Below, in pieces: positions 1-51,803 of a stretch of DNA of 51,803 nucleotides. Below the pieces are notes generated by a model. It did no database searches. It was given only the letters and a program-made list of their open reading frames with translations, and was not told where the DNA came from. A program made the translations under genes and the position numbers. The DNA is from Limosilactobacillus avistercoris (GTDB taxonomy: Bacteria > Bacillota > Bacilli > Lactobacillales > Lactobacillaceae): contig NZ_JACSQW010000012.1 of assembly GCF_014836425.1 (NCBI RefSeq), positions 1-51,803 of the forward strand, in the 5' to 3' direction. Position 1 is the first letter of the stretch. Each line of letters begins with the position of its first letter.

Positions 1-167
1 TTGTCGTAGTCGGTTGGTAAGTGGAGCCAGTCACGGAAGTCAGCACCGGCACCGGTACCATTCCGTAATTCGTCATCCGCCGCATTTACCATTGCTTGCA
101 TTTCACCAAGTTCGTTATCGTTAACGAACTTTTTGAGTGAACTAGTATCTAATTTAACTTGTGTCAT
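1..167 (-). CDS. pgi: Glucose-6-phosphate isomerase, N-terminal fragment (runs off the window)
   Basis: This is the first 55 codons of a leftward gene cut by the window edge; the ATG is at 167-165. The derived residues include the stretch [18 protein letters not shown], which resembles the N-terminal region of lactobacillar phosphoglucose isomerases. The enzyme interconverts glucose-6-phosphate and fructose-6-phosphate in the cytoplasm. A good promoter lies about 40 bases upstream (203-231). The assignment rests on a short region only, so the family call is likely rather than certain. Confidence 0.8.
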
Positions 168-202
168 TCTCCCGATCTTCCTTCTTTTTTGATTCACCTT
201 TA

Positions 203-231
203 ATAATACCGAACGATGTAGCCGTTTTCAA
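203..231 (-). promoter_or_regulatory. Promoter of pgi
   Basis: Read leftward, TTGAAA (231-226) and TATTAT (208-203) are separated by exactly 17 bases. The predicted start of transcription falls about 30 bases before the pgi ATG. Confidence 0.65.
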
Positions 232-352
232 TTAGAATTAACAAAATCTAACTACAAGTATTTTTATCTTTAATTAGTGAATTCTTGCCTATTTTTCGTC
301 TTATTAATTGAGGAGTACTTTCCTCAAATTTACATAAGAAGAAGCTAAGCGA

Positions 353-943
353 ATGAATAAGACAAATTTAGAAAGGCGCTGGGAAGAGGCCGGATTAACT
401 GATGACTTCATTTTCAGTAAGGTCTTTTTAGATCCAGAGATTACTTTAGAATTGTTGCGACGAATCTTCCCTGAATTAGCGATTGAAGGAATTAAGATTC
501 TCAATAGCCAGCAGGAATTTAAGAGTACCTATGATGTAAAAAGCGTCCGTTTCGATATCTACGTCGAAGATCATACGAATAATCATTACAATATTGAAAT
601 GCAAGTCGCTAACCATCATAACCTCCCCCAGCGAAACCGTTTTTACCAATCCAGTCTAGCAACTGCAGCTTATACGAAAGGGCAAAACTACAGTCACGCT
701 GACAACACATTTGTGATCTTCTTTTGTTGTTTCGATCCCTTTGGCCTTGGCGAGCAGCGCTATGAAAGCAAACGAATGCTTAATTATTATCCTAATTATC
801 CCTACAATGACGGTGAAAAAACAATCTTTTTCGATATTACAAACCTTCGGAAAACGATCGGTCCAAGAATGCAACACGTGTTAGATTTATTAGCCAACCG
901 GAAGCTTGATGAAGAGGATGATTTCATCATACAATTAAAGTAA
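353..943 (+). pseudogene. Rpn-family PD-(D/E)XK nuclease, nuclease part, cut from its C-terminal part by one stop codon
   Basis: The 196 residues match the N-terminal nuclease part of Rpn (recombination-promoting nuclease / PDDEXK_2 transposase-like) proteins. The expected catalytic residues are present: D68 in FDIY and E82-x-Q84 in IEMQ. The frame ends at TAA 941-943, but the same frame stays open from 944 and runs without another stop into the gene at 989, giving one 335-codon unit broken by a single nonsense codon (CAA to TAA would restore Gln). It could be a disabled gene or a truncated nuclease made as a separate protein. The RBS upstream is weak. Family members act on DNA in the cytoplasm, and full-length Rpn proteins can be toxic. 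Confidence 0.75.
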
Positions 944-988
944 AGAATCGCACTAGTTAAACAAAATCGGAAATGGAGGAAAGAATAT

Positions 989-1357
989 ATGCAACGATCA
1001 TTGTATGAAATGGATATGGAAAATGCCCGAAACGAAGCTGTTAAAGAAGGCCATGAGCGTGATCTGCAGCAAGGGCTACAAGAAGGACCGCAAGAGGGAC
1101 GTGAACGTGGTCTACAAGAAGGGCGTAAGCAAGGATTAGAGCAAGGTCAGAAAGAAGGATTACAACAGGGCCTAGAACAGGGATTAGAACAGGTAGTGCA
1201 GCAAGGTTCTGATAATGAACGCCTCGCTCTCGTAACCGACCTCATCAAGAGTGGTCAATCCAAAGACCAAGTCATTAGCTTCCTTACCAACATCCGAAAG
1301 ATGGAGCTGACTGAAGCTGAAGGCTACTACCAAAAGGCAATTAAAGCAATGCACTAA
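989..1357 (+). CDS. C-terminal Gln/Glu/Gly repeat part of the Rpn protein, with its own ribosome binding site
   Basis: This frame is continuous with 353-943 apart from the stop at 941. It has its own start: GGAGG at about 975-979 lies 9 bases before ATG 989. The 122 residues carry about ten degenerate QEG/EQG-type repeats (residues 22-70), then a short helical tail, as in the C-terminal ends of Rpn proteins. In E. coli rpn genes an internal start is known to make a short C-terminal protein that restrains the nuclease. This ORF could be the equivalent product, here the only C-terminal part still translated. It might also be only a pseudogene tail. Confidence 0.6.
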   Translation: MQRSLYEMDMENARNEAVKEGHERDLQQGLQEGPQEGRERGLQEGRKQGLEQGQKEGLQQGLEQGLEQVVQQGSDNERLALVTDLIKSGQSKDQVISFLTNIRKMELTEAEGYYQKAIKAMH

Positions 1358-1375
1358 CCTTCACCACTTCCCAAT

Positions 1376-1446
1376 AACCTTAACAAAGCACCCCGCTTTG
1401 TTAAGGTTATTTCTTTTCACTGAAAAAGGTACCGCCTTTTTTCAGT
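1376..1446 (+). terminator. Two tandem hairpins ending the Rpn region
   Basis: The first hairpin has a perfect 14-bp stem (1376-1389 with 1395-1408) followed by a T-rich stretch. A second hairpin pairs 1419-1429 with 1435-1446. Together they form a strong terminator between the Rpn region and the response regulator. Confidence 0.8.
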
Positions 1447-1530
1447 AAGAAAACAAAATTAGCGTTTCATCATCCATCCAGCACCAAAATATAGTATATT
1501 CGTATTTGAAAATAGCAGGAGGAATGCGGG

Positions 1531-2271
1531 ATGTTAAAAATATTCATCATGGAAGATAACTCACAGCAATTGGTCTACTATACTGAACTCGTAAAGGAGA
1601 TCTGCAAGCAATTTCATGAAACTGAAATTGAACTGACTTCTTGTAGCTCAACTGAAGAAATGTTAGCGGTGATGCCAGAAGCCAGTGCTGACAACGTCTT
1701 TATCTTTGATATTGACATCAACAGTAACAAACGAGCCGGCCTGCAATTGAGCCAACTGATCCGCAACCGCGATCACCTCGCCCAGATTATCTTCATCACC
1801 GTTCATGACGAATTCCTCTACACGACCTACAAGTACCGGGTTAAGGCCCTTGACTTCATTGCTAAGGACCGGGGAAATATCCACCAAGAGCTCACCATCG
1901 ATCTCAAGCGGATCATTGAGGAACACAAAAAGCGCAATTCTACCCCAGTCTTCACTTATAAGTCTTACAATCAGACTTCCACAATCCCCCTCGACGACAT
2001 TTGTTACTTCGCATCGAATAAAGAAAATAGTCATGCCTGCACGATCCACACCGTCGATCACCAGGCAATTCAAATCCACCAAAACTTACGAGAAATCGAA
2101 AAACAAGATTCCCGCTTCTTCCGTGCACACCGAGGCTACCTCATTAATCCCCACCAGGTCCGCAAAGTTGATTTCTACTACCGCAAAGCCGACTTCTACA
2201 ATGGAGATTCTTGTCCCATCTCCCAACGGCACGCACGGAAGCTCCTTCAGCTAATTAAAGAAGATAAATAA
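1531..2271 (+). CDS. LytTR-family (AgrA-like) response regulator
   Basis: This 246-residue protein has an N-terminal receiver domain (about 1-125) with the acidic start IMEDN and the probable phospho-acceptor D60 in FIFD. A C-terminal LytTR DNA-binding domain (about 140-240) ends in FRAHRGYLINP and a basic tail. Such regulators bind direct repeats upstream of quorum-sensing, bacteriocin or cell-surface genes after phosphorylation by a GHKL kinase; one is encoded downstream at 2579-3937. GGAGG at 1519 supports ATG 1531. An AT-rich -10-like sequence lies near 1493. No autoinducer peptide or AgrB peptidase gene is visible nearby, so the signal is unknown. Confidence 0.88.
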   Translation: MLKIFIMEDNSQQLVYYTELVKEICKQFHETEIELTSCSSTEEMLAVMPEASADNVFIFDIDINSNKRAGLQLSQLIRNRDHLAQIIFITVHDEFLYTTYKYRVKALDFIAKDRGNIHQELTIDLKRIIEEHKKRNSTPVFTYKSYNQTSTIPLDDICYFASNKENSHACTIHTVDHQAIQIHQNLREIEKQDSRFFRAHRGYLINPHQVRKVDFYYRKADFYNGDSCPISQRHARKLLQLIKEDK

Positions 2272-2324
2272 AAGACACTTCATAACTGTTAAGCCCAATC
2301 TTAACAACATGGAGTGTCTTTTTT
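2271..2324 (+). terminator. Terminator of the LytTR regulator
   Basis: The outer stem 2271-2279 pairs with 2313-2321 and the inner stem GTTAAG/CTTAAC (2288-2293 with 2300-2305), followed by TTTT. It overlaps the end of the gene, so the kinase downstream needs its own promoter. Confidence 0.8.
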
Positions 2325-2338
2325 AGATAACTCAAATC

Positions 2339-2473
2339 TTATTCATTACTTTTATTGCCAACCGCATTTAGGACCGCTTCAGTGATCTCTGCCGCATTTT
2401 CGTCATGCTCTTCAGCACCCTTTTCAATCACTGATTTAAGGTAAAGTTCCGGTTTTTGAAGAAACCTATCATC
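2339..2473 (-). pseudogene. C-terminal remnant of an unrecognised gene
   Basis: On the minus strand, 44 codons stay open up to a TAA at 2341-2339, with protein-like composition (RFLQKPELYLKS, then Glu/Ala-rich, ending GNKSNE). A stop lies just upstream at 2476-2474 and there is no start codon or RBS. It looks like the tail of a deleted gene between the regulator and the kinase. I do not recognise the family. The rest of the gap to 2578 holds only AT-rich sequence and the kinase RBS. Confidence 0.4.
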
Positions 2474-2578
2474 CTAATTCTTATTTAAAGATAAATTAGT
2501 TTACTCGTTCTCTTTTCTAATATATAGAAAGTAATCTCATGGTATGATAGTTTATGTATTTCTATTTAGGTGGTGTAA

Positions 2579-3937
2579 ATTATCATTCATTATTTTCTAC
2601 CGAGTGACCCTTTCATAGTAGTCATTTGGAAAGCCCTTAACCCGTTAATTGTGTCAGTTATCGAGCTGTTACTATTTCAGCTCTTGACGAAGATCAAAAG
2701 TCCCTGGTGGCTTTACCTGATTAATGCCTTTATCGGTATTTCGGTTGTTAATTCCATCCCGCTTACCTACTTGGTGCTTGTTATAATCCCGGTCCTCATT
2801 TATTTCTTTGTTGTTCACCGGAATATTACTTTTACCTTTGTCGCCAGCAGCTTTATTTTCGCTTACCTTTCTTACAATGTAATTACGGCGCTGATCGGAC
2901 CAACCGTGTTAGGAATCTATAGCTCAATCTCACCGGAAACTACAATGGCTTTCAGTAATTGGGGTGCTAACTTCATTTTACTTGTTGAGGGATACCTGAC
3001 CTACCTTCTCTTAAAGTCATTCTTGAAATCCTACCAAAAGTATACCCAAGTAGTTATCCGTCAACGGCAAATCTTTGCGTGGATTGTTAACATTTTCTTC
3101 GCTAGTTTCGAGTTAGTCCGCTTTGGCTACCACTACCAAATTTTGAAGTTCCCGCTGCCGGTTTACTTCCTGATCCTTATCCTCTACATGGTAATTACAA
3201 TGGCAACCATGAAGATCAGTGCAAACTACTTTGCTTACCGTGACCTGGCAAATAACCAAGCCGTGGAATTAGCAAACTTACAGATCTATACCAGTCATAT
3301 TGAATCGATGTATGATGATCTGCGACGTTTTCGTCATGATTATAAAAATATTCTTTTGAGTCTCCGGGACGCGATCCAAACGGGAACGATTGAGGATGTC
3401 CGCCGACTCTTTAACGAGATCGTCCTTCCAACAAACAATAACGTTGAGATCCGAACCGCTGTCCTCGGGCACCTCAAGAATATTAAAGATCTCGAAGTAA
3501 AGAGTCTAGTTTACAGTAAGGTTATCGCGGCGATTGAGCAACAGATCGATGTAACAGTTGAAGTAGTTGACCCAATTAAACTACCAGATAATGTTGATCA
3601 AGTTGATATTCTCCGAATGATTTCAATTCTATTCGATAATGCGATTAACGCTGCAGTTCAGTCCGAAAAGAAGCAGATTAACTTTAGCTTCTTTACTAAG
3701 GATGACGCGGAATATATCGTGGTTGGAAACTCTACAAAAGAAGAACGGGTTGACCTGCAAAAACTTTCCGGAAGCTTTAAAGGCCTGTCTAGCAGCCGTC
3801 ATTCATTAGGATTACGGAACCTCCGTATCTTGCTTGCAAAGTACCCGTTTATCCAACACAACCTTTCCGCCAACCATTACTGGGTTGAACAGGTTTTGAT
3901 TATTCACGGAGCAGCTGGAAAGAAAACTGAAATTTAG
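2579..3937 (+). CDS. GHKL (AgrC-like) sensor histidine kinase with a non-standard start
   Basis: The protein has about six membrane segments in its N-terminal half, then a cytoplasmic kinase part with the H-box RRFRHDYKN and the N-box ILFDNAINAA, as in quorum-sensing kinases of the AgrC/ComD type. It probably phosphorylates the LytTR regulator at 1531. The start is odd. The frame is open from 2579, directly after the RBS AGGTGG (2568-2573), but the codon there is ATT, followed by ATC and ATT. The first GTG (2651) has no RBS and would begin inside the first membrane helix. Either a rare ATT/ATC start is used or an original ATG has mutated. The gene stands alone between terminators. Confidence 0.8.
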   Translation: MIIHYFLPSDPFIVVIWKALNPLIVSVIELLLFQLLTKIKSPWWLYLINAFIGISVVNSIPLTYLVLVIIPVLIYFFVVHRNITFTFVASSFIFAYLSYNVITALIGPTVLGIYSSISPETTMAFSNWGANFILLVEGYLTYLLLKSFLKSYQKYTQVVIRQRQIFAWIVNIFFASFELVRFGYHYQILKFPLPVYFLILILYMVITMATMKISANYFAYRDLANNQAVELANLQIYTSHIESMYDDLRRFRHDYKNILLSLRDAIQTGTIEDVRRLFNEIVLPTNNNVEIRTAVLGHLKNIKDLEVKSLVYSKVIAAIEQQIDVTVEVVDPIKLPDNVDQVDILRMISILFDNAINAAVQSEKKQINFSFFTKDDAEYIVVGNSTKEERVDLQKLSGSFKGLSSSRHSLGLRNLRILLAKYPFIQHNLSANHYWVEQVLIIHGAAGKKTEI

Positions 3938-3941
3938 CAAA

Positions 3942-3976
3942 AGAGGCTTGGAAAACAAAATGTTTTCCAAGCCTCT
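3942..3976. terminator. Bidirectional terminator between convergent genes
   Basis: A perfect 15-bp stem (3942-3956 with 3962-3976) with a 5-base loop separates the kinase from the convergent zinc-ribbon gene. The flanks are only partly A/T-rich. Confidence 0.75.
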
Positions 3977-3986
3977 ACCTATTTAT

Positions 3987-4718
3987 TCATCCCGTATTGG
4001 TAATAATGATACTTATATCAATATAGCGAACCCTTGGCTGCCCACTAACCTTAACTAGATAACTCTTATCTTCTAATGGATCGAACAATTCCCAACCAGA
4101 AACATGATTCTCTTTTCGTGTTAACTTAATATCGATCCGTCGCGGGGTAGTTATTAATGTGTTGTGCTGATTCATAATGATTTGTCCCCGCTGGCTGCTT
4201 TGCTCATACAGCTTACGCATCTTACCGACATTAATCGTCTTAATTAGTCGCTTATCAGTTGTCGTCTGCCCAATATACGCAATGGGAAGGTGGTAATTAT
4301 CCGGCCGCTTATCCGTTTGGTTAACCACATAGTAACTTTTGTATAGTAGCTTTTGCTGCTGATCCAGGTAGGTTAACTCTAAACCGTAATAACCAGTAGA
4401 CCGTCCCGAAACAAATAATTGACGGGTCGAAATAATATAGTATGAGGTTAGAATAAAAAGGATGATTGCGCCAATCCAACTAATAATTTTAATTAATCGC
4501 TTGTGATGGGAGTGAACATGGTTTATCAGCGGTACCGTTTGTAATTTTGCCTGCTTCAATGGGGTATGACAAACCGGGCACTCCTTGGTTCCGATTGGCG
4601 AAACCTTTCCGCAATTGGGGCATACAAGAGCAAACATCCCTGGTAGTTTTGCCCCACAATTGCGACAGAACAAGGCATCATCACTATTTACCGTATTACA
4701 TTTCTTACACGTCTTCAT
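3987..4718 (-). CDS. Zinc-ribbon membrane protein of unknown function
   Basis: The 243 residues start with a CxxC...CxxC zinc ribbon (CKKC and CRNC, residues 4-21), followed by a second one (CPNC and CPVC, about 33-52). One membrane helix follows at about 78-98 (IISWIGAIILFILTSYYII), then an outside domain of about 145 residues. The layout resembles the zinc-ribbon plus extracytoplasmic-domain proteins common in Firmicutes, whose function is not established. The start is ATG 4718. It stands alone and converges on the kinase gene. Confidence 0.75.
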   Translation of the reverse strand: MKTCKKCNTVNSDDALFCRNCGAKLPGMFALVCPNCGKVSPIGTKECPVCHTPLKQAKLQTVPLINHVHSHHKRLIKIISWIGAIILFILTSYYIISTRQLFVSGRSTGYYGLELTYLDQQQKLLYKSYYVVNQTDKRPDNYHLPIAYIGQTTTDKRLIKTINVGKMRKLYEQSSQRGQIIMNQHNTLITTPRRIDIKLTRKENHVSGWELFDPLEDKSYLVKVSGQPRVRYIDISIIITNTG

Positions 4719-4771
4719 TTTAATTATCCTAACTCTGAAATAATCCTCTACCTATTATATAAGAAAACGAA

Positions 4772-4816
4772 AAAGGAGGAAAACGGTAGCTCATCACCTT
4801 CCCGTTTTTCTCCTTT
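4772..4816 (-). terminator. Terminator of the GRP sugar transporter gene
   Basis: Read leftward, 4816-4801 pairs with 4786-4772 (a long G/A-rich stem closed by AAACGG/CCGTTT), followed by a T-rich run. Confidence 0.75.
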
Positions 4817-4859
4817 ATTTGGATATTTTCTTTGATCTGCTTTAATTTTGACCTAATCT

Positions 4860-5720
4860 CTATGCGAAGGCAGTTGCGATACTACCAACAACAATTAAAA
4901 CAATTCCCCAGATAGTGTAGGTCATTTCACGGTGGCTCTTGCGTTCGTGAAGAATCCAAATACCACCAAATGTTGCGATGATAACGTTTAATTGAGTGAA
5001 GATGAATGCTTCGGTAACACCGAGAGCCTTAGCTGAAAAGATGTAAGCAAAGGCGGCAATTCCCCATGATAAACCACCAAGAATGTTTAAGTACTGTTCC
5101 TTTTGCTTGAATGATGAAGCATTACCAGAGCAGATTGCGTAAATTACGGAACCAAGTAAAATCCCGAGCATTTCTGGGAGAAAGATCCCTTGGGCACTTT
5201 CATGAGCAACAATTGGCATCTTTGGGAAACTGGAGTATACCCAGAAACCAACAGTCGTAATCAGCAAGAAGATGAAGTTACTAGTAGTAACCTTCTTGTC
5301 TGAATTACCGTCAGATACTGATGTCATTAAAGCACCAATGATAACGATTGCTAAGGCGATGAAACCAATAGTCAAAGCCCGAGCGCTGTGCCATTCACCA
5401 AAAATGATAACCCCAATCAATGAGTTACCAACTAATTGGAAAACAGTTGAGAGTGGCATTGTGTTAGAAACACCCATCCGCTTAAAGGAAACGAATTGAC
5501 CAATTTGACCAATTGTCCATAAGGCACCACACAATACTGAGAACCAGAAGGCGGTTGTGCTGACAGTTGGTTGAGTAGTGACGTACGCAATCAAACCAAC
5601 AATTGTTGCACCGGCACCGATACCGAACATCTGATTAACAGCTGAGCCACCAATCTTACCGGTGATCAATGGCATAAGCCCCCAACCAAGCGCTGGGATT
5701 AATGCGAGTAAATAAACCAT
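4860..5720 (-). CDS. GRP-family sugar uptake protein (GlcU/RbsU type)
   Basis: This is a 286-residue membrane protein with about ten hydrophobic helices. It has the features of the glucose/ribose porter family of the drug/metabolite transporter superfamily: start MVYLLALIPALGWG, GKIGGSAVNQ, and FVSFKRMGVSNTMPLSTVFQLVGNS as a family signature split over residues of about 80-110. Members carry glucose or ribose with protons. ATG 5720 is chosen because GGAGAG lies about 10 bases upstream; an in-frame TTG further up lies before that RBS. The promoter contains a CcpA site, so catabolite control is expected. The sugar cannot be told from sequence. Confidence 0.85.
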   Translation of the reverse strand: MVYLLALIPALGWGLMPLITGKIGGSAVNQMFGIGAGATIVGLIAYVTTQPTVSTTAFWFSVLCGALWTIGQIGQFVSFKRMGVSNTMPLSTVFQLVGNSLIGVIIFGEWHSARALTIGFIALAIVIIGALMTSVSDGNSDKKVTTSNFIFLLITTVGFWVYSSFPKMPIVAHESAQGIFLPEMLGILLGSVIYAICSGNASSFKQKEQYLNILGGLSWGIAAFAYIFSAKALGVTEAFIFTQLNVIIATFGGIWILHERKSHREMTYTIWGIVLIVVGSIATAFA

Positions 5721-5764
5721 CTTTTTTCTCTCTCCTATCAAATGAATAATGATTACGAGATAGT

Positions 5765-5793
5765 ATTATAACTGGTTGCAAACGTTTACACAA
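5765..5793 (-). promoter_or_regulatory. Promoter of the GRP transporter with a cre site in its spacer
   Basis: Read leftward, TTGTGT (5793-5788) and TATAAT (5770-5765) are 17 bases apart. The cre-like sequence TGTAAACGTTTGCA (5790-5777; one mismatch to the CcpA consensus TGWAANCGNTNWCA) overlaps the -35 and fills the spacer, so bound CcpA would block RNA polymerase. A weaker cre-like sequence lies at 5853-5866. Confidence 0.75.
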
Positions 5794-5893
5794 GGGCTTT
5801 CACAAAATGAATTGATGGTCTAAAACAGCTTATAGGTATAAATAAAGGTAAGAAAACGTTTAACAAAATATTGGTCTAAATGTGAAATCAGGA

Positions 5894-7354
5894 TTATTGA
5901 GCATTCCGATGCGGGGCGTTCTGCTGATCAGGGAGAAAGATTGTGAATGTCGTTCCCTTCTTTGGCTGGCTTTTGACGGTAATTTCCCCGCCATGAAGGT
6001 TCACTAATTCATGAACAATCGGTAATCCAAGACCGGATTCACCATATTGACTATTACTTCGTGACTGGTCTGCCTTATAGAAACGTTCCCAGATGTTCTT
6101 GAGTTGTTTATCGGTCATTCCAATACCATTATCGCTGATCTTGAACTCACAACCATGCTTAACTTTTCGAGCAGTCACCTTAATTAAGCCGTCATCGGTG
6201 AATTGGATGGCATTTTGAATAATATTAAACATGATTTGAACAAAACGGTCATAGTCGGCATAAACTAGAAGCCCATCTGGAACATCTAGTTCAAGTGTGT
6301 CTCCCTTTTCGCTAGCTCGCTTGGCAAACTGTTCCTTAAGGTTCGTCAAAACGGCGGAACAATCAAATAACTTCCGGTCCATTGAGATTTGGTTAGTCCG
6401 GATCTTCTCGTAATCCAGATTGTCATTCACAAGACGGATAAGCCGCTGAGTATCATTCCGCATTAATTCAAGACTGTGCTTCCGGTCTTCTTCTGGAATG
6501 GCATCATACTGAAGACCTTCTAGTAGACCGTTAATGGTGGTCAATGGCGTCCTCATCTCATGAGCGGCATCAGCGAGGAACTTACGACGACGTTCTTCCT
6601 GCCGGCGAATTTCTTGTTCGGATTCACGAAGAGCTGTCGTCATCTTGTTAAAGCTTCGGGCAAGATCATCCATTTCGTCCTTCCCATTGACAGGAACCTT
6701 GACCTGGTAATTTCCCTTAGCAACTTGCCGGGTCGCAACCCGCAAGCGATCGATCCTTCCAGTAATTGAGCGAGCCATAATATAGCTGATTATTAAAGCC
6801 ACCAACGTAGCGATTAGGAAGGCAACTGCTAGATTAATCTTAAGCTGATGCATATTTTCCTCTACCACAGAAACAAAGGTTGCGATCGAAACAACCGCGA
6901 TTAACTTTTTATGGTAGAAATACGGCCGAATTACCTCGGTCATTGCTGAATGATCTGAATTATGAACGTTGATTTGGGGGCGAATAATCCGTAAGTAGAT
7001 TGTCTTTCCCTTGCATAACTTTTTCCAGTCACTTTTACTAATCTGTGGTGCAAAGCCGTTACTAGCAAAGGTCTGCTTCTGGCTCACATCGAAGATCGCA
7101 AAATGAACATGTTGATTGGAAAGTAAGGCGGCATTGCTAAGAAGGGCCTGATTTTCAAAGCCACGAAACTTATGATTCACAGTATCATAGCGGATCGCAT
7201 CCTGAACAAGACTATCAGAGTACGTTTTTAACTGGTTCCAGGTATTCCGGTACATTGTCTCGTTAGTAACGTTGATGAACGCAAGACTCAAGACAGCCAT
7301 TAGAGTAATGATTACTGTGAAAAAGGCAATCATTAACCGATATAAGAGCTTCAT
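5894..7354 (-). CDS. Sensor histidine kinase (HAMP, HisKA, HATPase)
   Basis: The 486 residues contain helix TM1 (about 6-28), an external sensing domain (30-170), TM2 (about 172-194), a HAMP domain (195-245), a HisKA domain with phospho-acceptor H265 in AAHEMRTPL, and an ATPase domain with N-box IIQNAIQF, DNGIG and GLGLPI motifs. It partners the response regulator directly upstream; the two reading frames overlap as TAATG at 7354. The operon probably answers cell-envelope or redox stress, but that is inferred from architecture only. I cannot assign a named system. Confidence 0.92.
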   Translation of the reverse strand: MKLLYRLMIAFFTVIITLMAVLSLAFINVTNETMYRNTWNQLKTYSDSLVQDAIRYDTVNHKFRGFENQALLSNAALLSNQHVHFAIFDVSQKQTFASNGFAPQISKSDWKKLCKGKTIYLRIIRPQINVHNSDHSAMTEVIRPYFYHKKLIAVVSIATFVSVVEENMHQLKINLAVAFLIATLVALIISYIMARSITGRIDRLRVATRQVAKGNYQVKVPVNGKDEMDDLARSFNKMTTALRESEQEIRRQEERRRKFLADAAHEMRTPLTTINGLLEGLQYDAIPEEDRKHSLELMRNDTQRLIRLVNDNLDYEKIRTNQISMDRKLFDCSAVLTNLKEQFAKRASEKGDTLELDVPDGLLVYADYDRFVQIMFNIIQNAIQFTDDGLIKVTARKVKHGCEFKISDNGIGMTDKQLKNIWERFYKADQSRSNSQYGESGLGLPIVHELVNLHGGEITVKSQPKKGTTFTIFLPDQQNAPHRNAQ

Positions 7355-8070
7355 TATTCCTTACCTTCATCATCAAACTTGTACCCGACACCCCAAACAG
7401 TCTGAATTACTTGGGGACCAACAGCTTCGAGCTTTTGTCGTAATTTTTTGATGTGGGCATCGACTGTTCGCTCATCACCGTAATATTCATAATCCCAGAC
7501 TAATTGAAGCAATTGAGAACGCGTAAAGACTTGCCGTGGCTTACTTGCTAGTGTCTTTAGGAGATCGAACTCTTTTGGTGTCAGATCCTTAACGGGCTTT
7601 CTGTACATGTAAACTTCACGGGTCTTGGTATCCATCTTAAAGTGCTTAGTCTTAACATCAAAGCGATCACTGGCTTCCTGGTGGCTTTCCTGGACAGCAC
7701 CAAGTTGTGAACGGCGCTTGAGAGCCTTAATCCGGGCAATCAAAGTAATCGGGCTGAATGGTTTTGTTACGTAGTCATCAGCTCCGATCCCTAAGCCAAG
7801 AACTTGATCACTCTCTGAGTCCCGCGCTGTCAACATAATCAATGGGACTGTAGATGAAATCCGCCGAATATCAGCTGCGACCTGCATTCCATCCTTTTTA
7901 GGCAAGTTCAAATCAAGCAGAATAACATCCCATTCATGAGGATCCGCACTAAACTTTCCTTCAGCCTCTACCCCATCATAAGCAAATTCATACTGCCAAT
8001 TTTCTTTTTTGAAAAACATTGCCATCATTTCGCATACGGAATGATTATCCTCAATCATTAATATCTTCAT
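7354..8070 (-). CDS. OmpR-family response regulator
   Basis: This 238-residue regulator has a receiver domain (D53 in VILLDLNLP, T82, K103 in VTKPF) and a winged-helix domain ending in VDAHIKKLRQKL and TVWGVGYKF. It is the partner of the kinase at 5894. ATG 8070 (MKILMIEDN) is chosen because GGAGG lies 9 bases before it; a further in-frame ATG at 8091 precedes the RBS. Two copies of AGGAAATTAT-like sequence upstream (about 8100-8160) could be its own binding sites. Confidence 0.92.
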   Translation of the reverse strand: MKILMIEDNHSVCEMMAMFFKKENWQYEFAYDGVEAEGKFSADPHEWDVILLDLNLPKKDGMQVAADIRRISSTVPLIMLTARDSESDQVLGLGIGADDYVTKPFSPITLIARIKALKRRSQLGAVQESHQEASDRFDVKTKHFKMDTKTREVYMYRKPVKDLTPKEFDLLKTLASKPRQVFTRSQLLQLVWDYEYYGDERTVDAHIKKLRQKLEAVGPQVIQTVWGVGYKFDDEGKE

Positions 8071-8175
8071 TATGTCAACTCCTCCAATCATGCATATTTA
8101 AGTACACTATAATTTCCTGGGAAATAATTTATCAGTTATTATCAATAATTTCCTAAGTGAGTCTCCTTATACAAT

Positions 8176-8216
8176 AAAAAGACTGATCATGCTGGCTATC
8201 AACATTCTCAGTCTTT
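8176..8216 (-). terminator. Original tmRNA terminator, displaced by the inserted element
   Basis: Read leftward, 8216-8208 (AAAGACTGA) pairs with 8186-8178 (TCAGTCTTT), followed by TTTTTATTG. No minus-strand gene lies just upstream. Before the island inserted, this hairpin stood directly after ssrA (8254 was joined to the tmRNA end), so it is best read as the native tmRNA terminator. Confidence 0.65.
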
Positions 8217-8236
8217 CAATCACTGGTTCATTCACT

Positions 8237-8254
8237 AATGGAGATGACGGGAGT
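8237..8254. repeat. attL core (duplicated 3' end of ssrA)
   Basis: The 18 bases AATGGAGATGACGGGAGT are identical to 22025-22042, the true 3' end of tmRNA on the minus strand. Homology fades after this, so it is the left copy of the integration core. Confidence 0.85.
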
Positions 8255-8301
8255 AATACCCCTAGTCTCCTAAACGCTGTCATATCAACATTCTTATGTT
8301 G

Positions 8302-8334
8302 CTGGGCGTTAGCCATACAACATCTGTACAACAT
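8302..8334. promoter_or_regulatory. Left arm-type integrase sites
   Basis: TACAACAT occurs at 8316-8323 and 8327-8334, 11 bases apart (one helical turn), beside the CTGGGCGT motif at 8302-8309. Matching TACAACAT pairs lie inside the right end (21909 and 21921). They are probably binding sites for the integrase arm-binding domain, with CTGGGCGT for an accessory factor. Confidence 0.6.
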
Positions 8335-9449
8335 TACAAGTTTTCAATGATATTTCCGATTGAATTATCCTTGACCGGGTGTAAATCATTATAAACCTGA
8401 ATGGTAATTGAAGCGTCCTTGTGACCTAAAACTGAAGCAACCTTGTTAACGTTGATTCCTTTATCAATCAGTAGCCCCGTATATGTGTGTCTCAAACCAT
8501 GTGGGGTTACATATAATGGTAGATTATAATTTTCTTCAATTACTTTCAACCATTTACCAGGCTTTGACGGTGATAATATACCGCCCTGCTGACTAGTGAA
8601 TACTAATTGACTTGGTTTCAAAGAATTAACGTTAAAATATTGTAATTCTTTTTGTTGTACCAGTCGCCACTTTTTTAACACTTGAATTGTTTGTTGACCA
8701 ATTGGAACGTTACGAACCGAGTAAATGTTTTTAGTTTTTCCTATTATTAGGTGGTTATCCGTATCACGGGTAACCGCCTTTTTTATTTTCAAAAAGCCAT
8801 GTTCAAAATCTACATTATTCCAGGTTAAGGCCGATAGTTCGCTTTTTCTTAACCCTGTATGTGACAAAACAAAGAGAAATGCAAACGCCTTGTAATTACT
8901 ATCTTTATACTGTTTCCTTAATCCTTGTTGAAACTGATTAAATTCTGCTCTGGTAAATGACCTTATTTTCTTTTTATTATGAACTTTTGGCCGTTCCACT
9001 TGCCTGAACGGATTATCAAAAATCAATTTATATTTAATAGCCAAATCAAAAATACTGGCAGCGTCGTTAATTAGCTTGTTAAAGAACTTTAATTGATTAG
9101 CCCATTGATAAACTAGCAATTGACAGTCATTAACTTTTATTTCTTTAATAGCCCTGTTGCCTAAAGCTGGTAACAAATGATTTTTACATTCAGATTCATA
9201 TTTTCTATAAGTAGAACCTTCAACTGTATGTTTCTTATTATCAAGCCAACGATTAGCTATTTCTTCAAAAGTCACCTGGTCATTATCACTGAAACCGTGA
9301 TTCTCAATTTCAATCATCTTTCGGCGATACCAGGAACGAGCTTCACCTTTTGTAGTAAAGCCGCCCTTGTTATGTTGCTTGTTATCTGGTGTACGGTATG
9401 CAACCCGATAACGTCTACCATTCTTAGTTTGATACTCATATGGTGTCAT
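8334..9449 (-). CDS. int: Tyrosine-type site-specific integrase
   Basis: This is a 371-residue integrase with an N-terminal arm-binding domain (about 1-55), a core-binding domain (about 60-150) and a catalytic domain (165-360). Catalytic residues visible are R201 (HTGLRKSEL), H317 and R320 (HGLRHTY), H343 (LGHKD) and the nucleophile Y353. It recombines the element with the 18-bp core in ssrA. The AAAGGAG before ATG 9449 fixes the start, and the stop lies against the left arm sites. The length and layout are those of Gram-positive phage and island integrases. It faces away from the rest of the element, next to attL, as is usual. Confidence 0.95.
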   Translation of the reverse strand: MTPYEYQTKNGRRYRVAYRTPDNKQHNKGGFTTKGEARSWYRRKMIEIENHGFSDNDQVTFEEIANRWLDNKKHTVEGSTYRKYESECKNHLLPALGNRAIKEIKVNDCQLLVYQWANQLKFFNKLINDAASIFDLAIKYKLIFDNPFRQVERPKVHNKKKIRSFTRAEFNQFQQGLRKQYKDSNYKAFAFLFVLSHTGLRKSELSALTWNNVDFEHGFLKIKKAVTRDTDNHLIIGKTKNIYSVRNVPIGQQTIQVLKKWRLVQQKELQYFNVNSLKPSQLVFTSQQGGILSPSKPGKWLKVIEENYNLPLYVTPHGLRHTYTGLLIDKGINVNKVASVLGHKDASITIQVYNDLHPVKDNSIGNIIENL

Positions 9450-9472
9450 TTTTCATTCTCCTTTATACGTCC

Positions 9473-9518
9473 ATTGTCTGGGCGTGAATTAATGACACGG
9501 GGGATATGTTAGGAGATG
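9473..9518. promoter_or_regulatory. int upstream region: CTGGGCGT site and first copy of a 23-bp direct repeat
   Basis: ATTGTCTGGGCGTG (9473-9486) recurs exactly, inverted, at 21883-21896. A 23-base unit starting CACGGGGGATATGTTAGG (9496-9518) recurs with two changes at 10738-10760. Both lie just outside genes, so they may be binding sites of an element-encoded regulator, such as the AlpA-like protein. Confidence 0.45.
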
Positions 9519-9548
9519 AAAACACTGTGAGTAAATAGTACATTTGCA

Positions 9549-9652
9549 TGGTACCTTGGTACCGCACCCCTTGAGCCTTACAGCCACAAGGGTTTAGCGG
9601 TACCTTTTTACTTTTTGCGGTACCACTTTTGTTTTAAATTGAAAGTGGTACC
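9549..9652. repeat. GGTACC iteron cluster, left set
   Basis: Five GGTACC sites lie at 9550, 9558, 9599, 9619 and 9647. The 18-base core TGGTACCTTGGTACCGCA (9549-9566) is the exact reverse complement of 13857-13874 in the right cluster. A small inverted repeat CCCTTG/CAAGGG (9568-9573 with 9587-9592) lies between the sites. It fills the gap between int and the repressor gene and is a probable replication-initiator or regulator binding region. Confidence 0.7.
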
Positions 9653-9655
9653 TGG

Positions 9656-10288
9656 CTACCTACTTGATTCGGGATCTTTCTTAACAGGAAAGCTAGAAAG
9701 AAATTTATCAATATTAGGAATAATATCGTCTTTATCATACTCAATAGTACCATTAGCGATTTGACGAAACATATTTAACAACGTTGCCATTTCAGAATTT
9801 TGATTATCTGAACCATATAGTCGTACAAGGTTAAAGAAAATTAAAAAATCACTTAAACTATATCCAGATAAAATACTTAATGGCTTCTTATCTATTAATT
9901 CTCCCTGCTGTTCTATTAATTGGCGAATTTCTTCACTAGAATTTTTAGCAAGCCTACTAGTGGTGGCACGGAGATCAAGCTGTGACTCTGCAAGCTTTTT
10001 TTGTTCATCACCAGTTAATTTTTCGCCACCGACAGCTTTATCTAATAATACTTTAGTAGCCATCAAGCTCAAACCGCTACCATTAATAAGGTAATCAACA
10101 GAGACAGAACCGAGATCGGCAATGTATTTTAGTCTCTTGGCACTGGGAAGAGTTTCACCCTTTTCCCAACGTGAAACAGATGACTTATTAACAGGCGGAT
10201 TAAAAGCTAATCCAAAATCAATTTGTGTTTTACCAAGCTTTTCACGCACAGCTTTTATTCTATCACCAATAGCTTTATTACTTTTCAA
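9656..10288 (-). CDS. Cro/CI-type master repressor without a peptidase domain
   Basis: The N-terminal 65 residues form an XRE helix-turn-helix (IGDRIKAVREKLGKTQ, then SSVSRWEKGETLP). The remaining 145 residues match no domain I recognise, and there is no LexA/S24 Ser-Lys peptidase signature, so RecA-driven self-cleavage is unlikely. In PICIs, derepression comes instead from a helper-phage protein that binds the repressor; that fits here but is inference. The start is taken as TTG 10288, 8 bases after GGTGG; an in-frame GTG (10300) overlaps that RBS. It is the first gene left of the divergent switch. Confidence 0.82.
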   Translation of the reverse strand: MKSNKAIGDRIKAVREKLGKTQIDFGLAFNPPVNKSSVSRWEKGETLPSAKRLKYIADLGSVSVDYLINGSGLSLMATKVLLDKAVGGEKLTGDEQKKLAESQLDLRATTSRLAKNSSEEIRQLIEQQGELIDKKPLSILSGYSLSDFLIFFNLVRLYGSDNQNSEMATLLNMFRQIANGTIEYDKDDIIPNIDKFLSSFPVKKDPESSR

Positions 10289-10313
10289 AAATATCACCAC
10301 CCAGAATTAAAAT

Positions 10314-10441
10314 AGTTGCAAAAAAATTGCATTTAATTCTTGACATCATATTATCAGTAATGTATATTAAAGTCAATCAGTTGCATATAGGTTGCACTAA
10401 GCTGATTTTTTATTTGTTATTTAGTTGCATATAAGTTGCTT
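10314..10441. promoter_or_regulatory. Divergent switch: overlapping promoters and TTGCA operators
   Basis: Rightward: TTGACA 10340-10345, 17 bases, TATATT 10363-10368. Leftward: TTGACT 10376-10371, 17 bases, TAATAT 10353-10348. The two promoters face each other and overlap, so only one can be occupied at a time. Operator-like repeats flank them: TGCAA-N5-TTGCA at 10317-10331, AGTTGCATATAGGTTGCAC at 10379-10397, and AGTTGCATATAAGTTGCTT at 10423-10441, with TTGC units about one helical turn apart. The repressor is the obvious binder. Confidence 0.75.
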
Positions 10442-10464
10442 TTATAAGAAAGAAGGTGAAGACT

Positions 10465-10728
10465 ATGGAACAGTTAAAAGTAGAGTTGCCTAAGAATGTT
10501 ACAGACGCTATCACTGCGGCAGTATTTGACAGTTTCAAGCTAGCACAAAAGTCAGCAACTAACGACTGGCCGTTGTACTTATCTAAGAAGCAGGCTTGCC
10601 AGTACCTAAACATTGCTAACCGGACGCTCAATGAGTGGATCGAAACTGGTGACATTCCCTACAAGCACATTGGTAAGACCTACCGCTTCAACCGCAACGA
10701 CTTAGACAAGTTCATGGCTACTAAGTAA
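10465..10728 (+). CDS. AlpA/excisionase-like MerR-type DNA-binding protein
   Basis: The 87 residues end in a helix-turn-helix domain of the excisionase/AlpA type (YLSKKQACQYLNIANRTLNEW, then IPYKHIGKTYRFNRNDLDKFM). Such proteins act as excisionases or as regulators of integrase genes in satellites. ATG 10465 follows AGGTG by 6 bases; an upstream GTG at 10456 lies within that RBS. It is the first gene of the rightward operon, so it would be made on derepression. The repeated CTGGGCGT sites at both ends and before int are candidate targets. Confidence 0.8.
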   Translation: MEQLKVELPKNVTDAITAAVFDSFKLAQKSATNDWPLYLSKKQACQYLNIANRTLNEWIETGDIPYKHIGKTYRFNRNDLDKFMATK

Positions 10729-10737
10729 TCAACCTGG

Positions 10738-10799
10738 CACGGGGGATGTGTTAGGAGGTGGTTTATGCTGCAAACTTTCTAAGTGGTTCTGAACCACTT
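10738..10799 (+). promoter_or_regulatory. Second copy of the 23-bp repeat and a short hairpin
   Basis: The sequence starting CACGGGGGATGTGTTAGG (10738-10760) matches 9496-9518 at 21 of 23 bases, in the same orientation. It is followed by a perfect hairpin AAGTGGTTC-T-GAACCACTT (10781-10799) without a T run. An RBS-like GGAGG precedes a 5-codon ORF (ATG 10765), possibly a leader peptide. The rest of the gap to 10863 shows nothing clear. Confidence 0.4.
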
Positions 10800-10879
10800 A
10801 AAAGTAAAGGGTTGAATTGGATAACACAAATAGTTAAATCGTAAAATATTATGGCAATATTTAGAAAGGAAGACCATTG

Positions 10880-11065
10880 ATGATCAAGTTAATTAATTCT
10901 AAGCTTACTGCCCTTCTTATGGGTGGCTGGATTGTTTACTGTCTAACAGTTAAAGCATTTGATGGAGCATTGTTTTTATTAACAATCTACTTACTTGCTT
11001 TATATGAAAATAAAAAAGCCATTAGCAACCTACAAGATCCTACCCGAGTAGCTGCTAATGACTAA
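10880..11065 (+). CDS. Small membrane protein, unknown
   Basis: This is a 61-residue protein with two close hydrophobic stretches (about 9-27 and 31-45) and a polar tail. AAAGGA lies 9 bases before ATG 10880. Its place in the early operon of a satellite makes an accessory role (superinfection or helper interference) conceivable, but no family is recognised. Confidence 0.6.
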   Translation: MIKLINSKLTALLMGGWIVYCLTVKAFDGALFLLTIYLLALYENKKAISNLQDPTRVAAND

Positions 11066-11074
11066 GTTTCATAG

Positions 11075-11147
11075 GGAATTTAATAAAGAAAAAGTCTATT
11101 GATGAACAACCAACAATAGACGAGATAGCTTTATTGAATTCCTTTTT
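11075..11147 (+). terminator. Nested two-stem terminator in the early operon
   Basis: An outer 14-base stem (11075-11088 with 11129-11142) encloses an inner perfect stem GTCTATTG/CAATAGAC (11094-11101 with 11114-11121) and is followed by TTTTT. It would stop or attenuate transcripts from the switch before they reach the next genes. No clear promoter follows it, so it may be a control point. Confidence 0.7.
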
Positions 11148-11177
11148 ATTCTAACAGAATAGAAAGGAAAGTTAAAG

Positions 11178-11459
11178 ATGAAAGCAAATATCAATATAAA
11201 CAATCTTGAAGAGACAAGCACGTATTTAAGCATAGTAGAAGGACTAGAACAAGCATTAAGTGATTCACTAGACATGTTATTTAGTCATGTTCCCGATGAA
11301 AAAGAAGAACATTTAAAAACCGTTGATATTTATTCAACTTTTTATGAATTAAGAAGAGATCAGAATAAAATATTTTCTTTAACAGCAGCTACTACGGATG
11401 TGCTTAAAAGAGTTCATAAGACATTAGATACTGAAATTAATAACTACTACATTGAATAA
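11178..11459 (+). CDS. Hypothetical protein of the replication operon
   Basis: This 93-residue, mostly helical, acidic protein has no recognisable domain. AGAAAGGAAAG about 8-15 bases upstream supports ATG 11178. It sits 56 bases before the primase gene, so it may belong to the replication module. Confidence 0.65.
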   Translation: MKANININNLEETSTYLSIVEGLEQALSDSLDMLFSHVPDEKEEHLKTVDIYSTFYELRRDQNKIFSLTAATTDVLKRVHKTLDTEINNYYIE

Positions 11460-11515
11460 GGCAATAAGCAATGTATTTAATTGCTTCTCAGACAACACGA
11501 AAAAGGAGGTAGGCT

Positions 11516-12343
11516 ATGAATAACACATTCAATGTGGCTCAGAGCCTTTCAAAAAGCGGGATAAAAGTTTATCCACTATCTACTGGTAGCAAGATCCCTG
11601 TTGCTGGTTCACATGGCGAACATGATGCCACCGATGATCTGGATACCATTAAAAGATGGTTCAATTATAACCCTAACTTCAACCTTGCTATTAATCTACA
11701 AGTTAGTGGATTAGCAGTTGTTGACTTGGATAATCATAGCAACGAGACAAACGGTGTTCAGAATTACAGTAAATATATTCGTAATCGTGGTAATGGTTAT
11801 GTTGATACACTGAAAACTTACACGGAATTGACCCCAAGAAATGGGCTTCATATCTTCTACAAACTCAATCATGATTTAGGCAACAAAGATATTCAATTGA
11901 TGCCCGGTGTGGAATTACTAACCGGTAAAGTCACAATTGCCCCTAGTTTCATTGCTAAGTTCAACAAAGGTTATCGAGCAGAATATCAAGGATTTCAGCT
12001 ACTAAGTTATGACAACGTACAACCACTACCAGAATGGATTATTGAACTTGCTGAAGAAGCACAGAAAAGAACTGTTAAACCCGCTACTGTATATGAGAAT
12101 TACCAGCCAGGTCAAAAGAGGTGGACGGGTCATTTACTTGATGACTTGGTGCAAGGTGCTAATGAAGGCGACCGCAATAATTATTTAACCAAGCTAACCG
12201 GTAAAATGTTTCGGGTTGGTGCTGATAGTAAGACAGTCTATAACTTACTATCATTTGCTAACAGTAATTGTGAACCACCCCTACCCGATCATGAAGTTAA
12301 TTCAATTTTTGGTTCGATTCTTAAAAAGAACGGAGGACGTTAA
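11516..12343 (+). CDS. Prim-Pol type primase/polymerase
   Basis: The N-terminal 190 residues resemble bifunctional DNA primase/polymerase domains: KVYPLSTGSKIPV near the start, the metal-binding pair D70 and D72 in VVDLDNH, H112 in NGLHIFYK, and GVELLTGKVTIAPS. The C-terminal part (about 215-275; GANEGDRNNYLTKLTG...) looks like a primase C-terminal domain. AAAGGAGG precedes ATG 11516. With the helicase 3 bases downstream it should initiate and prime element replication, as the Pri/Rep pair does in SaPIs. Confidence 0.9.
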   Translation: MNNTFNVAQSLSKSGIKVYPLSTGSKIPVAGSHGEHDATDDLDTIKRWFNYNPNFNLAINLQVSGLAVVDLDNHSNETNGVQNYSKYIRNRGNGYVDTLKTYTELTPRNGLHIFYKLNHDLGNKDIQLMPGVELLTGKVTIAPSFIAKFNKGYRAEYQGFQLLSYDNVQPLPEWIIELAEEAQKRTVKPATVYENYQPGQKRWTGHLLDDLVQGANEGDRNNYLTKLTGKMFRVGADSKTVYNLLSFANSNCEPPLPDHEVNSIFGSILKKNGGR

Positions 12344-12346
12344 TTA

Positions 12347-13768
12347 ATGCCAGTTAAAGAAATACCAAAAGAATACCAAAATGCAGCGGACAAACGAGAT
12401 GCAGAAATGAAAGAACAAACCAAGAAAGTTACGCCTATTTGGCTATATCGTGACCAAGACGACAAAAAGAAAGTAAATACAGTTTTGTTTGCTAAAACAA
12501 TCATTAAAGAGAACCCAATGGTCAACAATAAGTTTAGTCAAGATGGCTACTGGTACAACAAAAAAACGGGATATTGGTTCACTGACACCGATACCCATTT
12601 AAAGAAGATTATTGTTAACGATTTAATCAAAGCTAATAAGTGGCAGCCGTCACTATATGGCAATGTAAAATTATTAGTTACAGTTATGGCAACTTCAGAG
12701 AATAACGAAAATCCATTTGACCACAGCGACCCTTATTTAGTTAGTTTCAAAAATGGTACATATGACGTCAAGTCTGATGCTATGAAGCCTAATTCAGCGA
12801 ATGATTATATACTACAAGGCCACGACTATAATCTAAATATTAGTGGAAGCGCGCCAATCACTAACAAATGGTTTAAAGAAAGTTTTGGTAGTAGAGAGGC
12901 TGCCAATGTTGTTAAAGCCTATATTGGTTACATGTTTGTACGGACTTATCAAAATTATCAAAAGTTCATGATCCTTCACGGAAAAGGTGGAGACGGTAAG
13001 TCAACTATTCTTAATTATTTACGTTCATTAATTGGAGCAAGCAATACTTCAAACGTAGATTTAGCTGATTTAGTAGATCGTTCCAATGGTAAGTTTTTAA
13101 CTTCAAAGTTATATCAAAAAGACTTAAATTATTTTGCCGATATAGGCGATGGTTTCATGGAACAAACAAGTATTCTGAAGGGCTTAACTGGTGGGGATGC
13201 TATTACTGGTCAGTTCAAAAATAAAGACCCGTTCGAGTTTGTCAACCATGCTAAGTTGATTTTCAGTGCTAATAGTCTACCTGTTTTTAATGACTTCACC
13301 GATGGTTTTATTAGACGACCAATTATCGTAGAGGTTCATAGAATTAAACATTTTACTGATAAATATTCTATGAAAACTATTCAAGCAGAGCGTGGTGCCT
13401 TTGCTTACGAATGCTTAACATTGTTCAAACAATTATTAGATGACAATTACCCAGGCCAATTAGATCAGTGGGGCTTCCCTACTACCGATGAAATGAAGCA
13501 AGCATTACACACTTGGATCATTAACAATGACTTGGTCTCACGTTGGTTAGATGAACGATGTGATACTAGCGACAATACTGCTTTTGAAAAAAATGTATAT
13601 GTATATGATAGTTACAAGCAATTCTGTACTAGTGAAGGCGGCCACCCGTTAGGTAAACAGAAATTCAACGCTAACTTAGAAAAACACGGGATTAATACAA
13701 AAGCTCAGAAAAAAATCGAAGGTAGAAAATATCGAGGTTACAAAGGGATTCGACTACTCAATGATTAA
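12347..13768 (+). CDS. D5/P4-type SF3 helicase (replication initiator)
   Basis: The 473-residue protein has a D5-type N-terminal region, then an SF3 ATPase core: Walker A GKGGDGKST (212-220), B-type motif LNYFADIGD, sensor region LIFSANSLP and arginine finger area FIRRPIIVEV. A C-terminal winged-helix-like part follows (about 375-470), which in related initiators binds origin iterons. GGAGG lies in the end of the primase gene. The gene is directly followed by the right GGTACC cluster, the arrangement found for SaPI Rep and its origin, so binding to GGTACC is a fair inference. Confidence 0.92.
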   Translation: MPVKEIPKEYQNAADKRDAEMKEQTKKVTPIWLYRDQDDKKKVNTVLFAKTIIKENPMVNNKFSQDGYWYNKKTGYWFTDTDTHLKKIIVNDLIKANKWQPSLYGNVKLLVTVMATSENNENPFDHSDPYLVSFKNGTYDVKSDAMKPNSANDYILQGHDYNLNISGSAPITNKWFKESFGSREAANVVKAYIGYMFVRTYQNYQKFMILHGKGGDGKSTILNYLRSLIGASNTSNVDLADLVDRSNGKFLTSKLYQKDLNYFADIGDGFMEQTSILKGLTGGDAITGQFKNKDPFEFVNHAKLIFSANSLPVFNDFTDGFIRRPIIVEVHRIKHFTDKYSMKTIQAERGAFAYECLTLFKQLLDDNYPGQLDQWGFPTTDEMKQALHTWIINNDLVSRWLDERCDTSDNTAFEKNVYVYDSYKQFCTSEGGHPLGKQKFNANLEKHGINTKAQKKIEGRKYRGYKGIRLLND

Positions 13769-13769
13769 A

Positions 13770-13872
13770 GGTACCATTTTTACCCCTAAAACAAAAACGG
13801 TACCAATAAAAATAAAACGGTACCAATAAACGTTGATATATCAAGGGTTACAGTGTGCGGTACCAAGGTACC
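13770..13872. repeat. GGTACC iteron cluster, right set; candidate replication origin
   Basis: GGTACC sites lie at 13770, 13799, 13819, 13859 and 13867. Two are in a shared context ACGGTACCAATAAA, and TGCGGTACCAAGGTACCA (13857-13874) mirrors the left cluster exactly. An AT-rich middle with the palindrome TTGATATATCAA (13833-13844) could be an unwinding element. The cluster lies directly after the helicase gene. Origin function is inferred from position and iteron structure. Confidence 0.65.
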
Positions 13873-13921
13873 ACTTAAATGCACTAATCAGTAGGGTAGA
13901 ATACAGAAAGGAATTATTAAG

Positions 13922-14191
13922 ATGCCAGTATTAAATCAAGGCAAGAAAAAAATACCACTGCAAAAACTAGCAGTAGTAAGGTTATCAATGGCAGATGGTC
14001 AAGTAATATATAGCGATGGTCAAGCATATGTTGGCGTGCAAGGCAATAAAACCTTTTTAGCTAAGGAATTTAAAAACCAAGTTAACGACATTCTTAAATA
14101 TGATGGCAATACGCTAATCAATCCTAAACAATGTGTATGTGCTAGACCAATGATGAAATTAGTTGATATGAACCCAGGAGATGATAAGTGA
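13922..14191 (+). CDS. Hypothetical small protein
   Basis: The 89-residue protein begins MPVLNQGKKK and ends in a possible metal-binding C-x-C pair (CVCARP). AGAAAGGAA before ATG 13922 supports the start. No family is recognised. It overlaps the region before the next small gene and starts the second rightward gene group, after the origin. Confidence 0.6.
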   Translation: MPVLNQGKKKIPLQKLAVVRLSMADGQVIYSDGQAYVGVQGNKTFLAKEFKNQVNDILKYDGNTLINPKQCVCARPMMKLVDMNPGDDK

Positions 14192-14193
14192 TA

Positions 14194-14358
14194 ATGAAAG
14201 TTAAAATAATCCACCAATACAGAGACCGTCCGATTGATCTATCAATCAATGATTTTATAAAGGATAAAGAAGTAATAGATATTAAATATTCTATGTGTGC
14301 TTATGGTGAAGATTCTTTTGATTCGGCTTTAGTAATTTACAAGGATAGTGATAATTGA
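14194..14358 (+). CDS. Cse60-like small protein
   Basis: A 54-residue ORF with ATG 14194 and a TGA overlapping the next ATG at 14358. It starts MKVKIIHQY and contains VIDIKYSMC followed by ALVIYKD, the pattern of the Cse60 family of small proteins, named from sporulation but common in Firmicute phages. The role in phages is unknown. It follows the preceding gene by 2 bases, so it is probably translationally coupled. Confidence 0.65.
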   Translation: MKVKIIHQYRDRPIDLSINDFIKDKEVIDIKYSMCAYGEDSFDSALVIYKDSDN

Positions 14359-14708
14359 TGCTTAATTATGATATTACACGAATGAAACAACGTGTTGAGT
14401 TTGGTACCTATGACTATGTATCAGATGATTCGTTGGAAGGTGGTCATGAAACTTTCAAGCCACTAACTACCGTTTGGTGTGGAGAATACACCAATACCCA
14501 GACCCAAACATTTGATAATCTAGGAACACACGTCAACGCTGATTTAGTATTGGCAATTAGACACAATCCAGATGTTAATAAGAAACTAAGTGCTAAGTAC
14601 AAAGATCATGAATACAAGATTATTGCTATCAACAGCGATGACAGACTTAATGCCTTTGACCTTATTACTTTGCAAGATAAAAGTGGAGTAAGTAATAACA
14701 ATCAATGA
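14358..14708 (+). CDS. Head-closure / head-tail joining protein
   Basis: The 116 residues fit the SPP1 gp16-type head-tail joining family: MLNYDITRMKQRVEFGTYD, then a beta-rich body with TVWCGEYTNT and the ending DHEYKIIAIN...DLITLQ. Such proteins form a ring under the portal and connector and receive the tail. TGATG couples it to the previous gene. Its position before HNH, rather than after the connector as in most HK97-like phages, is unusual. Confidence 0.75.
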   Translation: MLNYDITRMKQRVEFGTYDYVSDDSLEGGHETFKPLTTVWCGEYTNTQTQTFDNLGTHVNADLVLAIRHNPDVNKKLSAKYKDHEYKIIAINSDDRLNAFDLITLQDKSGVSNNNQ

Positions 14709-14713
14709 TTAGA

Positions 14714-14740
14714 GGTGTCGTAATATGCGACACCCTTTTT
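14714..14740 (+). terminator. Terminator before the HNH gene
   Basis: GGTGTCG (14714-14720) pairs with CGACACC (14728-14734), followed by TTTTT. It lies in the 47 bases between the head-closure stop and the HNH start, just before the HNH RBS. Confidence 0.75.
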
Positions 14741-14755
14741 ATTAGGAGGCAAGTA

Positions 14756-15190
14756 ATGAAACCTAGACACTTATGTAATTATCCTGGTTGTAATGAATTA
14801 ATACCGTACGACCAGAGCTATTGCAGTAAACACGAATATAAGAAACCGATAGATAGAACTAACAAGCAGCAACGACACCAATTAAATAAGGCTATCTATC
14901 ATAAGCGAATTACTAGCAAGCATGAAGGTAAGTACCAACGTTTCTATCGTTCGACAGCATGGAAGAAGCTAAGCCACCATTGGTTAATGATGCACCCGTT
15001 GTGTGTTAACTGTGAAGCACACGGAATATATCGCAAAGGTGATCTGGTAGACCATATCATTGAACTAAGAGACGACTGGAGCAAGCGACTAGATACAGAC
15101 AATCTACAAACATTATGCTATGCTTGTCACAACAGAAAGACAAGGCAAGCTAAATATAGGAGACAACAACATGAAAGACAAATGGAATAG
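14756..15190 (+). CDS. HNH endonuclease of the packaging module
   Basis: This 144-residue protein carries zinc-binding pairs CNYPGC and CVNC, the HNH core VDHIIELRDD, then DNLQTLCYACHNRK. In HK97-type cos phages and in cos-using satellites an HNH protein next to terS/terL is needed for cohesive-end cleavage by terminase. AGGAGG before ATG 14756 fixes the start; the reading frame further upstream crosses a terminator and is not used. The gene precedes terS with one small gene between. Confidence 0.9.
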   Translation: MKPRHLCNYPGCNELIPYDQSYCSKHEYKKPIDRTNKQQRHQLNKAIYHKRITSKHEGKYQRFYRSTAWKKLSHHWLMMHPLCVNCEAHGIYRKGDLVDHIIELRDDWSKRLDTDNLQTLCYACHNRKTRQAKYRRQQHERQME

Positions 15191-15353
15191 GTTCAAAGAT
15201 AGCAACTGGTTTGTAGTTATATTCTTTTTGATTGTACTTTTAATTGGATTTATATTTGCCTATTGGATAGTCTTCAAGTTACACCTATTGTTACTAGTTA
15301 TGTTTATCTTCTTGCTTTGGCTGCTAGTGAAGTTTATTGAATTGCTATTCTAA
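15171..15353 (+). CDS. Small two-helix membrane protein
   Basis: The 60 residues begin MKDKWNRFKDSNW and are otherwise almost wholly hydrophobic, with two likely membrane helices (about 13-32 and 35-55). The gene overlaps the HNH end by 20 bases, and TAGGAG lies 8 bases before ATG 15171. The size and position could fit a holin-like or immunity peptide, but nothing identifies it. Confidence 0.55.
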   Translation: MKDKWNRFKDSNWFVVIFFLIVLLIGFIFAYWIVFKLHLLLLVMFIFLLWLLVKFIELLF

Positions 15354-15373
15354 TCAAAATAAAATTTGAAATT

Positions 15374-15403
15374 GCTGAACGTGAAATACCGTTCGGCTTT
15401 TTT
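15374..15403 (+). terminator. Terminator after the HNH group
   Basis: GCTGAACG (15374-15381) pairs with CGTTCGGC (15390-15397, one G-T pair), followed by TTTTTT. Confidence 0.8.
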
Positions 15404-15480
15404 ATTGTTTAGGGGGGCTATGGCAACGGCGAAAAGAGCGGCACATCCACATTACTTTCGGTAAAAGTCCAAATTCGCTT
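15404..15480. other. GC-rich island before the late promoter; candidate cos region
   Basis: A run of G (AGGGGGG, about 15411-15417) opens a GC-rich patch containing GGCAACGGCG and AGCGGCACATCC inside otherwise AT-rich sequence, with no gene except a 14-codon ORF (ATG 15420). In HNH-dependent cos phages the cos site lies close to HNH/terS, so this is the best candidate. No overhang can be defined from sequence. Confidence 0.3.
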
Positions 15481-15497
15481 GTTTTTCATAGTATTCA

Positions 15498-15713
15498 CGA
15501 ACATTATCAATAATAAATAGTATATTGTTCGTACTTTACACTATTTATGTTTTTTTCTTAACATTCAGTCAAAATATATAAGTATTGTTCGCAAATTAGC
15601 TAATATTAACTTGCCTTTTTGAGCTAAAAAGGGTATAATGTTCGTATAATAAAGATTACTGGGTATAAATAGCCATTAGATGTTCGTCTATTGGCTATTT
15701 TTTATATAACTAA
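15498..15713 (+). promoter_or_regulatory. Late control region: five TGTTCG sites, promoter and attenuator
   Basis: TGTTCG occurs inverted at 15498-15503 and direct at 15526, 15586, 15639 and 15681. The promoter is TTGCCT (15611-15616), 17 bases, TATAAT (15634-15639), and the fourth site touches its -10. In the leader, 15667-15680 pairs with 15687-15700 around the loop TGTTCG and is followed by six T, an intrinsic attenuator 26 bases before the terS start. Probably the switch that turns on packaging and capsid genes; the ArpU-like protein or a helper factor may bind. Confidence 0.7.
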
Positions 15714-15725
15714 GGTGGTGAATGT

Positions 15726-16214
15726 ATGGCTGGAGCAAAAATTAAACCAGTAGAAAAGTTAAGAGGCCACTGGACGAAAGATCAGTTAGCAGATCGTGAA
15801 GAAGTCCAGAATAACCTTAAAAAAAACTATGATTCAATTGATGAAACAGTGCCCGAAGAGTTACACGGTTACGCCCGTAAGGAATGGCAAAAGATCGTGC
15901 CCCTGCTCAAAAAGGAAACACCAGCAAGCAACCTAGACCGTAGCCAATTAATTAATTACTGTGTCCTAGCACAGACAGTCCACACCTGCCAAAAGTATAT
16001 CCTTCAAGATGGCTTGTGTGTCATGACTTCGCAAGGCACTAAGAAGATCAATCCATACTTCAATATGCAAGACAAGGCCATTAAGAATATGCGTGCCATT
16101 GCTAGTGACTTCGGACTGAACATTAGCAGCCGGGCCAAGTTAGAGAACCAGAAGGTAAAGCAACAAGACCCCGAAGACCCGTTTGCTGCCTTCTTAGAAG
16201 ATGATGCCGGGTGA
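15726..16214 (+). CDS. Terminase small subunit (P27 family)
   Basis: A 162-residue DNA-recognition subunit of the packaging motor, of the P27-type TerS family (LRGHWTKDQLADRE, PEELHGYARKEWQKIVP, and the C-terminal SDFGLNISSRAKL). AAGGTGG lies about 8 bases before ATG 15726, and the stop overlaps the terL start (GTGA). In the cf-PICI model this element-specific TerS makes packaging selective for satellite DNA over helper DNA. Confidence 0.92.
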   Translation: MAGAKIKPVEKLRGHWTKDQLADREEVQNNLKKNYDSIDETVPEELHGYARKEWQKIVPLLKKETPASNLDRSQLINYCVLAQTVHTCQKYILQDGLCVMTSQGTKKINPYFNMQDKAIKNMRAIASDFGLNISSRAKLENQKVKQQDPEDPFAAFLEDDAG

Positions 16215-17911
16215 TTAAATACGTTGATGATGTATTATCTGGCAAGATCGTAGCTGGCAAGAAGATACGCCTAGCCTGTGAACGCTACAAGCGTGATTTA
16301 GAGCGTTCAAAGAGTGACGACTTCCCCTTCTACTATGATGAAAAGATGGCACGTAAAGCCTGCCAGTTCGTCCAGATGTTGCCATTAACCGATGGTGGAA
16401 AGTTTCACTTAGCAGAATACCAAGAATGGATTGTAAGCGAGTTATACGGCTGGCGAGTTAAGGAAACGGGAGAACGGCGTTATACACAGGGTATGGTATC
16501 AATGGCCCGTAAGTCTGGTAAAACTTACCTAGCTGCTTCCCTGGCCGCTATTGGCTTGATGATGGAAAACAAACCGGCTAAGAACCGCCAAGTCCTATTC
16601 GTCTCAAATGCACTGAAACAAGCTAAGCTGGGGTACAATATGCTTTCGAGTAGTCTTAGACAGGTTCAAAAGACTAGCCGTCTAGTCCGTCACCGAGTTA
16701 AGGTGCAAAAAGAACGGATTACTGATCTACCTACCGATAGTTTTGCTACGGCCCTAGCTAGTGACACCAATACACTTGATGGTTACGCCGGGACAACGAT
16801 TATCCTAGACGAATACGCCGCCGCCAAAGATCGCAAGGTATATGATGTTTTGAAGTCTGGACAAGCCCAGGAGCCTAACAGTCTGCTATTGATTATTTCA
16901 ACCAGTGGCCTAGATTTGAATGTTCCTATGTACACTGAATATAAGATGTTAAGCGATGTGTTAGCTGGTAAGAAGCAAGCAGATCGCTATTTTATTGCTA
17001 TCTGGGAGCTGGACGACCGTAAAGAAGTTACTAATCCTAAAACCTGGATTAAAGCTAATCCTATCTTTGAAATTCCAGCAATTAAGAAGCGTATGCAACC
17101 TAAAATTCAAGATGATGTGGATTTAGGAATAGCGCAAGATGATTTAATACCAGTCTTAACTAAAAACTTTAATATGTGGCTTCAAGCTGCCGATGATTCC
17201 TATATTAGTGTGGACGACTGGGATAAAACCGAAATAGATGCCCCCGACACCACCGGACGTGATGTCTATATTGGCGTGGATATGAGTAAGACCAACGACT
17301 TAACGGTGATTAGTTGGGTAGTTCCAATTGATGGCCGTTTTTACGTGGATTCTCATTCGTGGGTAGGCACTAAGTATGGTTTAGATCGCAAGATTAAGTT
17401 AGACGGCTTCAATTACCGGGCTGGTGAGAAGCGTGGTGAGTGTTCTATCACTACCCTAGAAAGTGGCGTAATTGATACCGATGATGTGTTCAGTTACCTA
17501 GTTAATCTAAGCAATAAGAACCACTGGAAACCGATTATCTGTTATGACCCCTATAACTTCAATGATATTTTAACCAAGATTGAAAAACAGATGCCTAACT
17601 GGGATATGCGAGCCGTAAGACAAGGTAGTTTGACGCTCAATGTTCCTACCCGTGATTTTAGAGACAAGCTGTTTCAAAAGAAGATCATTCATGGCAATAA
17701 CAAATTGCTTCGCTACTCAATGATTAATGCCCGGATCAAAGAAGATAACAACGGCTGGCAACTACAAAAGAAAAGCCGTAACTCTAACAGCCGGATTGAC
17801 CCGGCGGCTGCCCTTATGAATGCTTATGTATTCGCCCGTTCTTACTTTGATGACCAGGAAAAGAGTAAGACGCTCAATGACTTCTATTCCAGTTCAGAGT
17901 TTTTGCAATGA
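16211..17911 (+). CDS. Terminase large subunit (ATPase and nuclease)
   Basis: This 566-residue motor protein has Walker A ARKSGKT (about 99-105), Walker B TIILDEYAA (about 196-204) and a C-terminal RNase H-like nuclease beginning DVYIGVDMSKTND (D357). It is of the HK97/P27 type that pairs with HNH proteins. GTG 16211 overlaps the terS stop. It cuts concatemers and pumps DNA into the prohead through the portal encoded downstream. SaPIs of the classic kind lack their own TerL, so its presence marks the capsid-forming class. Confidence 0.95.
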   Translation: MIKYVDDVLSGKIVAGKKIRLACERYKRDLERSKSDDFPFYYDEKMARKACQFVQMLPLTDGGKFHLAEYQEWIVSELYGWRVKETGERRYTQGMVSMARKSGKTYLAASLAAIGLMMENKPAKNRQVLFVSNALKQAKLGYNMLSSSLRQVQKTSRLVRHRVKVQKERITDLPTDSFATALASDTNTLDGYAGTTIILDEYAAAKDRKVYDVLKSGQAQEPNSLLLIISTSGLDLNVPMYTEYKMLSDVLAGKKQADRYFIAIWELDDRKEVTNPKTWIKANPIFEIPAIKKRMQPKIQDDVDLGIAQDDLIPVLTKNFNMWLQAADDSYISVDDWDKTEIDAPDTTGRDVYIGVDMSKTNDLTVISWVVPIDGRFYVDSHSWVGTKYGLDRKIKLDGFNYRAGEKRGECSITTLESGVIDTDDVFSYLVNLSNKNHWKPIICYDPYNFNDILTKIEKQMPNWDMRAVRQGSLTLNVPTRDFRDKLFQKKIIHGNNKLLRYSMINARIKEDNNGWQLQKKSRNSNSRIDPAAALMNAYVFARSYFDDQEKSKTLNDFYSSSEFLQ

Positions 17912-17929
17912 AAGGTGGTGAGATTTTTA

Positions 17930-19063
17930 ATGAGTTTGTTTGATAACTGGTTTAGTAAGAATACGACTACAACCAATCATGACCCGTTTCTTGATGCGTT
18001 GGTTAGCATTTCAAGTGACGACCCCTATGCCTATGTATCACCATCAAACTTGCGCAATAGCGATGTTTTTACGGCAATCAACATTATTGCCAGTGACATT
18101 GCTTCAAACCCTGTTCTGTGTGATACGGACGTAATCAATAAAGAGATTAACAGTAGCCCGAACGACACGATGGACGGTTTCCATTTCAAATTCGCTCTGG
18201 CCGCTAATATGCTACTGAATGGTAATTCGTTTGCTGAAATACTGCCTAACCATAACTTGCGGTTTATTCCTAACAATCAAATGACCGTAAGCCAAGACAC
18301 CATTACCGGGCGGTTAAAGTATACCTACTCACCTAACGGGAAAATTAAGCGAGTGATTCCACCGAACAAGGTGCTGCACTTCAAATATTTCACCCTTGAC
18401 GGTGTATCTGGATTAAGCCCCCTGTATGCGTTGAAAGATGAGCTAGGAGTACAAAACGCTGGCAACAAGCTACTACTTAACTTCTTTAACAATGGGATTC
18501 ACGGTACAACGGTGGTCAAGGTCAATCAAGCTGATCTAAACCCCGAAAGCATTAAAAACATTCGTAAGAAGTTCGATGATGCTAATTCCGGGCCTAACTC
18601 AATGAAAACCGTTGTGGTAGATGATTCTATGGACGTTAGCAACCTGTCACTCAATACAGACGTACTTAAACTGGTCAACTCTAACGACTGGACGACAAGA
18701 CAGATTGCCAAGGCGTTTGGTCTGCCCGTTGAGCGGTTAGGGCTTGAAAACGAGCATAGCAACCAGCAACAAAGTAACCTGCAATACTTACAAAGTACCC
18801 TGCAACACTACTTTGATTGTTTTACAAGTGAACTATCGAAGAAGTTTGGTAAGGACTTTACCTTTAATACCGACAAGCTGCTAAGCCTTGATCCTGCTAC
18901 CATTCAACAGCAAGCAATTGACGGCTATAATAACGGCTTGCTGACCAGGAATGAAGCCCGTAGCAAGTTAGGGTTGCCACCGACTAGCGATGGTGACAGC
19001 TTTAACGATGATTCAGAGAAAGGAATGAATGAAAATAATGGAAGATCGCCGATTAACGATTAA
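17930..19063 (+). CDS. HK97-family portal protein
   Basis: This 377-residue portal shows the family pattern: SDVFTAINIIASDIAS near the N terminus, the wing/stem region with LLLNFFNNG, and the clip and tail end RQIAKAFGLPVERLG followed by NLQYLQSTLQHYF. Twelve copies form the DNA channel at one vertex. ATG 17930 follows AAAGGTGG by 11 bases; GTG codons overlapping the RBS are less likely. It is slightly shorter than typical phage portals (about 400 residues). The last 35 bases overlap the protease-capsid gene. Confidence 0.92.
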   Translation: MSLFDNWFSKNTTTTNHDPFLDALVSISSDDPYAYVSPSNLRNSDVFTAINIIASDIASNPVLCDTDVINKEINSSPNDTMDGFHFKFALAANMLLNGNSFAEILPNHNLRFIPNNQMTVSQDTITGRLKYTYSPNGKIKRVIPPNKVLHFKYFTLDGVSGLSPLYALKDELGVQNAGNKLLLNFFNNGIHGTTVVKVNQADLNPESIKNIRKKFDDANSGPNSMKTVVVDDSMDVSNLSLNTDVLKLVNSNDWTTRQIAKAFGLPVERLGLENEHSNQQQSNLQYLQSTLQHYFDCFTSELSKKFGKDFTFNTDKLLSLDPATIQQQAIDGYNNGLLTRNEARSKLGLPPTSDGDSFNDDSEKGMNENNGRSPIND

Positions 19064-20597
19064 CGCTGAATTGCGAGCAGCAGAACCGACCCCACAGCCG
19101 ACTGCACAGCCCACTGACAGCGATAAGCAGGATAAGACAGATAATTCACCACAACCTGCTAAAACGGCCCAGAACAGCCCGAAGAAGCTCTCCGGTTATG
19201 CGATTGTTTGGAATACTCCTAGCAAGGATTTAGGGGGCTTCAAAGAAGTTGTTTCACCGGACGCTCTTAAAGGCGTTGACCTGTCTAATGTATTAATGCT
19301 CAATGACCATGACTATACACAAGTTCTGGCAAGTGTTAAGGCTGGCACCTTAAAGCTAACTCCAGATGATAAGGGGCTGCACTTCGATGCCACCCTGCCA
19401 GACACTACTACCGCCAACGATGTATTCGCCAATGTTAAGGCTGGCAACTTAGACAGTTGCTCATTCAGTTTTGATGTGGACGATGGTTCCGACAAGTGGG
19501 AAAAGGACGACCAGGGGAATATCACCCGGACTATCAATCAGATTAAAGACCTGTTTGATGTATCTGTGGTGGCCGTGCCTGCTTATGATTCAACCAACGT
19601 AGATGCCGACAATTCAGACAACCAAAATGTAAATGTTAATACACGTTCCTATGAAAAGTTTATCAAGGGGGAAAACAAGAAGATGACTGAAAAGACTATT
19701 ATTGATAACAACGAAAAGACTGAAACCCGTAGCTTTGAAGACTTTATTCGCTCTCACGGTGAAATGCGAGACGGTTTGAAAACTTCCGGTGCTACTGCCG
19801 TAATTCCACAAGAAGTTGTAACGCCTGTCTTAGAGTTAAAGAACAGCAAGTATAATCTGGCTCAATACGCTACTGTTAAGACCGTTTCTGCTGGTTCCGG
19901 TCACTACCCAATCGCTAAGCGCAACAATAAGGCGGTCCTTGCTACGAAGGAAGAATTGGCCGACATTGCGGACGTTGACGCTAATATGTTTAAAGACGTG
20001 CCGTTTGATGTGAAGACCCGTGCTGGTAAGATTGCCCTATCAAACGAAATCGTAGAAGATGCTGCCGTTGATATTGTGGCTGAAGTTAAGAACCAACTGC
20101 AAAAGCTGGTTGACAACACCGATAATCAAAACATTATGAAGGTGCTGACCAGTGACACGTTCAAGAAGGAAACTGCTACTGCCACCGATGATTTAAAGAA
20201 GATCTTCAACGTTGAATTAGACCCTGCCTTAAACAAGATGTGGTTAGTCAACCAGTCTGGATTTAACTACCTGGATACTTTGAAGGACAGCGAAGGCCGT
20301 TACCTGCTGCAACCTAACCCAACCGCTGCTAGTGGTTTCTCACTGTTTGGTGCCCCAGTGGTAGTGATTAGTGATGCGGTTATGCCTAACAATGCTGACG
20401 GTTCATTCCCGATGATTGCTGGTGACATTTCCGAAGCCGTTGCCGTTTTCCGGCGATCACAATTACTCGCCCAGTGGGATAAGTTCGATCAATTTGCACA
20501 AGGTTTATCTGTCATTGTTCGTTCTGATTATGAACCTATTTCAAGTGACGCTGCTATTAACGTCTCACTTTCCGCTACCAAGCCTGCTGGCAAGTAG
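19029..20597 (+). CDS. Prohead protease fused to the major capsid protein
   Basis: The 522 residues join two HK97-type head proteins. Residues about 52-200 form a prohead protease (GYAIVWNTPSKDLGG, catalytic H94 in NDHDYTQVL, Ser near 143 in SCSFSFDV, ending LFDVSVVAVPAY). From about 219 to 515 comes the major capsid protein (MTEKTIID... then GSGHYPIAKRN, KIALSNEIVEDA, FGAPVVVISDAVMP). Residues 18-52 form a Pro/Thr/Gln-rich linker. An internal ATG (19683) preceded by AAGGGGG could make free capsid protein; otherwise the protease must cut itself off. The start is ATG 19029; ATG 19038 is an alternative. Confidence 0.92.
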   Translation: MKIMEDRRLTINAELRAAEPTPQPTAQPTDSDKQDKTDNSPQPAKTAQNSPKKLSGYAIVWNTPSKDLGGFKEVVSPDALKGVDLSNVLMLNDHDYTQVLASVKAGTLKLTPDDKGLHFDATLPDTTTANDVFANVKAGNLDSCSFSFDVDDGSDKWEKDDQGNITRTINQIKDLFDVSVVAVPAYDSTNVDADNSDNQNVNVNTRSYEKFIKGENKKMTEKTIIDNNEKTETRSFEDFIRSHGEMRDGLKTSGATAVIPQEVVTPVLELKNSKYNLAQYATVKTVSAGSGHYPIAKRNNKAVLATKEELADIADVDANMFKDVPFDVKTRAGKIALSNEIVEDAAVDIVAEVKNQLQKLVDNTDNQNIMKVLTSDTFKKETATATDDLKKIFNVELDPALNKMWLVNQSGFNYLDTLKDSEGRYLLQPNPTAASGFSLFGAPVVVISDAVMPNNADGSFPMIAGDISEAVAVFRRSQLLAQWDKFDQFAQGLSVIVRSDYEPISSDAAINVSLSATKPAGK

Positions 20598-20624
20598 CCA
20601 ATAATATAGTAACAGTCAATTCAA

Positions 20625-20667
20625 AGAGCCTACCTATTCGTTATGAGTGGGTAGGCTCTTATTTTGT
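20625..20667 (+). terminator. Terminator after the capsid gene
   Basis: AAGAGCCTACC (20625-20635) pairs with GGTAGGCTCTT (20651-20661), followed by ATTTTG. It lies between capsid and connector and may lower connector transcription relative to capsid. Confidence 0.78.
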
Positions 20668-20682
20668 TAGGAGTGATATAAA

Positions 20683-20985
20683 ATGACAGATACAATAAAC
20701 AATCAACCCGAAATCAGTGTTGACACCATCAAAGACGCTTTGAGAATTGATGGTAATGAAGATGATGTATTGATTCAAAGCTATATTAATACTGCCAAGA
20801 ATTATGTAGCCAGTGCTATTGTTGATAGCCAGCCTAATGATGAATTAACCAAAAATACTAAATATCGTTTGGCAGTAATTATCTTAGTTCAGTTCTGGTA
20901 TAGCAACCGCACAACTGATATGAAGAAGACACCATACCAAGTTCGCTCACTGATTCAACAATTACGTGGTGAATATTGGCAGTAA
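20683..20985 (+). CDS. Head-tail connector (gp6-like)
   Basis: The 100-residue helical protein follows the gp6/gp15 adaptor pattern: VDTIKDALRIDGNEDDVLIQSYI, then AKNYVASAI and LAVIILVQFWYSNR. It forms the ring below the portal that accepts the head-closure protein (14358) and then a tail, which must come from a helper. TTAGGAGTG precedes ATG 20683. Confidence 0.85.
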   Translation: MTDTINNQPEISVDTIKDALRIDGNEDDVLIQSYINTAKNYVASAIVDSQPNDELTKNTKYRLAVIILVQFWYSNRTTDMKKTPYQVRSLIQQLRGEYWQ

Positions 20986-21003
20986 TTCATTAAACGAATA
21001 ATA

Positions 21004-21100
21004 TAGAGAAAATTATTCATAAATGTTATAATAATGATGTGCTTTGAAAGGCACAAACAAAAAGAAAGGTGGTGAAAATCCACCTTCTTTGTAGATTTTT
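21004..21100 (+). ncRNA. Candidate short transcript between connector and ArpU-like gene
   Basis: TAGAGA (21004-21009), 17 bases and TATAAT (21027-21032) give a possible promoter. The expected transcript from about 21039 starts with hairpin 21039-21054, then a long hairpin (21061-21072 with 21080-21090) whose downstream side is T-rich (TTTTTT at 21096-21101). This makes a 60-nt RNA, or an attenuated leader for the ArpU-like gene. Confidence 0.4.
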
Positions 21101-21206
21101 TCTTTGTTCAATGATGTAGTTGTTTATGTTGAAACAAGCAACCAGATTTTACAAACATCATTTGACTTTGTTAATCGATTTTTTCATCTACTAATAAAAT
21201 AGCTGA

Positions 21207-21284
21207 AGTTACAGAGCTTTGCTCACCAGGCAACTGGCAGAGTTGTACGTAACTATTAAGGCGTCGTTAATTGCGACGCTTTTC
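21207..21284 (+). ncRNA. Compact structured RNA with GNRA loop, ending in a terminator
   Basis: AGTTAC (21207-21212) pairs with GTAACT (21249-21254). Inside lie GAGC-TTT-GCTC (21214-21224) and CCAG-GCAA-CTGG (21226-21237, a GNRA tetraloop), giving a small multi-branch fold. A terminator follows: GCGTCG/CGACGC (21261-21266 with 21274-21279) plus TTTTC. Fold followed by terminator, 40 bases before a gene, is the layout of a leader control element. It matches no class I can name. Confidence 0.4.
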
Positions 21285-21322
21285 TTATATACCCAGTAAT
21301 CACATTAAAGGTGGTTACAATT

Positions 21323-21739
21323 ATGCGAAAAGATATTAAAAAGATACGTCAAGTATTAAAAGACTATGCACAATTAAAAAAGGATCTAGCACTAATCAAT
21401 GCACGTAATACACTGATTAGTAGTCCTTCATTTGAAGGTGTTAGTTCTCACAGCAATACTAATCATACTGAAATTAAATTCGTCAATCACGCTGATTTAA
21501 ACTGGCGATTACACCACGTGGAAGAAGCAATTAACAATATTGAAGATTCTAAATACCGATTTATTATTAATAAGTACATAATCAACAAAAAGTACAATCG
21601 TCAAGAACTATGTGACCGATACAATATTGGCTTGCGAAGCTTTAACAGTATGAAAAATCGTGCATTAGTTGAATTTGCCAAAAATTATGGTATGGATCAG
21701 CTCTTAGATGAAATGAAAAAGCCACAGGTGTATGATTGA
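21323..21739 (+). CDS. ArpU/RinA-like late transcription regulator
   Basis: This 138-residue protein has an N-terminal helical region (KKIRQVLKDYAQLKKDLALINAR) and a C-terminal sigma-like helix-turn-helix (YIINKKYNRQELCDRYNIGLRSFNSMKNRALVEFA), the pattern of phage ArpU regulators that turn on late genes. AAAGGTGG 8 bases upstream fixes ATG 21323. Normally such genes precede terS; here it is the last gene before attR. The TGTTCG sites before terS are its most likely targets. Confidence 0.75.
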   Translation: MRKDIKKIRQVLKDYAQLKKDLALINARNTLISSPSFEGVSSHSNTNHTEIKFVNHADLNWRLHHVEEAINNIEDSKYRFIINKYIINKKYNRQELCDRYNIGLRSFNSMKNRALVEFAKNYGMDQLLDEMKKPQVYD

Positions 21740-21749
21740 TTATCTTATG

Positions 21750-21833
21750 TTGACTAGCAGGCCAATGATTGGTACAATGAATCTTGTCGTTATTTTTATC
21801 TCAAGGGCGCTCTCACAGTAGAGCGCCTTTTTT
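21750..21833 (+). ncRNA. Promoter-terminator cassette near attR (candidate ~50-nt RNA)
   Basis: TTGACT (21750-21755), exactly 17 bases, TACAAT (21773-21778) form a strong promoter. The transcript from about 21785 meets an intrinsic terminator at 21806-21827 (GGCGCTC/GAGCGCC) plus TTTTTT. No ORF of note lies between. It may encode a small RNA, or guard the junction from read-through. Confidence 0.5.
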
Positions 21834-21852
21834 ATTACACTAAATTTAAAAT

Positions 21853-21881
21853 AAAAAAACCATCACGTTTTGTTGTGATGG
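21853..21881 (-). terminator. Leftward terminator supplied by the element after tmRNA
   Basis: Read leftward, CCATCAC (21881-21875) pairs with GTGATGG (21866-21860), followed by seven T. The only transcript coming this way is tmRNA, whose gene ends 146 bases upstream, so this hairpin replaces the native terminator that the insertion moved away. Confidence 0.7.
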
Positions 21882-21882
21882 C

Positions 21883-21964
21883 CACGCCCAGACAATATTT
21901 AATTTCTATACAACATTTCATACAACATTTATTTGCAATTCAATGCTATTTATTGAAAGTTGTA
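21883..21964. promoter_or_regulatory. Right arm-type integrase sites
   Basis: TACAACAT at 21909-21916 and 21921-21928 (12 bases apart), inverted TACAAC at 21964-21959, and the inverted CTGGGCGT motif at 21883-21896. They mirror the left end and are likely contacts for integrase and its accessory factor. Confidence 0.6.
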
Positions 21965-22024
21965 TTTCTCAAAGCCTTATTATATCGGCGTTTTGAAGTT
22001 GCTTACTACTCAATGCAACCCCAC

Positions 22025-22042
22025 AATGGAGATGACGGGAGT
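22025..22042. repeat. attR core within the 3' end of ssrA
   Basis: The 18 bases are identical to 8237-8254. Integration rebuilt a full tmRNA 3' end here, with the acceptor stem and T-arm on this side. Confidence 0.88.
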
Positions 22043-22398
22043 CGAACCCGTGTCCAAGCATATCGCCATTTCAATCTCTACGTTCGTATCTCAACTATTT
22101 AAATTTCATTAGCCAAAACGCCGTTGATCAGGGCAACCATGACTAACTAGCTTGGTAATCTCTTCTTAATGCTTCAAGCCTGAGCATTAAGCGTAGTCCA
22201 CTATTTTATGAAACCCATCACTGCATCATGGACGAACCCAGGATGGATTTACGCGCGCTACTTGTTAGGCAGCGTATGCGTAAGAGTTTGAATTATTGTT
22301 TGCAGTTATAATTTAAAACTGAGCGTTTTTACGAAGACGCAACCTTCGAAACGCAATTGAAACTCGACCTATACCTGTCGAATCCAAAAAACATCCCC
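22027..22398 (-). ncRNA. ssrA: tmRNA
   Basis: The 372-nt RNA starts GGGGATG (22398-22392) and ends CATCTCCA (22034-22027), which pair as the acceptor stem. TTCGACTCC near the 3' end is the T-arm. The tag reading frame near 22286 starts at a GCA resume codon and gives ANNNSNSYAYAA followed by TAA. CCA is not encoded. It rescues stalled ribosomes with SmpB (39389). TACAAT about 20 bases upstream is a likely -10. Its 3' end is the attachment site of the island. Confidence 0.96.
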
Positions 22399-22470
22399 AA
22401 GATACTGTATTAATTGTATCATTGAAGTGGCTTAATTGCACTACTTAGACTTATTTTTATTCTAAGAAAG

Positions 22471-22516
22471 AACTCCCAACTAGATGCACTTAACACCTAG
22501 TTGGGAGTTTTATTTG
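22471..22516. terminator. Strong hairpin between tmRNA and the Apf gene
   Basis: A perfect 13-bp stem (22471-22483 with 22497-22509), followed rightward by TTTTATTTG and leftward by TTCTTTCTT. It ends the Apf transcript coming from the right. Confidence 0.75.
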
Positions 22517-22529
22517 TTAGGATTAACGT

Positions 22530-22660
22530 TCTAGGCAACATAGCCGAAATGTGTTTACCAGGAACCTGCTAGAGTTAGCAAACTCCTTCCTAGGCGCAAG
22601 ACGCCTTCGTCAGGAGAAATTGCTAACTTTCCGCAGGCTCTTCGCTGGCTCACACTCTAC
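22530..22660 (-). repeat. Intergenic hairpin repeat, copy A
   Basis: About 130 bases, nearly the same as 39255-39386. It holds nested inverted segments (CCAG...CTGG, GTTAGCAA...TTGCTAAC, CTCCT...AGGAG). Its GAGTGTGAGCC end starts 5 bases after the Apf stop codon. Confidence 0.8.
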
Positions 22661-22662
22661 TT

Positions 22663-23223
22663 TTAATACCAACCGTTTGCGATCCAGTGTTGTTGAGCAG
22701 CGGTCCAGGAACCGTAGCGACTAGCAACGTATTGGTCAGCAACCCGTTCTTGGTTAGCAGCTGAGTAGTCACCGTTAAGGTATGAGGCAGAAAGTTGGTA
22801 CTTACCAATGTATTGGCCGTTAGTAGCACCGTAGTTACCACCAGATTCGCGGTTAGCAATCCATGCCTTGGCTGCGGCATCTGATCCACTTACAGTACTA
22901 GTTGCACTTTGTTGACTATCGTTAGTAGTAGTGCTCTTTTGAGTAGTCGTTTGAGATGGAGCTACTTGAATTTCACCATCGCTCTTGATAACTAAGCGTT
23001 GGCCAACGTAAATCTTGTTAATATCCTTGATGCTGTTTTGTTGAGCAATCTTGTTAACAAGGCTATTGTCTTTGTTAAACTTGTAAGAAATGCTTGAAAG
23101 TGTGTCACCACTCTTAACAGTGTAAATTGTGTCAGCGTTAGCAGCAGCTTGAGTTGCAGCAATACCAAAAACAACAGCACCAATAGAAGCAGTTAATTTA
23201 GCAAGCTTTTTCTTAGAAATCAT
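22663..23223 (-). CDS. Apf-like secreted LysM protein
   Basis: The 186-residue protein has a signal peptide (1-31, cleavage after ANA) and one LysM domain (about 33-76; YTVKSGDTLSSISYKF). A Gln/Thr/Ser linker follows, then a C-terminal domain (about 115-186; WIANRESGGNYGATNGQYIGKYQLS...GSWTAAQQHWIANGWY) typical of aggregation-promoting factors, with a likely muralytic Glu in RESGG. It binds peptidoglycan at the cell surface. AAAGGATGG precedes ATG 23223. The gene stands alone, with a long AT-rich upstream region (23224-23450) holding no ORF. Confidence 0.88.
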   Translation of the reverse strand: MISKKKLAKLTASIGAVVFGIAATQAAANADTIYTVKSGDTLSSISYKFNKDNSLVNKIAQQNSIKDINKIYVGQRLVIKSDGEIQVAPSQTTTQKSTTTNDSQQSATSTVSGSDAAAKAWIANRESGGNYGATNGQYIGKYQLSASYLNGDYSAANQERVADQYVASRYGSWTAAQQHWIANGWY

Positions 23224-23457
23224 AAATTCAATACCATCCTTTTTATTTAATTCGATTCAACGGTTCTTATATTACACGATGAATGTTACTGCCAGATAAC
23301 AGCAAGATATCGATTAGCGGATTATTGCGAAGTGTTTGTAAAGTTACTGAAATATTAATTGTACAAAAACTCACATTTATTAAATTTATGGTGTTAAAGC
23401 CTAACATATCGCAATTTATCATTTCTTTGGCTAACCTAAATTAACTGTGTGAATAAT

Positions 23458-23513
23458 AAAAAAAGTTGTTAAATTAACTGTGATTTTTCTCTAAATCACC
23501 TTATTTAACAACT
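23458..23513 (-). terminator. Terminator of the acyltransferase-MarR-HAD operon
   Basis: Read leftward, 23513-23503 pairs with 23474-23464 (AGTTGTTAAAT/ATTTAACAACT), with an inner GTGATTT/AAATCAC stem, followed by a T run. The rest of the 315-base gap upstream of apf shows AT-rich sequence only. Confidence 0.75.
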
Positions 23514-23538
23514 TTTTAGTTATTTTTATCAACTTTTA

Positions 23539-24345
23539 TTACAGCAATGTTGCAAAATACTTCTCACAATACGTAGCAACACCGTCATCATCGTTTGAAT
23601 CAGTAATTGCAGTAGCGACCTTCTTAACTTGTGGCAGACCATTTGCCATTACAATTCCTTGGGCAGCAGTTTGAATCATTTCAAAATCATTATCCGCATC
23701 CCCAAACGTCATCAGGTTACTGAAGTCTAAGCCAAAATGCTTCAAAAGTGCTTGCAAGCCAACCATCTTGTTAACCTTTGGTGGTAAGAACTCCATAATT
23801 ATTGGCTGCGATTGAACTGCATGATACTTTTCTTTTAGTTCTGCTGGCAACTGTTTGATAATTGGTGTCAGCTTTTCGGCTGGCGTTGCAATAATGGCTT
23901 TACTATAAGTTGTATCTGGAAGATCAGCACCCTTAATGTCACGGAATTCAATGTTCTTCAAGACCGTCTTATAAATTGATCCCGGTAGATCGCTTAATTC
24001 ATATACCCGATCAAAGTCTAAGATATCAAGCGGAATCTTTTCTTCATTAGCAAATTTCAAAAGCGGCTGAAGATCATCCCGACTCATCCCTAGTTCAAAG
24101 AGTCGTTCCTTTGATACGTTATTGATTACCAAACCGCCATTAAAGGTAATTGTATAATCATCGGGAGTAGTCAAACCTAGTTGTTCAATCAATGGCCAGA
24201 TAGCGTTAATTGGCCGACCAGTACATAAAACAACATGAATCCCCTTTGCATGTAATTGCTTGAGGACTCGTTCGTTCCGTGCGCTAATTTTCTTGTTACT
24301 GTTTAAAAGGGTATTATCTAAATCTAATGCAACTACTTTAATCAT
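23539..24345 (-). CDS. Cof-type HAD-IIB sugar phosphatase
   Basis: 268 residues with HAD motif I DLDNTLLNS (D7, D9), motif II LCTGRP, and motif IV GDADNDFEMIQTA. The large cap between about 80 and 195 is type IIB. Family members dephosphorylate small phosphorylated compounds such as sugar phosphates or FMN. ATG 24345 overlaps the MarR stop (ATGA), so the two are translationally coupled. Confidence 0.9.
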   Translation of the reverse strand: MIKVVALDLDNTLLNSNKKISARNERVLKQLHAKGIHVVLCTGRPINAIWPLIEQLGLTTPDDYTITFNGGLVINNVSKERLFELGMSRDDLQPLLKFANEEKIPLDILDFDRVYELSDLPGSIYKTVLKNIEFRDIKGADLPDTTYSKAIIATPAEKLTPIIKQLPAELKEKYHAVQSQPIIMEFLPPKVNKMVGLQALLKHFGLDFSNLMTFGDADNDFEMIQTAAQGIVMANGLPQVKKVATAITDSNDDDGVATYCEKYFATLL

Positions 24346-24788
24346 TTTCTTCTCCTCATTATTATTTGCTTGTTGAAATCTTCCAGAAGGTTTAGCAGTT
24401 CAGCGCCACGATCCTTCCCGTAAACATCGACCCACTTTGAAAAGCGCCTCATCACTAACGAGCTAATCCGGTGTTCAACTTGCTTACCCTCTGGTGTGCT
24501 AATTAAGAATAAGCGGCGCCGATCTTCCGGATCAGCCTCCTGCTTAATGTAATTATTATTCAAAAGTGGCCGAAGTTGTCGGGAAATAGCGCTTCTCGTT
24601 ACTCCCCGCTCCTCAGCAATATCCATTAACTTAATTTTCGGTTTTCGCACGATCTTCTTTAAGATTAGGTACTGCTCAAAGGAAAGTGAATATTCTGCAG
24701 AAGGCTCAGAGATAAATGAACCGAGGCCCTTTAACCCAGTTAAGTATAAATCAATTGCCTTATCCAGCAGTTTTTCATTATCATCCAT
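24342..24788 (-). CDS. MarR-family transcriptional regulator
   Basis: 148 residues with a winged helix (IKLMDIAEERGVTRSAISRQLRPLLNNNYI, wing DPEDRRRLFLISTPEG) and flanking dimerisation helices. It lies between the acyltransferase and HAD genes in one operon (11-base gap upstream, 4-base overlap downstream), so it may regulate this operon. The ligand is unknown. Confidence 0.9.
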   Translation of the reverse strand: MDDNEKLLDKAIDLYLTGLKGLGSFISEPSAEYSLSFEQYLILKKIVRKPKIKLMDIAEERGVTRSAISRQLRPLLNNNYIKQEADPEDRRRLFLISTPEGKQVEHRISSLVMRRFSKWVDVYGKDRGAELLNLLEDFNKQIIMRRRK

Positions 24789-24799
24789 CCCTACTCACC

Positions 24800-26644
24800 T
24801 CATTGATATTTCAAGATTGTCTTTGTAATTAACTTGGCGTAGTGATTATTTCCCTGCTTATTCATATGGACGCCATCCTTAGCGAACCAGCTGGACTGAC
24901 CATTACTTGTGGCATACCAGTCAACTAAGTGCACGTTATGGTGCTTCTTAGCAATCTCTTGGATTTGACTGTTAACCTGCTGCTGCCAACTCTTTGTTGG
25001 AATATGGGGAGTTACCCAATAGACTTGTCGCTCTTTACCAATTGTATTCAAGATCTCATCAATCGTTTTTTGGTCCATTGCGCCATTATTTCCCAGGTTA
25101 AGAATTACGGTCTGGTTAAGGTGACCTTCATCTTTCAGCTGGCTAAGGACCTTTGGAGTTTGCGAGCCTTGACGACCAACCTTAGCATCGACATAGGCAA
25201 GGGGCATTAATTGCTGGAGGCTATTTGAGGCATCGAGCATTACCGAATCACCGACTGCTGTAACCTTTAACTTTTGTGCTCGCTCAATTTCTGCCTTACT
25301 TAGCTGGTACTTCTTTTGTACCGTGCTAATTTTAGCCGTTTTAACATTCTTTCCCTTACTAAGTTGCTTATTATGCTGCTCGGTTAGTTGATCATTCTTT
25401 TCAATCCGTTTCTGAAGATTCGTCTTTTTCGGTTGAACGTTGTGTTGGCAAAGGCCATATACTGCTGTACCAACCACCAAGAAAGCAACAATTGCTAATG
25501 AAGCTTGCCGCCAATTAGTAAAGTAAATCTTATGCCACTTAATATCTGATAGTCGCCGCTTTAACAATGGTTGTTCAATTAACCGGTAAGAACACTCACT
25601 AATAATTATGATAATTGCCAATTCTTCAATCCCGCTAACTACGGGGTGAACACCAACATCAATTGCTCGTTCATAAAAGACGAGGACAGGGTACTGATAA
25701 ACATAAATCCCGTAAGAGCACTGTCCACACCAAGTAAAGAATGGGTTAGTCAACCACCGGTTCATGTGACTTCCAGGATGAAGAATAGTTGCCATAAGAG
25801 CCATCCCAACAACACTATAGAAGAACATTCCGCCGTAATAAGTAAAGGATGATTGACCATCCAAACTTATAAAACCATACAAGGTAATGATTAAGGTAGT
25901 AATCCCTAAGCCATCTAAGGTTCGGGATGCAGTCACCGAAATGTCCTTCTTTAATCGATCTAATGGCCAAACTAAACCAAGCCAAGAGCCAAGCAAGAGG
26001 GAGAAAGCTCGGGTATCCGTCCCGTAGTAAACTCGATTAAGAGTCGCAGGATGATAAAGAATCGCCATTTCAATTGCAGATAAGACCGCTAATGCTAAGA
26101 CAATGTACTGAATGATTGACCGTTTCTTAAAGATTTTGAACAAGAGATAGATAATTACTGGCCACAAAACATAAAACTGAGCCTCAACACCTAATGTCCA
26201 AAGGTGAGTAAACGGTGACTTATTAGCAAACTGATCAAAATATGACTGGCCGTGATAAATCTCCCACCAGTTATATACCCAAAGAATATTTGTAACAAAG
26301 ATTTGCCGAATATTATGTAATAACTCACGAGCAAATAGCGTGATGTAAGCAATCGTCAGTACTAACATCGTAATGAGGACCGGGTACAGACGATAAAAGC
26401 GCTTGGCATAAAAATGACCTAAGCCTAGCGCACTGCCACGTTCAAATTTTTTACTGAATTGGTAAGTAATAAAATAGCCTGAAATTAACAGGAAAAGTGG
26501 GACACCAAGAAAGCCCCCCTTTACTTGAGTTGGCAATAAATGGTAACCAATAACGCCCAAAACAGCAATTGTCCGCAAGCCATCGATCCCAGTAACGTGG
26601 TGAGGACGAGTCCGGCGATTGCTAAAGTCTTTTTTTGTGTTCAT
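24800..26644 (-). CDS. OatA-like membrane O-acyltransferase with SGNH domain
   Basis: The 614-residue protein has an N-terminal acyltransferase-3 domain with about ten helices (start IDGLRTIAVLGVIGYHLLP with catalytic His; SGYFITYQF), then a coil-rich link, then an extracellular SGNH hydrolase domain (about 455-610: GDSVMLD, GNNG, and DGVHMN with the Asp-His pair). This is the layout of OatA, which O-acetylates peptidoglycan and gives lysozyme resistance. The start is taken at ATG 26644, after GGGGG. It heads the operon with MarR and HAD genes. Confidence 0.87.
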   Translation of the reverse strand: MNTKKDFSNRRTRPHHVTGIDGLRTIAVLGVIGYHLLPTQVKGGFLGVPLFLLISGYFITYQFSKKFERGSALGLGHFYAKRFYRLYPVLITMLVLTIAYITLFARELLHNIRQIFVTNILWVYNWWEIYHGQSYFDQFANKSPFTHLWTLGVEAQFYVLWPVIIYLLFKIFKKRSIIQYIVLALAVLSAIEMAILYHPATLNRVYYGTDTRAFSLLLGSWLGLVWPLDRLKKDISVTASRTLDGLGITTLIITLYGFISLDGQSSFTYYGGMFFYSVVGMALMATILHPGSHMNRWLTNPFFTWCGQCSYGIYVYQYPVLVFYERAIDVGVHPVVSGIEELAIIIIISECSYRLIEQPLLKRRLSDIKWHKIYFTNWRQASLAIVAFLVVGTAVYGLCQHNVQPKKTNLQKRIEKNDQLTEQHNKQLSKGKNVKTAKISTVQKKYQLSKAEIERAQKLKVTAVGDSVMLDASNSLQQLMPLAYVDAKVGRQGSQTPKVLSQLKDEGHLNQTVILNLGNNGAMDQKTIDEILNTIGKERQVYWVTPHIPTKSWQQQVNSQIQEIAKKHHNVHLVDWYATSNGQSSWFAKDGVHMNKQGNNHYAKLITKTILKYQ

Positions 26645-26740
26645 CAACAGAACCCCCAAGAGATATCTTGTTTAATTATAATGTCTTGGCAAATGGCTGT
26701 ATAGACTCTTTTAGAATTAAATTCATAAGCCCATAATTCA

Positions 26741-27052
26741 CTAACCAATGTGGTTTTCTTCCAAAATATCGTGAACTAGTTGATCTGCTTCTGGTGTTCG
26801 TTTCCACTCCTCCCAGTGGTCCATTGACTCATCCTGCATCTTGTAATGCGTATTGATAAAGTGCTCATACTTAATAACGTTTTGTGAATGCGGAATGTTT
26901 AATTGGAGGATTCGGACCTCTTTAATAAATCCTCGCTCAGCTGCAAGTTCAGCCCGGCCATTTTGGACCATGTTACCAATCTCATAATAGGTGGTCCCGT
27001 CATTTCGGGTAATCAATTCAATTAAATCTAAGACTTCATGTTGTTCTTCCAC
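26741..27052 (-). CDS. Conserved hypothetical protein
   Basis: The 103 residues start VEEQHEVLDLIELI and contain charged, helical segments (ELAAERGFIKEVRIL...). No domain is recognised. GTG 27052 is preferred because AAGGGAG lies 8 bases upstream; ATG 27070 overlaps that RBS. TATAAT near 27085 could be its -10. The gene follows the small-RNA cassette and precedes the acyltransferase promoter region on the same strand, so it may be co-regulated with neither. Confidence 0.6.
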   Translation of the reverse strand: MEEQHEVLDLIELITRNDGTTYYEIGNMVQNGRAELAAERGFIKEVRILQLNIPHSQNVIKYEHFINTHYKMQDESMDHWEEWKRTPEADQLVHDILEENHIG

Positions 27053-27097
27053 AATCCCTACTCCCTTCATATACTCAAACTATTATAGCCGGAAAAA

Positions 27098-27218
27098 TAA
27101 AAAAAATCATCGTCGAAAATGGCGATGATTGGCATAAGAGAGAAAGAGAATTGATTAGAAGGTAATTACTTAAATACCTTACAGCTATTATGATAGCGGT
27201 TTCAGGAGTTGATGTCAA
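27098..27218 (-). ncRNA. Candidate small regulatory RNA with its own promoter and terminator
   Basis: Read leftward, TTGACA (27218-27213), exactly 17 bases, TATCAT (27195-27190) form a near-consensus promoter. The transcript from about 27183 has a hairpin AAGGTA...TACCTT (near 27175-27152), a single-stranded CU-rich stretch (CTTTCTCTCTT), then a terminator stem (27130-27123 with 27112-27105) and a long T run. It is about 85 nt and has no ORF. CU-rich loops of this kind pair with Shine-Dalgarno regions. A leader-attenuator for the gene at 26741 is the alternative. Confidence 0.55.
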
Positions 27219-27273
27219 TAAGTTTTTTAATTATTTCCCTTAAAAATGTTAAGTTATTTCTTAAATAATGGAC

Positions 27274-27313
27274 AAAAAAACGCTAGATGCTAAACATAAA
27301 AGTGCATCTAGCG
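27274..27313 (-). terminator. Terminator of glmS
   Basis: Read leftward, CGCTAGATGC (27313-27304) pairs with GCATCTAGCG (27290-27281), followed by seven T. Confidence 0.85.
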
Positions 27314-27325
27314 ATTATAAATTAA

Positions 27326-29146
27326 TTATTGAACAGTAACTGACTTAGCTAAGTTACGTGGCTTATCAACATCCAAGCCTTTACCAAGACTAGTGTAGTA
27401 AGCCAACAATTGTGCTGGAACAACACTAAGCAATGGGCTTAATAATTCGTCAACGTCTGGCAAGATAATATTATCGTTATCCTTTGCCAAGTGACGAGAA
27501 ACGATTGTCAGGGTATTAGCACCCCGGGCTTCAGTTTCTTCAAGGTTACTCCGAGTCAAACCGGCAGTCCGGTCTTGAGTAATGATTCCAATAACTGGAG
27601 TCCCCTTTTCAATCAAGGCAATTGTTCCGTGCTTTAATTCACCGGAAGCAAAGCCCTCAGCTTGAACGTAGGAAATTTCCTTCAACTTCAAAGCCGCTTC
27701 AAGAGATACAGACCAGTCGATTCCCCGACCAATGTAAAAGGCATTCCGTGGCTTGGAAAGGTACTTGTCTGAAAGGTCCTTCAAGATGCTCTTGCTATCA
27801 GTAATTGATTGCATCCCGTTGGCAACCAAACCAAGTTGATGCTTAACATCAAATGCACCAGCAACTGGCTTATCCATGTATTCCCCAAGGGCCTTAGCCA
27901 AAATTGCTTCAACAGCAATTTGAGCGGTGTAAGCCTTAGTAGAAGCAACGGCAATTTCTGGACCAGCGTAAAGCAATTCAGTGAAGGTTGCTTCACGAGA
28001 AAGAGTTGACTTGTCAACATTAGTAATCGTCAAACTTGGCCAGTTATTCTTATTAACGTTAACTAAGACTTCACGACTATCAGCTGTTTCACCACTTTGA
28101 CTCAAGAAGATAAAGAATGGCTTCTTAGAAAGAAGTGGTTGTTCGTAAGCAAATTCTGATGAGATGTGAACAGAAGTTGGGATACCAACCAATTTTTCAA
28201 AGATCCGTGCACCAATCAAACCAGCGTGGTAACTAGTACCAGCACCAATGATGTAAAGGTGATCAGCTTCTGACATTGCCTTTAACAATTCTTCGTTGAT
28301 TGTTGGCTTGCCATATTCGTCAAAGTACTTTTGGACTAACTTCCGCATTACAGCAGGTTGTTCGTCAACTTCCTTTAACATGTAGAATGGGTAAGCTCCC
28401 TTATCAGCAGCATTTGGATCCATATCAACAGTAAAGGTATCACGGTGCTTTTCGTTTCCATCAAAGTCTTCGATCTCAATGGAGTGTGGCTTAACGATAA
28501 CTAATTCGTGATCGTCCAATTCCATGAATTCGTTAGTTTGCTTCAACATTGAAGTAGCATCTGAACCAACCATGTTGTAGCCATCACCAATTCCCACAAG
28601 CAATGGACTCTTGTTCTTAGCAACGTAAAGGGTGTCTGGTTCTTCCTTATCCATTAAGACAAAGGCGTATGATGAATCGGAACTGATTAACTTCAGAACC
28701 TTAAGCAATGCTTCCTTGGTGGTTAAGTTATCTTCAACCACAAACTTATCTACTAACTGAACAATTACTTCAGTATCAGTTTGACTCTTGAAATCAACAT
28801 CAGCCAAGTAGTCAGCCTTCAATTGAGCATAGTTTTCAATCACACCATTGTGAACAAGGTAGAAACGTTCATCGCTTGAGTATTGTGGGTGAGCGTTGGC
28901 TTCATTTGGTTCACCATGGGTAGCCCAACGAGTATGACCAATTCCTGATAACCCTTGAACCTCATCAGTCAAAGCGGCTTCAAGGTTACTAATTCGCCCA
29001 GCCCGCTTTACAAGGTAATCATGACCTTCATTATCGTTAACATAGACACCAGCTGAATCATAACCACGGTATTCAAGCCGCTTTAAGCCATTAATTAAAA
29101 TTGATAGACTGTCCTTATTTCCAGTCACTCCAACAATTCCACACAT
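27326..29146 (-). CDS. glmS: Glutamine-fructose-6-phosphate aminotransferase
   Basis: 606 residues beginning MCGIVGV, so Cys2 becomes the N-terminal nucleophile of the glutaminase domain (about 1-220; GIGHTRWATHG, YLVHNGVIEN). Two SIS domains follow (about 280-600; YIIGAGTSYHAG, SQSGETADS, TKAYTAQ, and the end KPRNLAKSVTVQ). It makes glucosamine-6-phosphate for cell-wall synthesis. ATG 29146 is required for the Cys2; the upstream GTG 29158 is not used. It has its own promoter and terminator, downstream of glmM. No glmS ribozyme is visible in the leader. Confidence 0.97.
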   Translation of the reverse strand: MCGIVGVTGNKDSLSILINGLKRLEYRGYDSAGVYVNDNEGHDYLVKRAGRISNLEAALTDEVQGLSGIGHTRWATHGEPNEANAHPQYSSDERFYLVHNGVIENYAQLKADYLADVDFKSQTDTEVIVQLVDKFVVEDNLTTKEALLKVLKLISSDSSYAFVLMDKEEPDTLYVAKNKSPLLVGIGDGYNMVGSDATSMLKQTNEFMELDDHELVIVKPHSIEIEDFDGNEKHRDTFTVDMDPNAADKGAYPFYMLKEVDEQPAVMRKLVQKYFDEYGKPTINEELLKAMSEADHLYIIGAGTSYHAGLIGARIFEKLVGIPTSVHISSEFAYEQPLLSKKPFFIFLSQSGETADSREVLVNVNKNNWPSLTITNVDKSTLSREATFTELLYAGPEIAVASTKAYTAQIAVEAILAKALGEYMDKPVAGAFDVKHQLGLVANGMQSITDSKSILKDLSDKYLSKPRNAFYIGRGIDWSVSLEAALKLKEISYVQAEGFASGELKHGTIALIEKGTPVIGIITQDRTAGLTRSNLEETEARGANTLTIVSRHLAKDNDNIILPDVDELLSPLLSVVPAQLLAYYTSLGKGLDVDKPRNLAKSVTVQ

Positions 29147-29215
29147 AATTAATACCATCCTTTTAAAATTGGTATAGACACTTATAAAGTGTCCTACTTA
29201 TTAAATACACTTAGT

Positions 29216-29244
29216 ATCATAATGCCTTGCGCAGTTCTTGTCAA
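29216..29244 (-). promoter_or_regulatory. Promoter of glmS
   Basis: Read leftward, TTGACA (29244-29239), exactly 17 bases, TATGAT (29221-29216). The leader has a hairpin GACACTT...AAGTGTC (about 29194-29178) before the RBS AAAGGATGG. Confidence 0.85.
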
Positions 29245-29284
29245 TTTAATTATCTTTAATTGGTCTAGTTTATAAAATTGTGAA

Positions 29285-29321
29285 ATAAAAGGTGAGAAAA
29301 AGCAAAACGCTTTTTCTCACC
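29285..29321 (-). terminator. Terminator of the cdaA-cdaR-glmM operon
   Basis: Read leftward, the 13-bp stem (29321-29309 with 29303-29291) is followed by TTTTATTT. Confidence 0.88.
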
Positions 29322-29330
29322 CTTAACCAA

Positions 29331-30686
29331 TTATTTAACTTCAAGTTCTTGCCGAGCAACATCAGCAATCCGTTCAACATATTGGTGGACCAATTCTGGA
29401 GTGGCTGCTTCTGCCATAATCCGGAGTAGTGGTTCAGTTCCACTTGGCCGAACTAATACTCGACCATCGCCATTCATTTCATTTTCAACTTCTTCAATGA
29501 TTGCACGAAGCTTTTCGTTATTCATCGCAGCAGCCTTATCAGCAACCTTGATGTTTACAAGTTCTTGTGGATAGTCAGTCACATCACTGGCTAATTCCTT
29601 CAATGACTTACCAGTTTCCTTAATTACGGAAAGTAATTGAAGGGCGGTCAACATTCCGTCTCCAGTAGTGTTATAGTCCAAGAAGATAATGTGACCGGAT
29701 TGTTCACCACCGAGGTTATAACCGTTCTTCAACATTTCTTCAACAACGTAACGGTCACCAACCTTGGTCTTTACGCTAGTCATGTCATGACTTTCAAGTG
29801 CCTTGTACATCCCCATGTTACTCATCACTGTCGTTACAACAGTATCTTTCTTCAACAAGCCCTTACTATCCATGTACTTACCACAGATATACATTATCTT
29901 GTCACCGTTAACGATATTTCCTTCATTATCAACAGCAATACACCGGTCACCATCACCGTCAAAGGCAATTCCAAGATCAGCCTTATTTTCGACAACGGCC
30001 TTTTGTAGTCCTTCTGGGTGAGTTGAACCACAGTTAAGGTTGGTATTTAAGCCGTTTGGTTGGGCGTTGATTGGAATAAAGTCAACGTTCATGTCAGCAA
30101 AAAGGTTGGAAACAAAACCTGAAGTAGCACCATTAGCGGCATCAACAACAACTTTCAAACCAGATAGATCTGTTGATACAGTTTGTTCAAGGAATGAAGT
30201 ATACTTCAGTGCCCCTTCATGATAATCCGCCACAGTTCCAAGACCTTCGTCAGATGGACGTGGTAAAGTATCTTCTTCAGCATCTAATAATTGTTCAATT
30301 TCGTATTCCAAGTCATCAGATAACTTAAAGCCGTCTCCACCAAAGTACTTAATCCCGTTGTACTTGATTGGATTATGACTTGCAGTAATCATGACACCCG
30401 CATCGGCTTCTTGGGCCCGAACAAGGTAAGCTACACCAGGCGTAGTGACTACTCCTAACCGTAAAACTTCGATTCCCACTGATAGCAAACCAGCAACCAA
30501 AGCACTCTCTAACATTTGACCAGAGATCCGGGTATCACGTGAAACTAACACTTGTGGTTGCTTCCGATCAGAGTGACGGGTTAGAACATACCCACCAGCA
30601 CGGCCAACACGAAAGGCTAATTCAGGGCTTAAATCTCGATTTGCAACTCCACGAACTCCATCAGTACCAAAATATTTTAACTTCAT
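29331..30686 (-). CDS. glmM: Phosphoglucosamine mutase
   Basis: 451 residues with the active-site phosphoserine motif TASHNP (Ser near 101), metal-binding DGDGDRC (near 240), sugar-binding GEQSGH (near 327) and the phosphate-binding [10 protein letters not shown] (near 410). It converts glucosamine-6-phosphate to glucosamine-1-phosphate, after GlmS in the same pathway. It sits in the conserved operon with cdaA and cdaR. GAGGAGAAAA before ATG 30686 supports the start. Confidence 0.97.
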
Positions 30687-30698
30687 TATTTTCTCCTC

Positions 30699-31547
30699 TT
30701 AATCATTATTATTTGAACTTACTTGTGTGCTACTACTTGACGAACTATTTTCACTCGAACTTTCGCGACTGGAGTGGCTAGCACTGGAACTAGACTGCTC
30801 ATTTTCACTACCACTCGATGAATTCTCAGTATCGCTATCGTTACCGTGAATTGGGATCGTCACGTTAGTTGTATTCGGCTCAATCACCACGTTTAGTGTT
30901 TGACCATTCTTATCCACTGCTTGTAAGGTTACTAGACGGTGAATATCTTCTGTAGTTTTATTTGGCATCGCAACAAAGGCCACTACCCGGTCAACCTTAT
31001 CAACCTCTTCACGTGAGCCAGAAACGCGGACATGATCCACATCAGTCCGCGGATTCCCAACTTTGAAATTATTGCTTAAGGAATGGGAACTCAAACGAAC
31101 CGTAATCTTCTTTACGATCGTCTTCCGTGGTTGAATATTAATCGTCACGTACTTTGGTTTGACCGTTGCGTGAAGTTCAGAATTCAAACCACTCGTTTTT
31201 ACCTTTACCCGGTGCTTACCGGTCCCAACGTTGGTTAAGTCGATATAGGCCTTAAAATTCTGTGTGTTTGAGGTCGTCGTTACTAACGCTGAAGGACCAC
31301 TAACACTGACCTTCACCGTTTTGGGATAACCACTCACTACATAGTTGCTATCCGTAGTAATATCAAGTGGCATCCGAATAACTGCTGTTTTGTTAGACAT
31401 TAACGCACTCGTTTGATCATGCTGTCTAGTATTCTGGCGAAGGAAACCATTACTCCCGTTATTAACATAGAAGAATAGGAACAGCGCCAAAACCAGTGAT
31501 GTTATCCGCAAGAACCACTTATTATTGAAAAATTCCCAGTTATTCAT
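30699..31547 (-). CDS. cdaR: YbbR-domain regulator of the diadenylate cyclase
   Basis: 282 residues: one N-terminal membrane helix (about 12-30), about three YbbR repeats outside (about 50-245), then a low-complexity Ser-rich tail of about 45 residues. CdaR binds CdaA and tunes c-di-AMP synthesis. The start is ATG 31547, overlapping the cdaA end by 8 bases. The tail is unusually Ser-rich. Confidence 0.9.
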   Translation of the reverse strand: MNNWEFFNNKWFLRITSLVLALFLFFYVNNGSNGFLRQNTRQHDQTSALMSNKTAVIRMPLDITTDSNYVVSGYPKTVKVSVSGPSALVTTTSNTQNFKAYIDLTNVGTGKHRVKVKTSGLNSELHATVKPKYVTINIQPRKTIVKKITVRLSSHSLSNNFKVGNPRTDVDHVRVSGSREEVDKVDRVVAFVAMPNKTTEDIHRLVTLQAVDKNGQTLNVVIEPNTTNVTIPIHGNDSDTENSSSGSENEQSSSSASHSSRESSSENSSSSSSTQVSSNNND

Positions 31548-32388
31548 TGCTGCCACCTCCCCGGCGACTAAAGAATGAGAAGAGCTTGGTAAAGAAGTTC
31601 GTATTCTCATTCCCGGATGACTCACTGTAAAGTTGGGCCCGCAAGAATTTCAGGTAATCATTTCGTGACATATTACGGATTAGTTCGTTATCTTTTGTAA
31701 TCGAAACTTCACCAGTCTCTTCAGAAATAACAATTGTCAACGCATCTGTCACTTCACTAATCCCGACTGCAGCCCGGTGACGGGTTCCTAGTTCCTTTGG
31801 AATCAGCTTACTATCGGATAACGGTAGATAGGCCGCAGCAACTGAAATCCGATTATTCTTAATAATAACCGCTCCATCATGAAGTGGTGTGTTAGGAATA
31901 AACGTATTAATCAGTAACGCTCCTGAAATATCCGCATCTAGCGGAATCCCAGTTTCAATATATTCCTCCAAACCGGTCTTCATTTCAATACTAATCAACG
32001 CACCAATTCGTCGTTTTGACATATACTGGATTGCCTGATCTAATTGTCTAATGGTCTCTTCCTCAGTCTCATTAGCTGTCTGGTTATGGGTAAAGAAGGT
32101 GCCACGTCCCAGGTGCTCTAGTCCCCGACGAATTTCTGGTTGGAAAATGATCACAATGGCGATAACTCCCCAATTAATGATCTGATCCATAACCCATGAA
32201 ACCGTACTCAGACCGATATACCAGCTCACAACCTTAACCAAGATAATAATCAAGATCCCCCGGAATAGCTGAACAGCACGGGTACCACGAATTAACAGCA
32301 ATAATTCATAGATTAAAAACCAAATTACTAAGATATCGATTAGATGGATCAGGTTCTGCCAAGTAAACAGCGCTGAAATAAACTGCAT
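31540..32388 (-). CDS. cdaA: Diadenylate cyclase (c-di-AMP synthase)
   Basis: 282 residues: three membrane helices (about 10-90), then a DAC domain with the catalytic DGA (NTPLHDGAVII) and RHR (ELGTRHRAAVG) motifs. It makes c-di-AMP, which controls potassium and osmolyte import and wall homeostasis. It heads the operon with cdaR and glmM. The genes link cell-wall precursor synthesis with turgor control. Confidence 0.96.
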   Translation of the reverse strand: MQFISALFTWQNLIHLIDILVIWFLIYELLLLIRGTRAVQLFRGILIIILVKVVSWYIGLSTVSWVMDQIINWGVIAIVIIFQPEIRRGLEHLGRGTFFTHNQTANETEEETIRQLDQAIQYMSKRRIGALISIEMKTGLEEYIETGIPLDADISGALLINTFIPNTPLHDGAVIIKNNRISVAAAYLPLSDSKLIPKELGTRHRAAVGISEVTDALTIVISEETGEVSITKDNELIRNMSRNDYLKFLRAQLYSESSGNENTNFFTKLFSFFSRRGGGSNE

Positions 32389-32532
32389 AACTTATCTCAC
32401 CATCCTCTAAATTACCATAACATTATATCATTTTCTTCCAAAAAGAACCGTAGTTCATTAAATTTCTGGTATCTACAGTAAAGTCTGGTATTCTGGACAG
32501 TGAAACAATTATTTCTGGAAGGAACCGATTAA

Positions 32533-33192
32533 ATGTTTAAATTAACTAAGCAGTGGCAAATCCGTATTTTCTTTTGGATTGCGATTATTCTCCTTAAACT
32601 TTTCATTCCTAAGCCATTTAACTTCATGGCTTTCAACGTTTTTCTTGCTTATATCCCGGTAGAAATCGGCTTTCAGTTACCACGGTTCAATGATCGCCGG
32701 GCACTAGCTTTTTGGGTTAGCCTGATCGTTTGGCTATTATTTTATCCCAACACCCCATACGTCATGACCGACCTCTTTCACCTTTCCTGGCTCAATCCCC
32801 ATACTAGTATTAATGGGATCCTCAAGTCAGATCCTCATATTTGGCTGATTTTTGCGATCATGGTTCTTTGTGCCGTCAGTTGCCTTTTCTTCGGTTTACT
32901 TTCATTAGATCAAGTCAGCCACCAACTTACTGAACTGATTACTCCTAAACACCCGAAGCTAAAATTTGGGTGGATTATTCTCTTTTCATTTATTTCCAGT
33001 ATTGGGATCTATATCGGCCGCTTCCTCCGTCTCCATTCCATCTACCTCTTTTTCACCCCAAGCTGGTTTTTCCACCAACTCATGTCTATCTGGTCAATTA
33101 ACATGTTAAAGTTCACCCTCATTCTCACCTGCCTCCAAGTTCTTTCCTATTGGATCCTCAAAACGGTGCAGAATACAAGATTTAGAGTGTGA
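32533..33192 (+). CDS. DUF1361 membrane protein
   Basis: 219 residues with about six membrane helices, and the LFYPNTPYVMTDLFHL and GIYIGRFLRLHS motifs of the DUF1361 family, whose function is unknown. GAAGGAA about 12 bases upstream supports ATG 32533. Its last codons and TGA lie within the start of repeat copy C (GAGTGTGAGCC), so the repeat sets its stop. Confidence 0.82.
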   Translation: MFKLTKQWQIRIFFWIAIILLKLFIPKPFNFMAFNVFLAYIPVEIGFQLPRFNDRRALAFWVSLIVWLLFYPNTPYVMTDLFHLSWLNPHTSINGILKSDPHIWLIFAIMVLCAVSCLFFGLLSLDQVSHQLTELITPKHPKLKFGWIILFSFISSIGIYIGRFLRLHSIYLFFTPSWFFHQLMSIWSINMLKFTLILTCLQVLSYWILKTVQNTRFRV

Positions 33193-33350
33193 GCCCGTTA
33201 AAACAACGATTTCTCCACCGAACGGCGTCTCGTCGTCGGAGGTGGAGTTCGTTAGCTCAAGGAAGGTTAGGGCGAACTCATTTTGACCATATTACATTAG
33301 GATCATTAACTCTAGCAGGCTCCTGGCGAACTCATTTTGACTCTGCTGCA
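33184..33350 (+). repeat. Intergenic hairpin repeat, copy C (diverged)
   Basis: It shares GAGTGTGAGCC, GATTTCTCC, GGCGTCT, and a paired GGCGAACTCATTTTGAC with copies A and B, in the opposite chromosomal direction but the same direction relative to its upstream gene. It has lost the perfect stems. It overlaps the DUF1361 stop codon. Confidence 0.65.
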
Positions 33351-33370
33351 ATAAAAAACTATCTCAACAA

Positions 33371-33423
33371 AAAAAGTAAGTCCTAAAGCCATTCAAATAC
33401 CATGGCTTTAGGACTTACTTTTT
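33371..33423. terminator. Bidirectional terminator between DUF1361 gene and murB
   Basis: A perfect 22-bp stem (33371-33392 with 33402-33423) with A and T runs at the two ends. Confidence 0.88.
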
Positions 33424-33424
33424 A

Positions 33425-34321
33425 TTAATCGCGTCCAATAATCCGGACTTCCGTTTCGAGATCAACACCGAACTTCTCTTTAACAACCTTTTGAACATGG
33501 TGGATAACATTCAAGTAATCAGTAGCTGTCCCGTTATTTATATTAACAATAAAGCCAGCATGCTTCTTTGACACTTGGGCACCACCTGAAGTGTAACCTT
33601 GAAGACCAGAATCATGAATTAATTTACCAGCAAAGTAACCCTTTGGTCGCTTGAAGACACTCCCACAGGATGGTAACTCTAATGGTTGCTTAGCCGCCCG
33701 ACGAGCATTAAGATTATCCATTTGGGCAGTAATCTCTTCTTTGTTACCCGGCTTTAAACCAAAGGAGGCTTCTAGCACAACCCCGTTATTGTCCTGAACG
33801 CTACTGTGTCGGTAACCAAAGTCTAGTTCTTCGTTATTTAGTTCTTGAATCTCACCAGTTGGTAACATGATCGTTGCTGACTTAACAACAAATTGGGTCT
33901 CACCACCATATGCTCCGGCGTTCATAAAGACTGCCCCACCAACACTTCCAGGAATCCCAGCAGCAAACTCTAAGCCAGTCAAACTGTGATCCCGGGCTAC
34001 TTGAGTTGTTTTAATATAAGTAGCGCCAGCTTGGGCCTTAACTATATTACCTTCAACCTTAATCTGATTCATCTTCGTAACAATCATTACCAAGCCAGCA
34101 ATTCCACCATCACGAACGATCAAATTACTGGCGTTTCCGATGACAGTTAATGGAATATCGTTTTCCCGGGCAAAATCAACTAATTGTTGAACCTGTTCAA
34201 CACTTTCTGGAAAAGCTAGCCAATCAGCCTTACCACCAGTATGAGTAAAAGTATACTTTGAGAGCGGTTCTTGCTTTTTTATATCAATCTCAGGAAATTC
34301 TTTAATTAAATCAACTACCAT
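33425..34321 (-). CDS. murB: UDP-N-acetylenolpyruvoylglucosamine reductase
   Basis: 298 residues with the FAD-binding motif ([11 protein letters not shown]), [25 protein letters not shown] and catalytic region SCGSVFKRP, then GLQG, and a C-terminal E in [11 protein letters not shown]. It reduces UDP-GlcNAc-enolpyruvate to UDP-MurNAc, a step in peptidoglycan synthesis. AAAGGA before ATG 34321. It is single and convergent with the DUF1361 gene. Confidence 0.96.
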
Positions 34322-34456
34322 TGTTTCGTCGTCCTTTATTTTGTTTTAATAATATTGTATCATGTTTGTTCAATAAACTTTTGCAATCTACACAAAATTA
34401 TTGTTAGAATTAATTATATTATTAATAATTTAACTATTGAAAGGAGAGCCTGCTTC

Positions 34457-34993
34457 GTGAACTTCATCGCGATGGATTTTGAAACTGCAAGCGGCAAACG
34501 TTATAGTGCCTGCTCATTGGCCCTAACAATCGTTCGGGATAACCAAATCACTGACGAATTTTATACCTTAATTAATCCCCAAACTGATTTTTTCTGGCGA
34601 AACGTTCAAATTCATGGCATCCATGAAAAAGATGTTCAGGATGCTCCACTATTTCCCGAAGTTTGGCAACACATCAAACAATTCTACCAGCCGGAGCAAC
34701 TTGTGATTGCCCATAATAATAGTTTTGATAATAGTGTCTTAAAAAACACCCTTCTTCACTACGGAATCCAACCACCGACTTACCAGACACTTGATACTGT
34801 TAAGAGTAGTCGTCAACTAATTCCAGGTCTCAGCAACTACAAGCTCAATACCGTTTGTGACGCCTTGCAGATTGACCTGCACCACCACCATAACGCCCTT
34901 AATGACGCCCAGGCTTGCGCAAATATTCTATTATATGAAGCCGAGCATTTTGGTGGCGACAAACTCCGACCATTCATTAATTTTTACAATTAA
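34457..34993 (+). CDS. DnaQ-like 3'-5' exonuclease
   Basis: 178 residues with exonuclease motif I DFETASG, motif II HNNSFD and motif III HNALNDAQA (H and D of DEDDh). The size and standalone form fit exonucleases of the DinG/PolC-epsilon type. GTG 34457 is chosen because GGAGAG lies 8 bases upstream; the frame is open further 5' but without an RBS. The following PAS gene starts 15 bases downstream, so the two form an operon. Confidence 0.88.
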   Translation: MNFIAMDFETASGKRYSACSLALTIVRDNQITDEFYTLINPQTDFFWRNVQIHGIHEKDVQDAPLFPEVWQHIKQFYQPEQLVIAHNNSFDNSVLKNTLLHYGIQPPTYQTLDTVKSSRQLIPGLSNYKLNTVCDALQIDLHHHHNALNDAQACANILLYEAEHFGGDKLRPFINFYN

Positions 34994-35008
34994 AGGAGAA
35001 CCCAATCC

Positions 35009-35440
35009 ATGAATAACGAGACAGTTAATCTCCTGGGTGGTAATCTAACCTTAACCCAGCTTAACGCAATTTTTCAAACCATTCCCGAAGAATTCGATTT
35101 CATTGACGAGCACGATATTGTTCGTTGGTCGTCTGCAAATAAGCACCGCCTCTTCAAGCGGACCGATGACGATTTAGGCAAGCATGTTTTAGAAGTCCAT
35201 CCCGGTCACAGTCAAGAACGGGTTAAGCAAGTTCTCAAGCAAATGCATGACGGCAAACGTGGTGTTCTTAGCCTGATCATCCATTATCATGACAAGCCAG
35301 TTAACATTGCCTTCTACTCACTTCATGATAACAATGGCAAATATATTGGTTGCGTTGAAGTTACTCAAGACGTTTCAGGGCACCAAGAAAAGGGTGCTTG
35401 GTGGCATAATCTTAAACAAGTGTTTTTTAAGAAGCATTAA
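35009..35440 (+). CDS. PAS-domain protein (DUF438-like)
   Basis: 143 residues, mostly one PAS fold (about 20-125: FQTIPEEFDFIDEHDIVRWSS, GKHVLEVHP, GKYIGCVEVTQDVS). It resembles the C-terminal PAS part of DUF438 proteins, which sense haem or redox in some members. No output domain is present. AAAGGAG before ATG 35009. Confidence 0.8.
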   Translation: MNNETVNLLGGNLTLTQLNAIFQTIPEEFDFIDEHDIVRWSSANKHRLFKRTDDDLGKHVLEVHPGHSQERVKQVLKQMHDGKRGVLSLIIHYHDKPVNIAFYSLHDNNGKYIGCVEVTQDVSGHQEKGAWWHNLKQVFFKKH

Positions 35441-35511
35441 AAGTAACAGGGATGGAAAAAATTTTTTCATCTTCTCTATTTATTACTGAAAGTAATTAAT
35501 TCAATACTAAA

Positions 35512-35554
35512 TACGGTCCAGAGTTCACTTTTAACGAATTCTGGACCGTATTTT
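35512..35554. terminator. Terminator after the exonuclease-PAS operon
   Basis: TACGGTCCAGA (35512-35522) pairs with TCTGGACCGTA (35540-35550), followed by TTTT; A-rich on the left, so it may also serve the GNAT operon. Confidence 0.83.
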
Positions 35555-35567
35555 AATTTAGTTTTTA

Positions 35568-36056
35568 TTATTTGGAATAATACGTCATCAATAAAGCAGG
35601 GCGTCCTGCGATTTGCACGTGTTTTTGAACCACAAAGTTCATTTTTCGATACAGGTTAATTGCTGGAAGATTATCTTCAAACACATCCAACACTAACCCA
35701 CTTAAACTACTGTAATTACTATACCAATATTGAGCTTCATCAACTAAGAGCTGACCGATCCCCTGGTGCCAGTACTTTTGGGCAACGATAACACCAAGTT
35801 CTCCCATTTCCGGTTTTTCAGCTAACCGCATTACCGTAACGATCCCGATAATTTGGTCACCTAAAATTGCTAAGAGGATCACACAATCATCAGAGTCATC
35901 AATTACTTGTAGGTTTTCCTGTTCTTCCTTTACGGTAACTCGTTCTAAGTGCGGAATTGTTACCGCATCACTTTCGGTTGCAGCTTGCCGGAGAAAACTC
36001 AAGACTTTAGATGCTTCCTTTGGTTCTGCTAATTTAATTTTAACTGTATCTGCCAA
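35568..36056 (-). CDS. GNAT acetyltransferase
   Basis: 162 residues with the acetyl-CoA binding motif (GELGVIVAQKYWHQGIGQLLV) and the C-terminal FEDNLPAINLYRKMNF. The substrate is unknown. TTG 36056 is the start, 2 bases after the tsaE stop, using GGAG in the tsaE end. It is last in the ung-pta-tsaE-GNAT operon. Confidence 0.88.
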   Translation of the reverse strand: MADTVKIKLAEPKEASKVLSFLRQAATESDAVTIPHLERVTVKEEQENLQVIDDSDDCVILLAILGDQIIGIVTVMRLAEKPEMGELGVIVAQKYWHQGIGQLLVDEAQYWYSNYSSLSGLVLDVFEDNLPAINLYRKMNFVVQKHVQIAGRPALLMTYYSK

Positions 36057-36058
36057 GA

Positions 36059-36511
36059 TTAAAGCTCCGTAACGATCCGTTCAAAGTGCTGTCCATGAGG
36101 TTCGAATTGTAGGCACCGCGTATTCTCATCATCTGTCCGCTTAAAATGAATTGCTAAAAAGTCGGCCGGCAATTCATCCGCAACAAATTGAGCCCACTCA
36201 ACAACACTGACTCCATCACTATCAAAGTATTCTTCAAGTCCAAGGTCTTCTGCCCCACCATTCTCAAGTCGATAAGCGTCCATATGATAAAGTGGTAATC
36301 GCCCATCATGATATTCCCGAACAATGGTAAAAGTCGGGCTCTTAATTAGATCTGGGATCGCTAAGCCCTTTGCGATTCCTTTAGTGAAGGTCGTTTTACC
36401 GGCTCCTAAGTCACCATCAAGGACAAGAACATCTCCCGCCTTAAGTAACCGGCCAATTTGTTCACCGAGATTAATTGTTTCTTCCCGATCAGTTAAAGTT
36501 ACTTCTTTCAT
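36059..36511 (-). CDS. tsaE: tRNA t6A biosynthesis ATPase TsaE
   Basis: 150 residues with Walker A GDLGAGKTT, SPTFTIVREY and HMDAYRLE motifs typical of TsaE (YjeE). It works with TsaB and TsaD to make the threonylcarbamoyl-adenosine of ANN-decoding tRNAs. ATG 36511 follows AAGGAG. It lies 135 bases after pta in the same direction, beyond the pta terminator. Confidence 0.94.
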   Translation of the reverse strand: MKEVTLTDREETINLGEQIGRLLKAGDVLVLDGDLGAGKTTFTKGIAKGLAIPDLIKSPTFTIVREYHDGRLPLYHMDAYRLENGGAEDLGLEEYFDSDGVSVVEWAQFVADELPADFLAIHFKRTDDENTRCLQFEPHGQHFERIVTEL

Positions 36512-36585
36512 ATTTCCATTTCTCCTTGAATTTTCTGTAACCATTGTAGCCGATTCTTTGCCTTAAAAGCAAAAAAGAAGCAAAC

Positions 36586-36623
36586 AAAAATAAGAAGGAA
36601 ACGTGATCTTCACGTAACCTTCT
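36586..36623 (-). terminator. Terminator or attenuator after pta
   Basis: Read leftward, 36623-36611 (AGAAGGTTACGTG) pairs with 36605-36593, followed by ATTTTTG. tsaE downstream may rely on read-through or its own promoter. Confidence 0.65.
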
Positions 36624-36646
36624 CATTATATCTATCTTAAATTAAA

Positions 36647-37621
36647 TTATAGTGCTTGTGCGGCCGTGATGATGGCAACCTTGTAAGCATCATCTTCACT
36701 GCATCCCCGTGAAAGGTCAGCGATTGGTGCATTCAACCCTTGAAGGATTGGACCAACAGCAGTAAAGCCACCAAGACGTTGGGCAATCTTGTAACCAATG
36801 TTTCCGGCTTCCAGACTTGGGAAGATGAAGACATTTGCATGACCAGCGACCTTAGAATCTGGGGCCTTTAGCTTTGCAACTTCCGGAACAACAGCAGCAT
36901 CAAACTGCATTTCACCATCTGCTGCAAGGTCTGGTTCCATTTCATGAACCTTTTTCACTGCTTCAGCAACTTTGGTAACCATATCACCCTTAGCAGAACC
37001 CTTAGTAGAGAAACTAAGAAGGGCAACCTTTGGATCAATTCCAAAGAGCTTAGCAGTTTCAGCACTTTGAACAGCTACTTCAGCCATTGTTGGTGCATCC
37101 AATTCAATGTTGATCGCACAATCAGCAAAGATATAGCGTTGTTCACCCTTCTTCATTAAGAAAGCACCACTGATTCGATGAGCGTTTGGCTTAGTCTTGA
37201 TAATTTGCAAGGCAGGCCGAACAGTCGAACCAGTTGAGTGAACGGCACCAGAGACCATCCCATCAGCTTTACCCATGTAGACTAACATGGTCCCAAAGTA
37301 ACTAACGTCTTCCAACATCTTTTTAACTTGCTCTGGGGTGTTCTTTCCCTTCCGCCGTTCAAGCAGGGCATCAAACATTTCCTGCTTATCTGATTTTGGA
37401 TAGGTCGCAGGATCAATAATTCTTAAGCCATCACTATCTAAATTATTTTGACGAGCAGTGGTCTTAATTTCTTCTTCGGTACCTAAGAGAATTGGCTCTA
37501 CTAATCCATCGTTTTTTAACCGAATAGCAGCACCTACAATCCGCTTATCAGCACCTTCAGGGAAAACAATTGTCTTGCCCTTTCCCTTTATTTTTGCAGC
37601 AATTTCATCAAATAAATCCAT
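36647..37621 (-). CDS. pta: Phosphate acetyltransferase
   Basis: 324 residues with the family signatures VFPEGADKRIVGAA near the N terminus, GMVSGAVHSTGSTVRPALQ and VFIFPSLEAGNIGYKI. It exchanges acetyl-CoA and acetyl phosphate in heterolactic and acetate metabolism. AAGGAGG before ATG 37621. It follows ung by 24 bases. Confidence 0.96.
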   Translation of the reverse strand: MDLFDEIAAKIKGKGKTIVFPEGADKRIVGAAIRLKNDGLVEPILLGTEEEIKTTARQNNLDSDGLRIIDPATYPKSDKQEMFDALLERRKGKNTPEQVKKMLEDVSYFGTMLVYMGKADGMVSGAVHSTGSTVRPALQIIKTKPNAHRISGAFLMKKGEQRYIFADCAINIELDAPTMAEVAVQSAETAKLFGIDPKVALLSFSTKGSAKGDMVTKVAEAVKKVHEMEPDLAADGEMQFDAAVVPEVAKLKAPDSKVAGHANVFIFPSLEAGNIGYKIAQRLGGFTAVGPILQGLNAPIADLSRGCSEDDAYKVAIITAAQAL

Positions 37622-37645
37622 CTACAAGAACCTCCTTGTTGGTTA

Positions 37646-38344
37646 TCAAGCCTTACCGTCAACTATCGGTTGATCCGGTAATTGCCAATCAATTGGCTCC
37701 TCTCTCATTGCGCGAAGTGCTTCATTTGTCTTTGAAAATGGTTTTGAACCAAAGAATCCGCGGTTAGCTGAAAGCGGGCTTGGATGAGCTGACTCCAAGA
37801 TGATATTAGTCTTAAGGTTAATCAGCTTTTTCTTATCCCGTGCCGCTCTTCCCCACAGAATAAAGACAACCGGTTGGGGACGCTCAGACAATGCATGAAT
37901 CGCAGCATCCGTTAATTGCTCCCAACCATGCCCCTTATGAGAAAAGGCTTGGCCTGCACGAACTGTTAAGACTGAGTTCAAAAGTAAAACACCTTGATCA
38001 GCCCATTTCTTTAGGTAACCATGTTGAACCGGATGACAACCAACATCACTTTGCAACTCTTTATAGATATTCTGCAAAGATGGTGGAACCGGGATCCCTG
38101 GTAAAACTGAAAAGCTGCACCCATGGGCTTGGTGAGGACCATGGTACGGATCTTGACCTAAAATGACAACCTTAACTTTACTAAAGGGCGTCCACTCAAA
38201 AGCCTCAAAAATATGATGCATCTCCGGATAAATCGTCCGGTGACTATATTCTTCTTTTAAGAAATTATGTAGTTGCGCATAATATGCACTTTCAAATTGG
38301 GGTTTTAAAACGTCCCACCAATCATTATGAATAAGTTGTTTCAC
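37646..38344 (-). CDS. ung: Uracil-DNA glycosylase
   Basis: 232 residues, with catalytic [13 protein letters not shown] (Asp near 65), [17 protein letters not shown] and the HPSPLSA motif with catalytic His. It removes uracil from DNA. It heads the operon with pta and tsaE. ATG 38344; the stop is 24 bases before pta. Confidence 0.97.
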
Positions 38345-38419
38345 GATTCTAGCACCTCACCTAATATTTTAGCATAAGTCGCCAATAGCCGGAACCAAAA
38401 ATGAAACCGCTTCGTAAAG

Positions 38420-38448
38420 TTAACAATTTTATAATTAACCTGTACAAT
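38420..38448 (+). promoter_or_regulatory. Promoter of the LURP-like gene
   Basis: TTAACA (38420-38425), 17 bases, TACAAT (38443-38448). Confidence 0.7.
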
Positions 38449-38486
38449 AGTGGTAATTAACTTATCTTATAAGGAGTGGTGATTGA

Positions 38487-39056
38487 ATGCGGCAACTTTA
38501 TCTACGTGATCATGATACAGACCTCCACGGAACCACTGTGATCCGGAACTACCAAGGACGCTCATTGTATCTGTTGGTAGGTAAATGGGGAATGCTTCAT
38601 GATGTTCTCTCTTTGTATTCAATTTCTGGGGACTTACTTGCGGAAGTTAAGCAGCTTAGCTTTGGAATTATTCCGAAGTTTGCATTATATAAGGATCGGC
38701 AAAAGGTTGGTACCGTTAGCAAGTCGCTTGGTTTTGTTCGCGAAGTAATTTACATCAAGGGGCTTAGCTGGGTTGTTGTCGGTTCACCATTCTCCGGAAA
38801 GTACCGGGTCTTTAAGAAAAATCACCTCGTCTTCTCAATTCAACCAGTCGCATTCACTGGTGACTATTACCATGAACTAAAAGTCCAAAGAGAAGAAGAC
38901 GAGCCACTAGCGATCCTCATTGCCAGTGTTCTCCAACATTGGGCGCGTCGCAAGCAAACTTCCCCTCTCCGTGTTCATTGGGGCAGTGTTGCTACGGGAA
39001 ATGATACTTGTTTAGGTTACCAGATTGAACCATCACAACTTAAGAAACGACGTTAA
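38487..39056 (+). CDS. LURP-one-related (Tubby-like fold) protein
   Basis: 189 residues with the LURP-one pattern: MRQLYLRDHD, GRSLYLLVGKWGMLHDVLSLYS, GDLLAEVKQLSFGI...KFALYKD and an RVFKKNHLVFSI end. The fold is a membrane-phospholipid-scramblase-like barrel, but the role in bacteria is unknown. AAGGAGTGG before ATG 38487. Confidence 0.78.
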   Translation: MRQLYLRDHDTDLHGTTVIRNYQGRSLYLLVGKWGMLHDVLSLYSISGDLLAEVKQLSFGIIPKFALYKDRQKVGTVSKSLGFVREVIYIKGLSWVVVGSPFSGKYRVFKKNHLVFSIQPVAFTGDYYHELKVQREEDEPLAILIASVLQHWARRKQTSPLRVHWGSVATGNDTCLGYQIEPSQLKKRR

Positions 39057-39067
39057 ATGAAAATAAC

Positions 39068-39105
39068 AAAAGACATCCAGAAATGATCACTTCTGGATGT
39101 CTTTT
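39068..39105 (+). terminator. Terminator of the LURP-like gene
   Basis: The 15-bp stem 39068-39082 pairs with 39091-39105 and ends in TTTT. Confidence 0.88.
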
Positions 39106-39123
39106 GTGTTATTTAGTTAAATT

Positions 39124-39386
39124 TCTCGAACTAAGCTTATGACGTCCTAGGCATCATTGCTTAGATCTGTTCGCCAGATACTTGCTAGAGCTAGAAATTT
39201 CTTCTAGGCAACACAGTAGAAACGTGTTCGCCCTATTAAGTAGACTTGCTTCATGTTTTAGGCATCATTGTCAAGATCTGCTTGCCAGGAACTTGCTAGA
39301 GCTAGCGACCTCCTTCCTAGGCGGAAGACGCCTTCGTCAGGAGAAATCGCTAGCTTTCCGCAAGTCCTTTGCTGGCTCACACTCTC
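39124..39386 (-). repeat. Intergenic hairpin repeats, copy B (two partial units)
   Basis: The unit at 39255-39386 nearly matches copy A (22530-22660), with nested stems GCCAG...CTGGC, GCTAGCG...CGCTAGC and CTCCT...AGGAG. A partial second unit at 39147-39240 repeats TAGGCATCATTG and TTGCTAGAGCTAG. The GAGTGTGAGCC end starts 5 bases after the smpB stop. This region accounts for all 332 bases without a gene. Confidence 0.8.
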
Positions 39387-39388
39387 TT

Positions 39389-39856
39389 TTAATAGTGCTT
39401 CATTACTCTTTCCATTTCACGGTTGGCTTCGCGACGTTTGATAGATTCACGCTTGTCGTACTCATGCTTCCCTTTAGCGAGGCCAAGGAGAACCTTAGCA
39501 TACCCATGCTTAATATACATTTTCAGCGGAATTAGGGTGACCCCCTTGTCTTGGAGGGCACCGGTAAGTTTATGAATTTCCTTCTTATGGAGGAGGAGTT
39601 TCCGGTTACGGAGTGGATCCTGGTTAAAGAAGGTCCCGTTATCGTACTCACTAATATGAACATTCATTAACCAAGCTTCACCATTCCGAATTTGAGCAAA
39701 GCCATCTTTTAAGTTTACCCGGTGGGCACGGACAGATTTAATCTCAGTTCCTGTCAAAACGAGCCCTGCTTCATAGGTATCCGTCACAAAATAATCATGA
39801 CGAGCCTTTTTATTCTGGGCAATTAAATTATCATTATTCTGTTTCTTTTTGGCCAT
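39389..39856 (-). CDS. smpB: SsrA-binding protein
   Basis: 155 residues with [25 protein letters not shown], and the C-terminal [14 protein letters not shown] tail that enters the decoding centre. It carries tmRNA into stalled ribosomes. It follows rnr by 25 bases, the usual lactobacillar pairing of RNase R and SmpB. The tmRNA itself is at 22027. Confidence 0.97.
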
Positions 39857-39881
39857 GGTATCCCTCCATTAGGTCAAAATA

Positions 39882-42278
39882 TTAGTGACGACGCTGACGA
39901 CGTCCTTCAAAATCACGAGAGTTATTATGGTGACGGGTCTGGCCACGGTTAATTTGCCGATTATTCCGATGCCCATTCTCGTGACCGTCATGCTTCCACT
40001 TTCCTTGAGTATTTCGGAAGTGTTCTTTGTTATGACCATGACGGTTATTATTGCGACGACCTCCCCGGCCACCGCGACGCCGATCATCATTATGGGGAAC
40101 CCGAATCTTTGTTGTTGGGGCTTCTTCAGGATTAACTAACTCGAAGTCAACTTCACGAAGATCCTTATCAACCCGAACCAATTTAACTTTAATTGGCTGA
40201 CCAATTTGGAAAATCCGGTGGTGACTACGTCCAATCAAAGCCATATGCTTTTCAGAATATTCATAGTAGTCATCATTCATAACACTAATATGAATTAACC
40301 CTTCAACGGTATTTTCTAGTTCAACAAATAAGCCGAACTTCATCACTGAACTAACAACAGCATCAAAGGTTTCACCAACATGGTCTTCCATGTATTCAGC
40401 CTTCTTCATGCTATCAACATCCCGTTCGGTATCAATTCCCCGTCGTTCAGTAAATGAGGTGTGTTCCGCAATTTCAGGCAAACGATCACGCCAGGCAGCC
40501 TTCGCTTTTTCACCCTTACCATGTTTTTCGTACCACTTAATTAAACGGTGAACGGTGTCATCAGGGTAACGCCGAATTGGTGAAGTAAAGTGGGTGTAGT
40601 AGTTTGCACCCAGGCCAAAGTGACCAACTTCTTCATCGTCATACTTTGCCTGTTGCATGCTCCGTAACATCATTACCTGAACCATCTGTTCTTCCGGCTT
40701 ACCAGCAACTTGTTTCAGGACATTTTGAAGCATCTTTGGCTTGATATTATTAACATCCCCATGAGCATTAATCCCGAAGACGCTCAGGAATTCGAAGAAG
40801 GATTTAATCTTTTCGTTGTCTGGTTGTTCGTGGATCCGGTAAAGGAACGGTACGTGTTCTTTGTAATAATGCTCAGCAACAGTTTCATTGGCAGCCAACA
40901 TAAATGATTCGATCATCCGTTCAGCCAAGCCCCGTTCCCGAAGTTGAATATCGGTTGGGTGTCCCTTGTCATCAACAATGATCTTTGCTTCTGGAGCTTC
41001 AAAATCAATTGCCCCGCGACGTTTCCGGGCATTTAAGAGGATCTTGTGAATGTCCCGCATAGTTTCAAACATTGGGACTAGATCTTTATATTCAGCCATC
41101 GTTTTGGCATCGTGAGATTCCAAGATCCGGTTAACTGCCTTATAAGTCATCCGGGCATGTGACCGCATCACACTTGGGAAAATCCGGTGTTTAACAATCC
41201 GTCCCTGTTCATCAATCTCCATTTCACAACTCATTGAAAGCCGTTCTTCTCCAGGATTTAACGAACAAATACCGTTAGAAAGTCGCTTAGGCAGCATTGG
41301 AACTACCCGGTCAGTTAAGTAAACGGAGGTCCCCCGTTTAAATGCTTCCTTATCAAGAGCAGAACCAGGTTTTACGTAGTGACTAACATCAGCAATGTGA
41401 ACCCCAAGGTGGTAGTGACCGTTATCCATCTTCCAAGCAACAACCGCATCATCCAAGTCTTTTGACTCAATGGCATCAATTGTCACAAGTGGTTGATCAG
41501 TGATGTCTTCCCGTCCCTTCTTTTCTTCAGGAAGGACTTTCAACGGGATCTTATTTGCTTCATCCATTACTTCTTTTGGAAATTCATGAGGAACATCATG
41601 GGCATAGATTACCGAGAGAATATCAATTCCTGGTTCATCTTTATCCCCGATTACTTCGTTAATTGCCCCGGTCATGACTTGGGGAGCTTCATCATCAGGA
41701 TAGGTAGCAACAGTTGCAGTTACTACTTGACCATCCATCGGCTTGAGACCCTTATCGTTGACGAAGAAGCGGTAATTAGAAAGTTTTTTATCCTTGAGGA
41801 GGATTTCACCAATGTAATCCCCAACAGTTTCCTGCTTAAATTCACCAACAATCTGATCGTAATTGTGTTCAACGATCTTAACGACTTGACCTTCCGGGCC
41901 CTGATCACTTCCCGGCTTAGCAGGACGCAGAATTTTAACTTCAACCTGATCACCATTTAAAGCGTGCATTGTGTGATCGGGATTGATATACATATCCGGC
42001 AAATCAGGATCGTAATCTACAAAGCCAAATCCCTTATCATTAGCATGGAAAGTTCCAACAATCGCTTGTGGCTTAATTATTGCTTTAAATTCTCCCCGAT
42101 CCGTTACTTCAACTTGCTTCTCTCGTTCGAGTTCGGCAAGCGTCTGGACGATTGGCGTAAAGGATTCAGCATCATCCATCTTCAATGCCCGACCTAACTT
42201 TTCTGCAGAAAAGCTAACGTTAGCATTATCCTTTAGATAATCTAATATCTGATCTTTTAATTTTGTTTTTGTTGTCAT
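39882..42278 (-). CDS. rnr: Ribonuclease R
   Basis: 798 residues: N-terminal winged helix and cold-shock domains (about 1-230), an RNB catalytic domain (about 250-590, ITDQPLVTIDAIESKDLDDAVV with the metal-binding Asp residues), an S1 domain (about 630-715), then a basic His/Asn/Arg/Gly-rich tail of about 75 residues. It degrades structured RNA and works with tmRNA-SmpB. ATG 42278 follows AGGTG; the frame is open further upstream without RBS. It is one base from est. Confidence 0.96.
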   Translation of the reverse strand: MTTKTKLKDQILDYLKDNANVSFSAEKLGRALKMDDAESFTPIVQTLAELEREKQVEVTDRGEFKAIIKPQAIVGTFHANDKGFGFVDYDPDLPDMYINPDHTMHALNGDQVEVKILRPAKPGSDQGPEGQVVKIVEHNYDQIVGEFKQETVGDYIGEILLKDKKLSNYRFFVNDKGLKPMDGQVVTATVATYPDDEAPQVMTGAINEVIGDKDEPGIDILSVIYAHDVPHEFPKEVMDEANKIPLKVLPEEKKGREDITDQPLVTIDAIESKDLDDAVVAWKMDNGHYHLGVHIADVSHYVKPGSALDKEAFKRGTSVYLTDRVVPMLPKRLSNGICSLNPGEERLSMSCEMEIDEQGRIVKHRIFPSVMRSHARMTYKAVNRILESHDAKTMAEYKDLVPMFETMRDIHKILLNARKRRGAIDFEAPEAKIIVDDKGHPTDIQLRERGLAERMIESFMLAANETVAEHYYKEHVPFLYRIHEQPDNEKIKSFFEFLSVFGINAHGDVNNIKPKMLQNVLKQVAGKPEEQMVQVMMLRSMQQAKYDDEEVGHFGLGANYYTHFTSPIRRYPDDTVHRLIKWYEKHGKGEKAKAAWRDRLPEIAEHTSFTERRGIDTERDVDSMKKAEYMEDHVGETFDAVVSSVMKFGLFVELENTVEGLIHISVMNDDYYEYSEKHMALIGRSHHRIFQIGQPIKVKLVRVDKDLREVDFELVNPEEAPTTKIRVPHNDDRRRGGRGGRRNNNRHGHNKEHFRNTQGKWKHDGHENGHRNNRQINRGQTRHHNNSRDFEGRRQRRH

Positions 42279-42279
42279 A

Positions 42280-43035
42280 TTACACCTCAAATATTTTTTG
42301 TAAGAAGTTAGTAACATCAGCAAATAATTGCCGGTGGGCATCATTAACGGTAAGGACATGACCTGCTTGTGGGTAGTAATGGTAATCAACCGGTGTCCCC
42401 TGCACTAATAATTTATTTCTTAATTCTTCTCCAGAGTGCGGATCAATCATCTCGTCTTTCCCCCCCTGGCCAATAAAAAATGGCTGGTGGATCTGATCAA
42501 GGTGTTGATCGATTTCTCGGGTCATTTGACTAATTTCGGTTAATTGCTTAGGTAACAATTGATTAATTTCTGTAATCCGCTCAGTAATTTGTTGCGGGCT
42601 TAATCCGGCTTTCTGGTAGTAAGCAGCAGCTAACCGAGGGAAAAACTGAGGTACGTTAGACTTGCCCCAGCTAGTCACAGGAGAAGCAAACACGCCTCCC
42701 CCAGCTAAACTTGGATCATTTTCTAACGCCTTCGTTGCTAGTAACCCTCCTAATGATAGACCAAGAACCGCTATTTTTTCCATTCGTAAGTCTTTTAGCT
42801 TGCGAATTGCAAATTGCGTATCCGCCCACCAATCATCTGGACTACTCTTTTTTAGAACAGTAAGGGGATCACTACCATGTCCCGTAAATACTGGAGCATA
42901 AATCGTATAATTCTGTCTTTCTAAGTGCCGTGCAAGCATTCGCATGTCCGCACTGCTACTTGTATATGAATGAAGCAAAACAACACCAAAGCGCCCGTGC
43001 GGAAATAAAAAGGGCTTGCCCGAACTAACTTCCAT
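42280..43035 (-). CDS. Carboxylesterase (alpha/beta hydrolase)
   Basis: 251 residues with GVVLLHSYTSS (oxyanion region), nucleophile elbow GLSLGG, late Asp in DEMID and His in AGHVLTV. It matches the Est-type carboxylesterases often found before rnr in Firmicutes. Its natural substrate is unknown. It lies in the operon secG-est-rnr-smpB. Confidence 0.9.
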   Translation of the reverse strand: MEVSSGKPFLFPHGRFGVVLLHSYTSSSADMRMLARHLERQNYTIYAPVFTGHGSDPLTVLKKSSPDDWWADTQFAIRKLKDLRMEKIAVLGLSLGGLLATKALENDPSLAGGGVFASPVTSWGKSNVPQFFPRLAAAYYQKAGLSPQQITERITEINQLLPKQLTEISQMTREIDQHLDQIHQPFFIGQGGKDEMIDPHSGEELRNKLLVQGTPVDYHYYPQAGHVLTVNDAHRQLFADVTNFLQKIFEV

Positions 43036-43054
43036 TATTTCTTACTCCTTAAAA

Positions 43055-43088
43055 TAAAAAAGACCTCCTGAATACATGATACAGGAGG
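43055..43088 (-). terminator. Terminator after secG
   Basis: Read leftward, CCTCCTG (43088-43082) pairs with CAGGAGG (43070-43064), followed by TTTTTTATTTT. Confidence 0.85.
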
Positions 43089-43098
43089 CATCGCTACT

Positions 43099-43338
43099 CT
43101 AGTGTGATGAAACGAAAACCAAGGCTAAAGCAAGGATAAAGAAAATTGCCCCACAAATTGTAGTAACAACTTGCATTACCGCTTCAAAACCACGAGCCTT
43201 ACGCCGTGAGAATAGGTCTCCAGCACCACCACTTAAAGCAGACATTGCATCATTATCGTTTTTAGCTGGTTGCATCATTACACATGCAATCAAAACTACA
43301 CAGTCTATTAAAAATAAAGTCATTAATGTGTTATACAA
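43099..43338 (-). CDS. secG: Preprotein translocase subunit SecG
   Basis: 79 residues with two membrane helices, the MMQPAKND motif and GGAGDLFSRRKARGFEAVM typical of SecG. It assists SecYEG in secretion. TTG 43338 is the start, 8 bases after AGGAGG; an ATG five codons later is the alternative. Confidence 0.92.
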   Translation of the reverse strand: MYNTLMTLFLIDCVVLIACVMMQPAKNDNDAMSALSGGAGDLFSRRKARGFEAVMQVVTTICGAIFFILALALVFVSSH

Positions 43339-43403
43339 GGATTTTTCCTCCTAATAATTGCCCACTATATCTAGTACAGAATAACATATTATTTAACTAA
43401 TTT

Positions 43404-44948
43404 CTACATTTTTGGCGCGTGAGATGCTCGCTCCAATATTTCTTGTAGTTTATTCTTATCAGAAATATTTGCTTGAATTACAAGGGTATCTCCTGCTAAC
43501 AAAACTGTCTTCCCGTTTGGAATAATCTTATCTTCTCCACGGTAAATCAAGGAAACAATACAGTCAGCTGGCCAGTTATAATCTGCAATCTTACAACCAT
43601 CTAGCTCAGAACCTGGATAAATTGATACGGAAAGTGTTTCCTGGTGAAGCGGCTTTTTCTCGGCCCGTAATCCAATAAAGTTCTCAAACATTTCAGTATA
43701 AACAGGCTTACCGTGAAGGGCATCGACCACCAGGTAAGCGATAATTGAAACCATTGCTAATGGCATTAAGTGAGCTAGTGAACCAACCATTTCGGTAATA
43801 AGGAGGATTGCGGTAAACGGTGCTTTACTAATGCAGGCAAAGTAACCAGCCATCGCATAAATAATAAAGTTTGGTAAGTATTGAATTGGAAGGATCCCTA
43901 AATTAGTCATCAAGGCACAATAAGCTGCACCAAGAACAGCTCCTAACGTCAAAATTGGAAGGAAAATCCCCCCTGGCAACTGGCTCCCGTAACTAACCAT
44001 TGAAAAGACAAAGCGTAGAATAAAGAGTCCCACGAAAAGAGAGAGTGAGAATGGCAAGAGGCGTAATTCAGCGATTAACTGGTTACCACCGCCAAGGGTA
44101 TAAGGAAGGTACCAGTCAACCGGAATAACTAGGAGGAACGGGATGATTGGGTAAGCTGTAGGTTTGAGCCAAGTAAGTTTACCAGACCAATAATCAAGGT
44201 GCAAAATTACAACCTGATAAAGACGACCAAGAATTCCCAGAATAACCCCTAAAACAATCAAGTGCCAATATAAGCCAACTGGCAGTTCATAATGGTAAGG
44301 AACGTTCAATACCGGCTCAAGCCCAAAAATAGTCATTGAAACCATATTTGAACAAAGGGAACTGATGAAGGTTGCCAACCAAATTAACGGTGAGAAGTTA
44401 TGGTAGACTTCTTCAAGGATAAAAATGGTACTGGCAATTGGCGCATTAAAGGCTGCTGCTAGTCCCGCAGCTGCCCCACTAGCAATCCCAACTCGTCGGT
44501 TTAGTGAATCCACATGTGCCGTTTCAGCGACTCCTTGGCCAATTGTTGCCCCCAATTGAATAGAAGGTCCTTCACGGCCAAGAAATAGTCCTGAGCCAAT
44601 TGCAAAGATTCCACCAAGGTATTTCCGCCAAAGAACCGGCCACCATTTTTCCTCAAATTGACACTTTAGTTGTCCCTCAACTTGAGGAATCCCAGACCCC
44701 TTAATATTTGGATACCGTTGTGCCAAATGACCTAAGATTAACGCCAAAATAACAGAGCCAACCGCCCAATAAATTAATCCAGTCGGATGATGGTGGAAAT
44801 AGGTAAAACTAATCTGAACAAATTGCAAAAAATGTTGAATAATTAGTCGAAATGTACTAACCACTAAGCCAGTTAATAATCCAATAATGATTGCACGAAT
44901 CATTTGCTTAACTTGGCTATTTTGGTTGGTAATCACTTTTTTATCCAT
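43404..44948 (-). CDS. ClC-type chloride channel/antiporter with TrkA-C domain
   Basis: 514 residues: ten or more membrane helices with the selectivity motifs GSGIPQVEG, GREGPSIQLG (gating Glu) and GGIFLPILTLG, then a cytoplasmic TrkA-C domain (about 440-510). The gating Glu supports H+/Cl- exchange. It could help acid tolerance. It is single, upstream of the permease terminator. Confidence 0.93.
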   Translation of the reverse strand: MDKKVITNQNSQVKQMIRAIIIGLLTGLVVSTFRLIIQHFLQFVQISFTYFHHHPTGLIYWAVGSVILALILGHLAQRYPNIKGSGIPQVEGQLKCQFEEKWWPVLWRKYLGGIFAIGSGLFLGREGPSIQLGATIGQGVAETAHVDSLNRRVGIASGAAAGLAAAFNAPIASTIFILEEVYHNFSPLIWLATFISSLCSNMVSMTIFGLEPVLNVPYHYELPVGLYWHLIVLGVILGILGRLYQVVILHLDYWSGKLTWLKPTAYPIIPFLLVIPVDWYLPYTLGGGNQLIAELRLLPFSLSLFVGLFILRFVFSMVSYGSQLPGGIFLPILTLGAVLGAAYCALMTNLGILPIQYLPNFIIYAMAGYFACISKAPFTAILLITEMVGSLAHLMPLAMVSIIAYLVVDALHGKPVYTEMFENFIGLRAEKKPLHQETLSVSIYPGSELDGCKIADYNWPADCIVSLIYRGEDKIIPNGKTVLLAGDTLVIQANISDKNKLQEILERASHAPKM

Positions 44949-45006
44949 TCTTTCCCCTGACTTTCCTCAAAAGATACACCAGAATATTGTACTACACCAA
45001 TTAAGA

Positions 45007-45044
45007 TAAAAAAATAGGCGTTAGGCAACGAATGTCTAACACCT
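45007..45044 (-). terminator. Terminator of the amino acid permease gene
   Basis: Read leftward, GGTGTTAG (45043-45036) pairs with CTAACGCC (45024-45017), followed by ATTTTTTTATC. Confidence 0.83.
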
Positions 45045-45054
45045 CTAATTTAAA

Positions 45055-46440
45055 TTATTTAACTGTTGATTTACTTAAGCCGTGACGAATCAAGTAAACA
45101 GCCGTTGCAACAATCAAGACAAGTGCACCAACAATAACTGAAATCCGTGTATCAGGATTAATAAACATAAAGATTACGATTACAATCAGCATTATAAACG
45201 CAAAGTAATTAGAAAATGGGTAAAGGGGCAACTTAAATGGATGATCCGTCATTAAGTCGGGATTATTCTTCCGAAAACGTAATTCAGCAAGTAAAATTAC
45301 AAACCACGGAATCATCCCAGGTAAGACTGATGAACTAAAGACAACCACGAACATATCAGACGTCGAATGGTTGTAAGTCGATGAAATCATATCAATAATG
45401 AACCCGATTAAAATCCCACCAGAAATTCCTAAGATTGCTGCATCCGGAACAATCCGTTTAGAAAGACGGCCAAAAATCTTTGGCGCATCCCCTTCATGCG
45501 AGAGTTTAAATAACATTCGGCTTGAACTATAAATCCCAGAGTTAGCACCAGAAAGAGCAGCCGTTAAAACAACAAAGTTAATAATAGATGCTGCTGCAGT
45601 AATCCCAACCTTAGCGAAAGTCGAAACAAATGGTGAGCCAACACTGCTCAACTTATCCCACGGGTAAATCGTGACAATTACGAAAATAGCACCAACATAG
45701 AAGATTAGAATCCGAAAAAGGACAGACTTAACAGATTTGACAATTGCTTCTTGTGGATCGGCAACTTCCCCGGCGGAAATCCCTAACAATTCAATTCCTT
45801 CATATGAACCCACAATGATTGACATTGAGAAGAAGAAACCGCTAATCCCACCGGTAAAGAAACCACCATGTGCCCATAAATTACTAAAGCCTGTTGGATG
45901 ACCACCATTACCAAAACCAAAAAGGATCACCATAAAGCCAAGGAAAATCATGAAAATAATGGTAACGACCTTAATCATCGCAAACCAAAATTCAAGTGAA
46001 CCGTACGCCTTAGCACTAGCAAGGTTAGCTAACACTAAAAAGATAATGATTATAATTCCGGCAATCCATGTATGCATATGCGGCCACCAAAATTTTAGGT
46101 ATTCCGTTGCCGCAACCACTTCTGACATTCCCACTACGATGTACTCAAAGACATTCGCCCACTTGGCAAGGTAACCAGCAAGGGGATGAACATATTCGGT
46201 AGCATAATCCGCAAAGGAACCAGTTCCTGGATTAATATAAATCATTTCTCCTAAGGCCCGCATAACGATATAAAGGATTAAACCAACAAATGCATACGCT
46301 AAAAGGACTGAAGGTCCCGTCCACTTAATCGTTGAGGTTGATCCCATAAACAAACCAACACCGATGGCGCCCCCTAAGGAAATCATTTCCATTTGGTTAG
46401 CAGTCATCGATCGCCGCAACTTTGGCGCAGAATCTTTCAT
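45055..46440 (-). CDS. Amino acid permease (APC superfamily)
   Basis: 461 residues with 12 membrane helices, the AAT-type start MEMISLGGAIGVGLFMGSTSTI, GGIDGT-like loop replaced by GFFFSMSIIVGSYEGIELLGI, and GANSGIYSSSRMLF. A proton-coupled amino acid importer; the amino acid cannot be told from sequence. ATG 46440 follows AAAGGAA by about 10 bases. Confidence 0.9.
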   Translation of the reverse strand: MKDSAPKLRRSMTANQMEMISLGGAIGVGLFMGSTSTIKWTGPSVLLAYAFVGLILYIVMRALGEMIYINPGTGSFADYATEYVHPLAGYLAKWANVFEYIVVGMSEVVAATEYLKFWWPHMHTWIAGIIIIIFLVLANLASAKAYGSLEFWFAMIKVVTIIFMIFLGFMVILFGFGNGGHPTGFSNLWAHGGFFTGGISGFFFSMSIIVGSYEGIELLGISAGEVADPQEAIVKSVKSVLFRILIFYVGAIFVIVTIYPWDKLSSVGSPFVSTFAKVGITAAASIINFVVLTAALSGANSGIYSSSRMLFKLSHEGDAPKIFGRLSKRIVPDAAILGISGGILIGFIIDMISSTYNHSTSDMFVVVFSSSVLPGMIPWFVILLAELRFRKNNPDLMTDHPFKLPLYPFSNYFAFIMLIVIVIFMFINPDTRISVIVGALVLIVATAVYLIRHGLSKSTVK

Positions 46441-46575
46441 TAGTATCAAATTCCTTTCTCAAACTATAGCTTTTCAAATTATATTATATGAATTACTAAT
46501 TGCCAAGAGTTTTCTCATCGTTTTCTCATTATCAATTAGGATAGTTACGAAAGTAATTGTTTAACCTAAAGAAAG

Positions 46576-46624
46576 CAAAAATAGGTTCCTTACACCCAGA
46601 TTTAACCAGGTGCAAGGAACCTAT
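46576..46624 (-). terminator. Terminator of eno
   Basis: Read leftward, 46624-46609 pairs with 46596-46581 (one mismatch), followed by TTTTTGC. Confidence 0.85.
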
Positions 46625-46646
46625 TCATATTTTAACGCTAATTAAA

Positions 46647-47990
<1,344 letters not shown>

Positions 47991-48024
47991 TTAAATTCGA
48001 TAGCAATCGCGCTATTTCATTAAT

Positions 48025-48053
48025 ATTGTATTATTTTGTGCATCCAAAAACAA
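48025..48053 (-). promoter_or_regulatory. Promoter of eno
   Basis: Read leftward, TTGTTT (48053-48048), 17 bases, TACAAT (48030-48025). Confidence 0.65.
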
Positions 48054-48057
48054 GCAT

Positions 48058-48807
48058 TTAGTGGTTAACTAACCTTAAAAATGTTTCAGGATCTAAACTT
48101 GCACCGCCTACCAAGACCCCATCAATGTCTCGACTGGCCATTAGAGCATTGATATTTGAAGTCGTGACACTACCGCCATAAAGAACCCGAACATCATCAG
48201 CAACTTCTTTTCCATACATGTATGCAATTGTTTGCCGAATCAGGTAGCACCCTTCTTCCGCTTCATCGGGATCAGCACTTTGACCGGTACCGATTGCCCA
48301 ACTCGGCTCATAAGCGATGGTTACGTGCCTAATTTCATCGCTTGATAGTCCCTTGGCATCAGATAAGATCTGATTAACAACCCAATGAACCTTCTTACCA
48401 GCTGTTCGCCGGCCCATTGTATCGTCACAACAAACAATTGGACAAAGATGATCAACTAAAGCTGCCTTGATCTTCTTATTTACAATTTCATCAGTCTCAT
48501 GAAAATATTTCCGGCGCTCAGAATGTCCAAGGATTACGTGGTGAATGCCAGCTTGGTATAGAGCATATGGGCTTGTTTCCCCTGTATAGGCTCCCTCATT
48601 TTTGTAATAACAGTTTTCGGCAGCGATTTTTAGTGGGGAACCAGCAGCAGCTTCTCTCATTGAAACTAAGGATAGTGTTGGCCCTGCAAGTGCTGTTTCC
48701 AACTGATTTGCCGGCGGTAACTGGTCCTTTATCTTTTTAACAAACTCAACTGATTCGGCCACCGTTTTGTTCATTTTCCAATTACCAGCAATAATTGGCA
48801 CCCTCAT
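48058..48807 (-). CDS. tpiA: Triosephosphate isomerase
   Basis: 249 residues with IIAGNWKMNKT (substrate-binding Asn and Lys), HVILGHSERR (catalytic His) and VTIAYEPSWAIGTG (catalytic Glu), plus VLYGGSV. ATG 48807 follows GGAGTG; the frame runs 19 codons further upstream into the leader without an RBS. Confidence 0.97.
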   Translation of the reverse strand: MRVPIIAGNWKMNKTVAESVEFVKKIKDQLPPANQLETALAGPTLSLVSMREAAAGSPLKIAAENCYYKNEGAYTGETSPYALYQAGIHHVILGHSERRKYFHETDEIVNKKIKAALVDHLCPIVCCDDTMGRRTAGKKVHWVVNQILSDAKGLSSDEIRHVTIAYEPSWAIGTGQSADPDEAEEGCYLIRQTIAYMYGKEVADDVRVLYGGSVTTSNINALMASRDIDGVLVGGASLDPETFLRLVNH

Positions 48808-48985
48808 AAAATCACTCCTTTGCACCATATTGGTACTGCGGTAAGAATCAACCTCAATATACAAATAGGTCCAACCACCCGGAACTTCCGAGTACTTGGA
48901 CCCTATTGTATTTACGGGGTTTGCAGAAAGCTAGTATCGCATCAATACAATAAACGAACTAGTAGGCTTTCTCCCCTATTATATA
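48808..48985 (-). promoter_or_regulatory. pgk-tpiA spacer with two large hairpins
   Basis: A 16-base stem (48911-48896 with 48874-48859) encloses a small CGGAACTTCCG palindrome (48880-48890). A second stem joins 48972-48958 to 48935-48925. Neither is followed by a T run, so they look like RNA-processing or stability structures rather than terminators. Confidence 0.5.
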
Positions 48986-50197
48986 TTACTTTTCAGAAAT
49001 TGCAGCAATTCCTGGCAAAGTCTTACCTTCAAGGTAGGTTAATGAAGCCCCACCACCAGTGGAAATGTGGGTAAGCTTATCAGCAACACCCAATTGCTTA
49101 ACGGCAGCAGTTGAGTCACCACCACCAACGATAGTAGTAGCGTCACTCAAAGTACCAAGGAACTTACCAATTTCAAGGGTTCCCTTAGCAAAGTTAGGCT
49201 TTTCAAAGACACCCATAGGACCGTTCCAAACAACAGTCTTAGCATCCTTCAATACGTCTTCAAATTCCTTGATGGACTTTGGACCAATATCAAGGGCCAT
49301 CCAGCCATCATCAATGTCACCTTCAACAACCTTGGTGTTAGCATCGTTGTCAAACTTATCAGCTACAACGTTGTCAATAGGAAGAACAAGCTTGTCGCCA
49401 GCCTTGTCGAGGATCTTCTTAGCAACATCAACCTTGTCTTTTTCAACAAGTGAGTCACCAGTCTTAATACCCTTAGCAGCGTAGAATGTGTAAGCCATTC
49501 CACCACCGATGATGATCTTGTCGGCCTTTTCAAGAAGGTTATCAATAACACCAATCTTGTCAGATACCTTAGCACCACCAAGAATAGCAACAAATGGACG
49601 TTCAGGGTTGTCAACAGCGTCACCCAAGAACTTGATTTCCTTTTGCATTAAGTAACCAGCAGCAGCCTTACCTGGCATGTTAGTAGCAATACCAACGTTT
49701 GAGGCGTGCTTACGGTGAGCAGTACCAAAGGCATCGTTAACGAAAACGTTACCGAGTGAAGCCCAGTACTTACCTAATTCAGGATCATTACCTGATTCAC
49801 GCTTTACGTATTCGCCGTCCTTAACATCTTCATAACGGGTGTTTTGAACAAGTAATACGTCACCATCTTTAAGTTCGTTAATAGCATCTTCAAGTTCCTT
49901 ACCTTCAGTAACTGGAACGAACTTAACTGGCTTATCAAGTAATTCAGAAAGACGTTCTGCAACAGCCTTCAATGACTTAGCAGGCTTGTCTTCTTCCTTC
50001 TTAATCCGGCCAAGGTGTGAGAATAAGATTGCCTTACCATTGTGTTCAATAACATACTTAATAGTTGGCAATGCAGCAACGATCCGGTTGTCATCTTCAA
50101 CCTTACTACCATCGTCACTAATTGGGACATTAAAGTCGACCCGCATTAAAACCTTCTTACCTTCAAGAGGTAAATCTTCAACAGTTAATTTTGCCAT
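48986..50197 (-). CDS. pgk: Phosphoglycerate kinase
   Basis: 403 residues with [34 protein letters not shown] and the ATP-binding end GGGDSTAAV...STGGGASL. It makes ATP and 3-phosphoglycerate. It follows gap by 87 bases that contain a terminator-like hairpin. Confidence 0.97.
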
Positions 50198-50225
50198 GAA
50201 TTATGTTTCCTCCTTCTCTGTGAAG

Positions 50226-50259
50226 AAAAAGGTGGTTGGAGTTTCCTCCTCCCACCTTT
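50226..50259 (-). terminator. Attenuator between gap and pgk
   Basis: Read leftward, AAAGGTGG (50259-50252) pairs with CCACCTTT (50235-50228) with an inner GGAG/CTCC stem, followed by TTC. It should reduce pgk relative to gap. Confidence 0.65.
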
Positions 50260-50284
50260 CATTTAGCTTATTTAAGCAATTAGA

Positions 50285-51298
50285 TTAAAGACTTGCGAAG
50301 TGAAGCAAAGTCCGGATCATGTTGCAAGTGAAACCATTTTCGTTATCGTACCATGCAACAGTCTTAACTAATTGAGTACCGTCTTCGCCTTCCATGATTT
50401 CGGTTTGTGATGGGTCAAATACAGAACCAAAAGTAGAACCGATAATATCACTTGAAACGATTGGGTCATCAGTGTAACCGAATGCTGGGTTATCCTTAGC
50501 AGCTTCCTTCATAGCGTTGTTAACATCATCAACAGAAACCTTCTTGTTCATGATAGTAACAAGTTCAGTTAATGAACCATCAGGAACAGCAACACGTTGT
50601 GCGTGACCTGAAAGCTTACCGTTCAATTCAGGAATAACAAGACCGATAGCCTTAGCAGCACCACTTGAGTGAGGAATAGTGTTAACAGCAGCGGCACGGT
50701 TGTTACGGAACTTCTTACCACGTGGTTGGTCAAGAACAGCTTGGCTACCAGTGTAAGCGTGAACAGTAGTCATAGTACCAACCTTGATACCAAAGTTCTT
50801 GTTCAACCAGTATGCCATTGGTGCAAGACAACTAGTGGTGCATGAACCAGCTGAAACGATCTTGTCGTCAGCCTTCAAAGTATCCAAGTTAACACCAGGA
50901 ACAACAGTTGGAATGTTACCAGCAGGTGCAGAAATAAGAACACGCTTTGCGCCGGCATCCAAGTGAGCTTGTGACTTTTCTGCAGAAGTGTAGAAACCAG
51001 TACATTCAAGGACAAAGTCAACACCGTCGTTCTTTACCCAAGGAATGTTACGTGCGTCACGTTCTGCGTATACAGGGTATTCCTTACCATCAACAACGAT
51101 ACCCTTGTCAGTTGATGAAACTTCGCCATCAAAACGACCTTGGGTTGAGTCGTACTTAAGTAAGTAAGCCAACATTTCTGGTGAGGTCAAGTCGTTAATA
51201 GCAACAACTTCAATGTCATCAGTGTTAAGTTCGTGAATACGACGGAATGCCAAACGACCAATACGGCCGAAACCATTAATACCAATCTTTACAGTCAT
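50285..51298 (-). CDS. gap: Glyceraldehyde-3-phosphate dehydrogenase
   Basis: 337 residues with NAD-binding [13 protein letters not shown], catalytic Cys in [12 protein letters not shown] and His in [10 protein letters not shown]. It heads the gap-pgk-tpiA cluster. Upstream lie a promoter and a perfect cre site. No cggR repressor gene is found upstream, where many Firmicutes have one. TCCTCCTTT-strand RBS AAAGGAGG precedes ATG 51298. Confidence 0.98.
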
Positions 51299-51436
51299 AC
51301 TGCAATTTCCTCCTTTAGGAAAACATAATTAGTGTCTTTGCTAACTCAATCACATTTACTTAATATCAACTGTAATTAAGTGATACCAAGTATTTATCTA
51401 AAATCATGACTTAGCAATTACAACCTTACGGTATTA

Positions 51437-51465
51437 ATAATACTCACAATTCACTAACTTGTCTA
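51437..51465 (-). promoter_or_regulatory. Promoter of gap
   Basis: Read leftward, TAGACA (51465-51460), 17 bases, TATTAT (51442-51437). The leader to the ATG is about 130 bases, mostly AT-rich. Confidence 0.6.
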
Positions 51466-51497
51466 TCCAATTAGACCGAAAAGTTTGATTTTTCTTG

Positions 51498-51511
51498 TGA
51501 AAACGTTATCA
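51498..51511. promoter_or_regulatory. cre site upstream of gap and tRNA-Arg
   Basis: TGAAAACGTTATCA fits the CcpA consensus TGWAANCGNTNWCA at every fixed position. It lies 33 bases upstream of the gap -35, a position where CcpA often activates glycolytic genes, and 24 bases before the tRNA -35. Confidence 0.75.
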
Positions 51512-51534
51512 TTTTAAAAAATTTAAATTTATTG

Positions 51535-51563
51535 TTGCAATTATGTTTGAAGTAAGATAATAT
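51535..51563 (+). promoter_or_regulatory. Promoter of tRNA-Arg
   Basis: TTGCAA (51535-51540), exactly 17 bases, TAATAT (51558-51563). Confidence 0.7.
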
Positions 51564-51576
51564 AATATTTGTTGAC

Positions 51577-51648
51577 GCGCCCTTAGTGTAATGGATCGCA
51601 CGTGAGATTCCGGTTCTCGAGATCCGAGTTCGACTCTCGGGGGGCGCA
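51577..51648 (+). tRNA. tRNA-Arg (anticodon CCG)
   Basis: A 72-base cloverleaf: acceptor GCGCCCT/GGGGCGC, D stem GTGT/GCAC, anticodon stem TGAGA/TCTCG with loop TTCCGGT (CCG reads CGG), T stem CCGAG/CTCGG with loop TTCGACT, and discriminator A. CCA is not encoded. It is followed by TTTTTTT. Confidence 0.93.
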
Positions 51649-51690
51649 TTTTTTTATGGTGTTTGATTTTGATTACATATTTCACCTAAA

Positions 51691-51724
51691 AAAGAACCGT
51701 TGCTTATAAGCAACGGTTCTTTTT
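51691..51724. terminator. Terminator after tRNA-Arg
   Basis: A 13-bp stem (51691-51703 with 51710-51722) followed by TTTTT and preceded by A residues; it can act in both directions. Confidence 0.82.
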
Positions 51725-51784
51725 ATATTAGTGTCTTTAGACCTAGTTGAGCACGCGAGCAGAGCGAGTGTGCGAAACAAAAAA

Positions 51785-51803
51785 CCACCTGCTATGCGGG
51801 TGG
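51785..51803. terminator. Hairpin at the window edge
   Basis: CCACCTGC (51785-51792) pairs with GCGGGTGG (51796-51803) with A residues on its left. It is probably the end hairpin of a leftward gene outside the window. Confidence 0.5.

Follow-up and report, generated by a model that had tools for sequence, protein, structure and literature searches.

Does a group of phage genes without a tail, lodged in the tmRNA gene of a lactobacillus, represent a decaying prophage or a satellite that builds its own heads? The question was addressed in a window of 51,803 nucleotides (the whole stretch of DNA that was analysed) of Limosilactobacillus avistercoris (NZ_JACSQW010000012.1), in which an integrative element occupies 13,806 bp between its outer repeat ends (8237–22042). 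Judged by gene content, layout and the descriptions of published cf-PICIs, the element is very probably an intact capsid-forming phage satellite (cf-PICI-like), and its gene set and borders support the original prediction, which had read it in this way. Sequence analysis places the integration at the tmRNA 3′ end and identifies the element's own excision, replication, head and packaging genes; recognisable tail and lysis genes are absent. In addition, a predicted 58-nt RNA upstream of terS, the seed of which is complementary to the region around the start of a late activator gene, is reported here as new. This small matching RNA may hold the late genes in check.

Borders and attachment site

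8237–8254 (+): attL core, 18 bp (repeat search)
22025–22042 (+): attR core, the tmRNA 3′ end (repeat search and tmRNA mapping)
22027–22398 (−): tmRNA gene (ssrA), the attachment site, intact (Rfam, E 6e-76)

The 18-bp core AATGGAGATGACGGGAGT is identical at 8237 and 22025; in a scan of 7501–23000, no other exact direct repeat of 14 bp or more recurs at a distance of 9 kb or more. With this repeat as its 3′ end, the tmRNA gene is complete despite the integration; a tmRNA match was obtained in 44 of 50 genomes of the genus. The tmRNA 3′ end is next to a response-regulator gene in 15 of 29 relatives' loci, and this gene is the left flank of the element. At the five of these 15 empty-site junctions that were inspected (L053, L054, L055, L058 and L061) both the element and the second core are absent. 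Exact repeats, tmRNA 3′ end and empty sites thus bear out the proposed insertion in the tmRNA gene between 18-bp cores.

Two relatives occupy the same tmRNA site with the tmRNA at the right end: L088, with the same core and repeats at 2120 and 16118, and L167, with a 16-nt core at 1998 and 16097. Two others (L034 and L035) are integrated at tRNA-Ser instead of tmRNA. All four are full-length, with 13.9–14.2 kb between repeats. Tandem integration of a satellite and a prophage at one site was also considered and is out for the two records mapped, where neighbouring tRNA genes are used.

Gene content of the element

Integration, regulation and replication are assigned to the left part of the element.

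8334–9449 (−): tyrosine integrase (PF00589, E 2e-24; PF14659)
9550–9652 (no strand): iteron cluster A, five GGTACC (motif count)
9656–10300 (−): HTH_3 repressor (Pfam)
10315–10439 (+): three operator-like repeats GTTGCANANANRTTGC at 10315, 10380 and 10424, between the divergent genes (pattern count)
10456–10728 (+): HTH_17 excisionase/AlpA-like protein (PF12728, phrog_668, phrog_66)
10877–11065 (+): small ORF, phrog_19314 (PHROG match)
11178–11459 (+): small ORF without family assignment (Pfam and PHROG scans)
11516–12343 (+): Prim-Pol primase/polymerase with PriCT_1 (Pfam)
12347–13768 (+): D5-type helicase (DUF5906, D5_N, Pox_D5; Pfam)
13770–13872 (no strand): iteron cluster B, five GGTACC, candidate replication origin (motif count)
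13922–14358 (+): two small ORFs (89 and 56 aa), function unassigned (Pfam and PHROG scans)

The predicted divergence of integrase and repressor from the operon is evident, the former two lying on the minus strand and the genes from HTH_17 onward on the plus strand, and Pfam confirms both the Prim-Pol and the D5 helicase that had been named. The HTH_17 protein, the operator-like repeats and the two iteron clusters go beyond that earlier reading. The S24 (LexA-type) peptidase domain is absent from the Pfam matches of the repressor. Three operator-like repeats were found against 0.19 expected, a count equalled in one of 100 shuffles, with a pattern derived from the same sites. The two iteron clusters contain ten of the 11 GGTACC motifs of the element.

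The head and packaging genes follow.

14355–14708 (+): head closure protein Hc1 (PF05521, Phage_HCP; phrog_25)
14705–15190 (+): HNH endonuclease (PF01844)
15120–15353 (+): short ORF, hydrophobic by eye, without family, conserved in L034 and L035
15409–15450 (+): conserved segment rich in G+C, lying between HNH and terS, a candidate cos region (alignments)
15726–16214 (+): small terminase subunit (PF05119, Terminase_4)
16211–17911 (+): large terminase subunit (PF20441, PF03354)
17915–19063 (+): portal (PF04860)
19029–20597 (+): S78 protease fused to HK97-type capsid (PF04586, PF05065)
20624–20660 (+): terminator-like hairpin of 17 pairs between the capsid and adaptor genes (hairpin scan)
20683–20985 (+): head–tail adaptor Ad1, gp6-like (PF05135, phrog_40)

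Every member of the set originally described, from HNH, TerS and TerL through portal and protease/capsid to the connectors, is assigned by Pfam, the connectors also by phrog_40 and phrog_25; the head closure gene stands before the HNH gene. The reported lack of tail and lysis genes likewise holds, as no such family occurs among the 18 proteins scanned (Pfam and PHROG) and the tail panel gave no match in the window. The protease–capsid fusion was discarded as a satellite hallmark, since four loci outside the satellite group (L104, L110, L111 and L151) are fused too.

Tailless relatives and the nature of the element

All genes of the element are of prophage ancestry, and it might accordingly be a prophage in decay, or with a deletion, from which tail and lysis genes disappeared by chance; a real remnant (C33) lies in the same genome, reduction is seen within the family too (L314 and L322, without terminase matches), and a relative, R23.1, was graded an 'incomplete' prophage (PMC10219966). 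Near relatives, however, proved tailless family-wide. Where TerL identity was 50% or higher, none of the 96 loci (52 of which had 6 kb downstream) gave a tail match, against five of six loci where it was 39–50%, which argues against a one-off deleted prophage. No ORF of at least 700 aa was present in the downstream 6 kb of those 52 loci, and tail matches were likewise absent from 34 loci retrieved by capsid, a set that overlaps the first in part. Degraded tail genes, by which the original prediction would have recognised a deleted prophage, were not seen in close relatives: L088 and L167 at the tmRNA site, as well as L034 and L035 at tRNA-Ser, are full-length and without tail matches, with consistent ends at the two different att sites. 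In the TerL tree the 30 satellite rows form one branch (SH-aLRT 99, by a quick method with long-branch warnings). The reading frames are intact, and with dN/dS of 0.03–0.13 for terL, portal, capsid and adaptor, and of 0.04 for terS where measurable, these ratios indicate that the head genes are under purifying selection. Chance loss from a prophage is therefore extremely improbable. The element is ordinary for its family. One relative, G041, has a terS–terL–portal–capsid block 91–98% identical, joined to a different integrase, helicase and att site.

An AlpA/excisionase-type regulator and a primase/replication module are traits of cf-PICIs. The element has both, besides the size, an integrase with flanking repeats, and its own terminase, portal, capsid and head–tail connectors; tail and lysis genes are absent in the element and its relatives. 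A classical PICI has no capsid of its own and uses or remodels helper heads, whereas capsid and portal are encoded here; the tail and lysis genes expected of a prophage were not found, whole or as vestiges. In the portions of the literature consulted (Alqurainy et al., 2023, via PMC11389934 and PMC10803314), cf-PICIs are about 14 kb long (near 14 kb in PMC10803314), make their own capsid independently of helper heads and have specific integration sites, as here. Their head or packaging proteins form branches of their own in phage trees (PMC11389934, in part), as does the TerL of the element and its relatives. Relative to the cf-PICIs in these excerpts, the element differs in its attachment at tmRNA, its distal ArpU-like activator and the predicted antisense RNA. 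The claim that cf-PICIs are known from a few groups stands without its suggestion of rarity: lactobacilli are already listed among the hosts in the section of PMC10803314 consulted. With cf-PICIs of lactobacilli thus published, the element falls within a type already described.

Lacticaseibacillus R23.1 ('phage', OP869847, 14,518 bp) and JB1P3 (PV668529) have the same head set in 14.1–14.5 kb without annotated tail genes, at identities of 51% (TerL), 53–54% (portal) and 55–56% (protease–capsid). They differ in that the head closure gene lies 3′ of the adaptor, an ArpU-like match is absent, and the iterons and integrase are others; both carry repeat arrays of different sequence immediately 3′ of the helicase gene. 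R23.1 was sequenced from a mitomycin-C-induced particle preparation, in which its coverage was 333x, compared with 114x for R23.9, a 41.6-kb phage from that strain (PMC10219966); the isolation section is silent on DNase, so that free DNA is a possible source. Its presence among particles, with the possession of own head and packaging genes, would also suit a very small phage that propagates on its own, or an element that makes particles in the manner of a gene-transfer agent, rather than a tail-borrowing satellite. This is very unlikely: no tail, holin or lysin genes were found in the element, its att site, terminase and replication genes suit the packaging of its own DNA, and the R23.1 host released the 41.6-kb phage as well. 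R23.1 and R23.9, from one strain, are a ready pair for testing.

A predicted antisense RNA at the late activator

15611–15639 (+): promoter-like TTGCCT-17-TATAAT of the predicted sRNA (10/12 matches; conserved in the six-element alignment)
15646–15703 (+): predicted 58-nt sRNA with unpaired seed (15654–15667) and terminator hairpin (z −4.1; alignments)
21258–21282 (+): terminator-like hairpin in the activator leader (hairpin scan)
21288–21301 (+): sRNA target TATACCCAGTAATC, directly 5′ of the ribosome-binding site of the activator gene (complementarity to seed)
21323–21739 (+): ArpU-like late transcription activator (phrog_248, E 1e-19; alternative GTG start at 21311)

The ArpU-like gene noted at the far end of the element is recovered as a phrog_248 transcriptional activator; its Pfam match (E 0.0095) is below the cut-off, and a fold search with a model of mean pLDDT 74.5 gave sigma region 4 domains as best matches, not significant at E about 1. 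TGTTCG repeats upstream of terS are candidate activator sites, with five copies within 190 bp in four of six aligned elements, two in L167 and none in L088; over the whole window the motif is not enriched (28 versus 22 expected).

In every one of 70 distinct loci (27 distinct rows) seed and target can form 14–17 contiguous pairs; the loci are related and thus represent few independent lineages. Both sides are altered at seven of 16 pairs, as compensatory changes. The register was chosen for complementarity and anchored on the seed and target motifs (0 of 70 loci failed); in it 93.5% of cells are paired, against 15–57% when slid. Across the 1.8-Mb genome the exact 14-mer has no occurrence outside seed and target; among all plus-strand windows, the activator start is the best site in only 45 of the 70 loci. 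Pairing is absent in L300 and L301, two more distant ArpU-bearing elements. Promoter-like sites in the element are not above chance (47 versus 43 expected), and among the more distant loci a strict scan recovered the sRNA promoter in few and missed it in most. Rfam holds no family for the predicted RNA, the best matches lying far below gathering scores.

The complementary segments might instead bind one protein, perhaps the activator itself, since such sites could stand at both promoters and the activators diverge along with the segments (37–50% identity between two groups). We regard this as doubtful. The segments are antisense-oriented in the 70 loci, and the core positions comprise 243 Watson–Crick, 54 wobble and 0 other cells, the non-Watson–Crick cells at 11 core positions being G–U in 54 of 54 cases and A–C in none. 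Moreover, the terS copy lies 3′ of the −10 box inside a 58-nt unit closed by a terminator, and the activator copy at a ribosome-binding site. As the segments lie on either side of the head operon as an inverted pair, they could also join the terS leader to the activator start within one long late mRNA, or be recombination sites that invert the operon. Either is improbable: a terminator follows the seed, with more terminator-like hairpins at 20624 and 21258, the wobble differences speak against a recombination site, and a second recombinase is absent among the 18 proteins.

We thus lean, without strong commitment, towards trans-acting antisense control in one Lactobacillaceae lineage of tail-borrowing satellites, in which a terS promoter would give a terminated RNA of about 58–73 nt that silences the late activator, read-through would feed the head genes, and the RNA, as a silent/late switch, would co-evolve with its target. 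The CI RNA of satellite P4 works through premature termination of transcription within its own leader, that of the replication operon, and its role in immunity was reportedly treated by Sabbattini in 1995 and Briani in 2000. Like it, the RNA predicted here from complementarity would be short, satellite-encoded and able to pair with a leader of the element that encodes it; unlike it, its target would be the ribosome-binding site region of a late activator gene at a distance of 5.6 kb, and the element is unrelated to P4. Gifsy-1 IsrK, an activating prophage RNA, is described in the part of PMC4825925 consulted as made by termination, with read-through into the following genes and a tie to a late regulator. 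The predicted RNA would resemble it in these respects, with no sequence relation claimed, but most likely represses. If the RNA is real, a satellite that makes its own capsid would possess a conserved and testable antisense switch, similar to the immunity of P4 but separate in origin.

Proposed cycle and helper phage

A non-SOS repressor would keep the element silent until a helper phage lifts the silencing; integrase and excisionase would then cut it out, and Prim-Pol and D5 helicase would replicate it from the GGTACC iterons. The promoter-like sequence just 5′ of terS is predicted to yield the 58-nt RNA ending at the terminator, the 5′ seed of which would pair with the ribosome-binding region of the activator, most likely blocking its translation, so that the head genes would not be switched on before activator mRNA outnumbers the RNA. 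The element's own HNH–terminase would cut the 13.8-kb unit and package it into small heads that the element builds itself; its adaptor and head-closure proteins would close these heads, and the helper would provide neck, tail and lysis.

A siphoprophage with a matching head–tail connector, which had been suggested as a search target in the same genome, was not recovered. Sipho_tail (Dit) has one match in the genome, on contig C44, and one siphoprophage lies there; PhageMin_Tail has none. The neck proteins of this prophage belong to PHROG families other than that of the satellite's head-closure protein, and no second phrog_25 protein was found in the genome. Because the neck families differ, the C44 prophage is only a candidate helper. 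A late-activator site common to both was considered and set aside, as no TGTTCG cluster was seen before the C44 terS.

The family suggests that many of the 14-kb 'prophage remnants' carried by lactobacilli from food and gut are functional satellites. It also offers a lactobacillus model for the matching of heads to foreign tails. The separate prophage remnant on contig C33 has a TerL with an internal stop and, by eye, transposase insertions.

Organization and borders of the element

The window, contig C3 of a 1.80-Mb draft genome in the genus Limosilactobacillus, carries an element bracketed by an exact 18-bp repeat with copies at 8237 and 22025, the sole exact direct repeat of at least 14 bp between 7501 and 23000 whose copies lie 9 kb or more apart. 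A tmRNA gene, which is intact, ends at its 3' side in the right copy; the original prediction had placed the element in this gene. The proteins of the element were assigned with Pfam and PHROGs, in the following order.

Left end: integrase (-), HTH_3 repressor (-), HTH_17 excisionase-like protein, small ORFs
Middle: Prim-Pol with PriCT_1, D5 helicase, small ORFs, head closure (Hc1), HNH, short ORF
Right: TerS, TerL, portal, S78 protease-capsid fusion, head-tail adaptor (Ad1), phrog_248 activator (ArpU-like)

The integrase and repressor, the Prim-Pol and D5 helicase, the HNH-to-connector head set and the distal ArpU-like gene that had been read from the sequence are thus all present, and no tail, holin or lysin family was found among the proteins of the element, in agreement with the predicted lack of tail and lysis genes. 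Capsid-forming satellites (cf-PICIs), with an average size of 14 kb, are an established kind whose hosts include lactobacilli (PMC10803314), and one has been predicted in Pseudolactococcus (PMC13335696). The element is a member in layout, and to this extent the cf-PICI reading stands, while a lactobacillar host is not new.

No S24 peptidase domain was found in the repressor with Pfam, which makes control by SOS cleavage unlikely. Between the repressor and excisionase genes three operator-like repeats were found versus 0.19 expected, for a pattern derived from those same three sites. The element holds 11 copies of GGTACC, ten of which fall in two clusters (9550–9652 and 13770–13872). Other repeated motifs lie directly downstream of the helicase genes in R23.1 and JB1P3, two Lacticaseibacillus records with a like head gene set, marking this spot as a likely origin. 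A strong terminator-like hairpin (20624–20660) stands between the capsid and adaptor genes and may set their expression ratio.

A tmRNA match was obtained in 44 of 50 genus genomes. The tmRNA adjoins a response regulator, the left neighbour of the window element, in 15 of 29 relatives' tmRNA loci examined, and the five junctions inspected among those 15 show no element. L088 (Limosilactobacillus viscerum) and L167, loci with the same core as the window element and an integrase 82% identical, both have the tmRNA at the right end of their element. In another relative (L082, 447–3213) about 2.7 kb separates the tmRNA from the response regulator; this interval, in which no integrase match was found, holds a 188-bp stretch resembling the right end of the window element (72%) and is probably the relic of a lost element. 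A second tmRNA 3'-end copy 1 kb from the gene (G022:C62:40646–40671) is perhaps the scar of another integration.

Tailless layout and descent of the head genes

Tails were scored at 170 loci (159 from TerL scans, ten further fetched loci and the window), of which 96 have TerL at least 50% identical, six fall at 39–50% (actually 41–42%) and 68 lie below. None of the 96, which include the window and some duplicate records, matched any of the 28 tail and lysis proteins that served as a panel, several of them named from size and place, and none of the 52 with at least 6 kb downstream has a downstream ORF of at least 700 aa. Degraded tail or lysis genes in close relatives, which would have pointed to a deleted prophage, were thus not encountered. 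Tail matches were found in five of the six intermediate loci, the exception, L039, having the satellite layout; its portal and capsid are 63–66% identical to those of the window and its TerL merely 41%, perhaps an old terminase swap. Among the 54 of 68 lower-identity loci with 6 kb, 26 have tail matches and 31 a long ORF, so that the panel misses some phages. A capsid search matched 160 of 396 genomes of the family, and none of 34 loci fetched around the better matches has a tail-panel match; these include some short contigs, some elements counted before and a few reduced ones (no terminase match was found in L314 or L322).

A TerL tree of 56 rows (60 sequences given, four dropped as short), built by a quick method without bootstrap and with warnings of long branches, L317 and L039 among them, sets the 30 satellite-labelled rows apart from the rest by one branch (SH-aLRT 99); the other 26 were labelled phage by us, tails not being established for each. 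Between the window element and those of genomes G041 and G018, dN/dS is 0.03–0.06 for terL and portal, 0.05–0.08 for protease-capsid, 0.06–0.13 for the adaptor, 0.04 for terS where measurable and 0.05–0.23 for head closure and activator, some synonymous distances being saturated. These two elements share the core head block (terL 98%, portal 94%, capsid 91–95%), are integrated at tRNA-Ser, with a repeat of 14 bp, and link the block to integrases and replication genes different from those of the window, namely another D5-type protein in G041 and an NrS-1-type polymerase domain with a VapE-type protein in G018. A living satellite family would be expected to exchange modules in this way while its head block stays conserved. 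The window element is a member of a satellite family and not a relic; a prophage remnant in its own genome (C33:3300–9000, L037), with an internal stop in TerL and, by eye, inserted transposase genes, is a useful contrast to it.

Particles and candidate helper phages

R23.1 (OP869847.1, L032) and JB1P3 (PV668529.1, L033) are L. rhamnosus genomes deposited as phages and are very probably satellites of this family. R23.1 is a circular record of 14 518 bp from mitomycin-C-induced L. rhamnosus LMG 23277, described as without tail, holin and lysin genes and sequenced at 333x coverage versus 114x for the 41.6-kb phage R23.9 of the same strain; the words 'satellite' and 'PICI' do not occur in the text of the paper, which reports particle isolation by PEG precipitation and describes no DNase (PMC10219966). 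With that reservation about DNase, we read R23.1 as a packaged relative.

One siphoprophage was found in the genome of the window, on contig C44; PHROGs identify its Dit, major tail protein and endolysin, and it also has a 1477-aa presumed tape measure and an SPP1-type portal. A matching head-tail connector in a resident siphoprophage had been suggested as a check, and no such match was seen: the C44 neck proteins are phrog_132/phrog_348, and the head-closure protein of the satellite is the only phrog_25 match in the genome. In the Limosilactobacillus fermentum phage LFP01 the order is Ad1 (phrog_40), Hc1 (phrog_25), neck (phrog_5), tail terminator and major tail protein. The satellite provides exactly the first two, which makes LFP01-like phages a better guess for the tail donor than the C44 siphoprophage. 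A resident helper is not required, since none of 17 own-strain prophages mobilised a published cf-PICI at detectable frequency (PMC11389934). In IMG/VR records G050 and G053 (L252–L257) a satellite lies beside a full siphoprophage; between the two stand the genes for tRNA-Gln and tRNA-Glu together with the att repeat of the prophage (CCGTGCGGGTGATAAGT), so that two neighbouring attachment sites form one 57–59 kb record. A Dit match was found in four of six long records of this type. ARAGORN places a tRNA-Asn (L255, 11213–11286, -) inside a satellite, flanked by capsid and adaptor genes.

A predicted antisense RNA upstream of terS

The features concerned are as follows.

15646–15703: predicted RNA, free 21-nt 5' end and terminator (fold z -4.1)
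15654–15667: leader segment GATTACTGGGTATA, the seed
21288–21301: target, 5.6 kb from the seed, adjoining the ribosome-binding site of the ArpU-like gene

Upstream of terS, six elements share a nearly invariant block, TTGCC(T/C)-17 bases-TATAAT (TAAAAT in L166), followed by a short leader, a hairpin with a T run and then terS. Taken alone, the promoter reading is weak: promoter-like sites in the element are not enriched (47 versus 43 in shuffles), and by a strict scan few more distant loci have one at this position. The seed is the exact reverse complement of the target, and this 14-mer occurs at only those two places in the whole 1.8-Mb genome. Most other satellites have a different sequence at both places, complementary again. 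Both genes are present in 82 loci, and dropping identical pairs, short upstream regions and L116 leaves 70; all 70 (27 distinct rows) pair over 14–17 contiguous positions, counts that overstate independence, given the kinship among the loci and a register selected for complementarity. In the distinct rows 93.5% of cells pair, sliding lowers pairing to 15–57%, and the 11 core positions comprise 243 Watson–Crick, 54 wobble and no other cells. Both sides changed in seven of 16 pairs (shuffle mean 2.3, as high in 0 of 500), and cross-group seeds and targets do not match (longest runs 9, or 4–6). Compared with other ORF starts, the activator start gives the best duplex in 69 of the 70 loci; compared with all plus-strand windows, it does so in just 45.

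Nine ArpU-bearing loci in later fetched sets were also scored: six pair over 16–20 nt, at least some being the same elements as in the 70, one lacks the region, and L300 and L301 show no seed-target pairing. A hairpin lies close before terS in ten of 11 ArpU-bearing loci with the upstream region, and in the eleventh, L301, one can be seen by eye, its T run interrupted; in 15 loci without the ArpU-like gene it is absent (seven) or weaker or more distant (eight). Seed-target matches are at chance level in the phrog_248-bearing full phages C44 and LFP01 and in Javan367, where the activator gene is presumed. No Rfam family matches the RNA, and ArpU/antisense control was not found in the open-licence literature searched, the defining cf-PICI papers lying outside that scope. 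Judged from these alignments, we lean slightly towards the predicted antisense RNA being real, and it would repress the activator. Five TGTTCG motifs lie upstream of and inside the predicted RNA (15498–15686); they recur at like spacing in G041, G018 and L166, though not in L167 or L088.
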